Positions 1 to 64,000 of a stretch of DNA of 64,000 nt are shown here, piece by piece (position 1 is the stretch's first letter; every line of letters begins with the position of its first letter). The stretch is from Bacteroidales bacterium (GTDB lineage: Bacteria; Bacteroidota; Bacteroidia; Bacteroidales; F082), in the NCBI GenBank assembly GCA_017632935.1, contig JAGBQJ010000030.1, positions 1 through 64,000 of the forward strand. Direction: 5' to 3'. Below the pieces are notes generated by a model, which saw only the letters and a list, made by a program, of their open reading frames with translations, was not told the DNA's origin and did no database searches. Both the position numbers and the translations under genes were made by a program.

Positions 1-66
1 GTGTAATTTGTCTCAGCAGAAAAGTTCTCGAAAGGAGCGAGGCGCTGGACGAAAAAATCAAAAGAA
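1..66 (+). other. rplT upstream leader; possible end of the preceding gene
   Basis: No gene can be read with confidence here. Positions 4-6 are a TAA that could be the stop codon of rpmI (L35), which normally precedes rplT, but only one codon before it is in the window. The rest is an A/G-rich leader without a convincing Shine-Dalgarno site close to the rplT start. Confidence 0.3.
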
Positions 67-411
67 ATGACAAGATCAGTCAATGCAGTGGCTTCAAGAG
101 CCAGAAGAAAGAAAATCCTGAAGAAGACCAAAGGTCAGTTCAGCACGAGAAAGAACGTGTGGACTGTGGCGAAGAACTCTTACGAAAAGGGTCAGACCTA
201 CGCTTACCGCGACAGAAGAAACAAGAAGCGCGAGTTCCGCAGCCTGTGGATCGTCCGTATCAACGCCGCCGTGCGCGAGTATGGCATGAACTACAGCCAA
301 TTCATGGACAAGCTCACCAAGTCGGGTATCGAAATCAACCGCAAGGTCCTTGCCGACCTCGCTTTGAACAACCCCGAGGCTTTCAAGGCCATCGTCGACC
401 AGGTGAAGTAA
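67..411 (+). CDS. rplT: 50S ribosomal protein L20
   Basis: The 114-residue product is a full-length L20, the ribosomal protein that binds 23S rRNA early in large-subunit assembly. The basic N-terminus ([19 protein letters not shown]) and the C-terminal globular part with [21 protein letters not shown] are diagnostic, and the length matches the family. The start is the first ATG and gives the expected N-terminus. The gene normally follows infC and rpmI; those would lie just outside the window to the left. It is the last gene of its unit, because a strong hairpin terminator follows within about 30 bases. Identification is certain from the sequence; membership of an infC-rpmI-rplT operon is inferred from known gene order. 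Confidence 0.98.
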
Positions 412-437
412 ATCGCACTATTGTTCCATCAATAAAG

Positions 438-471
438 AAGCGTCCCCACCTTCTGGTTGGGACGCTTTCTT
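438..471 (+). terminator. Rho-independent terminator after rplT
   Basis: A 13-position stem with one C-T mismatch pairs 438-450 with 455-467 around a TTCT loop and is followed by TCTTT. It lies between convergent genes, so it may also stop transcription of the minus-strand lipoprotein gene. Confidence 0.85.
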
Positions 472-492
472 TGTCTATATCAGGCACTGAAT

Positions 493-1527
493 TTATTCGT
501 AATACTCGTATTCGCAATAGCAGGGGACAGCACGACCGTTGCCATAGTCAATGCCTTGTTCTAGGGGATTGCCGTAATGGTCGGTTTCTTGCACGATGAA
601 TTTCATCGTATATCTGTCCGCACTCTTGTTCCGAATGCCGACAAGCGTTCCGTGATCGTCACATTCCAGGCCAAAAGAATAGAATGTGGAGAAGTTCTTG
701 AAATAGCCTTCCATCAGCCTTCCATAGTCGTCGTAATAGTATGAGATCAGATTTCGGCGGGTATTCTCCGAAACCAGCTGCTGGGACGCATTATAGGAAA
801 GCTCTGTCTTCCAGCCGTTTCGCACCAATAAGGAATAGTACACGCCTTCGCCGATTTCGCCAACCTCATATTCGTAGGTTTTCCCGTAGATGTCTTTGTA
901 ACCCGTCACCACGCCGTTCTCATTGAAATAATACTCAAAACCCTTGGCGTTTTTCGATGTTGAAGCACTAAACCTTTTGATGGGGCCATTGATGAGATAC
1001 ATCCCGTCGACCATCGTCACCTTGGGCAAGCGTGCATCAAAACGAAGGGCAGTCGAATCCTCGTGGGTGATGGCTTTACGGAAAAGCAAACCATCGGGCA
1101 GGGTGCTGTTGTCTGATGTGGAAAGCAGTTTTAAGGCGTCCTCGTCATAGCGCAGCATGACATTCAGAGAACGTTTTGGCTGTGTCGTTGTGCTCGTCTT
1201 TTTCCCTTCGTATATAACGAAATCAAAAAGGATAGTGTCGTTGTTGATGACGGGCTCGCACTTTTCCGTCACCTCAGAGAAAAGCAGGTTGTCTTTATAA
1301 TAATGGTAAAAAGCCATCTGGGCCTGATAGGTGCTGTCGGTGAGCTGTTTCACATCAAGGTTGATGTCCGTGTGAGGCATGTCTTCATCAGGAGAGACAT
1401 ACACTGCTTGATACTGGCCATGGACAGGGACAGGAGGCTCCGGCTCCACTTCCACTTTCTGGTCACAAGAGGTTAAACCCATTGTGATTAAGGCCAAAAC
1501 TAATGGCCATGCATACTTTTTCTTCAT
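493..1527 (-). CDS. Exported lipoprotein of unknown function with YD-like repeats
   Basis: The product of 344 residues begins MKKKYAWPLVLALITMGLTSC, a signal peptide with a lipobox (GLTSC), so the mature protein is expected to be lipid-anchored through Cys21. An upstream ATG at 1566 would add 13 residues, but a promoter -7 element overlaps that codon, so the start at 1527 is preferred. A Pro/Glu-rich linker follows the cysteine. The C-terminal half contains spaced Tyr/Gly/Asp segments (YYFNENGVVTGYKDIYGK, YYYDDYGRLMEGYF, ETDHYGNPLEQ) resembling single YD/RHS-type beta repeats. I do not recognise a named family. It has its own promoter and terminates towards the rplT terminator. The function is unknown; a surface or periplasmic beta-rich lipoprotein is the most that can be said. 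Confidence 0.85.
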   Translation of the reverse strand: MKKKYAWPLVLALITMGLTSCDQKVEVEPEPPVPVHGQYQAVYVSPDEDMPHTDINLDVKQLTDSTYQAQMAFYHYYKDNLLFSEVTEKCEPVINNDTILFDFVIYEGKKTSTTTQPKRSLNVMLRYDEDALKLLSTSDNSTLPDGLLFRKAITHEDSTALRFDARLPKVTMVDGMYLINGPIKRFSASTSKNAKGFEYYFNENGVVTGYKDIYGKTYEYEVGEIGEGVYYSLLVRNGWKTELSYNASQQLVSENTRRNLISYYYDDYGRLMEGYFKNFSTFYSFGLECDDHGTLVGIRNKSADRYTMKFIVQETDHYGNPLEQGIDYGNGRAVPCYCEYEYYE

Positions 1528-1562
1528 TTTTACCTGAAATAGGGCAGACTTGTTTTTTCGGA

Positions 1563-1571
1563 GCAAAAATA
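1563..1571 (-). promoter_or_regulatory. Bacteroidota-type promoter -7 element for the lipoprotein gene
   Basis: The minus strand reads TATTTTTGC, matching the phylum consensus TAnnTTTG. Transcription would begin about 30 bases before the ATG at 1527, which argues against the longer reading from 1566. Confidence 0.65.
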
Positions 1572-1576
1572 GAGAT

Positions 1577-1599
1577 AAAAAAGAAACGACCTCCGTTTC
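1577..1599 (-). terminator. Terminator after the feo operon
   Basis: On the minus strand GAAACG and CGTTTC pair around a five-base loop (GAGGT) and are followed at once by six T. It sits about 40 bases after the last feo gene and just before the promoter of the next gene, which sets the end of the feo transcript. Confidence 0.75.
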
Positions 1600-1641
1600 A
1601 TGAGGGATTATTTTCGGGGAAAAAGTAAAATTGTTGTTTTC

Positions 1642-1812
1642 TCACCGCTTGAACGGACAATCCACTGTGCAGCCGGCGCATTTGTTACAGTTTGCTGGCT
1701 TTTTGATGTTGCTTTCACAGGAGCATTTGCCTTTGCCCATCCGCAAGATACGGATGGCGACGATGGCCATTGCAAGGACAATCAGCAATATGATGATGGA
1801 AGCGAGATTCAT
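1642..1812 (-). CDS. FeoB-associated Cys-rich membrane protein
   Basis: This 56-residue ORF is easily missed because of its size. It starts MNLASIIILLIVLAMAIVAI, a single membrane segment, followed by a basic stretch and a cysteine-rich tail with six Cys (GKCSCES, NCNKCAGCTVDCPFKR). This layout matches the family of small FeoB-associated Cys-rich membrane proteins. Its ATG overlaps the FeoB stop in an ATGA junction, so the two are translationally coupled. The cysteines could bind iron or another metal delivered to FeoB; that role is inferred from family and context and is not shown by the sequence. A hairpin terminator follows. Confidence 0.9.
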   Translation of the reverse strand: MNLASIIILLIVLAMAIVAIRILRMGKGKCSCESNIKKPANCNKCAGCTVDCPFKR

Positions 1813-4172
1813 GCGATGATGGCGTTAGCGATGAGATAGGCAATCCAGGCACAGACCCAAGCGATGACGCACTGGAAGGCGATGATGAACAGCATCCACT
1901 TGGTGCCCAACTCGCGGCGGATGGCAGCCACAGCGGCCACGCAAGGTGTGTAGAGCAGGCAGAAGACCAGCATCGAGACGGCCGACGCAGTGTTGAAGAG
2001 GGCTTTGTAGTCGAGGACGCTCAAGATGCCAACGACGCTCTCCTTGGCCATGAAACCGCTCACCAAAGCCGTGACCACCTGCCAATTGCCTAATCCGAGA
2101 GGGCTGAACACTGGGGCAATCCAGCTTGCCACACTGGCCAGCATGCTGCCTTCGCCGTTTTCCTCCACCATGTTGAAGTGGAAATCGAAGGTCTTTAGCA
2201 GCCAAATGACCAAAGTGGCCAAAAAAATGACCGTGAAGGCGCGTTGCAGGAAGTCCTTGGTCTTGTCCCACAACAGGTGCGCCACGTTTTTGAGACCAGG
2301 CAGACGGTAGTTAGGCAACTCCATCACGAAGGGTGCCACGTCGCCTTTGTTGCCGAACCATTTGGTGAACAAAGCAGTAACGATGCCGACGACGATACCC
2401 AAGAGGTAGATACAGATGAGCACTACGCCGCCGTGGCCAGGGAAGAACTTGTCGGCGAAGAAAGCGTAAATCGGGATCTTGGCCGAACAACTCATGAAGG
2501 GCGTCAGCAGGACGGTGCGCCAACGGTCGTGGGTGGAGTGCAGGGTGCGTGTCGACATGACGGCAGGCACGGTGCAGCCGAAACCGATGAGCATGGGCAC
2601 GATGCTATGACCTGTTAGACCGAGCTTTCTCAAGAAGCTGTCACTGACGAAGGCCACACGCGCCATGTAGCCGCTGTCTTCCAAGATGCTGAGGAAGAAA
2701 AACAACAGAATGATGATGGGGACAAAGCTGATGACGGTGCCGACACCTTCGAAGATGCCTTTCAGCACCAAGGACTGCACTGCCTCGTTGACATTCCAGT
2801 TGATCATCGCGCTTTCACTGATGGCTTTGAGCCAGTCGATGCCTTGTTCAAGCAGATCTTGCAGCGGGCCACCAAGGCCGTCAATGCTGACCCAGATGAT
2901 GCCCATCATGACAAGGATGAAAATCGGGATGGCCGTCCACTTGCCCGTCAAAACCTTGTCTATGCGGCGGCTGCGTTGGTATTCCTTGCTTTCCTTGGGC
3001 TTTACCACGGTCTTTTCGCATAGACGTTTGATGAAAGTGAAGCGCATCTCCGCCATGGCAGCGGCGCGGTCGAGGCCGCGTTCTTCCTCCATTTGAAGGA
3101 TGAGGTGTTCCAAGGTCTCTTTCTCGTTTTGCGAGAGCTGCAGGGCTTCCATGACGATGTTGTCGCCTTCGATGAGCTTGGATGCGGCGAAACGAACGGG
3201 GATATCAGCGCGTTGCGCGTGGTCCTCGATGAGGTGCATGATGCTGTGGAGGCAGCGGTGCACGGCGCCGCCATGGTCGTCCTTGTCGCAGAAGTCCTGA
3301 CGCACAGGGGCTTCCTGGTATTTGGCGATGTGGATGGCGTGGTCGACGAGCTCGTTGATGCCTTCGTTCTTCGCGGCGGAGATGGGCACCACGGGCAGAC
3401 CGAGAATCTGCTCCATCTCGTTCACGAGGATGCTGCCGCCGTTGTTGCGCACCTCGTCCATCATGTTGAGCGCCAAGACCATAGGCGTGCCCAATTCCAT
3501 GAGTTGCATGGTGAGGTAGAGGTTGCGCTCGATGTTGTTGGCGTCCACGATGTTGATGATGCCTTTGGGCTTCTCCTTCATGATGAACTCGCGCGAGACG
3601 ATCTCCTCGTTGGTGTAAGGCGACAGCGAATAGATGCCAGGCAAGTCGGTGACGGAAGTGTCGGGATGTCCTTTGATGGTGCCGTCCTTGCGGTCGACGG
3701 TGACGCCAGGGAAGTTGCCCACGTGCTGGTTGGCGCCCGTCAGCTGGTTGAAGAGCGTGGTCTTGCCGCAGTTTTGTTGTCCTGCAAGGGCAAAGGTCAG
3801 CTTGGTACCTTTGGGCAAGGACTTTTCGTGCTTTTTATCGTGGTAGATGCCTTCCTCGCCCAAGCCCGGGTGGGCGTTGTGGTCGGGGAGGGAGGTGATA
3901 TAGAGACGGTCAAGGTTGCTGTCTTTTTCTTCGGTTGGGGTGCCGTCGCAGGGCTCCACTTCGATGAGCGCGGCATCGGCTTTTCGTAACGTCAAGGCGT
4001 AGCCGTGTACCATGATTTCCATGGGGTCGCCGAGGGGCGCGTATTTCACCAGTTTGACGACAGCGTCTGGGATGAGACCCATGTCCAGAAAATGCTGTCG
4101 GCGCGAGCCTTCACCGCCCACGGCCTGGATGCGCGCGGAATGTCCTATTTCGAGTTGATCTAAGGTAATCAT
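1809..4172 (-). CDS. feoB: Ferrous iron transporter, FeoA-FeoB fusion
   Basis: This 787-residue protein imports Fe2+ across the inner membrane. Residues 1 to about 75 form a FeoA (SH3-like) domain, and a linker of about 45 residues leads into FeoB. The G-protein domain shows G1 GQQNCGKT (131-138), the switch II motif DLPG (176-179), NMMD (236-239) and a G5-like SAAKNEG near 265. The C-terminal half holds two Gate-type membrane blocks, including GFGCTVPAVMSTRTL and the later LLYTPCVAAVAAIRREL, each with the conserved Cys-Thr/Pro signature. FeoA and FeoB are separate proteins in many bacteria; this fusion is a known Bacteroidota arrangement. The gene overlaps the small Cys-rich partner gene downstream. 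Its own promoter lies about 20 bases upstream. No Fur-like operator was recognised by eye. Confidence 0.97.
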   Translation of the reverse strand: MITLDQLEIGHSARIQAVGGEGSRRQHFLDMGLIPDAVVKLVKYAPLGDPMEIMVHGYALTLRKADAALIEVEPCDGTPTEEKDSNLDRLYITSLPDHNAHPGLGEEGIYHDKKHEKSLPKGTKLTFALAGQQNCGKTTLFNQLTGANQHVGNFPGVTVDRKDGTIKGHPDTSVTDLPGIYSLSPYTNEEIVSREFIMKEKPKGIINIVDANNIERNLYLTMQLMELGTPMVLALNMMDEVRNNGGSILVNEMEQILGLPVVPISAAKNEGINELVDHAIHIAKYQEAPVRQDFCDKDDHGGAVHRCLHSIMHLIEDHAQRADIPVRFAASKLIEGDNIVMEALQLSQNEKETLEHLILQMEEERGLDRAAAMAEMRFTFIKRLCEKTVVKPKESKEYQRSRRIDKVLTGKWTAIPIFILVMMGIIWVSIDGLGGPLQDLLEQGIDWLKAISESAMINWNVNEAVQSLVLKGIFEGVGTVISFVPIIILLFFFLSILEDSGYMARVAFVSDSFLRKLGLTGHSIVPMLIGFGCTVPAVMSTRTLHSTHDRWRTVLLTPFMSCSAKIPIYAFFADKFFPGHGGVVLICIYLLGIVVGIVTALFTKWFGNKGDVAPFVMELPNYRLPGLKNVAHLLWDKTKDFLQRAFTVIFLATLVIWLLKTFDFHFNMVEENGEGSMLASVASWIAPVFSPLGLGNWQVVTALVSGFMAKESVVGILSVLDYKALFNTASAVSMLVFCLLYTPCVAAVAAIRRELGTKWMLFIIAFQCVIAWVCAWIAYLIANAIIA

Positions 4173-4193
4173 CGGGTGCTAATGTTTGATGCT

Positions 4194-4202
4194 GCAAAAA
4201 TA
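4194..4202 (-). promoter_or_regulatory. Promoter -7 element of the feo operon
   Basis: The minus strand reads TATTTTTGC. It lies 21 bases before the FeoAB start codon, giving a very short leader. Confidence 0.65.
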
Positions 4203-4280
4203 CGAAGACATTCCGTACACTATTATCCTTATTAATGATGCTTTTTTGGAAAAATGCTCATTATTTATAGGGAAATGCAT

Positions 4281-5798
4281 TCATCGCTTCCCAATCTTTT
4301 GGGCCTCGCCATGGGTGTAATACCGTAGGGTCACGTCCGGCTTTTTTCTATCTTCCATCCTGACCTCGCAAGTGAACGACACTTCGGAAACGCCTTCGCT
4401 CAAAACCGCGTCGCCTTGTGGGGCCACGTTCGCGACCTTGTTGTAGTCGAAGTCGGTGATGCAAGCGCTGCCTTCGAAGTCGTAGATGAGGTATTGCCCT
4501 GCCCTGATGGAGCAAGGGAAATACAGCGTTCCGCTGGGGGTTTGGATAACCGGATTGTTGATGCTGCCTTTGCCTTCAACGGTGATGCAGAGCGCGAAAC
4601 GGCTTGCGTATGGGCTGTTCCATTCCCAATGGTCGTCGCTAAGATTGCAGAAATAACGGCGTGAGTTGTGCTGGGGATATAGCAGGAAGGTGGAGTCCTC
4701 GGTTTTCTTGATGTGCCAGTCGCTGTAGGGGTCTTTAAGCGCTTCCTTCATCTTGTCGCTGAAGGCATGTGACAGGCGAAGTGACTCCCAGGTGCGGATG
4801 GTATTCAGCATGATATGGGAAAGGCCATGCTTGTGCATAGTTTCCGCGCTGAAGTCGAGGCCGAAACCCGCGTCGAAGGCGGCGGCTTTGGAGAGGAACC
4901 ATTCCAACTCTTCCATCGTGGTGGCTTTACGGTTTTTGTCGGACAAGTGGATCTTGAAGTTGCCTATCATCCACGGTATCTGGGTCTTGCGGTAAAACTC
5001 CTGCTTCTCGCTCAGCGTTTCCACCATTTTGGTGCGCATCGACTCGTTCCAGAACTGGCTCTCGTTGACACGGCTCAGGTAGGGCCATGAGGCCGGAGTG
5101 ACTAGGTCGGCTTGCAAAAGCTTGTCGGGATTGTATTTGTGCATCGTGTCAAGGAAATGGCCGATGGCCATATCGCCTTGCTTGTTGTAGGCATAACTCT
5201 TCAAATCGTTGAAAATCAGAATGTCATAATCGGTTTTGGCCAGTTTCTTGGCTTCGGATTGTGCCATCTGGTCTTGTGTCTCCAAGTCGGGGAGGAGGGT
5301 GCGTTCGGGTGTGTCCCAAAGCTTGTAGACGACGGCGTTTTTGCCATGAGCGACTCTTCTGGTGCCGAAGGCGCCGCGGACGCAATGGTAGAACAAATGG
5401 ATTTCGCCCACCTTTTCCACGCTGCGGTAGGTGACGAGTTCATCGTCGATTTGCAGCACGTTGATGGTGGCGGGGATGTCGAAGAGTTCGGAGTGGTGGA
5501 CGGCAAACTCGGTTTGCTTGTCGTCGATGGGCAGCTGCAGCTGCAAAAGGCCTTGTTTCAGTAGGTGTTTCGAGGGCTTGGGGCCGACGAGTTTGCTGCT
5601 GGTAGGGATGCGGTTGGCCAGCACGGTGATACCCAAATCCAGACCGGCTTGACGGGCTTTTTCTCTCAGATAGGCTTCGTGTTTCGCGTTGCCGTCAGCA
5701 AGCAGATAGGACTTCGTGCTCCTTGGGACGAGCGGCTCTTGCGCGAATGAAATCGTCGCGCTCAACAACAGGCATACGATGGTTAATATCCTCTTCAT
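4281..5798 (-). CDS. Exported protein of unknown function
   Basis: The 505-residue product opens with MKRILTIVCLLLSATISFAQ, a signal peptide cleaved before Gln. No lipobox, membrane segment or sorting domain follows, so a soluble periplasmic or secreted protein is expected. The first third includes a beta-rich segment (INVLQIDDELVTYRSVEKVG). The middle has alternating strand-like and helix-like pieces (DYDILIFNDLKSYAY, IPWMIGNFKIHLSD, FDAGFGLDFSAETMHKHGL) that look like a TIM barrel, and the end looks beta-rich. Such an arrangement would fit a carbohydrate-active enzyme, but I cannot assign a family or catalytic residues. Its ATG overlaps the dgt stop codon by one base (TGATG), so it is co-transcribed and probably coupled with dgt, although no functional link is evident. 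Confidence 0.85.
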   Translation of the reverse strand: MKRILTIVCLLLSATISFAQEPLVPRSTKSYLLADGNAKHEAYLREKARQAGLDLGITVLANRIPTSSKLVGPKPSKHLLKQGLLQLQLPIDDKQTEFAVHHSELFDIPATINVLQIDDELVTYRSVEKVGEIHLFYHCVRGAFGTRRVAHGKNAVVYKLWDTPERTLLPDLETQDQMAQSEAKKLAKTDYDILIFNDLKSYAYNKQGDMAIGHFLDTMHKYNPDKLLQADLVTPASWPYLSRVNESQFWNESMRTKMVETLSEKQEFYRKTQIPWMIGNFKIHLSDKNRKATTMEELEWFLSKAAAFDAGFGLDFSAETMHKHGLSHIMLNTIRTWESLRLSHAFSDKMKEALKDPYSDWHIKKTEDSTFLLYPQHNSRRYFCNLSDDHWEWNSPYASRFALCITVEGKGSINNPVIQTPSGTLYFPCSIRAGQYLIYDFEGSACITDFDYNKVANVAPQGDAVLSEGVSEVSFTCEVRMEDRKKPDVTLRYYTHGEAQKIGKR

Positions 5799-7117
5799 CA
5801 GTCGATTCCTCTCAAGTCTTTATACAGTTGCACGGCGTAAAGGTCGGTCATGTTGGAGACGAAGTCAATGACAGACTGAAGTTTGGGATAGACCTCGTCA
5901 GTCTCCACCTTGAACTGCTCGGGGATGAGCGAGAGCAGCTTCTTATTATAAGGTGTGTCGGGATTCAAGACGGCATCAGTGAAGTCTTCCATCAGCGTGC
6001 CGACTACGTTGAAGCCCGTCAGCTCGATCTTCACCACGGAAGGATGACGGTAGATATGCTTCACCGAGGCGTCGCGGCAGACTTCCAAGGCGTTTTTCTC
6101 AAACTCCGGCAGGTGTGAGATCAGGCTTTTCTCGAAGCGGCCTTCCATGATGGCCTCGTAATGCTTCACGAAGATGTCGCTGGCGCAGTTGACGAGCTTA
6201 TTGATCAAGGTGGCGCGCAGGAAGGCCATGCGCTCGTTCGTGTCAGTCACGTCGCGGTAGACCTTTTCTTTGTAGTCGAACACTTCCTTGTCCTTGGGCA
6301 ATTCGGGGTTGAAGAAGGACAGGAAACAACGCTCGATGTCCTCGGTGCTGACGATGCCGCGCTTGTGGGCGTCTTCCATGTCGAGGACGAGGTAACAGAT
6401 GTCGTCGGCAGCCTCCATCATGTAGGAAAGCGGGTGACGGGCGTACACCAAATGCTCGTCGTCCAAGCGTGGGATGCCACATTCTTCTACGACCTCCTGA
6501 AACGCCTCAATTTCAGAATAGAAGACGTTGTATTTCTTGCGGTTGCCTTTGTCGTAGGAAGGGTAGGGGTATTTCAACAAAGTGGCCAAGGTGGCCGAGG
6601 TCAGGGAGAAGCCGCCAGCGCGTCGGCCAGTGAACTGGTGCGTCAGCTGGCGGAAGGCGTTGGCGTTGCCCTCGAAGGCGATGAGGTCGCTCCATTGCTC
6701 TGGTAGCACGCTGTCTTTCAAGTTTTTGCCTTTTCCGTCTTTGAAGAAACTGCTGATAGTGTCCTCGCCTGAGTGACCAAAGGGCGGGTTGCCGAGGTCG
6801 TGGGCCAGACAGGCCGAGGCCACGATGGTCTCGATGTCGGACTGGCGTTCTTTCAGTTCGGGGTGCTTTTTGGCCAGCTTTTCCACGGTGCGGCAGGCGA
6901 TGGAGCGTCCCACGCTGGCCACTTCCAGGCTATGGGTTAGGCGGTTGTGCACCATCTGTGCGCCAGGCAGCGGAAACACTTGGGTCTTGTTTTCCAGGCG
7001 GCGGAAGGGACTGCTGAAGATGATGCGGTCGTAGTCGCGCTGGAAGGAGCTGCGGATGTCGGGGCTCTTGTGCGGCTGCGCGTAGCGTTTGTTGGAAAGT
7101 AGGTTTTCCCAGTTCAT
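5798..7117 (-). CDS. dgt: Deoxyguanosinetriphosphate triphosphohydrolase (dGTPase)
   Basis: Dgt hydrolyses dGTP to deoxyguanosine and triphosphate and adjusts the cytoplasmic dNTP pool. The 439-residue sequence shows the HD-superfamily metal site: His62 in NRLTHSLEV, His106-Asp107 in CLAHDLGNPPFGHSGE, and a later Asp in EAADDICYLVLDMEDAHK. The N-terminal FQRDYDRIIFSSPFRRLENKTQVFPL is typical of bacterial dGTPases. The length suits the family. The gene is first in a two-gene operon with an exported protein gene, and its promoter lies just upstream, divergent from a permease gene. Assignment to the dGTPase family is secure. Strict substrate preference cannot be judged from sequence, since some relatives also accept other dNTPs. 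Confidence 0.95.
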   Translation of the reverse strand: MNWENLLSNKRYAQPHKSPDIRSSFQRDYDRIIFSSPFRRLENKTQVFPLPGAQMVHNRLTHSLEVASVGRSIACRTVEKLAKKHPELKERQSDIETIVASACLAHDLGNPPFGHSGEDTISSFFKDGKGKNLKDSVLPEQWSDLIAFEGNANAFRQLTHQFTGRRAGGFSLTSATLATLLKYPYPSYDKGNRKKYNVFYSEIEAFQEVVEECGIPRLDDEHLVYARHPLSYMMEAADDICYLVLDMEDAHKRGIVSTEDIERCFLSFFNPELPKDKEVFDYKEKVYRDVTDTNERMAFLRATLINKLVNCASDIFVKHYEAIMEGRFEKSLISHLPEFEKNALEVCRDASVKHIYRHPSVVKIELTGFNVVGTLMEDFTDAVLNPDTPYNKKLLSLIPEQFKVETDEVYPKLQSVIDFVSNMTDLYAVQLYKDLRGID

Positions 7118-7139
7118 CAGTATGATTCGTTAAATTAGT

Positions 7140-7148
7140 GCAAAAATA
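7140..7148 (-). promoter_or_regulatory. Promoter -7 element of dgt
   Basis: The minus strand reads TATTTTTGC, 22 bases before the dgt start. It faces away from the permease promoter across an A/T-rich tandem repeat. Confidence 0.65.
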
Positions 7149-7166
7149 GGAAGAATTTGGGGATTT

Positions 7167-7209
7167 AAAATCCAAAATTCAAAATTCAAAATTTAAAATT
7201 CAAAAATTC
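7167..7209. repeat. Heptamer tandem repeat between divergent promoters
   Basis: Six imperfect head-to-tail copies of AAAATTC (variants AAAATCC, AAAATTT and a final octamer) fill the space between the dgt and permease promoters. The last copy ends two bases before the permease -7 element, so the array occupies the -33 region of the permease promoter. Confidence 0.85.
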
Positions 7210-7211
7210 CC

Positions 7212-7220
7212 TATTTTTGC
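7212..7220 (+). promoter_or_regulatory. Promoter -7 element of the permease gene
   Basis: TATTTTTGC lies 24 bases before the start codon. Its upstream half is made of the heptamer array, so a change in copy number could alter promoter spacing. Confidence 0.6.
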
Positions 7221-7244
7221 CGCCGATTTGAAAGCCATCACACT

Positions 7245-8156
7245 ATGTGGGTAGTCTTGTCTTTGGTTTCGGCCGTCCTTTTGGGCTTCTACGACATCTT
7301 CAAGAAACAGACCGTCGTCGGCAACGCCATCATTCCTGTTTTGTTCTACAGCACGATGATCAGTGGGCTCTTGTTTTTGCCCTTGGTCTTGCTGTCGCAT
7401 TACAAGCCTTTCGTCTTTGAGGGCGACTTCATGCAGAAGCTCTACATCGAGCCGCTCGATTGGCAGCAGCACCTGTTCATCATGGGCAAGACCGCGCTCA
7501 TCCTCGCCTCGTGGATGTTCAGCTATTCGGCCATGAAGCACCTGCCCATCACCGTGGTGGGACCCGTCAATCAGCTGCGGCCGGCCATCACGGTCATCCT
7601 GATGTTTTGTGTCTTCCGTGAGAGCCTGACGTGGCTGCAAGGGACGGGCGTGGTGTTGGCCATCATATCCTTCTATTTTATGAATCGTTCGGGCAAACTG
7701 GAAGGGATCAACTTCAAGTCGAACAAATGGGTCTATATGTTGCTCGGATCGGCGGTTTTAGTGGCTTTGAGTGGGATGTACGACAAGTTCCTCCTCAACT
7801 ATATCGACAAGCCCATGTCGCCGACCACCATACAGGCCTGGTACACCATTTACGACTTCCTGATGATGGCGGTACTGTTCTTACTAATTTGGTTCCCGAA
7901 ACGGAAAAAATTGCAGTTTGAATGGCGATGGGGCATTGTGGCCATGGCCGTTTTTGTCACCGTGGCCGATGTTATCTATCTCACTGGTTTGAAGCAAGAT
8001 GCGGCCAAGGTGGTGCTCATTCCGCTCATCCTTTATGGCGTGCGTCTCATCGTGTCGTTCGTCTACGGCATTTTCGGCTTCAAGGAGCAGAACATCCGCA
8101 GCAAAATTATCCCGCTTTTGATGGTTTTGGCGGCGCTGGTTTGTTTATGCATTTAA
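7245..8156 (+). CDS. EamA/DMT-superfamily permease
   Basis: The 303-residue product is almost wholly hydrophobic, with about ten membrane segments in two halves, as in the EamA/drug-metabolite transporter superfamily. The first half contains SAVLLGFYDIFKKQTV and ITVVGPVNQLRPAITVILMF, and the second half repeats the plan (AVFVTVADVIYLTGL, AAKVVLIPLILYGVRLIVSF). A conserved Pro/Asn-rich helix end and a short charged loop (KRKKLQFEWR) separate membrane blocks. Members export or import metabolites, amino acids, nucleotide sugars or drugs; the substrate cannot be predicted here. It has its own promoter. Its last codons and stop lie inside one copy of a direct repeat that recurs after the neighbouring toxin-antitoxin pair. 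Confidence 0.9.
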   Translation: MWVVLSLVSAVLLGFYDIFKKQTVVGNAIIPVLFYSTMISGLLFLPLVLLSHYKPFVFEGDFMQKLYIEPLDWQQHLFIMGKTALILASWMFSYSAMKHLPITVVGPVNQLRPAITVILMFCVFRESLTWLQGTGVVLAIISFYFMNRSGKLEGINFKSNKWVYMLLGSAVLVALSGMYDKFLLNYIDKPMSPTTIQAWYTIYDFLMMAVLFLLIWFPKRKKLQFEWRWGIVAMAVFVTVADVIYLTGLKQDAAKVVLIPLILYGVRLIVSFVYGIFGFKEQNIRSKIIPLLMVLAALVCLCI

Positions 8157-8182
8157 TCGACGCTGTAGAGACGCAAAAATTT
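8147..8182 (+). repeat. Direct repeat, left copy, flanking the PIN toxin-antitoxin pair
   Basis: This 36-base copy contains the last codons and stop of the permease gene. Against the right copy (8928-8959) it has a 4-base insertion and three mismatches, with 29 of 32 aligned bases identical. Its GTAGAGACGC core resembles half of the 28 bp palindrome seen elsewhere in the window. Confidence 0.8.
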
Positions 8183-8218
8183 GTGTGTGGGACTATTGCG
8201 GTGTGACGGAAAAAGTAC

Positions 8219-8227
8219 TATTTTTGC
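8219..8227 (+). promoter_or_regulatory. Promoter -7 element of the toxin-antitoxin pair
   Basis: TATTTTTGC lies 17 bases before the first ATG of the pair, giving a leader of only about ten bases. Confidence 0.6.
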
Positions 8228-8244
8228 AGCGAAAATGAAAAGCC

Positions 8245-8496
8245 ATGACCGCAATTGATTTACAAACGGACACTATGCAACTGCTACAGCGGTTTGACAA
8301 GACCGATGTTTCACTGTGGCAAAAAGTGCTTGAAGCTTTAGCTGCCATTTATCGAGAGGAAGAATCCCTACAGTCCAAGAGGCGTGCAGAACAGAAGGCC
8401 AGAATCCGTCAAATGGTGGGCGCATTTGAGAAAAGTGATACAAGTGACTGGAAGCAAGCCAAGGAAGATAGCCTAACAGAAAAATACGAAAAGTAG
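8245..8496 (+). CDS. Putative antitoxin of a PIN-domain toxin-antitoxin pair
   Basis: The 83-residue product is highly charged and predicted to be helical, with a Lys/Arg/Glu-rich middle (EESLQSKRRAEQKARIRQ) and an acidic-basic tail. I do not recognise a DNA-binding fold such as AbrB, ribbon-helix-helix or HTH. Its role is inferred from position: it lies five bases upstream of a PIN-domain gene on the same strand, shares one promoter with it, and has the size expected of an antitoxin. The ATG at 8245 leaves a very short leader; an internal ATG at 8275 is an alternative start. The pair sits between two direct repeats, which suggests it was acquired as a unit. Confidence 0.7.
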   Translation: MTAIDLQTDTMQLLQRFDKTDVSLWQKVLEALAAIYREEESLQSKRRAEQKARIRQMVGAFEKSDTSDWKQAKEDSLTEKYEK

Positions 8497-8501
8497 TAGC
8501 C

Positions 8502-8912
8502 ATGAGGGTCTTCATTGATACTAACATTTTTCTGGACCTGCTTTGGCGACGCGAGAGATTTCTCGCTGATTCACTGAAAGTTTTTGATCTTGCTGTGGAT
8601 GGTCGATTCGAGTTGTTGATTTCGGATTTGAGTATCGCTAACATTAAGTACATAACGCGGAAAGATTATTCTGTGGATGAATTCTATAGGGTTATGTCAG
8701 TTTTCAGGCCGGTGTTCACCATTGTCCCCATTGGGGAGGAAGCGGTCGACCAAGCTTTTGCCGCTAAGGCCCGAGACTTTGAGGATGCCTTGCAGTATTT
8801 TTCAGCTGTGCAAGCCAAGGCTGATTATTTGTTGACACGGAATATCAAGGACTATGGCTTTGCATCGATAGAGGTGATTAGTCCGTCAGAGTTCCTTAAT
8901 AGGTTCTCTTAA
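8502..8912 (+). CDS. PIN-domain ribonuclease toxin (VapC-like)
   Basis: The 136-residue product has the PIN layout: Asp6 in VFIDTNIFLDLL, an acidic residue at Asp42 in LLISDLSIANI where the family often has Glu, Asp95 in DFEDALQYFSA, and TRNIKDY (112-118) with a final Asp. PIN toxins are Mg2+-dependent endoribonucleases that cut tRNA, rRNA or mRNA and are held inactive by a co-transcribed antitoxin. The length is typical. The upstream gene is the likely antitoxin. A strong terminator with a long T-run follows. The family is clear; the RNA target and toxicity are not visible in sequence. Confidence 0.85.
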   Translation: MRVFIDTNIFLDLLWRRERFLADSLKVFDLAVDGRFELLISDLSIANIKYITRKDYSVDEFYRVMSVFRPVFTIVPIGEEAVDQAFAAKARDFEDALQYFSAVQAKADYLLTRNIKDYGFASIEVISPSEFLNRFS

Positions 8913-8927
8913 CGCGTTGTTTTTCCT

Positions 8928-8959
8928 ATGCATTTGACGCTATAGTGACGCTAAAATTT
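8928..8959 (+). repeat. Direct repeat, right copy, flanking the PIN toxin-antitoxin pair
   Basis: This 32-base copy matches the permease 3' end and the bases after it (8147-8182). It lies 15 bases after the toxin stop codon. The sequence after it also carries an inverted AAATTTTGCGTC half, consistent with a decayed palindrome. Confidence 0.8.
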
Positions 8960-8976
8960 TGCGTCTGGTTTTTCCT

Positions 8977-9015
8977 AAAACGCGCTGTCTGGCGCGTTTT
9001 TTTTTTTTTTTTTTT
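8977..9015 (+). terminator. Terminator with a 19-base T-run
   Basis: AAAACGCGC pairs with GCGCGTTTT around a six-base loop and runs into 19 consecutive T. It ends the toxin-antitoxin transcript and insulates the giant operon. The long homopolymer is a likely site of length variation. Confidence 0.85.
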
Positions 9016-9131
9016 CGTTTTGTGTGCTTGCAAACCATTGAAAATAAAAGGCGTAACGCCTGTTACATTTATTTAGGGTTTTATAAGCCAAAAAATGCGC
9101 TATTGCCTTGTAAACATTGGGAAAAATTGCT

Positions 9132-9174
9132 TATCTTTGCACGCTTTTTATGCGCTAGCTCGCGTACGCGCGAG
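9132..9174 (+). promoter_or_regulatory. Promoter and leader hairpin of the giant surface-protein operon
   Basis: TATCTTTGC at 9132-9140 matches the -7 element and TTG at 9108-9110 is a plausible -33 element. The leader then contains a perfect six-base stem (9159-9164 with 9169-9174, CTCGCG/CGCGAG) closed by a TACG tetraloop, 23 bases before the ATG at 9198. A stable hairpin there could affect ribosome access or transcript stability. This is the only promoter of this type I see before the 40 kb array. Confidence 0.6.
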
Positions 9175-9197
9175 ATGATTTGATAAACTTATTGAAA

Positions 9198-12100
9198 ATG
9201 AAAGAGTTAAAAAATACGATTCGACACTGGCACCCGTTGCATGTGGCTGCCGTTTTGCTGATGATAATGGCTTGGATGATGCCAATGAAAGAGGCTTGGG
9301 GACAAAACCTCCCGTTTGAGCCTACCATAGACGAAAACGACCCTATTCTCTATTGGATTGAAACTGTCGGTGCCACAGGTTTCTATGCTGTCCCTCACTC
9401 CAATAACTCCAACGCTTCAACCACCAATGCACCTACTCTGAGAGCCTTGTGGTATTTCAAGGCGTCGGGTGAAGAAGGGTACTATTACATCATAAACGAT
9501 GCAACGGGAAAGTATTTGAAAAAAACTGGTAACACAGGCAGTGACAACACTATTGGGGTAGCAGACCATGCCACTACTGACGATGACAAGTTCAAGTTCT
9601 CATTCGGTACCCCTCAAGGTATCACTGAAGGCAGTTGGGTGGTTTATCCTAAAGAAGCAGGAACAGCAGGTTGGTTGAGCAAAAAAAGCGGCAGTGCTCA
9701 GTATAATCTATGGCTTAAAGTGGCTAATTGGAATGGAACTCCTGTCGGAGATCCCAACTCCCAATGGAAGATTGTGCAAAGAGCTGACGTGCAATGGCCG
9801 AAATCCGGGTTGCCATTTCAGGTTTCAACTAGTAGCAGCGATAGGCATTACTACCGTATTAACCATGCGCAGTCTACACAATATAATCTCTCCTACGATG
9901 ACAGCGATTATGTGACCATCTCAACTGAAGATGACAGGAAAAAGGTTTGGTATTTCGAAGAGGCGGCAACTGATCCTGATATTAACAACCTCAGATATTA
10001 CAAAATTGTGAATGCACTGACGGGTAAATATCTGAAGTTTACGGCAACGACCATTAATGGAAGCAATCAAGATGATAAATTTATGTTGTCGGATTATGAT
10101 CCTGATAATGCAGACCGTTTCCAATTTGTTGTGGTGAATTCTTATGGAGGTAACCCTGGATATTCCATTATGCCTAAATTGGCGATGTCCAAATTTGATG
10201 TAAGCAATTACGCCAACAGTATGGTCCCGAAAGCTGTTAACAATAATAGTAGAGCCGCTTTGCGTAGTGATAGAAACAACAGCAACGCCCACTGGTGCTT
10301 TATTGCCACAGAATTCGTCAATACATGCGACCCTCCTGTTATTACAGTCACGTATGACGGGAATGGCGAGCCTACTAATGTCAGCATAAGTGCCGAAGAG
10401 GATGCTACGATCTATTACACCACTGACGGTAGCAATCCAGTTGTGCCTACTACGGGCAGCACTACATACACTGCATCGAGCAATCCTTACTCTTTCACGC
10501 CTGGTAGCGATGTATCTGTCATCAGGGCTGTGGCATCAATCAACCCTAATGGCAGCGACGTTTCGGGGCAGGCTTTTGAGTTTATCCGATATATTACGGT
10601 ATCCTCTTCCGATGTGATTATCAACAACTTGAATCTTGGTTTGAATCTTGGTTATCGTTTGGCAGAGAACTTCACTTCGAATGCAACCATAGGTACAGCC
10701 GAAACCCCATTCAGGGGTGCCATTGATGGCGATTATCATAGCTTCACCCTTAGCCACGCGCTGATTGGTGTGGCACAAGATGCCATCATCAAAAATATTG
10801 TGGTCAGCAGTGCCACGGTTAGCGGCAGCGGTAATGTGGGTGCTCTCGTGAACACAGCAAAAGGTGGCACCAAGATATACAACTGCGGTGTGCAGGATGG
10901 CAGCGTCAGTGGCGGCACCAACACGGGCGGCCTTGTCGGACTGATTGAGGTTGGTTCTTCGGTGCGCGTGGTGAATTGCTACAATTTTGCTGATGTGAGC
11001 GGCAGTAGTTATGCCGCTGGCATTGTGGGCAAGAATGATGGCTCAGTGGGAACAGTGCCATTTAACGGAAGCGTAGGTAAAGTGCGCATCGCTCTTTGCA
11101 TGATGTATGGCAATGTGACAGGGGCAACAAACATCTCGCCCGTATATGGCGGCAACCATCAGGACAATATTCAGAAATTCACCGAATACAACTATTGGCG
11201 CTACCGTTCAGGGATGGTCTACACAGCCTACAATGACCAAATGGCCATCGAAAGGGATGATTTCTTGACGCGCTTCCCGTTCTACACCCATATCCTCAAC
11301 ACTCACCGCGAAATGGCCGCTTTCTTCCTGTTTGGTGGAGAGACGACTACCAACGTGTCGACAATAAATGAAAATCAAATCAATGAGATGGGCCATTGGG
11401 TGCTGAAAAAAGACGTCGCTTCTTACCCCATCATCGAACCCTGGCAAACCAATACCAAAAAAGTGCTTGAAGCCCCAACGCCGAGCAACATCCTTACCGA
11501 GATGGGCACCAATGGCTATCTGACCATCACTGTTAAGATAGGAAACAACACCTATACACAAAACGCTCAAGGGCAACCGTATAAACTACCCATCACCGAC
11601 ATGGATGAAGAAAACTTCGACTACACTTGGGGTAAGGTGGTACTGCCCTTTGCCAATGAATTTGAGGTGAACTCCGACTACACAAAGATCTGCACAGGTT
11701 GGAAGATTACAAACGTCAACGGAGAAACCAGTTTCTCCATCCCAAGTGACGAACCTTATAATTTTTCTGACCGCAACAACAAGAAAAAGGACATTTATGA
11801 TGCAACGAATAACCCTTATATTTTTGCTCAAGGCGGCAACTATATCGTACCTCATGGCGTGACAGCTATCACCATTGAGGCCAACTTCGCCAAAGCCTTC
11901 TACTTAAGAGATGCAAATTATGAGATAGCTTATAGTGGAGACAAGAATTCAGAGCCTTTCGGCTACACAGGACGGACAGGTATCGCTGGTGGCACGCTCT
12001 CCACTTATCATGAACAACCGGTCTACAATACCTTGCTGTCGGCTTTGAGCGCGAGCGGAATGACTGCTTCTGGTACACCCCACACACAAGCTGTCGTATT

Positions 12101-13937
12101 GGTGGGTAATTTCCACATGGATGCAGAGAATCTGTCAAGCGTGACGAGTAAAGGGTTTACCATTATGAGCATCGATGCCGACAATAACCAGGAGCCTGAT
12201 TATGCCATATATTCAAACAATTCCAATGACCGTCCTCCCGTACCGCCTATGCGCTTTGACTTCGTCGCATTCATACCCATGGGCATGTCGTCGCATGTCA
12301 CTAACGCTAAGTTCTATCCCAACACCCCGATATGGAAACCTCGCGGATGGTTTGAGATTACTGAAACAGGCCTCTTGTTCGCCAACCAGTTTGAGATTGA
12401 ATCGAACAATTTCGTCGAAGCCAACGAGAGCAACTATCGCTGCGTCATCAACGGCGGCTATTTCACCCAGATGGTACGTAGTCGCGCTAATCCATGCACA
12501 AAACTGAAATTTTACCAAATAGGTGGCCATGCTTATGTGAAAGAGTTCTATCCTGGCAACCACAGCGCAGAAAGCAAAGTTAATACCCTTGTCCCTGTCA
12601 ATGTGACGGGAGGCGAGGTAGAGCAGTGCTTTATGACGGGATACGGAAAGGGGACGGCTTACGGACCGGACATCTATTTTTGGTGTGCGGGTGGCAAAAT
12701 CCACAAATTTTTAGCTGCTTATATGGAAAAGCCCAGACAAACCGAAAACAGTGATGGAAACGTGAACCTTACGGCCAAGATTGACCACGCTATCATAGGC
12801 CGCTTCTTCGGAGGAGGAACTACTTCGACAGCAAGAATTACAGGCGACATCAAAGTGACCATCAACAATAGTAAGGTTGATTTCTATTGTGGCGGTCCTG
12901 AGTTTGGCGACATGTCGGCGAACAAGACCGTCATCACAAACGCTACCAATACCATATTCAAGGAGTATTACGGTGCTGGATTCGGCGGCACGGCCATAAC
13001 CTATAGGAATGACAAGGATGATGGAAACGTCGCCCTTGATGCCACTGTTACTTATCCTGATTATTTCACAACCTATTATGTCGATAACACAAATCATAAG
13101 GGTCGTCTTTATTATTTGAATAACTATGGTTTGGGCAACTGCTACAAGTTCGAGTTCCTTATGCACTCAAGAGGCCATAGAGGTGTGGCCCGTCACTATA
13201 CGGGCTTTGCATCGTTCTCATTGGCCACTACCGGCAATGTTACTAACAATCTCGACAATTGCACTATTTTGGAAAGTTTCTACGGCGCAGGGTGCCAAGG
13301 TAAGGTGAATGGCACGGTGACCTCAACACTCACGGACTGCACCGTGCTGGGCAGCGCTTTTGGTGGTGGCTATAAGGCGGCAGCCAACGAAGTGGATGTC
13401 TATCCATTAACTAAGCCACTTCCTTCTTCTGTGTTTACAGCCGAGACGGGCATCTTTTCCGATTTCGGCACGGTGGAACCAGAAATATTTACTTGGAGAC
13501 AGGGAGATGGTGAGCATTCCAACGAGGCCGATGATGAAGGAAAAATACTCTATACTGCCAAAGAAAATGTGATAAAATTGACTGACCTTGGCAATGTCAC
13601 GGGTGCCATCACCCTTACCCTCGATGGTCATACCGTGGTGAGTAATAACGTGTTTGGCGGCGGCAATGAGAGCAAGTCGCTCAATAATGCCACTGTAACC
13701 ATCAAAGGCACATCAGAGGTGAACGGTAATGTCTTCGGTGGAGGCAACAAGGCTTTTGTAGGAATCAATACTACTGGAACACCAGGCAATACCACAGTAA
13801 AACTCCAAGGCAGTGCCACGGTTCGCGGCAATGTTTATGGTGGCGGCAACCAAGGTGAAGTCGGCGGTAACTCCTCGGTCATTTTTGAACAGGAAATACC
13901 GTCCTCCAATCCTAGTGGTTCGCCACAGCAGCTCTGA
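9198..13937 (+). CDS. Giant exported protein 1: lectin-like front, Gly-rich repeats at the end
   Basis: The 1579-residue product starts with a long signal peptide (residues 1-36) ending AWGQ. A TTG 18 bases upstream is a less likely start. Residues of about 45-370 hold two related beta-rich segments sharing YYxIxNAxTGKYLK, which resemble ricin-type beta-trefoil carbohydrate-binding units. A chitobiase C-terminal-like region follows near 375-450 (ATIYYTTDGSNPV), then GLUG-like repeats near 510-620 (GNVGALVN, TGGLVGL, AAGIVGKN). The middle is unassigned. The last 400 residues move into the family repeat (RFFGGGTT, YGAGFGG, GNVFGGGN, GNVYGGGN). It has no T9SS sorting domain. It is the first gene of the array, and gene 2 follows after 55 bases. 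Its distinct front suggests a binding or tip role; that is inference. Confidence 0.88.
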   Translation: MKELKNTIRHWHPLHVAAVLLMIMAWMMPMKEAWGQNLPFEPTIDENDPILYWIETVGATGFYAVPHSNNSNASTTNAPTLRALWYFKASGEEGYYYIINDATGKYLKKTGNTGSDNTIGVADHATTDDDKFKFSFGTPQGITEGSWVVYPKEAGTAGWLSKKSGSAQYNLWLKVANWNGTPVGDPNSQWKIVQRADVQWPKSGLPFQVSTSSSDRHYYRINHAQSTQYNLSYDDSDYVTISTEDDRKKVWYFEEAATDPDINNLRYYKIVNALTGKYLKFTATTINGSNQDDKFMLSDYDPDNADRFQFVVVNSYGGNPGYSIMPKLAMSKFDVSNYANSMVPKAVNNNSRAALRSDRNNSNAHWCFIATEFVNTCDPPVITVTYDGNGEPTNVSISAEEDATIYYTTDGSNPVVPTTGSTTYTASSNPYSFTPGSDVSVIRAVASINPNGSDVSGQAFEFIRYITVSSSDVIINNLNLGLNLGYRLAENFTSNATIGTAETPFRGAIDGDYHSFTLSHALIGVAQDAIIKNIVVSSATVSGSGNVGALVNTAKGGTKIYNCGVQDGSVSGGTNTGGLVGLIEVGSSVRVVNCYNFADVSGSSYAAGIVGKNDGSVGTVPFNGSVGKVRIALCMMYGNVTGATNISPVYGGNHQDNIQKFTEYNYWRYRSGMVYTAYNDQMAIERDDFLTRFPFYTHILNTHREMAAFFLFGGETTTNVSTINENQINEMGHWVLKKDVASYPIIEPWQTNTKKVLEAPTPSNILTEMGTNGYLTITVKIGNNTYTQNAQGQPYKLPITDMDEENFDYTWGKVVLPFANEFEVNSDYTKICTGWKITNVNGETSFSIPSDEPYNFSDRNNKKKDIYDATNNPYIFAQGGNYIVPHGVTAITIEANFAKAFYLRDANYEIAYSGDKNSEPFGYTGRTGIAGGTLSTYHEQPVYNTLLSALSASGMTASGTPHTQAVVLVGNFHMDAENLSSVTSKGFTIMSIDADNNQEPDYAIYSNNSNDRPPVPPMRFDFVAFIPMGMSSHVTNAKFYPNTPIWKPRGWFEITETGLLFANQFEIESNNFVEANESNYRCVINGGYFTQMVRSRANPCTKLKFYQIGGHAYVKEFYPGNHSAESKVNTLVPVNVTGGEVEQCFMTGYGKGTAYGPDIYFWCAGGKIHKFLAAYMEKPRQTENSDGNVNLTAKIDHAIIGRFFGGGTTSTARITGDIKVTINNSKVDFYCGGPEFGDMSANKTVITNATNTIFKEYYGAGFGGTAITYRNDKDDGNVALDATVTYPDYFTTYYVDNTNHKGRLYYLNNYGLGNCYKFEFLMHSRGHRGVARHYTGFASFSLATTGNVTNNLDNCTILESFYGAGCQGKVNGTVTSTLTDCTVLGSAFGGGYKAAANEVDVYPLTKPLPSSVFTAETGIFSDFGTVEPEIFTWRQGDGEHSNEADDEGKILYTAKENVIKLTDLGNVTGAITLTLDGHTVVSNNVFGGGNESKSLNNATVTIKGTSEVNGNVFGGGNKAFVGINTTGTPGNTTVKLQGSATVRGNVYGGGNQGEVGGNSSVIFEQEIPSSNPSGSPQQL

Positions 13938-13992
13938 TTAACCATACTGAGAAACTCAACATTGACGAATGGCAGAAAAATTCCGATAAACA

Positions 13993-16900
13993 ATGATGAA
14001 AAACGAAACACGATATATGAACAGAGTTTTGACAAAATATATTATCCTTGTTGTAGCGCTGCTGATGGGTGGTGCTGCAGTCGCGCAGAGTAGTAGCGGT
14101 GTCCATGTAGGAGGCAGGGTCTTTGGCGGTGGCAATGAAGCCAATGTGAAAGGCAGCAGTTCGGTGACTGTCAAACAGACAGGTACAAACTCTAGTCCGC
14201 TTCCGCCAACCATCAACGACGATGTTTATGGCGGCGGTGCACTGGCCCATGTGAATGTCACGACTACTGTTGACCCTGAAACTGAAAATACCACTTATAG
14301 CCATACCTCGGGCGCAACCACGACGGTAGACATCACCTATGGCACCATCAATGGCAATGTTTACGGCGGTGGATTAGGCGACGACACCCATGCAGCCGCA
14401 GTTTACGGTGAGGTCACGGTAAACATCGGAGAACGTATTGGTCCCCTGGATGAACACGGTTTTGCACCCAGTGAGAGCGTCTTTGGTAACGCCACCCTCA
14501 ACGGCTCCGTGTTTGGCTGCAACAACGCCAAAGGCACTCCGAAGGACAATGTGACGGTGAACATTTACAAGACGGCTCACACGTCAGGAGATGATGGGAA
14601 CACTGTCGCTGGTACCGGCTTCGCCATTGCTGAAGTGTTTGGCGGAGGCAACAAAGCGCATTATGAACCTGCTGAGGCGAATAAAAAGGCCACCGTACGT
14701 GTTTGGACTTGTGATAACACCATACAGTATGTTTACGGCGGTGGTAATGCTGCTAACGTGGGCACCGCAGGAATTAACAGTGCCACTGATGTCATCATCG
14801 ATGGCGGTCGCATAGAGTGGGTCTTCGGCGGCGGCAATGGACACAGCGCAACTGGTAATCATGATGATCCGACTGCGCCGAACTATAACCCGGGTGCCAA
14901 CATCTATGGTGACGCGAGTTCCACCTTCCACGGTGGCAAAGTCTCCTATTTCTTTGGTGGCAGCAACGAATATGGCACCATCTCAGGCGACAAGACCATT
15001 TCGATTCCTAATGACGGTCCTTGTACTGATAATTATATCGCAGAACTTTATGGCGGCAACAATCTGGCTCCTACTGTCGGTAACATTACGCTCACCATGC
15101 CTTGCCAAAGCACCCCATGTAAAATTGATTATCTCTTTGGAGGTTCCAGAAATGCCGATGTAGGCACTGCTGAAGCACCTGCCAATATTGTGCTCACCGT
15201 TGCAGGTGGCCTATATGATTATGTCTTCGGTGGCAACAACCAGGGCGGAACCATTTATGGCGATGTCACCCTTAACCTCTTTGGCGGCACCATCAATGAG
15301 GCCGCTTTTGGAGGCAACAATGCCGGCGGCGACATCAATGGAAAAATCACCGTCAATATGCTTCAGCAAGGACAATGCCCGCTAGTCGTTCACAACATTT
15401 ACGGAGGCGGCAATGAAGCGGCTTATACACCTACTTTCACGCTCCCAGAAGGAACAACAGCGTATTATTATCCCGAGGTCAACCTCATACACGGCACGGT
15501 TTCTAAGAAAACTGACGGTACGGGGGGCAATGTCTTCGGCGGTGGATTAGGCAGTACCGCTACAGTCACCGCCAACCCCGTGGTGAATGTGGGCTATAAT
15601 ACATCCATGGCTGCACTTGTTAGTAGCCTTCTTCCTTCGGGTACTTCTTTGACAGATAATATCGTCAGCATTGAGGGCGATGTTTATGGCGGTGGCGAAT
15701 TGGCTGGTGTTGTGGGCGGCACTACCATTATTGTTAATAAGGTGCCTGCTTCAGAAAGCAGTACTGCTACCACCACTACTACTATCAGTGGCGACGTTTA
15801 CGGCGGTGGTGCCTTGGCCGACACCGATGGATCCGAAGTGACCTTGAACGGCGGCACGGTTCACGATATTTATGGCGGCGGATTTGGCAGATTAGCTGAT
15901 TCAGACCACGGTATTACTGCTGTTGCAGCCGAGGTTGACGGCGATGTGCAAGTCACGGTCAATGGCGGTACGGTCAATGGCGCCGTTTATGGCTGCAACA
16001 ATGCCAACGGTGCCCCAACTGGTTCCGTCAAAGTGGACATCTATGGTACCGACGAGCCCGCTCAAGGCCAAACTTACGCTCTTGGTAGTGTTTTCGGCGG
16101 CGGCAACATGGCTGCCTATGGCGGCACGCCCGATGTGACCATCCACAATTGTGACAACAAGATTGGAGAAGTTTACGGCGGCGGCAACAAAGCCAGCGTA
16201 GTGAATACCAACGTCATTGTTTATGGTGGCAACACCATCGGCAAGGTGTTTGCCGGTGGCAACGGAGAAGGTGTGGCTGCTTCCCACGTAATGGTGTCAG
16301 GAAATGCCATAGCCCATATCCATGGCGGCACCATCGGCCAAGTGTTTGGTGGCAACAACGCCAGCGGCACCATTTCAGGTAATGCCTCTGCCTTGTATAT
16401 CAACAAACAACCTGAACAAGAAAACGGTACCGCTTGCACCATGAAGATTGGCGAGGTGTACGGCGGTGGCAATTTGGCTGCGGGTAATGCCAGTGCTATC
16501 ACCGTTGGCTGCACGGGCACTCTCGTTTCTTTGGGTGCCAACCAGCACTATGGTACCGACCAGGAAGGCATTGGCACTGTGTATGGTGGTGCCAATGCTG
16601 CAAATGTCGGCAACAACATCACCTTAAATATTAATAGCGGCATCGTCGAGAATGTCTTTGGTGGCAACAACGCCAGTGGCAGCATCAGCGGTACCATTAC
16701 TGTGAATATAGAAAAGAACGAGTCAAATACTGCCATTTGTCCTGACGACTGGTATGTCGGCAATGTGTATGGCGGCGGCAACCATGCTGCTTACAGCGGC
16801 ACGCCCGACGTGAACATTATAGCAGGCACGGTGAGCGGCAACGTTTACGGCGGCGGTAACATGGCCGGCGTGGGCGGTGGCGACGTGACCATGTCGGGCG

Positions 16901-18756
16901 GCACAGTACTCGGTGGCCTCTACGGCGGCTGCAACACAAGTGGCAATGTCAGCGGCGACATCGCAGTGAACATCACAGGCGGCACCGTTGGCTCTTCAAC
17001 CAACCTTGCCAGCCACACTACTGCCGATGTTTTTGGTGGCGGCTTCGGTGCTTTAACTTCCACCTCCGGCGATGTAGAGGTCAATATCAACGGTGCTTCA
17101 GTGAACATCTACGGCGATGTGTATGGTGGCTCGGCCTTGGGCAATGTGAATGACGCGGCTGCTGATAAAACTACTGTCAATATCCTCAACGGCACCCTCC
17201 ATTCGGTGACAGACAACTCTACAGGCTTTACCGTCTATCACGGCGGTAACGTCTATGGCGGCGGCTTGGGACGGAAAGCTGTGGGTCAAGAAGGCAATGA
17301 AGGCTATGTTCCCGCCATCGCAGCTGCAGTCAACGGTGCGGTCATCGTCAATATCGGTACTGGCACACCAAGTTCAACGGAAACCGGCATAAATTTCACG
17401 GGTAACGCCACCATCGAGGGCAACGTGTATGGCTGCAACAACACCAACGGCTCGCCGCAAGATAATGTCACTGTGAATGTCTATAGGACAGCGCATACTG
17501 AGGGTGTCAATGAAGTCGGTGACCCAGGCTATGCCATCGCCAACGTGTTCGGCGGCGGCAACGAGGCCGACTATGCTCCCGAAAATGGAGCTACTAACAC
17601 AACAAAGAAGGCCATAGTCAATATCTTTGGCTGCCTCAACACCATCGAGCGCACCTTCGGCGGCGGCAATGCAGCAGCTACTCCAACCGTGGAAACCAAC
17701 ATCCAAGGCGGCCATATCAACCAGGCTTTTGGCGGCGGCAATGGTGAAAGAGGTGTCTCTTATGGCGCAAATGTCAATGGCGATGTTTATCTGAACATCC
17801 ACGGCGGCCATATCGGGCAGTCCTTTGGCGGCAGTAACCAAAACGGTACTATTTCAGGACAGATTCACATTGTAGCGGATGACAACGGCCCTTGCGGTAG
17901 CATGGTTGTCGATGAATTTTTCTGCGGCGGCAACTTTGTCGACATCACCGGCAACGTGGAAACTACCATCACTTGTAGCCAAGGCATGGAAGTTCGTGAC
18001 CTCTATGGCGGCTGCAATATGGCCAACATCTCAGGCTATGTCGTCCTCAACGTTTATGGCGGTATTTATACCAACGTTTATGGCGGTTCGAAAGGCGACT
18101 TGCCTGGTTTGGGTACTGGGCATATTTACAAAGAAGCCAACATTGGTGGTAATGTGACTCTGAATTTGTATGGCGGCACCATCGAAACCGTATATGGCGG
18201 CAGCAACATCAACGGCGATATCGAAGGCGTTATCACCGTCAATGTGCTTGATGTGGAAGGCGATTGCCCGCTCAACATCACCAATATCTATGGCGGCAGC
18301 AACCTGACGTCTTATGCACCCTCATCGCCCACAATTACCAGTCCCATCGTCAATGTGGTGCATATCAAGAACGGCATCACCGGCAACGTATATGGCGGAT
18401 CGAAGGGTAAGGAAGGTGCCACAGGAGAAAACGTGACTAAAGTTAAGGCCAACCCGTTGGTGAACATCGGCTATGACGCAACAGCCATGAATACATACAT
18501 CCCCTCATCCTATCTGAGCACATACTCCACAACTTTGCTTGCTCTTCCGCGTTCCAGTGTCGAGGGCAGCGTCTTTGGCGGCGGCGATGCGGCTGAGGTG
18601 CTCGGCAATACCAAGGTGTTCCTCCGCAACCGCGCCAAGGTATTTGGCAACGTCTACGGCGGCGGCAACATGGGAGAGGTAAAAGATAATCCTGATACTG
18701 ATGAGGTTGAAGGCAACACGAAAGTGATCGTGAATGGCATCACGACTCAACCATAA
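13993..18756 (+). CDS. Giant exported protein 2: Gly-rich beta-solenoid-like repeat protein
   Basis: The 1587-residue product has a signal peptide (MNRVLTKYIILVVALLMGGAAVAQ) that may begin at the ATG at 14017 instead of 13993. Everything after it is repeat: about 39 strict [YF]GG[GSCN] motifs by hand count plus a few variants (YGCN, FAGG, FCGG), on average one per 34 residues. Between them run V-x-V-x-[GN]-G-G-T-[VI] strand-like stretches. The regular Gly/Asn turns and alternating hydrophobic residues suggest a right-handed beta-solenoid. Two copies of the first super-repeat make up over half of the protein. There is no anchor, transmembrane segment or sorting domain at the C-terminus, which simply ends after a repeat (KVIVNGITTQP). 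The function is unknown. Confidence 0.88.
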   Translation: MMKNETRYMNRVLTKYIILVVALLMGGAAVAQSSSGVHVGGRVFGGGNEANVKGSSSVTVKQTGTNSSPLPPTINDDVYGGGALAHVNVTTTVDPETENTTYSHTSGATTTVDITYGTINGNVYGGGLGDDTHAAAVYGEVTVNIGERIGPLDEHGFAPSESVFGNATLNGSVFGCNNAKGTPKDNVTVNIYKTAHTSGDDGNTVAGTGFAIAEVFGGGNKAHYEPAEANKKATVRVWTCDNTIQYVYGGGNAANVGTAGINSATDVIIDGGRIEWVFGGGNGHSATGNHDDPTAPNYNPGANIYGDASSTFHGGKVSYFFGGSNEYGTISGDKTISIPNDGPCTDNYIAELYGGNNLAPTVGNITLTMPCQSTPCKIDYLFGGSRNADVGTAEAPANIVLTVAGGLYDYVFGGNNQGGTIYGDVTLNLFGGTINEAAFGGNNAGGDINGKITVNMLQQGQCPLVVHNIYGGGNEAAYTPTFTLPEGTTAYYYPEVNLIHGTVSKKTDGTGGNVFGGGLGSTATVTANPVVNVGYNTSMAALVSSLLPSGTSLTDNIVSIEGDVYGGGELAGVVGGTTIIVNKVPASESSTATTTTTISGDVYGGGALADTDGSEVTLNGGTVHDIYGGGFGRLADSDHGITAVAAEVDGDVQVTVNGGTVNGAVYGCNNANGAPTGSVKVDIYGTDEPAQGQTYALGSVFGGGNMAAYGGTPDVTIHNCDNKIGEVYGGGNKASVVNTNVIVYGGNTIGKVFAGGNGEGVAASHVMVSGNAIAHIHGGTIGQVFGGNNASGTISGNASALYINKQPEQENGTACTMKIGEVYGGGNLAAGNASAITVGCTGTLVSLGANQHYGTDQEGIGTVYGGANAANVGNNITLNINSGIVENVFGGNNASGSISGTITVNIEKNESNTAICPDDWYVGNVYGGGNHAAYSGTPDVNIIAGTVSGNVYGGGNMAGVGGGDVTMSGGTVLGGLYGGCNTSGNVSGDIAVNITGGTVGSSTNLASHTTADVFGGGFGALTSTSGDVEVNINGASVNIYGDVYGGSALGNVNDAAADKTTVNILNGTLHSVTDNSTGFTVYHGGNVYGGGLGRKAVGQEGNEGYVPAIAAAVNGAVIVNIGTGTPSSTETGINFTGNATIEGNVYGCNNTNGSPQDNVTVNVYRTAHTEGVNEVGDPGYAIANVFGGGNEADYAPENGATNTTKKAIVNIFGCLNTIERTFGGGNAAATPTVETNIQGGHINQAFGGGNGERGVSYGANVNGDVYLNIHGGHIGQSFGGSNQNGTISGQIHIVADDNGPCGSMVVDEFFCGGNFVDITGNVETTITCSQGMEVRDLYGGCNMANISGYVVLNVYGGIYTNVYGGSKGDLPGLGTGHIYKEANIGGNVTLNLYGGTIETVYGGSNINGDIEGVITVNVLDVEGDCPLNITNIYGGSNLTSYAPSSPTITSPIVNVVHIKNGITGNVYGGSKGKEGATGENVTKVKANPLVNIGYDATAMNTYIPSSYLSTYSTTLLALPRSSVEGSVFGGGDAAEVLGNTKVFLRNRAKVFGNVYGGGNMGEVKDNPDTDEVEGNTKVIVNGITTQP
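14503..15741 (+). repeat. Super-repeat type 1, copy A (413 residues)
   Basis: It opens GSVFGCNNAKGTPKDNVTV and continues through a fixed series: FAIAEVFGGGNKAHY, CDNTIQYVYGGGNAANVGT, CPLVVHNIYGGGNEA, ANPVVNVGYNTSM, and GDVYGGGELAGV. The same series in the same order recurs in four other places. Confidence 0.85.
17419..18738 (+). repeat. Super-repeat type 1, copy B (440 residues)
   Basis: The series is GNVYGCNNTNGSPQDNVTV, YAIANVFGGGNEADY, CLNTIERTFGGGNAA, TNVYGGSKGD, CPLNITNIYGGSNLTSY, ANPLVNIGYDATAM and GSVFGGGDAAEV. It forms the C-terminal end of giant protein 2. Confidence 0.88.
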
Positions 18757-18827
18757 ATAGAATTGGTAGAAGACAATAGAAAATGGCTATGAAAAACCTA
18801 CTGATTTTAAAGAACGATTAACCGAAA

Positions 18828-21800
18828 ATGAATAGAACACACACACATATGAAGAAAGTAGTACGAAAGTTGGCAGTTTGCTGCTTGATGCTCTTTGCTT
18901 TTGCCGGAAGTGCTGCGGCACAGAACGACCCATTGGTTGTCATCAAGTACAATAACCACTATCTGGCTCATGATGTAAATAATGCCTTAACTGACGTCCA
19001 AGCTTTCGACCCGGCAACTTGTTTATGGTATTCAGGCAATACCGTCAATGTTTATGGTCTTCACCATAACTATTATTTCATAGATGGGAATGGCAACTAT
19101 TGCTTCCTTTCTGCTCCGTTGCAGGGCAATGGTACATTGTCGCTTTCTGCAACAATGCCATCCATCCAATTGCTGAGAAACCCCGACCAGATTTACTACT
19201 TCTATGACTGGGACTCGGATGCATACGGAGCCGGTGTGGCACGCGGCCACCAATATACGGGTGTTGACGAAAATGGGTGTACTCATAGTTGGCATTGGTA
19301 TGATGAGGATGATCATAGTGCAGGTGGTGAGTGCTGGGAGGTCTATTGGGTGGAATACGATGGTAACCAATGGAAACTTACTCAAGACTCCCATTACAGT
19401 AGAAATCCTGAAGAAGATGGCGGACATGGTGGTGTTCCTAATGCGGCTTTATACCGTAGCGTGAGTGCCACTGAGCATGCCATGGAAATCCACAGTGAAA
19501 CAGGAGGAGCGGGTGACTTGACGGTTACTGGGGAGATGGAGTATGGGGATAATCAAGGCCTTTCTGTCTCGGTCAGCTCGTATTCCTATGAATATACACC
19601 AACCTATACCACATACGTTTTCGAAGGCGGTACGCACAACTACTATAACAACGGCGACCAAGGCACCAACACGCCAGGCCAGCAATCCAGCAGCGGTAAC
19701 ACCGTTCAGTCGTATGAGTGGACCATCTCGGGCGATGGAGAGTATTACCTTTCCTTTGATGAAACAGAGCATTACACAACCTCCGAGGCTATAAGTCCGA
19801 GGCTTTATTACAACCGTCCGAACAACAGCGGACACTCCACGGCTACATTGACGCTTGTTTTGACATACGAAAATAGTAATGGTGAGACGTCCACCCAGGT
19901 GCGTACTGCCTCCATCTTGGTGAAGGCGGTGTGCGGTAACCCGGAGCAGTCTGCCGATCCTGTGGTCACCTACGAGGGCGTCACCGTGTCATGGTATCCT
20001 ACCGCTTCCCATTATAAGGTGTATTTGACTACCGACTATACATGGACGGAATTTACGGAATATGATGAAGTGGGCGATGTCACCTCATATACTTTCACCG
20101 GGTTGGAGAACAATACTCATTATTATTACAAGATTGTGGCCAATTGTAATGGTTCATACGATTTTGAGAATGCCTATTCGCTTGATTTTACCACCAAAGG
20201 TGAAGCAGGTCTGCTGGTCTACGGCGCCGTCTTTGGCGGCGGCCGCATGGCTAATGTGAGTGGCAAGACCGAGGTGGCCATCATCAACTGCGACAGCATC
20301 CACGCCGTGTATGGCGGCAACGACATTGCCGGTGTCGTGCAAGGCGCCGATGGCGCCACCATTACGATAGGTGTTGCAGCTAATGACCCTAACCACTTTG
20401 ACGACTATGGTACCACCGACGCAGACATAAGGATTTGTGATGTCTATGGCGGTGGCAACGGCTATTATGCCTACAACGGCACCTCGTTTGAGGCAGCTTC
20501 CTATAATACGGTATACCACGTCGAACCCAATGCCAGTATCTTGGAAATGACGCAATTGCATCAACTAGGCGATGCGGTTTGGACCAATACAACTAGTTCG
20601 ACAGCGGATCTCGTTTGCCCCACCATCACAAAGGCAAAAATCACGGTGACCAACGACTATGTCAAGATCGATTCCCTTTTCGGTGGTGCCAAAAACGCCA
20701 TTCTGAATGACGGGACCAAGGACGTGGACATCACCATTGATGGTGGTACCATCTTCACCGTCTTTGGCGGCAACAACTTCGGCGGCTCATTGGGTTACAA
20801 ATCCAACGAGTATATCCGTGTCACTCACACTACCACCGCAACAACAGGCGATGACTACCATGACGGCACATTGGGCCGCGACTTCGGCATCGGCTATCTC
20901 TTCGGCGGCGGCAACAAGGTGTACGGGCAACATGCCCACATCACGATAGCGGGCGGTCAGATGGACACCGTCTTCGGCGGCGGCAACCACGAAGACCTGC
21001 GTTCCACAGAGGTGACGGTCAACTGTCTTCTTGGCACATACAGCAGCGAAACCGGCGCGTTTGGCAGCGTTTACTCCGATGCCATCAGCAGCTATTCGAG
21101 TGGAAATTTGGCTGCCAGCAACATCGATGGCGATTATAAATGGGACCGTTCTGGCATCTACAATATACGCACCCTCTTTGGCGGCAACAACAAGGCGGCC
21201 ATGGAAGGCGTGCCGACCCTTACCTTGACTTCGGGAGGCATAGGTACCGTTTACGGTGGCGGTAACGAGGGCGACATGTTGGCTCAGGAAGAGACCACGC
21301 TTGCCATTCCGAACAGTTACGGCAATGCTCCCGACAACGCTACTATCAAATACGGTACCCATGTGCAGTTGAACAGCTCCGATATTCTGATTGACTACCT
21401 CTATGGCGGTTGCCAGAAGAGCAATGTGGACTACAGTACATGGTTGGAACTCCTTAATGGCCATGCCGGCATCGTCTATGGTGGCTGCAACATCAGTGGC
21501 GATGTGGGTAGCACGCGCGTTAACCCTGATGTCGCACCCAATCCTCCTTCGGTACTGTATCAGGAAGTGCAAGGCGGCACTTATGTCTGGGCTTCGGGAG
21601 GCACCGTCTATAAAAACCTCTTCGCAGGCAGCAACGGTTTCTACCACTGCAACGATGGTATCCATTACATCGAGGGTATTGACTATTGTTCTCCTGAGAA
21701 CTATGTTGGATTGGCCATCCCCACCCACAACGAGACTCATGTCATTGTTACTGGAAACGCTTTAATCAAGGGTAACGTCTATGCCGGCGGCAACATGTCG

Positions 21801-24800
21801 CCCGTAGGTTTTACGGATGCTACGGTGGGCGATAGGACATTCCCTCAATTCGTAGGCTTGGCCTCATTGCGCATGAATGGAGGTGTGGTGCATGGCAATG
21901 TGTTTGGTGGTGGCAACATGGCCTCTATCTTGGGTAGCAACGAAGTGATGGTGTCGGGTGGTTCCATCGGCATGTCGGGCACATTTGACGGAGCCCTCTA
22001 TGGTGGCAACGACCGTTCGGGACAGGTAGGCCAGATTTCCAACCGTGTCTTCCCATCAGGTTCTGACGTCGCCTCCGATGGCCATACTTCGCTGACAGAT
22101 GTAAGCACCTATGTCAGTCTCACGGGCACACCTGATATCAACACTGTATATGGTGGCGGTAATGGCTTCTATGACTATGCGAATGGTGACGAGGTCATCC
22201 CTGCAGGTCACTACTGCTCTTATGATTCAAACAATGAGTTCAATGACAAACCCATTCAAACCAACACTTTCGTTGACATCAATATCAATGGTTTCCCCGC
22301 AGAAGGTGGCGGACATATTAATACGGTGTATGGCGGCGGCGATGGCGTGACTGTGTACGGCAGCATCCAAGTCTTACTCAACGTAAAGGGTGAAAGTGGT
22401 GCATTGCCGTTAGCTTACGATCATGTGGGCACCATCTTTGGCGGCAACAACAGGGATAATGTGGTGGAACATGACAATGCACCCTTGGTGCCTGATATTA
22501 TCCTGCTGCAAGGGCAGGTAGGCACCGTGTATGGCGGTTGCAACATGGGCGCCATGACCACAGGCAAGAACTTTACCATTGGTGGCAACACCTATGAAAA
22601 TGTGGGTAGTATGGTGCGCTTGCGCAGTACCTACACCACTGAGGATGGTCACACGGCAACGCCCACTGCCGTGGTGAGCAATGCTGTTTACGGCGGATGT
22701 CGCATGAACGACGTGACCTACAACAGCCTCGTCATCGTGGAAGGCGGCACACATCCTGCCAACATGTTCGGCGGCAGCGACATCAGCGGCACCATCAATG
22801 GTACCTCGCAGGTGGTCGTCACGGGCGGCACTACGGGCAACATCTATGGTGGCGGCAATGGTGACTACATCTATACCAACAATAATGTTTATACTACAAA
22901 TAATGATCTGATTGCTTCAGGCACGGCTGCCAATCCTATCACGGCTCCCATCTGCGCCAATTCTCAGGTCGACATCCTAGGTGGACAGATTGGAACCACT
23001 GGAGATGGCAACGGAAGAGATGTCTTCGGCGGCGGCTACGGTCATGAAACCAGTATCACAGGTAATGTTGTGGTCAATGTGACCGAGACGGGCTCCAATG
23101 CAACTCATGTCTTTGGCAACGTCTACGGTGGCTCTGCCCTCGGCAGCGTCAACACCTATAATAATAATAACACCACCACGGTTAACATCCTCGGTGGCAC
23201 CTTGCATGGCGACATCTTCGGTGGCGGACTGGGACAGAAGACTGGATACAACGGAGATGCTAACATTTTGGCCACCGTCAACGGTAAAGTGTATGTCAAC
23301 ATCGGCGCTACTGACGGTGCAGCCAACCCCACTTATACCGGCGATGCCATCCTTCAGGGCAACGTTTATGGCTGCAACAACTACAATGGCTCGCCGAAGG
23401 ATGAGGTGTATGTGAATGTCTATGCCACGCACCACGGCAACACCGTTGAAACCAATCACTATCCGACTACTGCTCCTACTGAAGGATGGAATGTCACGAC
23501 ACTTGCCGCGAATGCAGAAATCCAGAAATATGCCATTAATGCCGTCTTTGGCGGCGGCAACTTGGCGGCCTATCAACCTGAGGCCGATAAGAAATCCACT
23601 GTGCATGTGTACGGTTGCTTGAATACCGTTAAGAATGTTTTTGGCGGTGGCAATGCCGCTGACGTGGGTACGGGTAATGCCTCAACCCTTGAAGTGACAC
23701 GGCGTACCGACACTTATGTGATTATTGAAGGCGGACGCTTCAATCGTGTGATTGGCGGCGGCAACGGTGAGGACTTGAACAAGCCTGCAGCCAACATCTT
23801 CGGTACTGCCAACACCACGGTCTATGCCGGTCTGATTGATGAAGTATACGGAGGCGCCAATATACAAGGCTCCGTCGATGCCATCAACTTGGTGATGTCC
23901 AATGCGGGCAACTCTTCATTGAGTAATTGTACCGATGAAGTGTATGGCAAGGTATTCGGCTGCGCCAATGCCGCTGACCACAACCGTAGCGTCACCACCA
24001 CCGTTTTGTGCGGAGTGGGAGAGATTGGCGAACTCTACGGAGGCTCCAACTTGGCTAATATAGGCACTGTAGACCAATATAATGCGGATGTCACGCTGAA
24101 TCTCTACGGTGGCGAGCATACACAAGTGTTCGCTGGCTCGAAGGGCGACTTGGAAACCTTGCCCGGTAATGGACATACCAACAAGGCATCCAATATCTAT
24201 GGCAACGTTACCCTCAACCTATACGGCGGTAAGGTCATCGATGCCTACGGCGGCTGCAACTACAACGGTAACATCGCTGGTAAGATTACCGTCAACGTGA
24301 TTGACGTTGTGAATCAAAACTGTACATACGGAAAACTTGATGTCACCAATGTTTATGGTGCCAGCAACTTGGCGGAATACAATCCCACATTTACACCCAC
24401 ATCGGGTACTGAACGTATCTCTCCCGTGGTCAACGTGATACATATTGATCAAACCGATGGTATCAAGGGCAATGTCTATGGCGGTGGCAACGCGGCTAAG
24501 GTAACCAATGCCAGCCCGCAGGTCAATATCGGTGACTACACCGGCATGATTATTCCTACTCCTATTGGCTACACTGAATATCCGATAGCGGCGGCCAATC
24601 GTCGTGGCTATGTCAAAGGCAATGTCTTCGGTGGTGGCAACAGGGAAGGCGTGACAGGCAATCCAGTCATCAACATGAGAGCCAAAGGCACGGTGGTCTC
24701 TGGCATCTACGGCGGCTGCAACGATGTAGGTACTGTCACGGGCAACATCAATGTCAACATCTATGGTGGCACTTTGGGCACCAGCACCTCGTCAAGGATG

Positions 24801-27800
24801 ACGGAAGGTATCTTCGGCGGCGGTAAGGGCCATGCCACAGCCACTGATGGTTACATCACGGTGACAGTAGATAAGGAGACCAGTGGAGCTACGGCGCCCA
24901 CCATCTACGCCGACATCTACGGCGGCTCTGCTTTAGGTGAGGTGGGTGCTGCCAACACGACCGCAAAGATCGACTTCAAGGACGGCACACTCTATGGCAC
25001 GCTCTATGGCGGCGGCATGGGTGAGGGCACAACGGCTGCTACAGCTGCCACGGTCACAGGCAATACCGAAGTGGCCATCTCCGGCGGTACTGTGAAGACA
25101 GACGTGTCCACGGTGAAGACGGGCGTATACGGCGGCTGTAATGTCAACGGCATCGTGTTGGGCAAGACTAAGGTCAACCTCACGGGCGGCACTGTCGGTG
25201 CGGCAGCTGAGGGCACAGAGGGCGAGCCAGGCTATGTGGCCGAGGTGCGCGCCAATGTCTACGGCGGTGGTTTAGGAGAGATCACCAAGGTGAAAGGCGA
25301 TGTCGAAGTTACCGTCGACGGCGCTTCGGTGAATGTCTACGGCGACGTCTACGGCGGCTCGGCCAAGGGTAAGGTCAACTGCAACGAGAACGGAGACGGA
25401 GCCAATGAAGGCTCCAAGACCGAGGTCACCCTGACCAACGGCACCATCCACGGCGACCTCTACGGTGGCGGCCATGGCCCTGACGGTGAGAATGCCCATG
25501 TGTATGGCCCTGTCACCGTTGCAGTGAATGGCAGCGGTGCTGAGGTCGAAAATGTGTTTGGCTGCAACAACCAGAGCGGCGCTCCGCAGAACACCGTCAC
25601 GGTGAACATCAGTGACGGTACTATCAACAGTGTGTTTGGCGGTGGTAATGTAGCGGCCTACACTTACACGACGGGCACTTACCCGAGAATCAACATCACT
25701 GGCGGTGAAGTCACTCACAAAGTGGTGGGCGGCGGCAGTGCGGCCAACGTGACCGGCAATCCGTATGTCAACATCAGTGGCGGCATCTTGTGTACCAGCA
25801 CCACTGGCTCAGGCGTCTATGGCGGCTGCTATTCAACAGGCATTGTTGACGGTAATATCCTTATTGACATTACCGGCAGCACCACTTCGCAGACCCAAAT
25901 CGGTACCCAGGTCGCGATTAATGAAAACAAGCCTGTCAGCGTACACGGCGGCGGCTACGGAGACGGAACAAGCACTACTGGCAACGTCACTGTCAATTTC
26001 GGCTTTGATGACGGCAGCGCAAACGCTGAATGTGACTACCCGATGCTCTATGGCGACCTCTACGGCGGCTCGGCCCTCGGCACTGTCAATGATGGTGTGG
26101 GAGACGACAGAACCACGGTTAACGTTTGCAATGGCTCATTCGTATATAATAGAGTGAGTAATAATGTTCAATATGGCGGCAACATCTATGGCGGCGGCTT
26201 GGGTTTGGCAGGAACTTCCAATGTGGACAAGGGTCAAGTCAACGGTGAGGTACATGTCAACATCGGCAATGAAGTCGATGGAAACCCAAGAGGCAAGGCC
26301 AACCTTAAGGGATGTAATGTCTTCGGCTGTAACAACACGAACGGGTCACCAAAAAAGAACGTGTATGTGGATGTGTATCAAACGAAACACACTAACATTG
26401 ACTTGGTTGATTTTGAAGGTGACCAGCCACAAAACTATGCCATCCGAAACGTGTACGGCGGCGGCAACCAGGCACACTATAATCCAAACAATGCCGGTGG
26501 CATCAAGAAAGTCCATAATACGATTCATTATTGCGATAATACCATAGAAAACGTTTATGGCGGCGGCAATGCCGCTGATACCTATGGCACGGAGGTTGTT
26601 GTGGAAGGTGGTCGTTTCAAATACATTTTTGGCGGTGGTAACGGCCAAAGCGTTGCGGCCAACATTGGCGATGGAGGCGTTACTATCACCATTTATAGCG
26701 GTCACGTCGGATGGTACTTTAGCGGCTGCAACCTGCATGGTACGATTGGTGGAGGTGATCCTGTCGAACACTACGGCTGTGAGGGTGATGACTGCCCTTG
26801 TAATAATGCGCCGCTCGAGGTTGAGAGGTATTACTTCGGCGCCAATGAAGCCTTGACCGTTTCTGGTTTGAACCACACCATCAACTGCGGTGACCAAATG
26901 GATTTCAAATATGTTTATGCAGGCAGCCGTTTGGCAGTCGTCTATGGCGACATCACACTCACGGTAAGAGGTGGAAATATCGAGAACCTGTTCGGCGGAA
27001 ATGAAGGCTCTGACGAGGTAAAGGCAGATGTCAGAAAGTATCCCGAAGATTGGCGAACTAATCCTGGTGACTATGATTCAGAGTTGATAGCTTATTTGAA
27101 TGAGGTTTGGAATAATGGTACAGACCTCGCAGGTACGGGCGGCAACGTCACCCTCATACTGGAAGGTGGTACACTCGGCAATGTGTATGGCGGTAATGAT
27201 TTCCGTGGCAACATTGAGGGTGACATCACCATCATTGTCGATTCCACTCAAACGAGTTGTCGTCTTGACATCGACTATATTTACGGCGGCAACAGATTGG
27301 CGGCTTATGTACCCGACAGCGTCACCGTTAACGGACAGAATCAAGCTTATCTGACGAACCGCATTTCGCCAAAAGTGTACCTCAAAAACGGTCATGTCAA
27401 CTACGATGTGTTTGGCGGCAGTGCAGGTGGCGATACTGATCACCATTATGGCAACGGCTTTATTATGACGAATCCTTTGGTGGTTATTGGAGACAGTGAC
27501 AACAGCCATCCGGAGCATAAAGCTCGGGTGGGTCGAGACGTTTTCGGCGGCGGTAGCGCGGCTGATATGGAAGGCAACACTAAAGTCGTATTGCAAGGCA
27601 AGGCCACCGTGGGCAACAACGTGTTCGGTGGTGCCAAGAGTGGTAATGTTGAAGGCAATACCGATGTCGATATTGCTCCAGCAACCCCGGAACCCACTCC
27701 AGCAACCCCGATACCCACCTATTCCTTCAGATATACTCAAGCAGAACACGGTACCATCACGGTAACCAACAATGGTAATCCAGTGACCAGCGGAACGGCA

Positions 27801-27980
27801 TTTACGGAAGGCACGGTTCTTACTATTGTGGCCACGCCTGATATTGGGTATTACTTTAGTGAATGGATTGCTCCCCAAGGAGGTGTTGCGGACCAGCATA
27901 ATTCCAGCACCACCTTTACAATAGGAAGAACAAATGCTACTTTGACAGCAATTTTCACGGATACAGCACCAACTCCATAA
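18828..27980 (+). CDS. Giant exported protein 3: repeat protein with FnIII-like and InlB-like modules
   Basis: The 3050-residue product has a signal peptide ending FAGSAAAQ. The better start may be the ATG at 18849 (MKKVVRKLAVCCLMLFAFAG). Residues of about 35-370 are a unique beta-rich front. Residues of about 370-455 resemble a fibronectin type III domain (GVTVSWYPTASHYKVYLTT, followed by YTFTGLENNTHYYYKIVA). From about 460 to 2950 it is the Gly-rich repeat, with some 51 strict [YF]GG motifs by hand count and two copies of super-repeat 1. A Pro/Thr linker (PATPEPTPATPIPTY) leads to a final 80-residue module like a divergent InlB B-repeat (HGTITVTNNGNPVTSGTAF, YYFSEWIAP). No T9SS sorting domain is seen. 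Genes 2 and 4 lie close by on the same strand. Confidence 0.88.
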   Translation: MNRTHTHMKKVVRKLAVCCLMLFAFAGSAAAQNDPLVVIKYNNHYLAHDVNNALTDVQAFDPATCLWYSGNTVNVYGLHHNYYFIDGNGNYCFLSAPLQGNGTLSLSATMPSIQLLRNPDQIYYFYDWDSDAYGAGVARGHQYTGVDENGCTHSWHWYDEDDHSAGGECWEVYWVEYDGNQWKLTQDSHYSRNPEEDGGHGGVPNAALYRSVSATEHAMEIHSETGGAGDLTVTGEMEYGDNQGLSVSVSSYSYEYTPTYTTYVFEGGTHNYYNNGDQGTNTPGQQSSSGNTVQSYEWTISGDGEYYLSFDETEHYTTSEAISPRLYYNRPNNSGHSTATLTLVLTYENSNGETSTQVRTASILVKAVCGNPEQSADPVVTYEGVTVSWYPTASHYKVYLTTDYTWTEFTEYDEVGDVTSYTFTGLENNTHYYYKIVANCNGSYDFENAYSLDFTTKGEAGLLVYGAVFGGGRMANVSGKTEVAIINCDSIHAVYGGNDIAGVVQGADGATITIGVAANDPNHFDDYGTTDADIRICDVYGGGNGYYAYNGTSFEAASYNTVYHVEPNASILEMTQLHQLGDAVWTNTTSSTADLVCPTITKAKITVTNDYVKIDSLFGGAKNAILNDGTKDVDITIDGGTIFTVFGGNNFGGSLGYKSNEYIRVTHTTTATTGDDYHDGTLGRDFGIGYLFGGGNKVYGQHAHITIAGGQMDTVFGGGNHEDLRSTEVTVNCLLGTYSSETGAFGSVYSDAISSYSSGNLAASNIDGDYKWDRSGIYNIRTLFGGNNKAAMEGVPTLTLTSGGIGTVYGGGNEGDMLAQEETTLAIPNSYGNAPDNATIKYGTHVQLNSSDILIDYLYGGCQKSNVDYSTWLELLNGHAGIVYGGCNISGDVGSTRVNPDVAPNPPSVLYQEVQGGTYVWASGGTVYKNLFAGSNGFYHCNDGIHYIEGIDYCSPENYVGLAIPTHNETHVIVTGNALIKGNVYAGGNMSPVGFTDATVGDRTFPQFVGLASLRMNGGVVHGNVFGGGNMASILGSNEVMVSGGSIGMSGTFDGALYGGNDRSGQVGQISNRVFPSGSDVASDGHTSLTDVSTYVSLTGTPDINTVYGGGNGFYDYANGDEVIPAGHYCSYDSNNEFNDKPIQTNTFVDININGFPAEGGGHINTVYGGGDGVTVYGSIQVLLNVKGESGALPLAYDHVGTIFGGNNRDNVVEHDNAPLVPDIILLQGQVGTVYGGCNMGAMTTGKNFTIGGNTYENVGSMVRLRSTYTTEDGHTATPTAVVSNAVYGGCRMNDVTYNSLVIVEGGTHPANMFGGSDISGTINGTSQVVVTGGTTGNIYGGGNGDYIYTNNNVYTTNNDLIASGTAANPITAPICANSQVDILGGQIGTTGDGNGRDVFGGGYGHETSITGNVVVNVTETGSNATHVFGNVYGGSALGSVNTYNNNNTTTVNILGGTLHGDIFGGGLGQKTGYNGDANILATVNGKVYVNIGATDGAANPTYTGDAILQGNVYGCNNYNGSPKDEVYVNVYATHHGNTVETNHYPTTAPTEGWNVTTLAANAEIQKYAINAVFGGGNLAAYQPEADKKSTVHVYGCLNTVKNVFGGGNAADVGTGNASTLEVTRRTDTYVIIEGGRFNRVIGGGNGEDLNKPAANIFGTANTTVYAGLIDEVYGGANIQGSVDAINLVMSNAGNSSLSNCTDEVYGKVFGCANAADHNRSVTTTVLCGVGEIGELYGGSNLANIGTVDQYNADVTLNLYGGEHTQVFAGSKGDLETLPGNGHTNKASNIYGNVTLNLYGGKVIDAYGGCNYNGNIAGKITVNVIDVVNQNCTYGKLDVTNVYGASNLAEYNPTFTPTSGTERISPVVNVIHIDQTDGIKGNVYGGGNAAKVTNASPQVNIGDYTGMIIPTPIGYTEYPIAAANRRGYVKGNVFGGGNREGVTGNPVINMRAKGTVVSGIYGGCNDVGTVTGNINVNIYGGTLGTSTSSRMTEGIFGGGKGHATATDGYITVTVDKETSGATAPTIYADIYGGSALGEVGAANTTAKIDFKDGTLYGTLYGGGMGEGTTAATAATVTGNTEVAISGGTVKTDVSTVKTGVYGGCNVNGIVLGKTKVNLTGGTVGAAAEGTEGEPGYVAEVRANVYGGGLGEITKVKGDVEVTVDGASVNVYGDVYGGSAKGKVNCNENGDGANEGSKTEVTLTNGTIHGDLYGGGHGPDGENAHVYGPVTVAVNGSGAEVENVFGCNNQSGAPQNTVTVNISDGTINSVFGGGNVAAYTYTTGTYPRINITGGEVTHKVVGGGSAANVTGNPYVNISGGILCTSTTGSGVYGGCYSTGIVDGNILIDITGSTTSQTQIGTQVAINENKPVSVHGGGYGDGTSTTGNVTVNFGFDDGSANAECDYPMLYGDLYGGSALGTVNDGVGDDRTTVNVCNGSFVYNRVSNNVQYGGNIYGGGLGLAGTSNVDKGQVNGEVHVNIGNEVDGNPRGKANLKGCNVFGCNNTNGSPKKNVYVDVYQTKHTNIDLVDFEGDQPQNYAIRNVYGGGNQAHYNPNNAGGIKKVHNTIHYCDNTIENVYGGGNAADTYGTEVVVEGGRFKYIFGGGNGQSVAANIGDGGVTITIYSGHVGWYFSGCNLHGTIGGGDPVEHYGCEGDDCPCNNAPLEVERYYFGANEALTVSGLNHTINCGDQMDFKYVYAGSRLAVVYGDITLTVRGGNIENLFGGNEGSDEVKADVRKYPEDWRTNPGDYDSELIAYLNEVWNNGTDLAGTGGNVTLILEGGTLGNVYGGNDFRGNIEGDITIIVDSTQTSCRLDIDYIYGGNRLAAYVPDSVTVNGQNQAYLTNRISPKVYLKNGHVNYDVFGGSAGGDTDHHYGNGFIMTNPLVVIGDSDNSHPEHKARVGRDVFGGGSAADMEGNTKVVLQGKATVGNNVFGGAKSGNVEGNTDVDIAPATPEPTPATPIPTYSFRYTQAEHGTITVTNNGNPVTSGTAFTEGTVLTIVATPDIGYYFSEWIAPQGGVADQHNSSTTFTIGRTNATLTAIFTDTAPTP
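23358..24689 (+). repeat. Super-repeat type 1, copy C (444 residues)
   Basis: The series is GNVYGCNNYNGSPKDEVYV, YAINAVFGGGNLAAY, CLNTVKNVFGGGNAADVGT, LDVTNVYGASNLAEY, ISPVVNVIHI and GNVFGGGNREGV. One of the usual Cys positions (CPLDI) is changed to a shifted NCTYGKLDV. Confidence 0.85.
26313..27674 (+). repeat. Super-repeat type 1, copy D (454 residues)
   Basis: The series is CNVFGCNNTNGSPKKNVYV, YAIRNVYGGGNQAHY, YCDNTIENVYGGGNAAD, CRLDIDYIYGGNRLAAY, NPLVVIGDSD and RDVFGGGSAADM. It is the most diverged copy and carries an extra Cys-rich loop (EHYGCEGDDCPCNN). Confidence 0.83.
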
Positions 27981-28050
27981 TAAAGAGCGTAACAAACATA
28001 GCATATACAGAAACCTCATCACATAATAAGCATAAAACGTATCGTTAAAG

Positions 28051-31000
28051 ATGGAATATACATATAAGCGACAATATCGAATGAAGTTTTGGAAAGCGAG
28101 ACGGAAAACGTTTCTCCTGATGGCCATGCTACTCAGTGGCGGCGTGGCGTCGGCGCAGGTTGTCGTCAAAGGCAACGTCTACGGCGGCTGCGAATATGGA
28201 GAAGTGGTAGGAAACACTACCGAGAAGGGAAACACCTCTGTCAACATCAACGGGGGCACGATTGGCGATCCTTTGAGCTTGAAAGCCCGTGTACTTGACA
28301 ATAACGCCCAATTCTCGGAACGTGTCAACCAAGGCAACGTGTATGGCGGCGGCGATGGCTATAAAATAACGGGTCATACCGGTGATAATAATGACATCCC
28401 TGTCTTTGATCCGAATGCGGGCCGCGTGCAGCGCAACACTGAAGTCATTATAGGTGGTAACGCGGTGGTGCGCCGCGCCGTGTATGGCGGCGGCAACATC
28501 GCCACGGTGGGCATGTGCTCGGTGAACGAAACCACAGGTGTCGCCACCTATACCTCTGGCGGTCAGACTAATGTCACCATCACGGACAATGCCCTTGTCG
28601 GTCCCAAGAAAACAGATCTTACCGCGCCTTCTGAGGCAGCTTTGACACAAGCTTCGACAGATTTTGGCGAAACCATAAGCCAGTCAATGTATATTGACAC
28701 CGCTTTCAAGTACCTTGGCGGTAACGAAGGTTGGGTGTTTGGCGGTAGCCGAGGCGTTTCTGGTGAGGAACTCAAGCATCTCTCTTTTGTGAATACCACC
28801 ATCGTCGCCATCAATGGCAACGCCCAACTGATGACTGTGTTTGGCGGCGGCGAGAATGGCCACGTGCAAACCAGCACCAACGTCACCATCGGTGGCAACG
28901 CGGTTGTTGGCGGTATCCCGTTACATGGCTCGGGTAGCATCACCATTCCATCGGGAAGCGGTGAGTATTCTGGCGCTACCTTTACTGCGGCTGTGAACGA
29001 GACTTACGAAGACGGTTTCGGCGTAGGCTCTATGGTCTATCGTGGCAGCGTGTTCGGCGGGGGTAAAGGTACCGATTTTGTGTCTTGGCTCTCTCCAAAG
29101 TTGTATGATTATGATGCCGGTCGCGTGTATGGCAACTCCAATGTCACTGTTGAAGAGACTCCTACGATATACAACCGTGTATATGGCGGCGGTGCCATTG
29201 CTTCGGTGGGTACTTTTACCTATGCTTCGAATAGCCATACCGTCACAGGCATTTCAGGCAATACGGGTCATACCTATGTCACCGTCACGGGTGGTACCAT
29301 CGGTACCGACGGCCATAATAATGGCGAAGTGTATGGTGGTGGTCGTGGCTATCCTGGCCGAGCCCAAAAAGCGACAGAAACAACAACTACGACTTTGCAT
29401 CAGGCACCTGACTTGGCCTATGTGGGTCATACCCATGTCACCGTGGAAGGCGGTGCTGTCAAGAATAGCGTTTACGGCGGCGGCGCCAACGGCCATGTGC
29501 AGGGCGATGCCACTGTGCTTATCAAGCAGACCAACTCGTCGATTCCCACTACCATCGGCATTGAAGATTTGGGCACTTGGCACAGTAATGTGTATGGCGC
29601 AGGCGGCGGCACGGCTCAATACAAAGATACGAAAATCGTTAACGGTAACCCTGAAGAGTTCACGCACCACAGCATCACTGCAGGCCGTGTGTTCGGCGAC
29701 GTCAACCTCACCATCGAGGGCGGCAAAATCTGGCACAATGTGTATGGCGGCGGATCCTTGGCTTCGGTGGGTACATACCTTGCAAAGGATTCCAATAACC
29801 AGACTATCCCCTATGTAGGCGGCGGCAACATCACCATCAACATCACGGGTGGCGAAATCGGCAAAGACGGCAACGACAACGGCATGGTGTTCGGCTCGGG
29901 CCGAGGCGAAGTGGTCGCCCCTGGCGCGTTCTTGGACAGCTTGACCTACGCGGCCTATACTACCGTCAATATCGGTAGTGGCACCGTCAACCAGGAAACG
30001 GGCGAGGCCACCAATCTTTCTGGCTCTGCCAAAATCAACGGATCGGTGTACGGCTCCGGCGAAAACGGCCACGTCTATCTGCAATCCACCATCAACATCT
30101 TTGGAGGCACCATCGGTATTGCTGCTGCAGATTATGACCCTGCCAACCCAGATCCGCATTTTACCCATCGCGGCAACGTGTACGGCGCGGGTTGCGGTAC
30201 CGACAAATACGACTCCGACAACGACACCCACGGCGATACCTACAGTCCCAACTCGGGTTACGTATGGGGCAACACCTTTATTAATATATATGGCGGCTAC
30301 ATCAGCCGCAACGTGTACGGTGGCGGCGCCATAGGCTCGGTGGGTGTCCTCGGCGGTACAGTGCCACATACTAACACCAGTACCCAAGCTGCCCTCAGTT
30401 GGCCTTACGACTTGTCGTTTGGCTCTATCCCAAATGAATCCGGTACAATGGTGAGCACGGGTAAAGCCACCATCAACATCCGTGGCGGTCACATCGGCAC
30501 CAAGGCGGCACCCATGACGAGCGGCAATGTGTTTGGCTCGTGCCGTGGCGATGTGGGTCCGTTAGGTGTCATGGAAGACTTGGCCTTCGCGCGTGAAACC
30601 GAGGTGACGGTCAACTTCACGCCGACGGTCACCAGCATGGACGATGTAGATGAAAATAATACCATCACTCCCAATGTCATCATCGGCTCGGTGTATGGCT
30701 CGGGCGAGGACGGCTCGGTGTATGAAAACACCAAGGTCACCGTCACCAACGGCCTCATCGGAGGCTCGGTGTTCGGCGGCGGCTCGGGAACGACTACTTA
30801 CAAAGGCCGTCTGAAGAGCACCAATGGCACTGATGATAATCCAAACGATGATTATTGGATGGAAAATGTCGATTTGCGAAGCATCACCGCAGGCAAGGTG
30901 TACGGCAACACCGTAGTTGAAATCAACGGCGGCTATGTTTTGCACAATGTGTACGGTGGTGGCAATTTGGCTTCGGTAGGCAAGGGTAACTATATCGGTT

Positions 31001-34000
31001 ATGGCGAGATGACCAGCTCCACTTCCGGTCCTGTTGATCCTCCCGGGAACAGTGGCAAGTGCACTGTTACCCTCAAGGGCGGCACCATCGGCACTACTGG
31101 CCTTCCCGATGAAAATGGCAACCTCAACGGCTATGTGTACGGCTCGTCGAGGGGCACCACCTTCCCCGTGGTCAACAATCCTCAGGGAACGCCGCGCTAC
31201 GACTACAGCCGCGACTTCTTCCTCGGCTATGCCAACAAGACTGAGGTCAACATCGGTGACGCTAACACAGGACCGACCATTATGGGATCGGTGTTTGGCG
31301 GCGGTGATAACGGCCACGTGCGCTGGCACACCAATGTCACCGTTACGAATGGCGAGATTGGCGTGGCTTATGAACCTGAGCAGGACGAACACATCACAGA
31401 CGACAAATGGGTCTATCGCGGTAACGTGCACGGCGCAGGCCGAGGCATCGACAAGATTGTCGGCTCTACCACAGACTACTGCCAGTCAGCTGGTTCCGTT
31501 ACCTTGAACACCACGGTGACGGTCAACGGCGGCATCATCCACCGTAATGTGTATGGTGGCGGATTGTTGTCCACCATAGGCCCGCCTCCAACGGGTTATA
31601 ACCCGGGCACTTCGACCTGTTATGTGAACATCAACGGCGGCACCATCGGCGAAGAACTCACTTCGGGCGATGAGCCTCTTTACGGCGGCGACATCTTCGG
31701 CGGCAGCCGTGGCATCTTGGACATGCAACACGCCAATCTGAACAGCTTCGCGAGTGCCAGCAATACGGAGGTGAACATCGACAATAATGCCAATGTGCTC
31801 GGCAATGTGTATGGTGGCGGCGAGTTGGGTCAAGTGAAATTGGAATCCCAGGTCAACCTAATCGCTGGCACTACCAAAGGCTCCGTCTTTGGCGGCGGCA
31901 AGGGTGATGTCACCGAAGTCATTGCCGGCGCGGTGAAGGGAAACAGCACAGTCGACATGACGGGCGGCACCGTGGAACGCAGTATCTACGGCGGCGGCAA
32001 GATGGGCTCGGTGGGTACCTTCACGGCGCATACCACATACAACTACACCTCGGGAACTCATTCAGGCTCCAGCGTTGATGTTCCCACGGCTTGTGAGGAT
32101 GATACAGGCTTGGCAACTGTGATCGTTAAGGGTGGCTTTGTGGGCAAGGATGGCTCGTTGATGCCCTGGACAAACCACAACATTGAGGATGATGACCGTG
32201 GTTGGATTTTCTGCGGTGCCCAAGGTGTAGCCGACTCCATTACATACTACAAGGCTCCCGCGCTCGGCGTGGTGGGCAGCACCTATTTGGAAATCAATAA
32301 AGCTACAGGCGAGAATCCACCAGCTGCACCAGTCATCACGGCCTCTGTGTATGGCGGCTCCGAAAACGGTTTGGTGCTGGGTAATACCCATGTGGTGATT
32401 GCGGACGGACAGATTGGTACAGGACATTACGTGGAAAATGGCGTCCACAAATGGGATCCCGCCTATAACGAAACCAAATGGACCAATGCCATTGCAGCCA
32501 TTGGCAATCCTACCTCCATCAATACCATCGCTGCTCAATTCCACGAGTGCGATGCATGGACTTATGCCAGTCCTTACCAGGTATATGACATCTATGCCAA
32601 TGAAACTTCGCACCCGAATAACGATTCTGGCCACGCAGACTATCAAATGGCTGCCCTCGAAGCCACCAACGGCCAATCGTTCTTCGGCAACGTGTTTGGC
32701 GGCGGCTCGGGCTACTATCCCATTGCGACCGGTGTGTGGCGTCGCACGGCGGGTCAGGTGAACGGCAATGCCGTCGTCGACATCACGGGCGGCCACATTC
32801 TCACCAACGTGTTTGGCGGCAACGAGATGACGGACGTTAAGGGTAAATGCACCATCAACATGAGTGGCGGCACCGTCGGCATACCGCGTACCGTGACACA
32901 GATTCAGAATAACCCAACCCAAGGCAACATCTATGGTGCAGGCATGGGCGACTTCCGCTCCATGTTCGATACCTATACCGACGTGAATGAAACAGAAGTG
33001 AACGTCACGGGCGGCACCGTTTTTGGCTCCGTCTTCGGCGGCAGCGAGGAAGGCCACGTTTTGGGTCACGCTGTGGTGAACATCGGTCAGGGTGAAGGCA
33101 AGACAACCCGTATCGGCACTACAGGCTATTCGGGTTACGATGGCCATGTGTTTGGCGGTGGTAGGGGTAATGCGAAAAAACTCAACCGTAAAGATCCTGA
33201 TCCTGAAAAGGACTATAACATCGCCAACTTCGCCTCGGGTCGTGTGGGCGGTAAAGCCACAGTCACGATGACGAATGGCACCGTTATGGGCAACCTCTAT
33301 GGCGGCGGCCTTGTGGCCCGCACCGGCGTCGGCGAGACAGGCTCTTTCGACACCTACGTGACCGGCACCAGCTATGACTCCCAAAATCACGGCGTGACAA
33401 CGGTTGCACTGAGTGGAGGCATTGTAGGCAACCCCACCAGCAATAATGGCACCGATGCCAACAAGGGTTATTACTTGTTGTTGAGTGAAGAACAAATGGG
33501 TAACGTCTATGGCGGTGGCCGTGGCGACAAAGCCGACTTCATAGAGGATGACTTGGGTCGTGCGGCCAAGGCTGTCGTCAACATCACCAGCACTTCTTCC
33601 GGCTATCCTACCATTTATGGCTCCGTCTTTGGTGGCGGCCAGATGGCGAATGTGGGCCATTGGCGTGGCTACGGTGCTAATCAGGGGTATGCGGAGGGCA
33701 CCAGCCTCACTACGGTGACCATTACAGGCTCTCCCATTATTGGAACGGCGCGTGAGTTCAGCAATGATTATGCAACAAGTAGCCACCCACAGACCGAGTT
33801 TGAAACTATCAACGAAAAGACAAGGCTCCACCACACCCGCACGGGTAATGTGTTTGGTAGTGGTCAGGGTGCCGTGAGGCTGAAACATAATGAACAAGGA
33901 AACCTTATTGGAACTGGACACCCTGAAGGCCTTGAACATGGTCACTGCGGCCAGACACAAGTCGACATTAGCGGCAGTCCCACCATCATGAGTTCTGTCT

Positions 34001-37000
34001 ATGGCGGTGCAGACCGTGGTGTTGTGTGGGGCAATACCGATGTGCGCATTGCTGGCGGCACCATCGGAACGTTGGCTAATGCCGATGACACCAATAACGA
34101 TAACAAATACTATTACGGCAGCGTCTACGGCGGCTGCTATGGTATGGACGCTTACTACCACATGCATCTGCCCACTGATACCCCTGAACAGGTTGTTGAC
34201 TCCATTAACAAAAAGGTGGGTCATGTCTACGGCAAAACATACGTGGAACTCACGGGTGGCACCGTTCATGGCAACGTCTTTGGCGGCGGCAATCTGGGTA
34301 CTGTCGATGGCTTGTGCGAGGTCAAGATTAGCAAAACGGGCTCGGGCACGGGACCGGAGATTGGCCCGCTTGAGTCTGGCACCAGCATGAACGCTTCAGT
34401 ATATGGCGGCGGCAAGGGATTCTATGAAGATCCTAATGAGTTGCGTAAGAAATATGCCAACGTTGGCAGTACTAAGGTCACTGTTGAGGGAGGCAATATT
34501 AAGGGCTCGGTCTTCGGTGGCGGCTCCGAAAGTCATACGTTGGGCAATACTGAAGTTATAGTCCACAATGGCGCCAACATCGGCACCGACGGCCTCTCTA
34601 CCTGGGACGGCAACATCTTTGGTGGCGGCCGTAACTTCCTCAACACCAACAATACCAACGGCCGTGTGGCCGGTAATGTTACCATCACCATGGACGGTGG
34701 CTCCATCCAAGGCTCCATCTTTGGCGGCGGTCGTATGGCCCTCACAGGCGTGGATGAAGATGGCAATTTCCCGACCACGAGTTGGACTGTTGCCGACCAC
34801 GGCAACGTGACCATCAACGTCAGCGGAACGACCTCGGGCAGTGACAACAACATCACCTATAACACTGTCATCGGTAACGGTAGCGACCAAGGCATCCACC
34901 TGCTGACGGGAAGCGATGAGAGCGTGGGCGACATCTTCGGCTCGGGCAAGGGCGACACCAAGGAATATGATGATATTCTGGCGGGTTGTGTGACCAACAC
35001 CACCATCAACATCACCGGCAGTCCCCGTATCCATGGCGCCGTGTTCGGTGGCGGCGAAATGGCCAGCATCGGCTGGTTGGACAGCGACAACAATATTATT
35101 GACGGCACTGGCGAGGCCACCATCAAGATTGGAGATTCGGAAGCCGACAAGCCTGTCATCGGCACGTATTTGGAACTGAACCACGATTACCTTGATGGCA
35201 GTATTACCATCAATGGTCACGGCTACCCGCGTAGCCCCTGGACGATCATCGAAACCGAGGGTGGAGTGGAGAGGCTTGTCCATACCTGCACAGGCAACGT
35301 GTTTGGCGGTTGCCAGGGTGATGTGGATTTTGAAGATTGGGATGACGAAGTTTCCTCCACATGGAACAACTGGCCTTACATGGGCCGTTCCAAAAAGTCA
35401 ACCATCACCGTCAACGGCGGTACCATCATGGGCAATGTGTTTGGTGGCCCTGAACAAGGCACGATGGATGGTAATACAACAATCACCATCAACGGTGGCA
35501 CTATCGGCACACAAGTGACCGCTTCAAACAACGATAAATACTACTTCGGTGGCGTTTACGGCGCTGGTTACGGTAGTGATGATTCAAATGAAGACAATCA
35601 CGCAATCACCGTGAATGGAGTCGCTACAACAGCTAAAATGAGGGCCGGTCGTGTGTATGGCAACGTCCATACGGACGTGTTCGGTGGCACTATAAACGGC
35701 GATGTGTATGGCGGCGCTTCATTCGCCTACGTCGGCGGCGAAGGCACCAGTCCCAATGGCGATGTTGAGCTTAACATCGGCTACAAGACCACCACCACTG
35801 ATTCTGAGACGGATGAGGAGGTTGACAACTTCTATGGCGAGGCCAAAATCCTTGGCAGTGTGTATGGTGCCAACAACCGCAGCGGCACACCTTACGGCAA
35901 AGTGGAGGTCAATGTGTATAAGACGAAACATTGGGTGGACGAGCAGTTGGGCAGCAATTACGCTCCAGAGACACCCGAGGACGGTTGGACGCATGAATTG
36001 CTGATGGATAATACCAACGGAGGAACCACTGCCTATCCGAAACCGCAGCAATATGCCCTTAGAGAGGTGTTTGGCGGCGGCAACCGTGCCAGCTTTACGC
36101 CTAACCAAACGGGTAGAGAATTCAGCACCAATGGCAGAAGGACCACGGTGCATATTTGGAGTTGCGAAAACACCATCAGGGACCTTTACGGCGGCGGTAA
36201 CGCAGCCGACATTGGCACCAGTGCCAACAACGCCGACATCGATCTCATCGTTGATGGCGGCCGTTTCTATCGTGTCTTCAGCGGCGGTAACGGCGAAAGC
36301 GGCACACCCGCCAACATCTACGGCTGGGCCAACAACACCATCAACAGCGGTGTCATTAATGAGTTGTATGGTGGCGGCAACCAGGCAGGCAACATCCTTC
36401 ACACCAACCTCACCATCAACGAAGAGCCCAATGGCTGTGCCGAGTTCATCGACAACACTTTCGGCGGCAGTAACGAAGCTCCCATCATTGGCGATGTCGA
36501 AACTGACCTGTTGTGCGGTGAAGGCTCTGCCTACGAATTCTATGGCGGTACCAACAATGCCGATATTTATGGCAATGTCACCCTCAACGTGCATGGCGGT
36601 TTCACTGAAAACCTCTACGGCGGCTCGAAGGGTTCGGAACGCCCTGCCAACATCAAGAAATTCCCCACCATTCCCGATCCGAGGCCAGAACCCGGACAGG
36701 AAGGTTATGATGCAATGTTGGATCGAGTGTACCAATATATGATAGACCACCATATTGAAGCTGGCTATGGCGGAAACGTCATCGTCAACCTCTATGGCGG
36801 TACCATCAAAAATGTGTTTGGCGGTAGCAATATCAGCGGCAACATCGAAGGCAATATCTGGGTCAACGTGATTGACATAGAGAATGCTGATTGCCCGTTG
36901 GACATCACTAACCTCTATGGCGGCTGCAACAACACGGACTACGAGCCTGTAGACCACACGGCTGCCAATCCCGTCATTTCTCCCGTTGTCAATGTGGTGC

Positions 37001-40000
37001 ACATCAAGGAAACCAACACGACTCCTGGCTATATCCGACACAATGTGTTTGGTGGCTCGTTAGGTCATAACTCTGATGTCGTGGCCAACCCCGTGGTCAA
37101 CATCGGTTACGATGCCACCACGATGGCGGGCTATATTCCTGCGGGCTATACGGTGAAACCCGCAGCCCAACGCAATGTCAAAGTGGCGGGCAACGTGTAC
37201 GGTGGCGGTGAAGAGGGCATAGTGAACGGCAGTACAACCGTGAATGTCTTTGAAGGCGAAGTGGGTTTGATGGAATATTTCGACAGCGACGAGGATGACG
37301 AGGATCCTACTTTAGATGTTGTCAACCATGTGAAATACGATGGCACCAACTATGGCGGCTCGGTGTTTGGCGGTGGCATGGGCAGTAAGGAAGATGCCGA
37401 CCATGGTCGCGTGAAAGGCAATTCTACCGTCAACATCAAGGGCGGTCATGTGCAGTACAATGTGTATGGCGGCGGCGAGCTGGCCAGCGTGGGTGAGCAT
37501 ACTCCGGTCTATGAAACCGTAAACGAGGAACCTGTACTCGTCGATTTCGTTCCCGATGAGGACAATGGCTTGGCCACGGTGAACGTCACTGGCGGTCAGG
37601 TGGGTCCCGCCCCAATGGTGGGAACCTTTGGTGGCAAGACATACAACATCCCCATTGCCTTGAATGGCTACGACGGCTACGTCTTTGGCGGCGGCAAGGG
37701 CGAGGGCGATGATGCAGCTACTGCTTACAAGACTTTCGCCAACGTGAACAGCACCAGTGTCACGGTTCAGATGCCCATGGACGACGGCAACCATGCCAAC
37801 CGCATCTGGGGCAGCATCTTCGGCGGTGCCGAAGACGGCCACGTGTTGGGCGATGCCTATACCTATTTTAGGAGCGGTCTCATGGGCACGGACGGCACCA
37901 CGAGTTACGACGGCAACATCTTCGGCGGCGGACGTAACTACAGCAGAAAGAACACCACTGCAGGCCGCGTGGGTGGCAACACTCACGTGGAGATGACCAA
38001 CGGACAAATCTATGGCAACATCTATGGTGGCGGTCGTTTGGCCCTCACCGGAACGGCCTTGAACGGCATTAAGCCGTTGGGCGAAGGCAGATACCAAGCC
38101 CTGAGAGATGACCCTGATGCCAATACCAAGAAATACGGCCATACCTTCGTCTATGTGAAAGGAGGCACGGTGGGCAACGATACCAAGGTGGATGTAGCGG
38201 TGGGTAATAATCAAACGGTCAAAATGCCGCTCATCGAAACCTTCTCCACCTATAGCATGGGCAACGTGTATGGCGGCGGCAAAGGCTCTGAAGAGGGCTT
38301 GGTGGATTACCCGAAAACCTCGGCTTTGCTCGTCTCCTTGACTAAGAACACCACGGTGGAAATCTCGCAAGAGGACGACGATGTGCCCACCCGTATTTGG
38401 GGCATCGTGTTTGGCGGTGGTGAGACAGCCAACGTGGGCCAATTCAGTTGGCACCAAGTAGGAGACAACCACGGCACCGTTAGCGACATCAGGATTTCTG
38501 AAGGCTTGGCCAAGGTCAGGATTCACGGCGGCATCATCGGTGCCGACAGGGCGAAGATGCGTTATGAGAAAGATCCCGACTATCCCTATTATCCCAGGTT
38601 CAACGACGACCTCGGCTATGTGTATGGTGGCTGCGAAGGCATTTCTGACGACCCTGACAAAGTTGACGACGACAATAATCCTGTCTACCCAGATGTTCAG
38701 GCTGGACCTACGTCAGCGTCTACCACCAGCCTTATCAACCTCTTGGCAACGGTCAACAACACCGATGTGAGAATCACCGGTGGTTGGGTGAAGGCCTCCG
38801 TGTTTGGCGGTGGCGAAAGCGGTCACGTCAGAGGCAACACTAAGGTGACCCTCAAGGGCGGACAAATCGGCGCGGGCTACGACGAAAATGAGGATGAGGA
38901 TGAGCAGCCCTACACCGATGGCATTGGCGACACCCCCAACCAGTTCGTCAACCCAGCCACAACTGAGATCATTACCTCGAACAGCTTGAAAGGAACTTAT
39001 CACTGGGACTATGGTGAAACCCTTCACCCTGGAGAGGAAAATGAAGTTACCATTTACAGCCCATACGACCCGGTGGATGTGATGAACGGCACCAAACCTT
39101 CCGACGGCAAGTCATGGTTTGGCAACGTGTTTGGCGGCGGCTCGGGCTGGTTCCCATATATAAAGAATGAAGGCACTGCACAAGACCCTGACTACAAATC
39201 ATACTGGAATCCGGAATCGGGTAAGGTATGGGGTAACACCGAGGTAATCATTGCCGACTCCATCAGAAATGGAAACATTGTTTCGAAGCCCCACATCCTT
39301 AACAACGTGTATGGTGGCAATGAGATGACTGACGTGGGCGGCAACGCCATCGTCACGATGAACGGCGGCACCATCGGTGTGCCGCGCATCTCCGATGATA
39401 TCAACACTCTTCCCACCTTCGGCTACCTCTTCGGCGGCGGCTGCGGCGACCCGCGAGCTGAGTCGCTTGCACTCAACAACGTGGGCGGCAAGACCGTCGT
39501 CACCGTCACGGGCGGTATAATCTACGGTTCCGTGTATGGCGGCGCCGAGGACGGCCACGTGATAGGCAACACTGAGGTATATGTAGGCCAAGGGGAGGGA
39601 AAGACCACCATCATTGGCTGCGCAGGCACCTCGTATGACGACGGCAACATCTTCGGCAGCGGTCGTAACTACCTCTTGAAGAACTACACGGGAGGCCGCG
39701 TGGGCGGCAATACCCTCGTTGAGATGACGGGCGGACTCGCTTTAGGCTCCGTCTACGGCGGCGGACGTAATGCCATGGTCGGCCTTGACGAAGATTTGAT
39801 TGAGATTGATTCTGATACACATGAAGTGCAAGCCCTGCAAAACGGCCCCGCTCACGGTAAGACTACTGTTAGGGTGAAGGGCGGCACCGTAGGCAATCTT
39901 GCCAAAATGAGGGAGACTGGACACACCATCGGTTACGTGTATGGCGGCGGCAAGGGCAGCAAGGTAGGCCCTGCCGGTCACCCTGCGGCATCACCTCTGC

Positions 40001-43000
40001 TCATCTCTTTGGTGAAGAACACCGAAGTTTTCATTTCGCAAGACGCTGCTGATGTGCCCACCCGCATCTACGGACGAGTGTATGGCGGCGGCGAGGTGGC
40101 CAATGTGGGCAATTACGGATGGAAACCGGTCGCAACTGCGCCTAATATCAGCGAAATACAACTCTTATCCGACGGCCAGGCCGGCCAGGCCAAAGTTGAT
40201 GTCAGCGGAGGCGTCATCGGCTTGGACAACATGCAGATGAAGACCGCTTCGGGCATTCCCGACGACTTCGGCCATGTGTTTGGCGGCGGCGAAGGCTGGA
40301 CGCAAAAACTTTCTGATTCTCCCGTCATCGATGTGGAGGGCAACCACCTTGTGGAACTCATGGCCACCGTGGGCAATACCGACGTGACCATTGATGGCAG
40401 TGCCTTTGTGCTCGGCTCTGTATATGGCGGCAGTAGTGAAGGCCATGTACTGACCAATACCTTGGTGAAAATCAAGGGCGGACAAATTGGTGCGGGCAAC
40501 GGTGTCGTTGACAGTGAAGGTCACAACAGGCCTTACACCGACGACGAATGGGACTATGCCCAATACCAGTCCTTGCCCGAATGTGCCCAATGGGACTATG
40601 AAGAGGGCGGCGCCCCCTATGACCCCAACATCATTGAAGGCGGCAAGCCCAAACCCGGTAAAAACGGAGCCACTTTCTACGGCAACGTGTTTGGCGGCGG
40701 TTCGGGCTATTATCCTTATGGCGTGGATACTGACGGCAACAGCCAATGGCTGCGCTCGGCAGGGCAGGTGAGGGGCAACACCCGCGTGGAAGTCACCGGC
40801 GGCCACATCCTTACCAGCCTTTATGGTGGCTGTGAAACCACCGACGTGGGCACATATAGATATAGTAATGTAATCCATGGAGAAGATCATGTTTCAGGTG
40901 GTCAGTCCACCGTCATCATGAGCGGCGGCACCCTCGGTGTGCCGCGCACTTTGGCAGAAATCCAGGCTCACCCCGTCACCTGTTATGTGTTCGGCTCTGG
41001 AAAGGGCGACCCGCGCTTCTACTTCAACACTTGGACCAACGTTTGGAACTCCAAGGTGGAAATCAAGGGCACGGCCTGGGTGTATGGCTCGGTGTTTGGC
41101 GGCGGCGAGGAAGCCCACGTGCTCAACGACGTTGACCTCGACGTGAGCGGCAACGCCAAGATAGGCACCTTGGGGTATTCCTATGTGGACGGCAATATCT
41201 TCGGTGGAGGCCGCGGCTTTACGGGCAAGGCCCTCACGGCAGGCACTGTGGGCGGCAACATCGACATCACCATTACGGGCGGCACCATGCTAGGCTCCGT
41301 GTATGGCGGTGGCCGATTAGCTTCGGTGGGCACCTATCTTGTGGATAAGGAATATAACAACGGCAGCGGCATGGTTCCGAATCCTTACTACGGCCATTTC
41401 CAACCCGGCGACGACCATGGCAAGATTACCATCAACATTACTGGCGGTACCATCGGCAACGACTATGAAACCGCCACGCTCACCCATACTAATTCCGATA
41501 CCTACGGCGGCAACGTCTTTGGCGGCTGCATGGGTAAGTACATCGCATGGAGCGGTAGCGGTGACAAGCCCATTTGGCCTTCCTTGGCCCGTGCCAAACA
41601 AACCGTGGTGACCATCTCCGGAACGGCAAAAATTAAGAACTCGGTATATGGCGGTGGCGAAATCGGCACCGTGCGTGACAACACCACGGTCAACATCAAT
41701 GGCGGCACCATTGGCGCCGACTATGGCACCTCGCCCAACAAGATGTACTGCGGCAGTGTGTTTGGCGGCGGCAAGGGCATTATGGAGATGAGTACTGACA
41801 ACGACTCCACCATGGTGGCAGCCTATCTCGCTGGCCGCGTGTATGGCAACACCTATGTCAACATCAACGGTGGACAAGTGTATGAGAACGTGTTTGGTGG
41901 CGGCAAGGTGGCCAGCGTGGGCTGGGTGAAAACTGACGGCACCTTCGTGAATGGCGAAGCCACGGTCAAGATGACAGGCGGCATCATCGGGCCTTTGGAC
42001 TACTCTGGTGTCAACGCTTACATCTTCGGCGGTCCAAAGGGTGGACAGAATGACGACATGAAGCCTTATTGCAATGTGAATAGCACTTCTGTCGAGGTGG
42101 ATTATACTGACAGCAATGCCAACCGTGTTTGGGGCTCGCTGTTCGGCGGTGGTAGCGATGGTCATGTGTTAGGCAATGCCTCGGTAACGCTCAAGAACGG
42201 CACCGTTGGCACGGAAGGTGCCACAGGTTACGATGGTAATATTTTCGGCGGTGGCCGCAACTACCACGAATTGAGCCTCACCGCAGGCCGCGTGGGCGGC
42301 AACATCACCGTCAATATGCAAGGCGGCCAGCTTATGGGCTGCATCTTCGGCGGTGGTCGTCAAGGCTTGACGGGCATCGATATGAACGGCACGGCAGTGG
42401 ATGACAACAACCACGGCAATGTCACCGTCACCATGAGCAGCGGCACCATCGGCAAGTCGACAGAAGCCCATAGTTATATGGGACAGGTGTTTGGTGGCGG
42501 CAAGGGTGACAACACCAAAGATGACGATGATGTGGACTTCTACAAGCGTATGGGTGAGACGAGGAGCACCAACGTCACCATCAGCGGTGGCAAGGTCTAC
42601 GGCAATGTGTATGGCGGCAGCGAGAACGGTCGAGTGCTTCAAAACGCCGAAGTCACTATTAACGGAAGCGCGCTCATCGGCGCAGAATCGAGCGAAAGTG
42701 CGTTTCAAGGCAATGTGTATGGCGGCGGACTCGGTATGGAGCCCTACGCAGGCACCGACCCGGCGGAAGACAATCCTAATGCTGGCCATGTGTTTGGCCT
42801 GTCAAGGGTCAACATCAAGGGCGGCACCGTTACCAAGAGCGTGTTTGGCGGTGGCAATAAGGGCCTTGTCAATGTGGCAAGAATCGTCAACGTCGAGGCA
42901 GGTACAGTGTATGAAGACGTGTTCGGCGGCAACCGCACCATTCCGGATGCGGAGGGCGTTGTAAACAACAGCCTGAAGACGGTGAATATACGTGGTGGCC

Positions 43001-46000
43001 AAATCAATGGCAATGTGTACGGAAGTAGCTACGACGCTACGGAAGGCAATGCCCCCGACCCCGATGTCACGCCTTGGCCTTCGGGCGAGACCTATTGGTC
43101 TTCGTTCGTCAACATCACGGGCGGCACCATCGGTGAAGACGTGTATGGCGCTGGCTATGGCGGCACCGTCTATGGCTCTAACTGCGTCCTTATCGGTCTC
43201 GAAGCCATCAAGAAAGCACCTACCTACGTTAATTTGAATGGTTCCCATAACGATGAAAATCAAGCCAACAAGTACGCCAAAGACGGCATTTCTGGAAATG
43301 GCTATCCAACGCCTGCCAAGATCAAGATCATGGGTAACGTCTACGACGGCTCCGACCACTTCGGCTCTGGTGAAGAACCCATGTGGAACAACTTCGACAT
43401 CAGAGGCTACAGCCAGACCTTCCTTGACGGCACGGGCTATAACACCGCCGATGATAATGAAGGCTCTACAGACAAGCCTTACATGAACATCGAAGGCGGT
43501 CTCTACGGCTGCGGTACGTTGTGTGAATCGGGTAAGAAAGGCCGTCAAATCCTCGTCAGGAATTACGGCGAGCGCATCACCAAGGGCGGCGAAGGTGCCG
43601 ACAAAGACAACATGGAGGATGCCACCCGCACCCTGACCACCATCCAGCGTGGCGGTTATGTCTTGCTCGACAACTCGAATATCCACTTGTCTGGTGCCAT
43701 CGACATCAGTAAGAAGTTCCCCGACAGAAAGTTTGGCGTCCTTCAGGTGGACAACGGCTTCTATGCAACCAACGCCAGCGGCCTGGTGCTTGGTGAAGTC
43801 GGTGCTCCGGCTTGGATGGACTCCATCACGGAAGTCAGGAGCTTGTATCTGAGAGGCACCAACACCACTTCCTATGACCATATCGACGCCATGCAGAATA
43901 GTGACTACTGGGAGATGGTTGGCATCAATTACAGCAACAATCGTCTGTATCGTACGGTAACCAGCACCGGACAGGATGATTTCTTGGCAGTCGATAAAGA
44001 AAATGTCATCATCTTCAACGGCAACTCGAAGCTTTGGGTGCGCAATTACAATACAACAGCAGATAAGATTTTATACGGACAGTTGTACGGTTTCTTCCGC
44101 GTGAAAGCTGATTACTACCAGCCCGAAGGCACGGAGACCTTTGCATACGCCCGCCCGAAACTGAGCCCGCATGTGAATCGCATCGATATCTCAGATATCG
44201 TTCCTGGTTTCAATCCTGACCAAGACAGGCTCAACCCGGACGATGGCGGCTTCCTGAGTTACAATACCAGCCACAACACCTTCGTGAAAGGAGGCATTAC
44301 TGTCTTGGGATGGGAATATCTCAATGCATGGGATGGCGATGATGGCGGTAATACTTTTACCAACACGAAGCAATATCCTTATTTCAATATCAGTCAAGTT
44401 TCGAAGTCTGATGTCAATTCGCTGAATACAGAGGATTATCGTGTATGGATGCTGCCCTACACGCTGGGTAATAAGTGGTATGTTGACGGCCGCGGCATCG
44501 GCAACGGTGGCTGGGGCCAAGACAAGGACCACCAAAACAATTGGGGCGATTATCCTGACATGCCTAAGCTGAGCATTAGCGGAGCCAATGGCATCTGCAA
44601 TGACGAAACTATTAACCTGTCGCGTCCCAAGTTTAATCCTGCGGAAGATGTCATCTTTGTGGTGGGTCCTGTCAGCGCACTCGCGGAAAACGAAAACCTG
44701 AACAAATGGCCTACTGAGCATCCTTTGAAGTTGTACCGTTATCCTGGCGGCCATCCGATGAGTAATGGTCAAAAAGATGCCACCCACATAGGCAGTTCTC
44801 CATATCCTTCGACACCTCCTGCCGATACCGACTATGCTGGCTTGGTTGGAAATGAAGAGACCGCCTTATCTACCGCAGGCCCGGGTCCCAACTATGGCGC
44901 AATAATCAATGCCAACAGGACGGATAAACCTATGGTGATGGACAATGTCGTCGTGAATGGATTGTATACCTACGATGCAGTGGACATGCAGGAGTTGGAC
45001 ATTCCTGCAGCCGCAACGCATCCCATCAACTTCGCTGATGAAAAGGTGAAGGTCCACATGCCGATGGTGGTCACCACGCCAGGTGCCAAACTTACCCTGA
45101 AGGGTGGCACGGTTTTGGAAGGAGGCTACAACAACACCGATGCTTCTGGAACCTTTACCATTGGTGACAACAGTGTGAAGAACTTCTATCTGAATCCTGA
45201 CTTCAATGATCTTGCCTTCAATGCGACGGGTAAGTACAATGGCGGCGCCCTGTATGTGGCTACTGACCAACCGGCTGTTGGAGAGGATCCCGCTGTTCCC
45301 ACTACGGTGAACGTGGAAGGCAAGGTGACCATTACGGGTAATTTGCAGAAGAACGGCAGTTCGACGATCAAGAGCAACGTGTATCTGCCCACCTTCGACA
45401 AGAGCCTTACCATAACGGCTCCATTGGCTGTCGGTACAGAAATCGGCGTGACCAGCCCCATCAGGAACACGTCGGACGATTATAGGGATAACACCTTGTC
45501 GCCGGTGGCTATGGTCGAAAAGAGCGAAGCCACGCCTGCAGCTAATGGTGATATCGCATCGACGGTATGGTCGCAAGGCAACTTCCTCGACGACCAAGAC
45601 TGGTTCTTCGGCAACGGTGGCCACACCACCTATTATGATAACTTAGGTTACGAAGGTGCTGGTAACGAGTATCGTTCGCTGTACTTCGGCTGGACCTGGG
45701 CCAATGTGGTCAGGGAAGCACCTTCGGGATTCGACGTTAGCAACATCGACTCGAAAGAAGACTTGGCCTGGCTCATCAGCCTGAATACGGGCATGAATGG
45801 CGCGACCGCTACCAACTTCTCCGGTCAAGACCTCTTGCAGAAGACGGACCTCGACATGAAGCAGTACGTCTGGGTGCCGATAGGTGATGACAGCCATAAT
45901 GGTTTCGAGCACAAATCCTTTGCCGGTCACTTCGATGGTCAGGGTCACCTGATTAAGAATATTAATATTGATTATATCGGTAGGGGAGACACCCGCTATG

Positions 46001-48816
46001 AGCATCAGGACTACGGATTGTTTGGTCATGTCAATGGCTCTGTTGAGCGCACCTTCGTGGTGAGCGGCACGGTCAGTCCCAAGGTTTCGATCGATCTCCT
46101 CAACACCGATATGTTCAACATCGGTGGTTTGGCCGGCGGCCTCCAGAACGCAACGCTGGCCAACAGCGAAGCTGCGCTTCATATCTATGCTCCAGACGAG
46201 GCCAATTACCATGTTGCTGCAGGCGGCTTGGTGGCCAAGGTGATGCCAGGTGGCGAGATACACTCGTCGATGGCCATGCCTGTGATGGAGACTACTGACA
46301 AAACCGTTGAAAATGCTACTGGAGCGTCAGTGGGTGGTCTGGTAGGTAATGCCGCGGGTGGCAATGTCTACAATTCGTTCGTGAATGCGCAATTCAATGT
46401 GTATGGTAATCCCAAGGCGGGTGGCTTGATGGGCAGCAATGATGGAGCGAAGGTGGAGAACTGTTATGTGGCCTTTAATAATACCCCTACAGAGGATCTG
46501 AACTTTGACGGCCTTGTAAGTGATGGGTACAGTGACTTCGACAGCTGCTATGTCCAGACTGGCTATCCATACATGGGCGTGACAGAAGACCGCGGTCACC
46601 ACTTTACGGCCACCAACAGCTCCGACTTGTATGGTTACATGTATAAGGACAACACGGTGAAGAAGAGTGCGACCGTCGCAGGTGCTACAGTCGACACGGC
46701 CATGTTCCGGATGCTGAACCACTGGGTGGACGGAAGGAACAAGACGGGGAACAAATACGCCCGTTGGTCGCGTCCGGGCTTGTCGGAAATCAACGGCGAC
46801 TATCCTGTGCTGTTGCTCGACGACATTGATGGTACTACGGCTCACCAAGGTGACTTCAGCACGGTGGCTACCATCCATGGTACTAATGTTTTGCAGTATG
46901 GCGGTACGGTACGCGATGGTAAACAGCTTGACGGTGCTATTGAACGAATGGTTGCAGGCAGTGCAAAAGATGCAGGCGATGCCCTCTTCGTTTATGGCGA
47001 CATCACAGAGACACCGAGCAAGAATCCGGCCTCGAATACCAAGATTAGCATCCAGGAGGATGTGGCCATCATGAATCCGGGTACCCTGAGTGCCTATGAC
47101 AACACCTATGTCGGTATCACCTTCGACAACTCGTTTGGTAAGGCGACGGCGACGCCGGGCATGAACGATGGCCTCTTCGGGTCGGATAACCTGGATCTGC
47201 CCCGCGACTGGCACATGTTCTCCACACCGCTGAGCAATGCGCCGCTGGGATTCGATTATCTCGGCGACAATGTGGCTGGCAGCCAACACAAAAACAACCC
47301 GTGGGAGAATCCTGATGGTGAGTTCAGCTGGATTACCACACGGCCCAACAACGAGGTTTCTGATGCTGATGGTTTGGGTTACCGTTACTGGATGAAGTCT
47401 TATGAAACGGCAGACGGCTATTTCCCGACCACGCGTGGTTATGACTTGACTGGCAACGTGAGCGACTGGTTCATTGAGAACAGTGACGAATGTCCTTCCT
47501 CAGGCAACACGTTCCTCAACCGCTATCCCTACGGTATGGACTTCTACACTTGGAACGAGCCGGAATACCACTGGATCAACTTCAAGCGCAACGGTCCTAA
47601 CCACTGGCACAGCGATACGCCACATGTCCATCTGGACTATAAGCCTGCTGAGGTGAAGGAAGGACAGACTCCATACACCACGAACCAGAATGAGGACAAC
47701 CTTATTGTGGGACGTGGCTATATGGCCGCCATCGCTACCGAGACCTTCATGCAGAGCCACGGCTTGCTGAATGCAGGAGACCAGAGCATTATACTGACGA
47801 ATAATGGCTGGAAAATCAAAGGCTGGAACATGGTGGGCAATCCTTTCCATGGCTATCTTGACTTCAATGAACTTGGTAAAGCTGACGGACCCAATGAAGA
47901 TGTACTGACGCATCACGATAATAATGGAGAGGATGAAGGCGCGTTCTATGTGATTTATGATGCCGACAAATACCAGAACAGGAATGCCAGTACAGCCTAC
48001 AGGTACTATCCTGTGAAAGGATCCCCAGAAGGAGCCGACTATGCCGACCGCTTCCTGCATCCGCACCAAGGCTTCTATGTGAAGACAGACACGCATTTGA
48101 GTGAGTTGAAGATTAATGAGAATATGTTGGTGACGCGCGACTTTGTTGAGAAAAATGGTGGCAGCCATTTCCGCGCTACACAACCGTCCTATCCTTTGGT
48201 CAACCTTTACTTGAACAGCGACAAGGGCTGCGCCGACGTGACGGTCATCGAGTTTGAACGTCCCGAGTGGGGTGGTGCACGCAAGGTGAAGGAGCTGCGC
48301 GTGGGTGATGGCTTGTTCTACGCCCACCACGGAGACACCTATTATGCCGCGCTCTTCGCCAAGGAAGGCATCGACCGCGTGCCGCTGTGGTTTGAGGCCA
48401 AGGAAGACGACATCTTCACCATGAAGTGGAACATGGCCAACGGCAACTTCCACAGCATGTACCTCATCGACAACATCACGGGCGTGCAGTACGACATGTT
48501 GCGGAACGACACCTACACCTTCGAGGGCCACAAGGAGGACTATCCTTCGCGCTTCCTCATCGTCTTTGACTTGACCGATGTGGAAGAGTTTGAGGATGAC
48601 AACGAGCATCCGTTTGCCTTCTTCAATGGCTCCGAGTGGGTGGTCACCGGCGAGGGTGATTTGGAATTCATCGACATGCTTGGCCGCGTGTTGGCCAAAT
48701 CGCATATCAGCGGACAAAACAGGATCACGTTGCCTATGGTGGCTGACGGTCCTTATCTGTTCCGCCTGACCAACCATAAGGAAACTAGAATTCAAAAAGT
48801 CATCGTAACAAAATAG
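28051..48816 (+). CDS. Giant exported protein 4 (6921 residues) with T9SS sorting domain
   Basis: This gene of 20.8 kb encodes a signal peptide (to VASAQ; an ATG at 28081 is an alternative start), then about 5000 residues of Gly-rich repeat with some 85 strict [YF]GG motifs by hand count and about 20 YGSG, FGSG or YGAG variants. It carries one copy of super-repeat 1 and three copies of super-repeat 2. Unlike the other giants it has long, variable loops, some very acidic (YDENEDEDEQ, FDSDEDDEDP). After residue 5150 the repeat stops. A mixed region follows, then GLUG-like repeats (GGLAGGL, GGLVGNAAGG, GGLMGSNDG) around 5900-6150, then WNMVGNPF near 6590 and the beta-sandwich preceding the sorting domain. 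The last 60 residues are a type A T9SS signal, so the protein should cross the outer membrane and be attached to the cell surface or released. Confidence 0.9.
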   Translation: MEYTYKRQYRMKFWKARRKTFLLMAMLLSGGVASAQVVVKGNVYGGCEYGEVVGNTTEKGNTSVNINGGTIGDPLSLKARVLDNNAQFSERVNQGNVYGGGDGYKITGHTGDNNDIPVFDPNAGRVQRNTEVIIGGNAVVRRAVYGGGNIATVGMCSVNETTGVATYTSGGQTNVTITDNALVGPKKTDLTAPSEAALTQASTDFGETISQSMYIDTAFKYLGGNEGWVFGGSRGVSGEELKHLSFVNTTIVAINGNAQLMTVFGGGENGHVQTSTNVTIGGNAVVGGIPLHGSGSITIPSGSGEYSGATFTAAVNETYEDGFGVGSMVYRGSVFGGGKGTDFVSWLSPKLYDYDAGRVYGNSNVTVEETPTIYNRVYGGGAIASVGTFTYASNSHTVTGISGNTGHTYVTVTGGTIGTDGHNNGEVYGGGRGYPGRAQKATETTTTTLHQAPDLAYVGHTHVTVEGGAVKNSVYGGGANGHVQGDATVLIKQTNSSIPTTIGIEDLGTWHSNVYGAGGGTAQYKDTKIVNGNPEEFTHHSITAGRVFGDVNLTIEGGKIWHNVYGGGSLASVGTYLAKDSNNQTIPYVGGGNITINITGGEIGKDGNDNGMVFGSGRGEVVAPGAFLDSLTYAAYTTVNIGSGTVNQETGEATNLSGSAKINGSVYGSGENGHVYLQSTINIFGGTIGIAAADYDPANPDPHFTHRGNVYGAGCGTDKYDSDNDTHGDTYSPNSGYVWGNTFINIYGGYISRNVYGGGAIGSVGVLGGTVPHTNTSTQAALSWPYDLSFGSIPNESGTMVSTGKATINIRGGHIGTKAAPMTSGNVFGSCRGDVGPLGVMEDLAFARETEVTVNFTPTVTSMDDVDENNTITPNVIIGSVYGSGEDGSVYENTKVTVTNGLIGGSVFGGGSGTTTYKGRLKSTNGTDDNPNDDYWMENVDLRSITAGKVYGNTVVEINGGYVLHNVYGGGNLASVGKGNYIGYGEMTSSTSGPVDPPGNSGKCTVTLKGGTIGTTGLPDENGNLNGYVYGSSRGTTFPVVNNPQGTPRYDYSRDFFLGYANKTEVNIGDANTGPTIMGSVFGGGDNGHVRWHTNVTVTNGEIGVAYEPEQDEHITDDKWVYRGNVHGAGRGIDKIVGSTTDYCQSAGSVTLNTTVTVNGGIIHRNVYGGGLLSTIGPPPTGYNPGTSTCYVNINGGTIGEELTSGDEPLYGGDIFGGSRGILDMQHANLNSFASASNTEVNIDNNANVLGNVYGGGELGQVKLESQVNLIAGTTKGSVFGGGKGDVTEVIAGAVKGNSTVDMTGGTVERSIYGGGKMGSVGTFTAHTTYNYTSGTHSGSSVDVPTACEDDTGLATVIVKGGFVGKDGSLMPWTNHNIEDDDRGWIFCGAQGVADSITYYKAPALGVVGSTYLEINKATGENPPAAPVITASVYGGSENGLVLGNTHVVIADGQIGTGHYVENGVHKWDPAYNETKWTNAIAAIGNPTSINTIAAQFHECDAWTYASPYQVYDIYANETSHPNNDSGHADYQMAALEATNGQSFFGNVFGGGSGYYPIATGVWRRTAGQVNGNAVVDITGGHILTNVFGGNEMTDVKGKCTINMSGGTVGIPRTVTQIQNNPTQGNIYGAGMGDFRSMFDTYTDVNETEVNVTGGTVFGSVFGGSEEGHVLGHAVVNIGQGEGKTTRIGTTGYSGYDGHVFGGGRGNAKKLNRKDPDPEKDYNIANFASGRVGGKATVTMTNGTVMGNLYGGGLVARTGVGETGSFDTYVTGTSYDSQNHGVTTVALSGGIVGNPTSNNGTDANKGYYLLLSEEQMGNVYGGGRGDKADFIEDDLGRAAKAVVNITSTSSGYPTIYGSVFGGGQMANVGHWRGYGANQGYAEGTSLTTVTITGSPIIGTAREFSNDYATSSHPQTEFETINEKTRLHHTRTGNVFGSGQGAVRLKHNEQGNLIGTGHPEGLEHGHCGQTQVDISGSPTIMSSVYGGADRGVVWGNTDVRIAGGTIGTLANADDTNNDNKYYYGSVYGGCYGMDAYYHMHLPTDTPEQVVDSINKKVGHVYGKTYVELTGGTVHGNVFGGGNLGTVDGLCEVKISKTGSGTGPEIGPLESGTSMNASVYGGGKGFYEDPNELRKKYANVGSTKVTVEGGNIKGSVFGGGSESHTLGNTEVIVHNGANIGTDGLSTWDGNIFGGGRNFLNTNNTNGRVAGNVTITMDGGSIQGSIFGGGRMALTGVDEDGNFPTTSWTVADHGNVTINVSGTTSGSDNNITYNTVIGNGSDQGIHLLTGSDESVGDIFGSGKGDTKEYDDILAGCVTNTTINITGSPRIHGAVFGGGEMASIGWLDSDNNIIDGTGEATIKIGDSEADKPVIGTYLELNHDYLDGSITINGHGYPRSPWTIIETEGGVERLVHTCTGNVFGGCQGDVDFEDWDDEVSSTWNNWPYMGRSKKSTITVNGGTIMGNVFGGPEQGTMDGNTTITINGGTIGTQVTASNNDKYYFGGVYGAGYGSDDSNEDNHAITVNGVATTAKMRAGRVYGNVHTDVFGGTINGDVYGGASFAYVGGEGTSPNGDVELNIGYKTTTTDSETDEEVDNFYGEAKILGSVYGANNRSGTPYGKVEVNVYKTKHWVDEQLGSNYAPETPEDGWTHELLMDNTNGGTTAYPKPQQYALREVFGGGNRASFTPNQTGREFSTNGRRTTVHIWSCENTIRDLYGGGNAADIGTSANNADIDLIVDGGRFYRVFSGGNGESGTPANIYGWANNTINSGVINELYGGGNQAGNILHTNLTINEEPNGCAEFIDNTFGGSNEAPIIGDVETDLLCGEGSAYEFYGGTNNADIYGNVTLNVHGGFTENLYGGSKGSERPANIKKFPTIPDPRPEPGQEGYDAMLDRVYQYMIDHHIEAGYGGNVIVNLYGGTIKNVFGGSNISGNIEGNIWVNVIDIENADCPLDITNLYGGCNNTDYEPVDHTAANPVISPVVNVVHIKETNTTPGYIRHNVFGGSLGHNSDVVANPVVNIGYDATTMAGYIPAGYTVKPAAQRNVKVAGNVYGGGEEGIVNGSTTVNVFEGEVGLMEYFDSDEDDEDPTLDVVNHVKYDGTNYGGSVFGGGMGSKEDADHGRVKGNSTVNIKGGHVQYNVYGGGELASVGEHTPVYETVNEEPVLVDFVPDEDNGLATVNVTGGQVGPAPMVGTFGGKTYNIPIALNGYDGYVFGGGKGEGDDAATAYKTFANVNSTSVTVQMPMDDGNHANRIWGSIFGGAEDGHVLGDAYTYFRSGLMGTDGTTSYDGNIFGGGRNYSRKNTTAGRVGGNTHVEMTNGQIYGNIYGGGRLALTGTALNGIKPLGEGRYQALRDDPDANTKKYGHTFVYVKGGTVGNDTKVDVAVGNNQTVKMPLIETFSTYSMGNVYGGGKGSEEGLVDYPKTSALLVSLTKNTTVEISQEDDDVPTRIWGIVFGGGETANVGQFSWHQVGDNHGTVSDIRISEGLAKVRIHGGIIGADRAKMRYEKDPDYPYYPRFNDDLGYVYGGCEGISDDPDKVDDDNNPVYPDVQAGPTSASTTSLINLLATVNNTDVRITGGWVKASVFGGGESGHVRGNTKVTLKGGQIGAGYDENEDEDEQPYTDGIGDTPNQFVNPATTEIITSNSLKGTYHWDYGETLHPGEENEVTIYSPYDPVDVMNGTKPSDGKSWFGNVFGGGSGWFPYIKNEGTAQDPDYKSYWNPESGKVWGNTEVIIADSIRNGNIVSKPHILNNVYGGNEMTDVGGNAIVTMNGGTIGVPRISDDINTLPTFGYLFGGGCGDPRAESLALNNVGGKTVVTVTGGIIYGSVYGGAEDGHVIGNTEVYVGQGEGKTTIIGCAGTSYDDGNIFGSGRNYLLKNYTGGRVGGNTLVEMTGGLALGSVYGGGRNAMVGLDEDLIEIDSDTHEVQALQNGPAHGKTTVRVKGGTVGNLAKMRETGHTIGYVYGGGKGSKVGPAGHPAASPLLISLVKNTEVFISQDAADVPTRIYGRVYGGGEVANVGNYGWKPVATAPNISEIQLLSDGQAGQAKVDVSGGVIGLDNMQMKTASGIPDDFGHVFGGGEGWTQKLSDSPVIDVEGNHLVELMATVGNTDVTIDGSAFVLGSVYGGSSEGHVLTNTLVKIKGGQIGAGNGVVDSEGHNRPYTDDEWDYAQYQSLPECAQWDYEEGGAPYDPNIIEGGKPKPGKNGATFYGNVFGGGSGYYPYGVDTDGNSQWLRSAGQVRGNTRVEVTGGHILTSLYGGCETTDVGTYRYSNVIHGEDHVSGGQSTVIMSGGTLGVPRTLAEIQAHPVTCYVFGSGKGDPRFYFNTWTNVWNSKVEIKGTAWVYGSVFGGGEEAHVLNDVDLDVSGNAKIGTLGYSYVDGNIFGGGRGFTGKALTAGTVGGNIDITITGGTMLGSVYGGGRLASVGTYLVDKEYNNGSGMVPNPYYGHFQPGDDHGKITINITGGTIGNDYETATLTHTNSDTYGGNVFGGCMGKYIAWSGSGDKPIWPSLARAKQTVVTISGTAKIKNSVYGGGEIGTVRDNTTVNINGGTIGADYGTSPNKMYCGSVFGGGKGIMEMSTDNDSTMVAAYLAGRVYGNTYVNINGGQVYENVFGGGKVASVGWVKTDGTFVNGEATVKMTGGIIGPLDYSGVNAYIFGGPKGGQNDDMKPYCNVNSTSVEVDYTDSNANRVWGSLFGGGSDGHVLGNASVTLKNGTVGTEGATGYDGNIFGGGRNYHELSLTAGRVGGNITVNMQGGQLMGCIFGGGRQGLTGIDMNGTAVDDNNHGNVTVTMSSGTIGKSTEAHSYMGQVFGGGKGDNTKDDDDVDFYKRMGETRSTNVTISGGKVYGNVYGGSENGRVLQNAEVTINGSALIGAESSESAFQGNVYGGGLGMEPYAGTDPAEDNPNAGHVFGLSRVNIKGGTVTKSVFGGGNKGLVNVARIVNVEAGTVYEDVFGGNRTIPDAEGVVNNSLKTVNIRGGQINGNVYGSSYDATEGNAPDPDVTPWPSGETYWSSFVNITGGTIGEDVYGAGYGGTVYGSNCVLIGLEAIKKAPTYVNLNGSHNDENQANKYAKDGISGNGYPTPAKIKIMGNVYDGSDHFGSGEEPMWNNFDIRGYSQTFLDGTGYNTADDNEGSTDKPYMNIEGGLYGCGTLCESGKKGRQILVRNYGERITKGGEGADKDNMEDATRTLTTIQRGGYVLLDNSNIHLSGAIDISKKFPDRKFGVLQVDNGFYATNASGLVLGEVGAPAWMDSITEVRSLYLRGTNTTSYDHIDAMQNSDYWEMVGINYSNNRLYRTVTSTGQDDFLAVDKENVIIFNGNSKLWVRNYNTTADKILYGQLYGFFRVKADYYQPEGTETFAYARPKLSPHVNRIDISDIVPGFNPDQDRLNPDDGGFLSYNTSHNTFVKGGITVLGWEYLNAWDGDDGGNTFTNTKQYPYFNISQVSKSDVNSLNTEDYRVWMLPYTLGNKWYVDGRGIGNGGWGQDKDHQNNWGDYPDMPKLSISGANGICNDETINLSRPKFNPAEDVIFVVGPVSALAENENLNKWPTEHPLKLYRYPGGHPMSNGQKDATHIGSSPYPSTPPADTDYAGLVGNEETALSTAGPGPNYGAIINANRTDKPMVMDNVVVNGLYTYDAVDMQELDIPAAATHPINFADEKVKVHMPMVVTTPGAKLTLKGGTVLEGGYNNTDASGTFTIGDNSVKNFYLNPDFNDLAFNATGKYNGGALYVATDQPAVGEDPAVPTTVNVEGKVTITGNLQKNGSSTIKSNVYLPTFDKSLTITAPLAVGTEIGVTSPIRNTSDDYRDNTLSPVAMVEKSEATPAANGDIASTVWSQGNFLDDQDWFFGNGGHTTYYDNLGYEGAGNEYRSLYFGWTWANVVREAPSGFDVSNIDSKEDLAWLISLNTGMNGATATNFSGQDLLQKTDLDMKQYVWVPIGDDSHNGFEHKSFAGHFDGQGHLIKNINIDYIGRGDTRYEHQDYGLFGHVNGSVERTFVVSGTVSPKVSIDLLNTDMFNIGGLAGGLQNATLANSEAALHIYAPDEANYHVAAGGLVAKVMPGGEIHSSMAMPVMETTDKTVENATGASVGGLVGNAAGGNVYNSFVNAQFNVYGNPKAGGLMGSNDGAKVENCYVAFNNTPTEDLNFDGLVSDGYSDFDSCYVQTGYPYMGVTEDRGHHFTATNSSDLYGYMYKDNTVKKSATVAGATVDTAMFRMLNHWVDGRNKTGNKYARWSRPGLSEINGDYPVLLLDDIDGTTAHQGDFSTVATIHGTNVLQYGGTVRDGKQLDGAIERMVAGSAKDAGDALFVYGDITETPSKNPASNTKISIQEDVAIMNPGTLSAYDNTYVGITFDNSFGKATATPGMNDGLFGSDNLDLPRDWHMFSTPLSNAPLGFDYLGDNVAGSQHKNNPWENPDGEFSWITTRPNNEVSDADGLGYRYWMKSYETADGYFPTTRGYDLTGNVSDWFIENSDECPSSGNTFLNRYPYGMDFYTWNEPEYHWINFKRNGPNHWHSDTPHVHLDYKPAEVKEGQTPYTTNQNEDNLIVGRGYMAAIATETFMQSHGLLNAGDQSIILTNNGWKIKGWNMVGNPFHGYLDFNELGKADGPNEDVLTHHDNNGEDEGAFYVIYDADKYQNRNASTAYRYYPVKGSPEGADYADRFLHPHQGFYVKTDTHLSELKINENMLVTRDFVEKNGGSHFRATQPSYPLVNLYLNSDKGCADVTVIEFERPEWGGARKVKELRVGDGLFYAHHGDTYYAALFAKEGIDRVPLWFEAKEDDIFTMKWNMANGNFHSMYLIDNITGVQYDMLRNDTYTFEGHKEDYPSRFLIVFDLTDVEEFEDDNEHPFAFFNGSEWVVTGEGDLEFIDMLGRVLAKSHISGQNRITLPMVADGPYLFRLTNHKETRIQKVIVTK
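32341..33660 (+). repeat. Super-repeat type 2, copy 1 (about 440 residues)
   Basis: The series is ASVYGGSENGLVLGN, FFGNVFGGGSGYYP, GGHILTNVFGGNEMTDVKG, GGTVGIPRTVTQI, GSVFGGSEEGHVLGH, GQGEGKTTRIGTTG, DGHVFGGGRG and GRVGGKATVTM. The order is repeated in two later segments. Confidence 0.85.
35854..37263 (+). repeat. Super-repeat type 1, copy E (470 residues)
   Basis: The series is GSVYGANNRSGTPYGKVEV, YALREVFGGGNRASF, CENTIRDLYGGGNAADIGT, CPLDITNLYGGCNNTDY, ISPVVNVVHIKETN, ANPVVNIGYDATTM and GNVYGGGEEGIV. It is the only type 1 copy in the largest protein and divides its two series of type 2 blocks. The usual YGCNN cysteine is Ala here. Confidence 0.85.
38794..40116 (+). repeat. Super-repeat type 2, copy 2 (441 residues)
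   Basis: The series is ASVFGGGESGHVRGN, GGQIGAGYDE, WFGNVFGGGSGWFP, LNNVYGGNEMTDVGG, GGTIGVPRI, GSVYGGAEDGHVIGN, GQGEGKTTIIGCAG, DGNIFGSGRNY, GRVGGNTLVEM and DVPTRIYGRVYGGGEVANV. A partial block before it (37.8-38.5 kb) shares the last part. Confidence 0.87.
40414..41682 (+). repeat. Super-repeat type 2, copy 3 (423 residues)
   Basis: The series is GSVYGGSSEGHVLTN, GGQIGAGNGV, FYGNVFGGGSGYYPY, GGHILTSLYGGCETTDVG, GGTLGVPRTLAEI, GSVFGGGEEAHVLND, DGNIFGGGRGF and NSVYGGGEIGTV. It lacks the GQGEGKTT element found in copies 1 and 2. Confidence 0.86.
48640..48813 (+). other. T9SS type A C-terminal sorting domain of giant protein 4
   Basis: The final residues follow the type A pattern: a first strand (GDLEFIDMLGRVLAKSHI), the GxNRITLPMVADGPYLFRL centre, and a basic end (TRIQKVIVTK). 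The conserved LGR, the GxY/F-L-F-R-L strand and a terminal K-V-I-V-x-K are present. No comparable tail is found in the other three giant proteins. Confidence 0.85.
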
Positions 48817-48829
48817 GGAGGAATAAGTT

Positions 48830-49096
48830 ATGAAGAGTTTGAATAGAAAAATAGTCTTGTTTGTAGTTGTCCTGCTCATGTTGGCAGGGCCGCTTAAGGC
48901 GCAAGTGTACATCATGGAAGATGAGTTCGAGGGTACACTGCGCTCGGGTTACGAGGACTTTGAATTGACAACGCCTTATGAAGGTGGTGATTCGGACCAG
49001 CAGTATGCACCTGTTGGCAACGGCCTGTTGGCTTTGACCTTGCTGGGTGGTGCCTATCTGTTGACAAAACGAAAGAAAAAAGATGAAGAATGTTGA
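48830..49096 (+). CDS. Small exported protein with a C-terminal membrane tail
   Basis: The 88-residue product has a signal peptide ending PLKAQ, an acidic mature part of about 40 residues (EDEFEGTLRSGYEDFE), and a tripartite C-terminus: the short motif YAPVGNG, a hydrophobic helix (LLALTLLGGAYLL) and a basic end (TKRKKKDEEC). This layout resembles sorting tails in which a short motif, a membrane helix and a basic cluster direct cleavage and anchoring, but no matching enzyme is in the window. It starts 13 bases after giant gene 4, behind GGGAGGAA at 48816-48823, one of the few strong Shine-Dalgarno sites here, so it belongs to the operon. An anchor or assembly partner of the giant proteins is inference. 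The final Cys is unusual after a basic tail. Confidence 0.8.
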   Translation: MKSLNRKIVLFVVVLLMLAGPLKAQVYIMEDEFEGTLRSGYEDFELTTPYEGGDSDQQYAPVGNGLLALTLLGGAYLLTKRKKKDEEC

Positions 49097-49145
49097 TTTT
49101 TTCCCTGTTTTCAGTGTAAAAATGAGAGGATAAATGGTTTTTTCC

Positions 49146-49153
49146 TATTTTTG
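49146..49153 (+). promoter_or_regulatory. Promoter -7 element of the acyl-CoA ligase gene
   Basis: TATTTTTG lies 28 bases upstream of the start codon, within the 77-base gap after the giant operon. No clear terminator hairpin was found in that gap. Confidence 0.6.
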
Positions 49154-49173
49154 TGCAAGATTGAAAGAACAAT

Positions 49174-50943
49174 ATGGAAATAAAAAGAGTATTCGACCTT
49201 CTCGACCATTACGTTGAGAAATACCCCAACCAACAGGAAGCCATAGCCGGAAAAAAGAACGGCCAATGGGTGAAATACAGCTCCACATCCTATAAAGAAC
49301 ACGCCGATGCGCTGAGTTATGCCCTCATCGAGCTGGGCATCGAGAAAGGCGACAAGGTGGCGATGATCCTCACCAATCGCCCCGAATGGAACATGCTCGA
49401 CATGGCCGTCAGCCAAGTCGGTGCCATCACCGTGCCGGTGTATCCCACCATCAGCGAGGAGGACTACCGTTACATCCTTCACGACTGCGATGCCAAGATG
49501 GTCATCATCGACGGCCTCAGCGTGATGAACAAGGTGACGAACATCCTTCCCGATGCGCCCAACGTGAAGCTGGTCTACACCATGGTTGACCGCGAGAAAT
49601 ATCCCTATTTCGACCAACTGCTGCAACTCGGTAGGGAACATCCTCACATCGAGGAGCTGGCTGCCCGCAAGGCCGCCGTCGACGAGATGGAATGCGCCAC
49701 TATCATCTATACTTCTGGTACCACTGGGACGCCTAAGGGCGTGATGCTCTCGCACCACAACCTGATGAACCAGTTCCCGAACTTCCACTACACCATCAGC
49801 GACACGTCCAACAAGGCCTTCAGCTTCCTGCCGGTGTGCCATGCCTACGAGCGCGCGCTGAATTATTGCTACCAGTATCGCGGCATGTCCATCTACTATG
49901 CCGAGAGTCTGGGCACCATCGCCAGCGACATGCGTGACGTGCATCCCACGATGATGTGCGCTGTGCCGCGTGTGTTGGAGCGTTTCTACGATGCAATTGT
50001 GCAGTCGGGCAAGAAGCAGAAAGGTATCAAGAAGCGCATCTTCTTCTGGGCTGTGCGCCTTGGCGAGCGTTACAAGATCGAAGCCGAAAGCCGCAATTGG
50101 TTCTATGACAGAAAACTGGCACTTGCCGACAAGCTGGTGTATGCCAAGATCAGGGAAGGCATCGGCGCCGACAACTTCGACATCATCGTGTCGGGCGCCG
50201 CTGCCATCTCGCAGAAGATTGCAGGCTTCTTCTCGGCCATCAAGATGCCGGTGTTCGAGGGTTACGGTCTGACCGAGACTTCTCCCGTGATCGCCGTCAG
50301 TAACCGCAACCCGCATGGTCGCGAGGTGGGTTATGTGGGACAACCTTTGCCTGGCACTGAGGTGAAGATTGCCGAGAACGGCGAAATCCTTTGCCGTGGT
50401 CACAACGTGATGATGGGCTACTACAAGCAGCCCGAGCTGACCAAGGAAGTCATCGACGAGGAAGGTTGGTTCCACACGGGCGACATGGGCGAGTTCAACC
50501 AATACAACCAGCTGAAGATCACGGGTCGTATCAAGAGCCTGTTCAAGACCTCAGGCGGTAAGTACATCAACCCCGACATGATTGAAGCCAAGTTCTGCGC
50601 CTCCAAGCTGATTGAACAGATTTTGGTGGTGGGCGAAAACCAGAAATTCGCCGGAGCCCTCATCATCCCGAGCTTTGCCGACCTGAAGGCCTGGTGTGCC
50701 GAGGAGAACATCCCTTACACGACCAATGAGGAGATGATTCAGAATCCCGAAGTACTGAAGCGCTTCGCCGCCGAAGTCACCGAGCTAAACAAGGGTTTGG
50801 GTGAGACTGAGAAGATCAAGAAGCACGTGCTGCTCGCCGACGAGTGGAGCATCAACAATGGTTTGCTGACGCCCACGCTTAAGGCGAAACGCAAAATCAT
50901 CATTGCCAAGTATAAGGATACTATCGAGAAGATGTTTGCGTAA
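49174..50943 (+). CDS. fadD: Long-chain fatty acid-CoA ligase (AMP-forming)
   Basis: The enzyme activates fatty acids with ATP and CoA at the inner membrane face, for phospholipid synthesis or degradation. The 589-residue sequence has the adenylate-forming signature YTSGTTGTPKG (179-189), the A5 motif GYGLTETSPV, the A7/A8 hinge region (GWFHTGDMGEF, then LKITGRIKSLFKTSGGKYINP) and the C-terminal LTPTLKAKRKII with the catalytic-loop lysine. The KTSGGKYI motif and the length fit the Bacteroidota long-chain acyl-CoA synthetase group. It is a single-gene unit with its own promoter, ending at a 28-base palindrome shared with the convergent speA gene. The exact chain-length preference is not visible. 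The symbol denotes the family. Confidence 0.93.
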   Translation: MEIKRVFDLLDHYVEKYPNQQEAIAGKKNGQWVKYSSTSYKEHADALSYALIELGIEKGDKVAMILTNRPEWNMLDMAVSQVGAITVPVYPTISEEDYRYILHDCDAKMVIIDGLSVMNKVTNILPDAPNVKLVYTMVDREKYPYFDQLLQLGREHPHIEELAARKAAVDEMECATIIYTSGTTGTPKGVMLSHHNLMNQFPNFHYTISDTSNKAFSFLPVCHAYERALNYCYQYRGMSIYYAESLGTIASDMRDVHPTMMCAVPRVLERFYDAIVQSGKKQKGIKKRIFFWAVRLGERYKIEAESRNWFYDRKLALADKLVYAKIREGIGADNFDIIVSGAAAISQKIAGFFSAIKMPVFEGYGLTETSPVIAVSNRNPHGREVGYVGQPLPGTEVKIAENGEILCRGHNVMMGYYKQPELTKEVIDEEGWFHTGDMGEFNQYNQLKITGRIKSLFKTSGGKYINPDMIEAKFCASKLIEQILVVGENQKFAGALIIPSFADLKAWCAEENIPYTTNEEMIQNPEVLKRFAAEVTELNKGLGETEKIKKHVLLADEWSINNGLLTPTLKAKRKIIIAKYKDTIEKMFA

Positions 50944-50948
50944 TAATT

Positions 50949-50976
50949 GTAGAGACGGTGCATGCACCGTCTCTAC
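50949..50976. repeat. 28 bp perfect palindrome (GTAGAGACG family), likely bidirectional terminator
   Basis: GTAGAGACGGTGCA is followed directly by its exact reverse complement. It fills the gap between the convergent fadD and speA stop codons, where a hairpin could end both transcripts. A one-mismatch relative of identical length lies inside the sugar kinase gene. Confidence 0.9.
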
Positions 50977-50979
50977 TAA

Positions 50980-52866
50980 TTATTCAAGATAGGTATACCC
51001 GTACAATCCCGACCGATAGTTGGAAAGGAATTCCTTACCCTCCTCAACGGAAATCTTGCCTTCCTTGACGCACTTGGTGACCCAGGTCTCCACCGTCCGG
51101 ACGAGTTTCTTCGGGCTGTACTGCACGTATTCCAGCACGTCGGCCACGGTCTCGCCATCGATGACCTGGTCGATGTAGTATCCCTTTTCGTCCACCGAGA
51201 CGTGAACGGCGTTGGTGTCGCCGAACAGGTTGTGTAAGTCACCCAAGATTTCCTGATAGGCACCTACAAGGAACACACCGATATAATAATGTTCCTTGTC
51301 AGTGAATGAGTGCAGCGGTATGGTGTGTTGTGTCGACTTGGCGACGAAGTTCGTGATCTTGCCGTCGCTGTCGCACGTGATCTCTTGCAAGGTGGCTAAA
51401 TGGGTCGGGTTTTCATCCAGCCTTTGGATGGGGATGATGGGGAAGAGCTGGTCGATGGCCCAGAGGTCGGGCAGCGACTGGAACAACGAGAAGTTGCAGA
51501 AGTACTTGTCGGCAAGCAGCTTCGGCAGTGAGGTGAAGTCCTCAGGCACACGCTTCAGGCTGTTGGCGATGTGGTTCACCTCGCGGGCGATGCTCCAGAA
51601 AAGCCTTTCAATCTTGGCGCGCGACTTGAGGTCGAGCAGGCCGAGGCTAAACAGGTTAAGGGCTTCTTCGCGGATCTCCTGGGCATCGTGCCAGATTTCC
51701 AAAGAGGAGCTTTTGGTCAGTTCGTCCCAAGAATCATAGAGTTCCTTGATGAGTTCGTGGTCATCTTCTTCGGGTTCCTCGTTGTCGTCCCATTCGGGCA
51801 GGGAGGTCTTCTCCAGCACTTCGAAAATGAGTACAGAGTGATGCGCTGTCAGGGCGCGACCCGATTCACAGATGACGTTGGGGTGGGGGAGCTCATTCTT
51901 GTCGCAGGCATCCACGATGGTATAGATAGCATTGTTGGCGTATTCCTGGATGCTATAGTTGACCGAGCTGGCGCTGCTGGAGCTGGTGCCGTCGTAGTCG
52001 ACGCCAAGGCCGCCACCCATATCCACATATTCGATATGGTAGCCCATCTTGTAGAGCTGCACATAGAACTGTGCCGCCTCACGCAGGGCCACGTTGATTT
52101 TCTTGATCTTGCTAACCTGGCTGCCGATGTGGTAGTGCACCAGTTTCAGGCAGTCCTTCATGTCGTGCTCCTCAAGGAAATCGAGGGCTTCAAGCAGTTC
52201 GGAAGAGGTGAGGCCGAACTTGCTGCCGTCGCCACCCGATTCCTCCCATTTGCCTGAGCCGGAGCTGGCCAGCTTGATGCGGACACCCAGGTTGGGTGTC
52301 ACTTTCAGCCGACGGGCGATCTTAGCCGTGGTCTTCAACTCGTTGAGCTTCTCGATGACGATGATGATTTTACGGCCCATCTTCTGGGCGAGCAAGGCTA
52401 GTTCGATGAATTCCTCGTCCTTGTAGCCGTTGCACACGATGAGTGAGTCAGAGTCGGTGCCGAGGGCGATGATGGCGTGGAGCTCAGGTTTGGAGCCGGC
52501 TTCCAGACCTATGTTGCATTTCTTGCCGTGGCTGACGATCTCTTCGACCACGGGGCGCATCTGGTTCACCTTGATGGGCATCACCACGAAGTTCTGGCCG
52601 TGGAACTCGTATTCCTTGGCAGCCTCCTTGAAACAGGAGTCAATCTTGTTGATGCGGTCGTCAAGGATGTCGGGGAAACGGATCAGCATGGGTGCCGAGA
52701 CGTCTCTCAGCGACAGCTCGTCAACCAGTTCCGGCAGGTCAACGGAGGCACAGCCTTCCTTGGGTGTCACGACCATGTGGCCTTTCTCGTTGATGGAAAA
52801 ATAGTTTCCGCCCCAGCCTTTCACGTTGTAAAGGTCCTCGGAGTCTTCAATGCGCCATTTTCTCAT
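50980..52866 (-). CDS. speA: Biosynthetic arginine decarboxylase
   Basis: SpeA converts arginine to agmatine with pyridoxal phosphate, the first step of the agmatine route to putrescine and spermidine. The 628-residue product is the expected size for the large biosynthetic enzyme. Its N-terminus (WRIEDSEDLYNVKGWGGNYF) is typical, Lys99 in VMPIKVNQMRPV is the cofactor lysine, and SGSGKWEESGGDGSKFGL and YVDMGGGLGVDYDGT form the barrel's substrate and phosphate-binding loops. VICESGRALTAHHSVL carries the C-terminal interface Arg. In many Bacteroidota spermidine genes lie nearby; here none is visible. It is transcribed from its own promoter, and its leader carries a dispersed repeat. Confidence 0.96.
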   Translation of the reverse strand: MRKWRIEDSEDLYNVKGWGGNYFSINEKGHMVVTPKEGCASVDLPELVDELSLRDVSAPMLIRFPDILDDRINKIDSCFKEAAKEYEFHGQNFVVMPIKVNQMRPVVEEIVSHGKKCNIGLEAGSKPELHAIIALGTDSDSLIVCNGYKDEEFIELALLAQKMGRKIIIVIEKLNELKTTAKIARRLKVTPNLGVRIKLASSGSGKWEESGGDGSKFGLTSSELLEALDFLEEHDMKDCLKLVHYHIGSQVSKIKKINVALREAAQFYVQLYKMGYHIEYVDMGGGLGVDYDGTSSSSASSVNYSIQEYANNAIYTIVDACDKNELPHPNVICESGRALTAHHSVLIFEVLEKTSLPEWDDNEEPEEDDHELIKELYDSWDELTKSSSLEIWHDAQEIREEALNLFSLGLLDLKSRAKIERLFWSIAREVNHIANSLKRVPEDFTSLPKLLADKYFCNFSLFQSLPDLWAIDQLFPIIPIQRLDENPTHLATLQEITCDSDGKITNFVAKSTQHTIPLHSFTDKEHYYIGVFLVGAYQEILGDLHNLFGDTNAVHVSVDEKGYYIDQVIDGETVADVLEYVQYSPKKLVRTVETWVTKCVKEGKISVEEGKEFLSNYRSGLYGYTYLE

Positions 52867-52891
52867 GTCTATGTTTTTTTAATTTGTTTGA

Positions 52892-52915
52892 GGTCCCTGA
52901 GCCTGTCGAAGGGCC
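52892..52915. repeat. Dispersed repeat (GGTCCCTGAGCCTGTCGAAGGGCC type) in the speA leader
   Basis: This 24-base element begins GGTCCCT and ends AGGGCC, so the ends can pair. It lies between the speA promoter and start codon. A longer relative forms part of the gyrA coding end at 62746-62793. Confidence 0.85.
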
Positions 52916-52936
52916 GTATTCATTATCAAATGGGCT

Positions 52937-52945
52937 GCAAAACTA
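52937..52945 (-). promoter_or_regulatory. Promoter -7 element of speA
   Basis: The minus strand reads TAGTTTTGC, 71 bases before the speA start. It is divergent from the DUF4160 promoter 42 bases away. Confidence 0.55.
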
Positions 52946-52987
52946 TTAAAAATATTGATTGTTGGTGTGGTATTTGCAAATATTGTC

Positions 52988-52996
52988 TATTTTTGC
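52988..52996 (+). promoter_or_regulatory. Promoter -7 element of the DUF4160-DUF2442-kinase operon
   Basis: TATTTTTGC lies 17 bases before the ATG at 53013. An in-frame upstream start at 52959 would precede the promoter and is excluded. Confidence 0.6.
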
Positions 52997-53012
52997 AGTA
53001 AATATAGTTTAT

Positions 53013-53264
53013 ATGAGTCCTGTTTTTGGTAGAGAAAGCGGCTATGTGTTCAAGATATTTTCCAATGAGGAAGAAAGGATGCATATCCATGTTATGGGTG
53101 ATGGTAATGAGGCTAAGTTTTGGTTGGAACCCAAAATAGAGTTGGCAAAAAACAGCGGTTTTTCTAAGCACGAATTGAATGACATACAAAAAATTATAGA
53201 ACAAAATGCAGAACGATTCAAGGAACAATACAAACAACACATCGGTAAGCGTCTTGATGATTAA
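53013..53264 (+). CDS. DUF4160 family protein
   Basis: The 83-residue product begins MSPVFGRESGYVFKIF and carries the family hallmark RMHIHVMGDGNEAKFWLEP, with a conserved His-x-His and Lys. DUF4160 proteins are often encoded next to DUF2442 proteins, and the pair has been regarded as a possible toxin-antitoxin-like or regulatory unit; the biochemical role is unknown. The next gene, a DUF2442 member, overlaps its 3' end by eight bases (ATGATTAA), so the two are coupled. The start is chosen at 53013 because the promoter lies immediately upstream and the family N-terminus begins there. Confidence 0.88.
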   Translation: MSPVFGRESGYVFKIFSNEEERMHIHVMGDGNEAKFWLEPKIELAKNSGFSKHELNDIQKIIEQNAERFKEQYKQHIGKRLDD

Positions 53265-53496
53265 TGGTCAGGGCATTATGATAAGCGTTGGTGGACAGGA
53301 TTATTTTTTGTCTTACAACCGTATTCCATGGATGCGTGATGCATCTATAAATGACGTGCTGAACATTCAAATGTGCGGTAATGAAGCTATTGAATGGCCG
53401 GCTCTTGATGTTGATTTGGAAATAGACAGCCTTCGACATCCTGAACGCTATCCATTGCTCATTAAGCGTAACGCTTCTGAATCAGTGATGGCATGA
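53257..53496 (+). CDS. DUF2442 family protein
   Basis: The 79-residue product shows the DUF2442 pattern: an early beta-rich part with YFLSYNRIPWMRDASINDV and a C-terminal IEWPALDVDLEIDSL, where the conserved I-x-WP and D-x-D-x-x-x-D/L positions are visible. Members are small, partly beta, sometimes fused to helix-turn-helix domains, and often adjacent to DUF4160 genes. The start at 53257 overlaps the upstream stop; an ATG at 53278 is an alternative. The downstream sugar kinase begins in an ATGA overlap with this gene's stop. A role as partner or antitoxin of the DUF4160 protein is inferred only from repeated adjacency in other genomes. Confidence 0.82.
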   Translation: MINGQGIMISVGGQDYFLSYNRIPWMRDASINDVLNIQMCGNEAIEWPALDVDLEIDSLRHPERYPLLIKRNASESVMA

Positions 53497-54329
53497 AATT
53501 GATCATCGACGCTGGCTCAACCAAGATGGAATGGATTCTCCTCGACGGAAACGTTGTCAAACAGCGTTTCCAAACCGAAGGATTCAACCCGAATTATTCC
53601 GACAGGCAATGCCTTGTAGAGACGTGCCGCGGCGCGTCTCTACCCAATGGAATCCAATCCATCCATTATTACGGCACCGGTTGCGGCAACGAACAGAATT
53701 GCCAAATCATCAAGGAGGTCTTTCAAGGTCGCTTCCCCGATGCGGAAATCCACGTCACCCATGACCTGATGGCGGCCTGCCATGCCGTTCTGGGTCACGA
53801 AAAAGGCATCGCTTGTATCCTCGGAACGGGTTCTAACTCCTGCCATTACGATGGGGAAAACATCACGGAGAAAGCTGTTTCATTGGGCTATATGGTCGGC
53901 GACGAAGGCAGCGGCATGCACATCGGTAGGGAAATGGTAAGAGCGTATTTCTATGGCTTCATGCCTAAGGACTTGCGGCAACGATTCGATGCGGAATACC
54001 ATTTGGAACTGAAGGATTTCATCCAGCATTTGTACCACGAGGCGCAGCCTTCGAAGTATCTGGCCACCTTTGCCAAATTTGCGGGTGAAAACCAGTCACA
54101 TCCTTATATAAACGGCTTAGTTAAAGGATGCTTCAAGGACTTCATAGAGGCTTTCATCCTTCGCTATGAAAACTGCGAATCAATGAAGATTTGTTTTATA
54201 GGCTCAGTAGCTTTCCATTTCCAGGACATCTTGAAGGAAAGCCTCAGGGAGTATGGTCTCACTTTAGAGGAGGTTATGCAAGCGCCTGCTGAAGGGCTGA
54301 TAAAGTATTATCAAAGTCTTCCGGCATAA
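53493..54329 (+). CDS. BadF/BcrA-type N-acetylglucosamine kinase-like protein
   Basis: The 278-residue product belongs to the ASKHA fold. It has the phosphate-1 loop IIDAGSTKMEWIL at the start, the phosphate-2 loop IACILGTGSNSC, and GYMVGDEGSGMHIGREMV, as in eukaryotic-type GlcNAc kinases and their Bacteroidota relatives. It would phosphorylate an amino sugar, perhaps from wall or glycan recycling. A 28-base palindrome of the GTAGAGACG family is embedded in frame near residues 42-51 (VETCRGASL), replacing a region between the GFNP and YYGTGC motifs. The gene is coupled by ATGA to DUF2442. Its last 56 bases overlap miaA on the opposite strand. Substrate is inferred; a generic BadF-type ATPase is the alternative. 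Confidence 0.86.
   Translation: MKLIIDAGSTKMEWILLDGNVVKQRFQTEGFNPNYSDRQCLVETCRGASLPNGIQSIHYYGTGCGNEQNCQIIKEVFQGRFPDAEIHVTHDLMAACHAVLGHEKGIACILGTGSNSCHYDGENITEKAVSLGYMVGDEGSGMHIGREMVRAYFYGFMPKDLRQRFDAEYHLELKDFIQHLYHEAQPSKYLATFAKFAGENQSHPYINGLVKGCFKDFIEAFILRYENCESMKICFIGSVAFHFQDILKESLREYGLTLEEVMQAPAEGLIKYYQSLPA
53616..53643. repeat. 28 bp palindrome inside the kinase coding sequence
   Basis: GTAGAGACGTGCCG is followed by its reverse complement with one mismatch. Length and outer nine bases on each side are the same as in the intergenic element at 50949-50976. The reading frame stays open through it. Confidence 0.88.
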
Positions 54330-55173
54330 TCCAATGATAACTGGTGTCCTTCCTCAACCACGTCATCTGTCGCTTGGCATATTGTCGTGTGTGGATCTTG
54401 ATTTGCTCCACAGCTTCAGCCAAGGTGCAATTTCCCTCGAAATAGGCGAATAGTTCTTTGTAACCTACCGTGTTCAGCGCATTCAAATGTCGCTTGGGAT
54501 ACAAGGCTTTAGCTTCTTCCAGAAGACCTTGCTCCATCATCATGTCCACACGCTTGTCGATGCGCTCGATGAGCTGCAGACGGTCCCAAAGTATCGCGTA
54601 TTTCTTGATAGCAAAGTCGCGTTGGGCAGCTTGGCCTTGGCGGAAGGAAGAAAAAGGCAGTCCCGTCTGGTAGCAAACTTCCAAGGCGCGTTGTAACCTT
54701 CGGGGATTCTGTTGATCGACGAGAGCGAAATACGCTGGGTCGAGGCGCTGCACTGCATCCTGCAAGGCTTTTAAGCCGCCTTCGTCATAGAGTTTCTGAA
54801 CCTTTTCTCGGATTTCAGGCTCCACGTCGGGCATGGCATCGATGCCGTTGCAAACGGCGTCGATGAATAGGCCTGAACCGCCTGTCATGATTACGGCGTC
54901 GTGGGTCTTGAAAAGCTCGTCCAACAAGGCGATGGCATCGCGCTCATAGTCGGCGACGTCGTATTTGTCCTCGATACTAATGTGATGCACAAAGTGATGC
55001 TTGACTTGGCTTAGTTCTTCCTCTGTGGGTGCTGCCGTGCCGATGCTCATCTCCTTGTAAAACTGACGGCTGTCGGCGGAGAGGATGACGGTATTCAAGG
55101 CCTTGGCCAATTTGATGGCGAAAGCGGTCTTGCCCGATGCCGTTGGTCCAGCTATGACGATTAAGGTTTTCAT
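54274..55173 (-). CDS. miaA: tRNA dimethylallyltransferase
   Basis: MiaA transfers a dimethylallyl group to A37 of tRNAs that read codons starting with U, improving codon-anticodon pairing. The 299-residue product starts MKTLIVIAGPTASGKT, with the P-loop at residues 9-16. LSADSRQFYKEMSIGTAAPT, MTGGSGLFIDAVCNGID and the tRNA-binding IKIHTRQYAKRQMTWLRKD are diagnostic. A longer reading from 55215 would add 14 residues encoded by a dispersed repeat and is rejected. The gene's 3' end overlaps the kinase gene on the other strand by 56 bases. An inverted repeat lies upstream. I see no clear promoter; transcription may come from within or beyond that repeat. Confidence 0.95.
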   Translation of the reverse strand: MKTLIVIAGPTASGKTAFAIKLAKALNTVILSADSRQFYKEMSIGTAAPTEEELSQVKHHFVHHISIEDKYDVADYERDAIALLDELFKTHDAVIMTGGSGLFIDAVCNGIDAMPDVEPEIREKVQKLYDEGGLKALQDAVQRLDPAYFALVDQQNPRRLQRALEVCYQTGLPFSSFRQGQAAQRDFAIKKYAILWDRLQLIERIDKRVDMMMEQGLLEEAKALYPKRHLNALNTVGYKELFAYFEGNCTLAEAVEQIKIHTRQYAKRQMTWLRKDTSYHWIMPEDFDNTLSALQQALA

Positions 55174-55197
55174 AAAAGAGTTGTAGTGCCGCTTCGC

Positions 55198-55272
55198 GTC
55201 ATTGCGAGGAGGCACGACGAAGCAATCCAGAAATTAGCTTGTTCTCTGGACTGCTTCGTTCCTCGCAGTGAC
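55198..55272. repeat. Imperfect inverted repeat (CATTGCGAGGA family) between miaA and cca
   Basis: A left arm (55198-55230, GTCATTGCGAGGA then CGACGAAGCAATCCAG) pairs with a right arm (55246-55272) that lacks six bases, around a 15-base loop. It resembles a widespread type of short non-coding repeat in bacterial genomes and may be a decayed MITE-like element. Confidence 0.8.
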
Positions 55273-55291
55273 ATAAAACGTGTCATAAACA

Positions 55292-56767
55292 TTACACTTT
55301 ATTCGGCACAGGTCCATTATTAGCAACCACAATTGGTTCTTCGATTTCCTTCATCACGTTCAGGCCGAGTTTCTTGCCCTCTTCTTTCATAAAGGCATAT
55401 GCCTCGGCGAAGTTGTTGCCGATGACACCATCCAAAATGGCCTCGCGGATGGCGTTTTTGATGACGCCGACCTCGCGTCCCTCTGGGATGCCGAAGGTCT
55501 CCATGATGGCGATGCCGTCGATGGGCGGCTGCCAGTTGCGTAGGTGATCCTTGGCCTCGATTTCTTTCAGCTTCTCCTGCACGATCTCGAAGTTGTGGTG
55601 GAACTTCTTCACCTTCTCCTCGTTCTTCGAGGTGATGTCGGCGTGGCAGAGCAACATGAGGTCGTCGATGTCGTCGCCGGCGTCAAACAGCAGCCTTCTT
55701 ACAGCGGAGTCGGTGACGATGTCCTCGGCCAACACGATGGGGCGGAGGTGAAGCAACACCAATTTCTCCACATATTTCATCTTTTCGTTCAAGGGCAACT
55801 TCATGGCGGCGAAAATCTTGGGCACCATCTTGGAGCCTTTGAACTCATGGCCGTGGAAGGTCCAGCCGATTCCGTCTTCCCAACGTTTGGTCTGTGGTTT
55901 GGCGATGTCGTGCAACAAAGCTGCCCAACGAAGCCAGAGGTCGTCGCTCTTTTCGGCCACCTGGTCGAGCACCTGCAAAGTGTGTAGGAAGTTGTCCTTA
56001 TGGCCACGGCCTTGGACGACTTCCACCCCTTTTAACTGAGATAGTTGTGGAAAGATGAGTTTCAGTAAACCACTTTCGTCCAACAACTTAAAACCAATGG
56101 AGGGTTTAGGCGAGAGAATGATTTTGTTCAGTTCCTCGGTGACGCGCTCCATCGAGACGATTTTGATGCGGTGAGCATTGCGTTTGATGGCCTCAAACGA
56201 CTCGGGTTCGATGTAGAACTTGAGCTGCGAGGCAAACCTAATGGCGCGCATCATGCGCAATGGGTCGTCGGAGTAAGTGATATCAGGGTCGAGTGGCGTC
56301 CTCAACAGCAGTTCCTCCATGTCGGCCATGCCGTTGTAGCGGTCGATGAGGGTGCCGAAGTCCTCCGGATTGAGGCTGAGGGCCATGGCGTTGATGGTGA
56401 AGTCGCGGCGGCTGATGTCGTCTTCCAGCGTGCCGTTTTCCACAACGGGTTTACGGCTGTTGCGGTCGTACGATTCTTTCCTTGCCCCCACAAACTCCAC
56501 TTCCATGCCGTCGAAGCGGATCATGGCCGTGCCGAAGGCACCGTAGTATTTGGCTTCCTTGTGGCCAGGTAGGAGAGAGGCAACTTTCTTGGCTAGGGTG
56601 ATGCCACTGCCCACGGTGACCACGTCGATGTCATTCGAGGGGCGGTGCAACAATATGTCGCGCACATAGCCGCCGATGACATAGCTCTTGTAGCCCAACT
56701 CCGCGCTGGCGTAAGCGATCACCTTAAAAATCTTGCTGCTGATATGTTTCTTGAAGTCGTAGTTCAT
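55292..56767 (-). CDS. cca: CCA tRNA nucleotidyltransferase with HD domain
   Basis: The enzyme adds or repairs the 3' CCA end of tRNAs (class II nucleotidyltransferase). The 491-residue product has GGYVRD (32-37), the metal-binding pair in NDIDVV (Asp46, Asp48), the NTP-selecting region DDISRRDFTINAMAL and DPLRMMRAIRFASQL. A C-terminal HD domain follows (LLHDIAKPQTK, HGHEFKGSKM). Some relatives only add poly(A), so PcnB activity cannot be excluded from sequence alone, but this Bacteroidota type is usually annotated as CCA-adding. The ATG at 56767 shares one base with the clpC stop (TGATG), so it is coupled to clpC. The TTG just before it is not needed. Confidence 0.93.
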   Translation of the reverse strand: MNYDFKKHISSKIFKVIAYASAELGYKSYVIGGYVRDILLHRPSNDIDVVTVGSGITLAKKVASLLPGHKEAKYYGAFGTAMIRFDGMEVEFVGARKESYDRNSRKPVVENGTLEDDISRRDFTINAMALSLNPEDFGTLIDRYNGMADMEELLLRTPLDPDITYSDDPLRMMRAIRFASQLKFYIEPESFEAIKRNAHRIKIVSMERVTEELNKIILSPKPSIGFKLLDESGLLKLIFPQLSQLKGVEVVQGRGHKDNFLHTLQVLDQVAEKSDDLWLRWAALLHDIAKPQTKRWEDGIGWTFHGHEFKGSKMVPKIFAAMKLPLNEKMKYVEKLVLLHLRPIVLAEDIVTDSAVRRLLFDAGDDIDDLMLLCHADITSKNEEKVKKFHHNFEIVQEKLKEIEAKDHLRNWQPPIDGIAIMETFGIPEGREVGVIKNAIREAILDGVIGNNFAEAYAFMKEEGKKLGLNVMKEIEEPIVVANNGPVPNKV

Positions 56768-59352
56768 CAAACTTTAGCTTCTTCAAGGACTTTCTTCTCG
56801 TTCGGGATGATGTTGACGACGGTCTCTTCGCCGCTTTCGGCCAAATCGATGCTGATGGTGTCGCCGATATGCATCTCGGCGGAGATGATGGCCTCGGCCA
56901 AGACGTCTTCCACGTATTTTTGGACGGCACGCTTCAGCGGACGGGCGCCGTATTGCTCGTCCCAGCCCTTCTCGGCGAGGAAGTCCATGGCCTTCTCGGT
57001 GAGCTCGATCTTGTAGCCCATCTCTTCGACGCGCTTCACCACCTGACGGATCTCGATGCCGATAATCTTCTGGATGTCCTTCTTCTCCAAGGCATTGAAC
57101 ATCACCACGTCGTCGACGCGGTTGAGGAACTCGGGGGCGAAGGTGCGCTTCAGGGCGTTGTCGATGACGCTCTGCGAGTACTCGTTCTTTGAGTTGAGCT
57201 TGGCCTGCGTGCCGAAGCCCACACCCTGACCGAAGTCCTTCAGCTGGCGTGAGCCGATGTTGGAGGTCATGATGATGATGGTGTTCTTGAAGTCGACCTT
57301 GCGACCCAGGCTGTCAGTCAGCTGGCCGTCGTCAAGGACTTGCAAGAGCAAGTTGAATACATCGGGGTGAGCTTTCTCGATTTCGTCAAGGAGGACGATG
57401 GAGTAGGGTTTGCGGCGTACCTTCTCGGTGAGCTGACCGCCTTCTTCGTAACCGACATAGCCTGGAGGCGCTCCCACGAGGCGCGACACGGCGAACTTCT
57501 CCATGTATTCGCTCATGTCGATGCGGATAAGGGCGTCTTCGCTGTCAAAGAGGAACTTGGCTAACACCTTGGCAAGGTAGGTCTTACCGACACCGGTGGG
57601 ACCAAGGAAGATGAACGAGCCGATGGGTTTGTTCGGGTCTTTCAGTCCGGCGCGGTTGCGGCGGATGGCGCGGGTCACCTTCTTGATGGCCTCGTCCTGA
57701 CCGATGACAGTGCCTGCCAGCTCGGTCTCCATGTGCATCAGGCGGTCGCCCTCGTTCTTGGCGATACGCTGCACGGGTACGCCGGTCATCATGGCCACCA
57801 CCTCAGCCACATTCTGTTCCGTGACCTCTTGACGATGCGCCACAGCGTTGCTTTCCCAAGCTTTCTTGGCGTCTTCAAGTTGTGCCATGAGCTTCACTTC
57901 CTCGTTGCGGTACATGCCCGCTTCCTCGAACTTCTGCTCGGCGATGGCGGCTTTCTTGTCCTTGCGAACCTCGTCCAAGCGTTTCTCAAATTCAGTGATT
58001 TCGCTCGGCACGTCGATGTTCTTGATGTGCACACGCGCACCAGCCTCGTCCAAGGCGTCGATGGCCTTGTCGGGCAAATGACGGTCGCTGAGGTAACGGT
58101 CGGTGAGCTTCACGCAAGCTTCGATGGCCTTAGGTGTATAAGTGACCAAGTGATGGTCTTCGTATCTCGGTTTGATGTTGTTCAAAATCTCAACCGTCTC
58201 GGCGGGTGTGGTCGGCTCGACGAGAATCTTCTGGAAACGGCGTTCCAAGGCACCGTCTTTCTCAATATATTGGCGGTATTCGTCAAGCGTTGTCGAGCCG
58301 ATGCATTGCAATTCGCCGCGTGCCAAAGCAGGCTTGAACATGTTGCTGGCATCCAAGGAGCCGTTGGCGTTGCCTGCGCCAACCAAGGTGTGAATCTCGT
58401 CAACAAAGAGGATGATGTCGCGGTTGTTCTCCAGCTCGTTGAGGATGGCCTTGATGCGTTCCTCAAACTGGCCGCGGTATTTGGTGCCGGCCACGATGGA
58501 ACCGATGTCGAGCATGACGACACGCTTATTAAATAAGGTGCGCGGCACACGGTGCTGCACGATTCGGATGGCCAAACCTTCGGCAATGGCTGACTTGCCC
58601 ACGCCAGGCTCACCAATCAAGATAGGGTTGTTCTTCTTGCGGCGGCTGAGAATCTGGGCGATGCGTTCCAGCTCGCGCTCACGGCCCACAATGGGGTCGA
58701 GGCGGTTTTCCTCGGCAGCCTTGGTGAGGTCGCGGCCAAAGTTGTCCAACACAGGTGTCTTGCTCTTGATGTTACTGGTCTTCTTGGGCTTCTCCTGCTG
58801 CGGCTGGATGTCGTTCATCAAGTCGTCGTCTTCCTCGTCGTCATCATCGTCGTTGAAGATGTTGGAAGCATAGCCTTGTTGGCCTTCGGGAGCCTCTTCC
58901 TGCTGGTCTGCGTTTTCCTTCAGATAGCGCATCATTTCCACCTTGAAGTTGTCGTAGTTGATGCCTTCAAACTCAAGGTTTTGCGAGATGATGTTGTTCT
59001 TCTCGTGCAGGATAGCCAACATGAGGTGCTCGGAGCGGACAATCTCTGAATGGAACTCCTTGGCGATGATATAGGTGAACTTCAGCACGCGCTCGGCCTG
59101 CTTGGTCAAAGGCAAGGCCAACACGGGGTTTTGGTTAGTGTTGGCGGTACGTACCGAGGCCTCCAGTTTTTTCGAGAAGACTTCGATGTTCAGGTTGAGG
59201 TTTTCCAAAATGCGGATGGCAGCACTGCCGCCTTCCTTCAACATGCCCAAAAAAAGGTGCTCCAACCCGACGTATGCATTCCCCAAACGCTGCGCTTCCT
59301 GATGGCTAAGTGACAAAATGGCACGAACGCGGGGCGAAAATTTTGCATCCAT
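56767..59352 (-). CDS. clpC: ATP-dependent Clp protease ATP-binding subunit ClpC
   Basis: This AAA+ unfoldase delivers damaged or tagged proteins to ClpP. The 861-residue product has the double Clp-N domain (1 to about 150), a very acidic linker ([15 protein letters not shown], near 167-181), Walker A1 GEPGVGKS (247-254) with [12 protein letters not shown], a middle domain with a UVR-like coiled segment ([19 protein letters not shown]), Walker A2 GPTGVGKT and [14 protein letters not shown]. The middle domain and length point to ClpC rather than ClpA or the longer ClpB. It is the first gene of a two-gene unit with cca. Its promoter lies about 75 bases upstream. No CtsR-type operator was recognised. 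The acidic linker is longer than in many relatives. Confidence 0.95.
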
Positions 59353-59425
59353 ATAGTTACAATTCGTTTATTATCAATAAATTAAATAAATATCCAACTT
59401 TTCTCTTGTCTGATTCGTTCAAAGT

Positions 59426-59434
59426 GCAAAGGTA
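59426..59434 (-). promoter_or_regulatory. Promoter -7 element of clpC-cca
   Basis: The minus strand reads TACCTTTGC, with TTTTTGTTTG just upstream. The leader to the clpC start is about 65-70 bases. Confidence 0.6.
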
Positions 59435-59525
59435 CAAACAAAAACCGAGCCGCGCCACTGCCAAGATGAGATTCTTTAAAAATGGACAAAATCCGCCTTT
59501 TTGACAAAACCAAACAAAAAATTCC

Positions 59526-59534
59526 TATTTTTGC
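59526..59534 (+). promoter_or_regulatory. Promoter -7 element of the small lipoprotein gene
   Basis: TATTTTTGC lies 52 bases before the start codon, divergent from the clpC promoter across an A/T-rich gap. The 233-base gap 59353-59585 holds only these two promoters. Confidence 0.6.
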
Positions 59535-59585
59535 AGCCTTAAAGAAAGCAACAAGTTTGACATATTTATGTAAGACTTTGGGCTT

Positions 59586-60104
59586 ATGATATTTAGGAGG
59601 TTTATCAATATATTATTCCTATTTATATCACTGTTGTTTTGTGGTTGTACGACGACCACAACACGAGAGTTTAATGGCGGCTATTTTAAGGTTACCCCGA
59701 CTTCCATTAGGTTGGTGGATCAGAATTATTTTTGGGCACTGAAGCAGCATTATTTGGAAGGGACGGGCTTGGATGTTTTGTTGACTAAAGACCAGTTCGA
59801 CAATTTGATGCGGCATGGGGAAATTGATTTCTCCACCGCCGAGTTGATTGACGACGACTTCTTTGTCGCCAACGTCAGTTTCTATGGATCCGATTTGGAT
59901 TTGCATCTGTCGTTTGGTACAGCTACAGTTAAGTTCAAAATGGAAAACAATAGAATTGAATTCTATGCCTTTAGGGACACTTATAATTTTGATCCCAAGC
60001 CCTGGGGCGAGCGAGGCACAGTGAATGAGCTGATTGTCAGGGCATACAACAAACTGTCGAATGGGACGCAGTTCGGCATCTATTACAACAAAACGCTGTT
60101 TTGA
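59586..60104 (+). CDS. Small lipoprotein of unknown function
   Basis: The 172-residue product starts MIFRRFINILFLFISLLFCGC, a signal peptide with a lipobox-like end; Cys21 is the likely lipidated residue, followed by a Thr run. The mature part is acidic and mixed alpha/beta (QFDNLMRHGEIDFSTAELI, YGSDLDLHLSFGTATVKFK). A charged, aromatic-rich segment follows (MENNRIEFYAFRDTYNF). I do not recognise a family. It is transcribed alone and rightward between clpC and gyrA. Codon use looks more A/T-rich than gyrA, as is common for small lipoproteins. No functional guess is justified. Confidence 0.8.
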   Translation: MIFRRFINILFLFISLLFCGCTTTTTREFNGGYFKVTPTSIRLVDQNYFWALKQHYLEGTGLDVLLTKDQFDNLMRHGEIDFSTAELIDDDFFVANVSFYGSDLDLHLSFGTATVKFKMENNRIEFYAFRDTYNFDPKPWGERGTVNELIVRAYNKLSNGTQFGIYYNKTLF

Positions 60105-60191
60105 GCCAACAACGGAAATCTTTCTTTTTTGTTTGTAGAAAATGGAATGAACAAAATCGAACCTTTTTATAAAAGGTATCGAAAAAATTCC

Positions 60192-60200
60192 TATCTTTGC
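60192..60200 (+). promoter_or_regulatory. Promoter -7 element of gyrA
   Basis: TATCTTTGC lies 36 bases before the gyrA start. An A/T-rich inverted repeat (60163-60179, ACCTTTT/AAAAGGT) covers the -33 region and could be either a weak terminator of the lipoprotein gene or a regulatory site. Confidence 0.6.
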
Positions 60201-60235
60201 ACACTTATTTGTGAATTTGAAACTAAAACCAGAAA

Positions 60236-62827
<2,592 letters not shown>

Positions 62828-62880
62828 TTGCAAGTAAAACATAACCAACGAGAATTGTCAAACTTTAAATAATTGGAAAA

Positions 62881-64000
62881 ATGAAAAAAGTAATGATTTT
62901 GCTGGCCGTCCTTCTCACTGCCAATGTGATGATGGCTCAGAAGTATGACAGAACAAACGCTTTCAATTACAACCGAAATGGCCAATATGAAAAGGCCATG
63001 GCTTCAATTGAAAAGTGCATCAACCATGAGCAGTTTCTTGGCATGAAGGCCAATGACCAAGCTCAAGCTTGGTATTATCGTGCTCAGATCTATCAGAACA
63101 TCCTCAGTTCGGGCGACGCAGATTTGATTGCCAAGGTGCCGAATGCTTTGGAGCTTATCTACGAGTCGTTGATGAACTGCATGAAGAATTCCGAGTTCCT
63201 CGAGGATCCTCAGATTAAGGCTGATATTTACCAGCGTGTGGGTATCGTGATGGGCAACTATTGCGAGCAAGGTTATGCCTTGGTCGACGCCAAAAATTTT
63301 GCCGACGCCTCACCGATGTTCAAGAAGGCTTACGACATTGCCAAGTCATTGGGTCTTCCTGACGCCAACGATTGGCTGAACAACGCGGCCATGTCGAGCC
63401 TGCTGGCTAAGGACTATAACACCGCTCTCGCTTACTACACCCAGCTGAAGGAAAATGGCCTGGAGACTGGCGACATTTACCATCATCTTGCCGTTTGCTA
63501 CGAGGCTTTGGGCAATTCCGAACAAGCCATGGCCATGGTCAATGCTGGTCTGGAGAAAGAGCCCAGCAACCCCGACCTCATTCTTGAAAAGGTGAATTCC
63601 TACCTGAAGGACGGCAAGGGTGCCGAAGCTGTCGAAGACCTCAACAAACTTCTTGCACTCGACCCCGAAAATGCTCAGCTGCTCTTCGTGCTCGGCACCA
63701 TCTATGGCAACGAGGATAACAAGGAATTGTTTGACACCGACAAGGCCCGTCAGTACTATGAGGAGGCACTCAAGGTTAAGCCCGACTATTACGATGCCAC
63801 CTACAACATCGGTGTGCTCTATACGGTCATGGCCAACAAATACATTGAGCAAGCCAACGAAATCACTGGTTTCTCGAAGAAGGAACAAGAGCAGTACAAC
63901 GGCCTGATTGAACAAGCCAACGAGTTACTGCGTACGGGTCTTCCTTATCTGAAACAGGCCTACGATGCCCAACCTTCAGACGATGTGAAGAACGTGCTGA
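62881..64000 (+). CDS. Exported tetratricopeptide-repeat protein (3' end outside window)
   Basis: The reading frame is open to the window edge, giving at least 373 residues. It begins MKKVMILLAVLLTANVMMAQ, a signal peptide cleaved before Gln, so the protein is exported. The rest is helical TPR repeats, for example the segments AFNYNRNGQYEKAMASIEKC, GDIYHHLAVCYEALGNSEQA and ATYNIGVLYTVMANKYIEQA, with several 34-residue units. TPR proteins act as scaffolds; in Bacteroidota exported ones often serve in envelope assembly or gliding/secretion complexes, but nothing here assigns this one. No separate promoter was recognised in the 53 bases after gyrA, so co-transcription is possible. Confidence 0.88.
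   Translation, partial: MKKVMILLAVLLTANVMMAQKYDRTNAFNYNRNGQYEKAMASIEKCINHEQFLGMKANDQAQAWYYRAQIYQNILSSGDADLIAKVPNALELIYESLMNCMKNSEFLEDPQIKADIYQRVGIVMGNYCEQGYALVDAKNFADASPMFKKAYDIAKSLGLPDANDWLNNAAMSSLLAKDYNTALAYYTQLKENGLETGDIYHHLAVCYEALGNSEQAMAMVNAGLEKEPSNPDLILEKVNSYLKDGKGAEAVEDLNKLLALDPENAQLLFVLGTIYGNEDNKELFDTDKARQYYEEALKVKPDYYDATYNIGVLYTVMANKYIEQANEITGFSKKEQEQYNGLIEQANELLRTGLPYLKQAYDAQPSDDVKNVL

What the first reader, a model, noticed from the sequence alone, without database searches (positions are those of the whole stretch)
9198..49096. 40 kb operon of four giant repeat proteins plus a small partner
Five consecutive same-strand genes encode about 13,200 residues in all. Gaps are 55, 71, 70 and 13 bases, with one recognisable promoter before gene 1. 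All have signal peptides with Gln at the cleavage site. Genes 1-4 share the [NSD]-[VI]-[YF]-G-G motif (about 180 strict copies by hand count). Alternating V-x-V stretches and Gly/Asn turns suggest a beta-solenoid, hence a long surface fibre or scaffold made of several cooperating giants. I know of no named system with this composition.
Basis: partly seen in the sequence, partly recalled or inferred. Interest (0 to 1): 0.85.

Follow-up and report, generated by a model that had tools for sequence, protein, structure and literature searches.

The report
Split giant surface fibre, rumen Bacteroidales
An uncultured gut bacterium carries a conserved operon that appears to build one very long surface fibre from four separately encoded pieces plus a small membrane partner; some related bacteria encode both ends of the fibre in a single giant gene.

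Summary
Four giants (1,579, 1,587, 3,050 and 6,921 aa) and an 88-aa partner lie in one direction behind one promoter. Strict motif copies are 106, not about 180; gene 1 has only three. The repeat matches no Pfam or NCBIfam family over cut-off and no PDB sequence; among 395 Bacteroidota genomes sampled only the own genome matched.

The locus is syntenic within a genus of uncultured gut Bacteroidales, between an EamA transporter and an acyl-CoA ligase. Eight loci fuse gene 1's module and gene 4's C-terminus into one 3,300-4,900-aa chain. On a quick tree the one-gene/several-gene state changed at least three times. Only the last giant has a type IX secretion signal; most non-terminal pieces stop mid-repeat at a conserved point, and the terminal giant starts in a fixed register.

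Best reading: one T9SS-displayed adhesive fibre, encoded in pieces, with a beta-helix shaft. Gene 5 belongs to an almost genus-restricted family that follows a subset of T9SS cargo genes. The fold is unconfirmed: the structure server was busy at all 22 tries. End-to-end assembly, multi-chain export and gene 5's role are inferred.

The parts
9103..9139 (+). Bacteroidetes-type promoter: TTG elements at 9103 and 9108, TATCTTTG at 9132-9139, 66 bases before gene 1
   Evidence: a TAnnTTTG before giant 1 in 8 of 8 ligase-flanked loci with an intact first giant, with a TTG at the expected distance in 3 of the 8
8977..9000 (+). intrinsic-terminator-like hairpin followed by a T run, upstream of the operon
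   Evidence: consensus scan only; 3 sites found in the region, 1.5 expected
9198..13937 (+). gene 1, 1,579 aa: signal peptide, ricin-like region, Fn3_assoc/CHB_HEX_C_1, large mixed region, short repeat end; no T9SS sorting domain
9447..9614 (+). RicinB_lectin_2 match in gene 1 (residues 84-139, best stretch)
   Evidence: 39.8 bits, cut-off 25.6; in 10 related first giants only 4 sub-threshold matches of 17-18.5 bits
10368..10475 (+). Fn3_assoc / CHB_HEX_C_1 match in gene 1 (about residues 391-426)
   Evidence: the same domains over cut-off in the N-terminal 500 aa of 9 of 10 related first giants, split and single-chain alike
13993..18756 (+). gene 2, 1,587 aa: signal peptide then repeats to the end; a likely counterpart as a separate gene was seen in G140 among the ten split loci read
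18828..27980 (+). gene 3, 3,050 aa: signal peptide, N-terminal region with a sub-threshold fn3 match, repeats, C-terminal InlB-B-like domain
27753..27962 (+). Flg_new_2 (divergent InlB B-repeat) domain at the end of gene 3 (residues 2976-3045)
   Evidence: E 1.7e-11
28051..48816 (+). gene 4, 6,921 aa: signal peptide, about 5,100 residues of repeats, conserved C-terminal module, short T9SS type A sorting domain
46321..46389 (+). GLUG motif in the C-terminal module of gene 4
   Evidence: E 7.7e-6
48643..48807 (+). T9SS type A sorting domain (short form; TIGR04183 model positions 17-71)
   Evidence: 25.6 bits, over the cut-off of 23; 20.7 and 21.8 bits, under it; matched in 14 of 14 aligned members at E <= 0.01
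48830..49096 (+). gene 5, 88 aa: signal peptide, short acidic segment, P-[VL]-G-x-G motif, hydrophobic segment, Lys/Arg tail
49146..49153 (+). separate TAnnTTTG before the acyl-CoA ligase; probable boundary of the transcript

Best explanation
The five genes are one transcript that makes one T9SS-displayed giant adhesive fibre, encoded as several chains. Gene 1 supplies the cell-distal tip (Fn3_assoc/CHB_HEX-type domains, in the window also a ricin-like one). Genes 1-4 together supply a beta-helix-like shaft of about 25-26-residue turns. Gene 4 supplies the conserved C-terminal module and the only recognised type IX sorting domain, so the fibre is held to the outer membrane by its C-terminal end. 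Genes 1 and 2 end mid-repeat at a conserved point, and genes 2 and 4 begin in the repeat straight after signal-peptide cleavage, so the chains probably stack end to end non-covalently and gene 4's sorting domain serves the assembly. Gene 5 is a dedicated small membrane partner of cargo with this short sorting domain, probably helping to hold or hand over the giant. Shown: operon layout, synteny, fused and split forms, conserved termini, single sorting domain, partner linkage. Inferred: solenoid fold, end-to-end stacking, export of several chains on one sorting domain, adhesion, gene 5's role.
For: Synteny between EamA and acyl-CoA ligase. One chain carries the gene 1 module and the gene 4 C-terminal module, in gene order, in G118, G100, L081, L083, L090, L086, L093 and L096, and an alignment shows such chains continuing the repeat where split gene 1 stops. 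One-gene versus several-gene form changed at least 3 times on the tree. T9SS sorting domain in gene 4 and its 13 aligned relatives; none over cut-off in genes 1-3 or in 10 non-terminal relatives, so 13 of the 19 non-terminal giants read were scanned. Mature N-terminus to first motif Tyr is 8 residues in 9 of 9 terminal giants of split loci whose start could be read (G123 has a second possible site at 10), and in one non-terminal giant of G132. 12 of 19 non-terminal giants end in the open repeat. SprA present. One promoter in relatives. Gene-5 family member at -4 to +50 bases behind 47 of 68 matching CTD ORFs; in this genome behind 6 of 13 short-form CTDs versus 0 of 106 others, a split chosen after seeing the data.
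Against: I found no description of multi-chain T9SS export in the few searches made (listings, passages). Of 19 non-terminal giants, 6 (the window's gene 3 among them) end in an InlB-B-like stretch and 1 in a broken ORF, and gene 3 starts with other domains, so not every junction is repeat to repeat. Some single-chain giants show no gene 1 match: L094 and the second giants of G118 and G125. The partner is missing behind the giants of G140, behind the fused chains L086, L093 and L096, and behind 21 of 68 CTD ORFs. The window's sorting domain is under cut-off in two of three scans. The relatives are MAG or unnamed assemblies.
Confidence: 0.5

Rival explanations
1. Genes 1-4 make independent giant proteins that share a repeat family but do not form one fibre; genes 1-3 use an unrecognised export signal or act in the periplasm, and co-transcription only co-regulates them.
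For: Each gene has its own signal peptide; genes 1-3 have no recognised T9SS signal; gene 3 carries its own N-terminal region and an InlB-B-like end. Type C sorting domains differ in sequence from types A and B (PMC10202324, passages read), so unknown signals are possible.
Against: Single-chain versions joining the first and last modules; repeated one-gene/several-gene changes; conserved end register; in the ten split loci read, the recognisable sorting end lies on the last giant alone.
Confidence: 0.27
2. The several-gene form is decay: genes 1-3 are remnants of an ancestral single chain cut by mutation, or are partly assembly artefacts of metagenome-assembled genomes, and only gene 4 still works.
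For: G123's gene 3 region is broken into several ORFs and G128's gene 1 region has no long ORF on the coding strand; sources are mostly metagenome assemblies by title; the single-chain form exists.
Against: In the window and in G110, G111, G083 and G104 the pieces are long intact ORFs, each with a signal peptide; piece ends are conserved rather than random; the split form lies on several branches.
Confidence: 0.13
3. Gene 5 is not a helper of export but a sorting-tail substrate: its P-L-G-x-G + hydrophobic segment + Lys/Arg tail is cut by a sortase-like enzyme and the acidic peptide is displayed with the giant.
For: Resemblance to LPXTG, PEP-CTERM and PID-CTERM tails; two of eight relatives scanned pass the LPXTG cut-off of 15.9 bits with 16.2 and 17, gene 5 just misses it with 15.6.
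Against: PID-CTERM reaches 20.6 of 26 bits at best and PEP-CTERM 13.4 of 16; no exosortase (PF09721) in the genome. Other candidate proteases were not searched.
Confidence: 0.1

Closest known systems
Type IX secretion type A CTD cargo (giant cell-surface proteins of Bacteroidota)
   Same: Signal peptide plus C-terminal type A sorting domain on gene 4; SprA translocon in the genome
   Different: Companion giants without a recognised CTD, an unnamed repeat family, and a small membrane partner gene behind the CTD gene
sprB operon of Flavobacterium johnsoniae (sprB with sprC, sprD, sprF; passages and a reference title seen in PMC10202324)
   Same: A gliding adhesin encoded in an operon with further genes, including a partner dedicated to that cargo
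   Different: SprB has a type B CTD and needs the beta-barrel SprF; here the CTD is type A, the partner is an 88-aa protein with one C-terminal hydrophobic segment, and the genome's PorP/SprF-family hits lie on other contigs
Apilactobacillus kunkeei Giant1-5 (PMC12863079; abstract and one section read)
   Same: Five consecutive genes for very large extracellular proteins, four of them with a predicted beta-solenoid domain
   Different: Gram-positive; proteins of 3,000-8,000 aa; solenoid only at the N-terminal end, followed by alpha-helical or other repeats; SH3b-like C-termini; no T9SS (recalled: T9SS is confined to Bacteroidota and kin); no single-chain counterpart noted in what I read
PID-CTERM / LPXTG / PEP-CTERM tail proteins (NCBIfam)
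   Same: Motif, hydrophobic segment, basic tail at the C-terminus of the gene 5 family
   Different: PID-CTERM and PEP-CTERM cut-offs not reached; LPXTG reached by two paralogues only; no exosortase in the genome
Short CTDs of Prevotella intermedia (PMC11969387, passages read)
   Same: A shortened type A CTD
   Different: The passages read mention no linked small partner gene

Membership tests
T9SS type A CTD cargo (gene 4) | N-terminal signal peptide | tested here: met
   Direct reading only: hydrophobic stretch ending ASA-Q; no signal-peptide program was available
T9SS type A CTD cargo (gene 4) | TIGR04183/PF18962 domain at the C-terminus | tested here: met
   25.6 bits, cut-off 23; 20.7 and 21.8, under cut-off; PF18962 15.9 of 27; TIGR04183 matched in 14 of 14 members at E <= 0.01
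T9SS type A CTD cargo (gene 4) | T9SS machinery in the genome | tested here: met
   SprA/Sov 1,946 bits; 118 CTD hits over the cut-off; PorV and PorU not searched
T9SS CTD cargo (genes 1-3) | C-terminal sorting domain | tested here: not met
   No NCBIfam hit at E <= 1 for genes 1-3; in 10 non-terminal relatives one sub-threshold TIGR04183 match, 13 of 23 bits and not at the end
sprB-type system | Type B CTD with adjacent PorP/SprF-family barrel | tested here: not met
   Type A CTD; PorP_fam hits lie on other contigs, one over and one under cut-off
PID-CTERM small proteins (gene 5) | NF046080 over its curated cut-off of 26 bits | tested here: not met
   No hit for gene 5 at E <= 1; best of eight relatives scanned 20.6 bits
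LPXTG-anchored proteins (gene 5) | TIGR01167 over its curated cut-off of 15.9 bits | tested here: not met
   Gene 5 15.6 bits; two paralogues pass with 16.2 and 17 bits
Beta-solenoid (parallel beta-helix) proteins | Coiled parallel beta-strand fold | not tested
   Structure server busy at 22 of 22 tries; PDB sequence search with the repeat and gene 1 profiles found nothing at E <= 1
Apilactobacillus Giant1-5 | SH3b-like C-terminus and alpha-helical repeats in Giant1-3 | tested here: not met
   No SH3b match in Pfam scans; the repeat is V-x-V/G-G-rich

The most novel reading that the evidence does not exclude
A split-chain giant fibre: several giant repeat chains without a sorting domain fold in the periplasm, stack end to end in register onto one CTD-bearing giant, and leave through the type IX translocon as a multi-chain assembly guided by one sorting domain and by a small membrane partner that serves a short-CTD subtype. 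Evolution has switched repeatedly between the one-chain and many-chain forms of the same fibre.
Probability: 0.3. Interest if true: 0.82.

Novelty: new variant of a known kind. Interest (0 to 1): 0.63.

Why it matters
If right, type IX secretion can export assemblies of several chains on one sorting signal, and bacteria can build very long fibres from separately translated pieces whose ends match in register, which would relax the limit that a single gene sets on fibre length. It also supplies a natural experiment, since the fibre exists as one chain and as several in related species. The gene-5 family would be a type A counterpart of the dedicated partners known for type B cargo, in uncultured gut bacteria whose attachment machinery I found no account of in the papers searched.

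Tried and rejected
Structure prediction of the gene 4 repeat (alignment A2, residues 35-600) was asked (22 tries); each was answered 'busy, 100 jobs are waiting'. No model, so no fold search. Alignment A3 (end of gene 1) was made but never submitted for folding.

Relatives of the repeat outside the genus: none in plasmid or phage records at E <= 1e-3; 114 pattern matches but none confirmed in viral contigs; only the own genome in samples of the class (1 of 295 at E <= 1e-20) and phylum (1 of 395 at E <= 1e-6). The genome searches rest on a loose first look that can miss repeats. PHROGs gave nothing for gene 2 and gene 5 at E <= 0.01.

Considered and rejected: the Gln after the signal peptide as a special feature (ordinary Q-rule); gene 5 as PID-CTERM (cut-off not met); an exosortase route for gene 5 (PF09721 absent); Rfam features and tRNAs in the window (none). 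The lag-correlation test for a solenoid was weak and the control segments also rose at some of the same lags, so it is not used as proof. A zinc-metalloprotease family (ZmpA) touched 7 of 14 C-terminal modules and the M26 N-terminal region passed its cut-off in 5 of 10 first giants; I saw no protease domain in the Pfam scans and take these as shared GLUG-like sequence. Paper searches for 'PID-CTERM' and for giant T9SS repeat proteins showed no listing that described this system; only this library was searched, and those listings were not read further.

Rows dropped before counts: of 69 CTD ORFs found in the 67 named loci, 1 was dropped for having under 350 bases downstream. In the tree, CTD ORFs under 900 aa, on the other strand, or identical in the last 400 aa to one already taken were left out; 15 of 65 rows got no one-gene/several-gene label, and many of the 39 'single' rows are CTD proteins with few motifs. 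The label 'single' was set by rule (upstream neighbour without three motifs) or by me for L096, L077, L087 and L086, cut at their 5' end; nine 'split' labels were likewise set by me from fuller stretches. Spacings of 60 or more were left out of the period scan.
Full report
1. The observation. Five same-strand ORFs fill 9198-49096: 1,579, 1,587, 3,050, 6,921 and 88 aa, with gaps of 55, 71, 70 and 13 bases. The strict motif occurs 106 times (3, 21, 21, 61), not about 180; a looser form occurs 217 times. In 200 shuffles per gene the strict count never passed 3. Gene 1 carries the repeat only in its C-terminal part. A TTG...TAnnTTTG promoter stands before gene 1 and none in the gaps before genes 2-5.

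2. What the proteins contain. Gene 1: ricin-type lectin-like, Fn3_assoc and CHB_HEX_C_1 matches. Gene 3: a C-terminal InlB-B-like domain. Gene 4: a GLUG motif and a type A T9SS sorting domain at the end. The sorting domain scores 25.6 bits (cut-off 23) in the whole-genome search and just under cut-off in two scans of pieces (20.7 and 21.8); all 14 members of the C-terminal alignment match it at E <= 0.01, best 1.5e-8. Genes 1-3 have no NCBIfam hit at E <= 1. The repeat matches no Pfam or NCBIfam family over cut-off (two stray weak matches of E 0.04-0.05) and no PDB sequence at E <= 1. The genome has SprA, 118 sorting-domain hits over the cut-off, and no exosortase of PF09721.

3. Where it occurs. 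The gene 4 C-terminal 1,321 residues match in 77 of 149 genomes of the family; all but three of these 77 are of the window's own genus. Of the 67 named loci, 17 titles name a herbivore host or gut site (cattle, goat, sheep, yak, buffalo, deer, horse), 38 carry RUG identifiers (rumen uncultured genomes, recalled), and 12 name neither; one of these 12 is 'bacterium F082', now Candidatus Alcium sp. F082, and one locus of the first group is labelled Prevotella sp. The repeat profile was found in 1 of 295 genomes of the class and 1 of 395 of the phylum, each time the own genome.

4. Synteny and gene number. The locus lies between an EamA transporter and an acyl-CoA ligase in G110, G123, G111, G083, G104, G100 and G118 and in G128, and next to the ligase in G137, whose contig begins inside the locus. 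In all 15 named loci for which the script reported the ligase, a gene-5 relative lies behind the last giant (with L084 settled); some of the 15 are near-copies of each other. The number of giants varies: four in the window; three in G110, G111, G083, G104 and, with the middle one broken, G123; one in G100 and G118. G132 and G140 carry several giants without the ligase beside them.

5. One chain or several. In G118, G100, L081, L083, L090, L086, L093 and L096 a single ORF matches gene 1 in its first part and the end of gene 4 in its last part, in gene order (L086 and L096 were cut at the 5' end there, and the full chain of L086's genome has 4,860 aa). Some single-chain giants show no gene 1 match: L094 and the second giants of G118 and G125. 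An alignment of 15 sequences, read with the true ORF ends, shows the gene 1 module ending soon after its last N-[VI]-Y-G-G-G-N in split loci and running on into further repeats in single-chain loci. On a tree of 65 C-terminal regions (quick method, SH-aLRT support, midpoint root; 11 split, 39 single, 15 unlabelled) the label needs 4 changes, at least 3 by well-supported branches; shuffled labels need 10 on average, so the state is also clustered. I read this as repeated interchange, which argues that the pieces act together.

6. The ends. Of 19 non-terminal giants read in ten split loci, 12 end in the open repeat, in K-V-x-G-N-[VI]-Y-G-G-G-N-x-G-x-V-x-G-x-T-K-V-x-V-N-G or a variant plus a short tail; 6, the window's gene 3 among them, end in an InlB-B-like stretch (a Pfam match in the window only, similarity by eye or BLAST elsewhere); 1 is a broken ORF. 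The last strand starts 13 residues after the last motif Tyr/Phe in 11 of the 12 (22 in the window's gene 2). In 9 of 9 terminal giants of split loci whose start could be read, and in one non-terminal giant of G132, the predicted mature N-terminus lies 8 residues before the first motif Tyr (G123 has a second candidate at 10); gene 2 and its G140 counterpart lie at 12 and 11; the 7,383-aa ORF of G140 had no readable start of this kind. G083/G104 and G110/G128 are close pairs, so these are not independent. Y-to-Y spacings (n = 1,424, 12 loci) peak at 25-26 and 33-34. A 19-residue end plus an 8-residue start would make a turn of about 26-27 residues, so the chains could stack in register. That is inference. 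No sorting domain over cut-off was found in 10 scanned non-terminal relatives.

7. Transcription. In 8 of 8 ligase-flanked loci with an intact first giant (G128, without one, left out) a TAnnTTTG lies 50-111 bases (in G111 also 212) before the first giant; a TTG at the expected distance was found in 3 of the 8. None was found before the 13 later giants or the small gene of these loci, but those gaps are at most 75 bases and three of them have no bases to search. Seven of the eight have one 28-49 bases before the ligase; in G111 the ligase was not among the ORFs tested. An exception outside this set: G132 has one 22 bases before its last giant. The motif occurs 0.22 times per kb on the window's + strand.

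8. Gene 5. It has a signal peptide, a short acidic stretch, P-[VL]-G-x-G, a hydrophobic segment and a basic tail. A profile finds 12 copies in the own genome at E <= 1e-6, a match in 97 of 99 genomes of the genus and in 46 of 46 of the better ones, and in only 4 of 247 genomes of the order, three of them in this genus. In the own genome 6 of the 12 copies lie 11-39 bases behind a sorting-domain ORF (one copy is broken), 5 lie 3 bases before, or overlap by 4, a lipoprotein-like gene, and 1 stands alone. All 6 belong to the 13 sorting domains whose match begins at model position 10 or later; none of the other 106 has a copy (6 of 13 versus 0 of 106, Fisher p = 5e-7); this split was chosen after seeing the data. 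In the named loci 47 of 68 related sorting-domain ORFs with room downstream are followed by a family member at -4 to +50 bases; those loci were fetched for their sorting domain, so this measures linkage only. The partner is missing behind G140's giants and behind the fused chains L086, L093 and L096.

9. How it most likely works. A fibre of one or more chains is exported through Sec and type IX secretion, held by the sorting-domain end, with gene 1's domains at the far tip. Of 10 related first giants, 9 carry Fn3_assoc/CHB_HEX_C_1 over cut-off and 5 the M26 N-terminal region, while the ricin-like match stays under cut-off (4 of 10), so the ricin tip is firm in the window only. The introduction of PMC11969387 (passages read) says that cargo folds before passing the 36-stranded Sov/SprA barrel, so export of a folded assembly is conceivable but not shown. 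If all turns stack, 217 motifs at 0.48 nm per turn (recalled rise) give about 0.1 micrometre; about 9,150 repeat residues at 25.5 per turn give at most about 0.17. Binding of plant or host glycans is a guess from the tip domains.

10. Known parallels. SprB of Flavobacterium is a type B cargo that needs SprF (PMC10202324, passages). Apilactobacillus kunkeei carries five consecutive giant genes, four with predicted solenoid N-termini (PMC12863079, abstract and one section). Neither has the mix found here. I place it as a new variant of a known kind: a giant T9SS surface protein, with an unnamed repeat, a several-chain form and an almost genus-restricted partner family.

11. Limits. No structure was obtained. 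The relatives are MAGs by title or unnamed assemblies, some with broken ORFs (G123, G128). Genome counts are samples of larger groups. The central step, end-to-end stacking with shared export, is untested. Checking this report against its calls changed several statements but none that required other odds.

Noticed in passing
8245-8912: A PIN-domain protein (PIN_3) behind an 83-aa ORF, a likely toxin-antitoxin pair, sits between EamA and gene 1. In G083 and G104 a different pair of small ORFs lies just before EamA, and in G111 a 514-aa ORF sits between the first two giants.
   Followed up: partly
Own genome, L067, L068, L197, L198, L199: Five gene-5 paralogues sit directly before, or overlap, lipoprotein-like genes of about 480-720 aa; the three scanned have no Pfam match. 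In G014 (L222, L223, L224) single ORFs of 632-750 aa begin with the small-protein module, perhaps fusions.
   Followed up: partly
L228:1958-2794: One ORF in G104 holds part of a gene 4-like C-terminal module and a complete gene-5-like protein, with no sorting-domain match by my profile; fusion or decay not decided.
   Followed up: partly
L175/L176 and L177/L178: G118 and G125 each carry a second single-chain giant (4,713 and 4,799 aa) with its own gene-5 relative, without the EamA and ligase flanks.
   Followed up: partly
32062-34269 and 47500-48915, minus strand: Long antisense ORFs (735 and 471 aa) inside or over the end of gene 4; probably a by-product of the repeat's codon make-up.
   Followed up: no
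Own genome, whole: 118 T9SS sorting-domain hits over the cut-off in a 2.86-Mb assembly.
   Followed up: no
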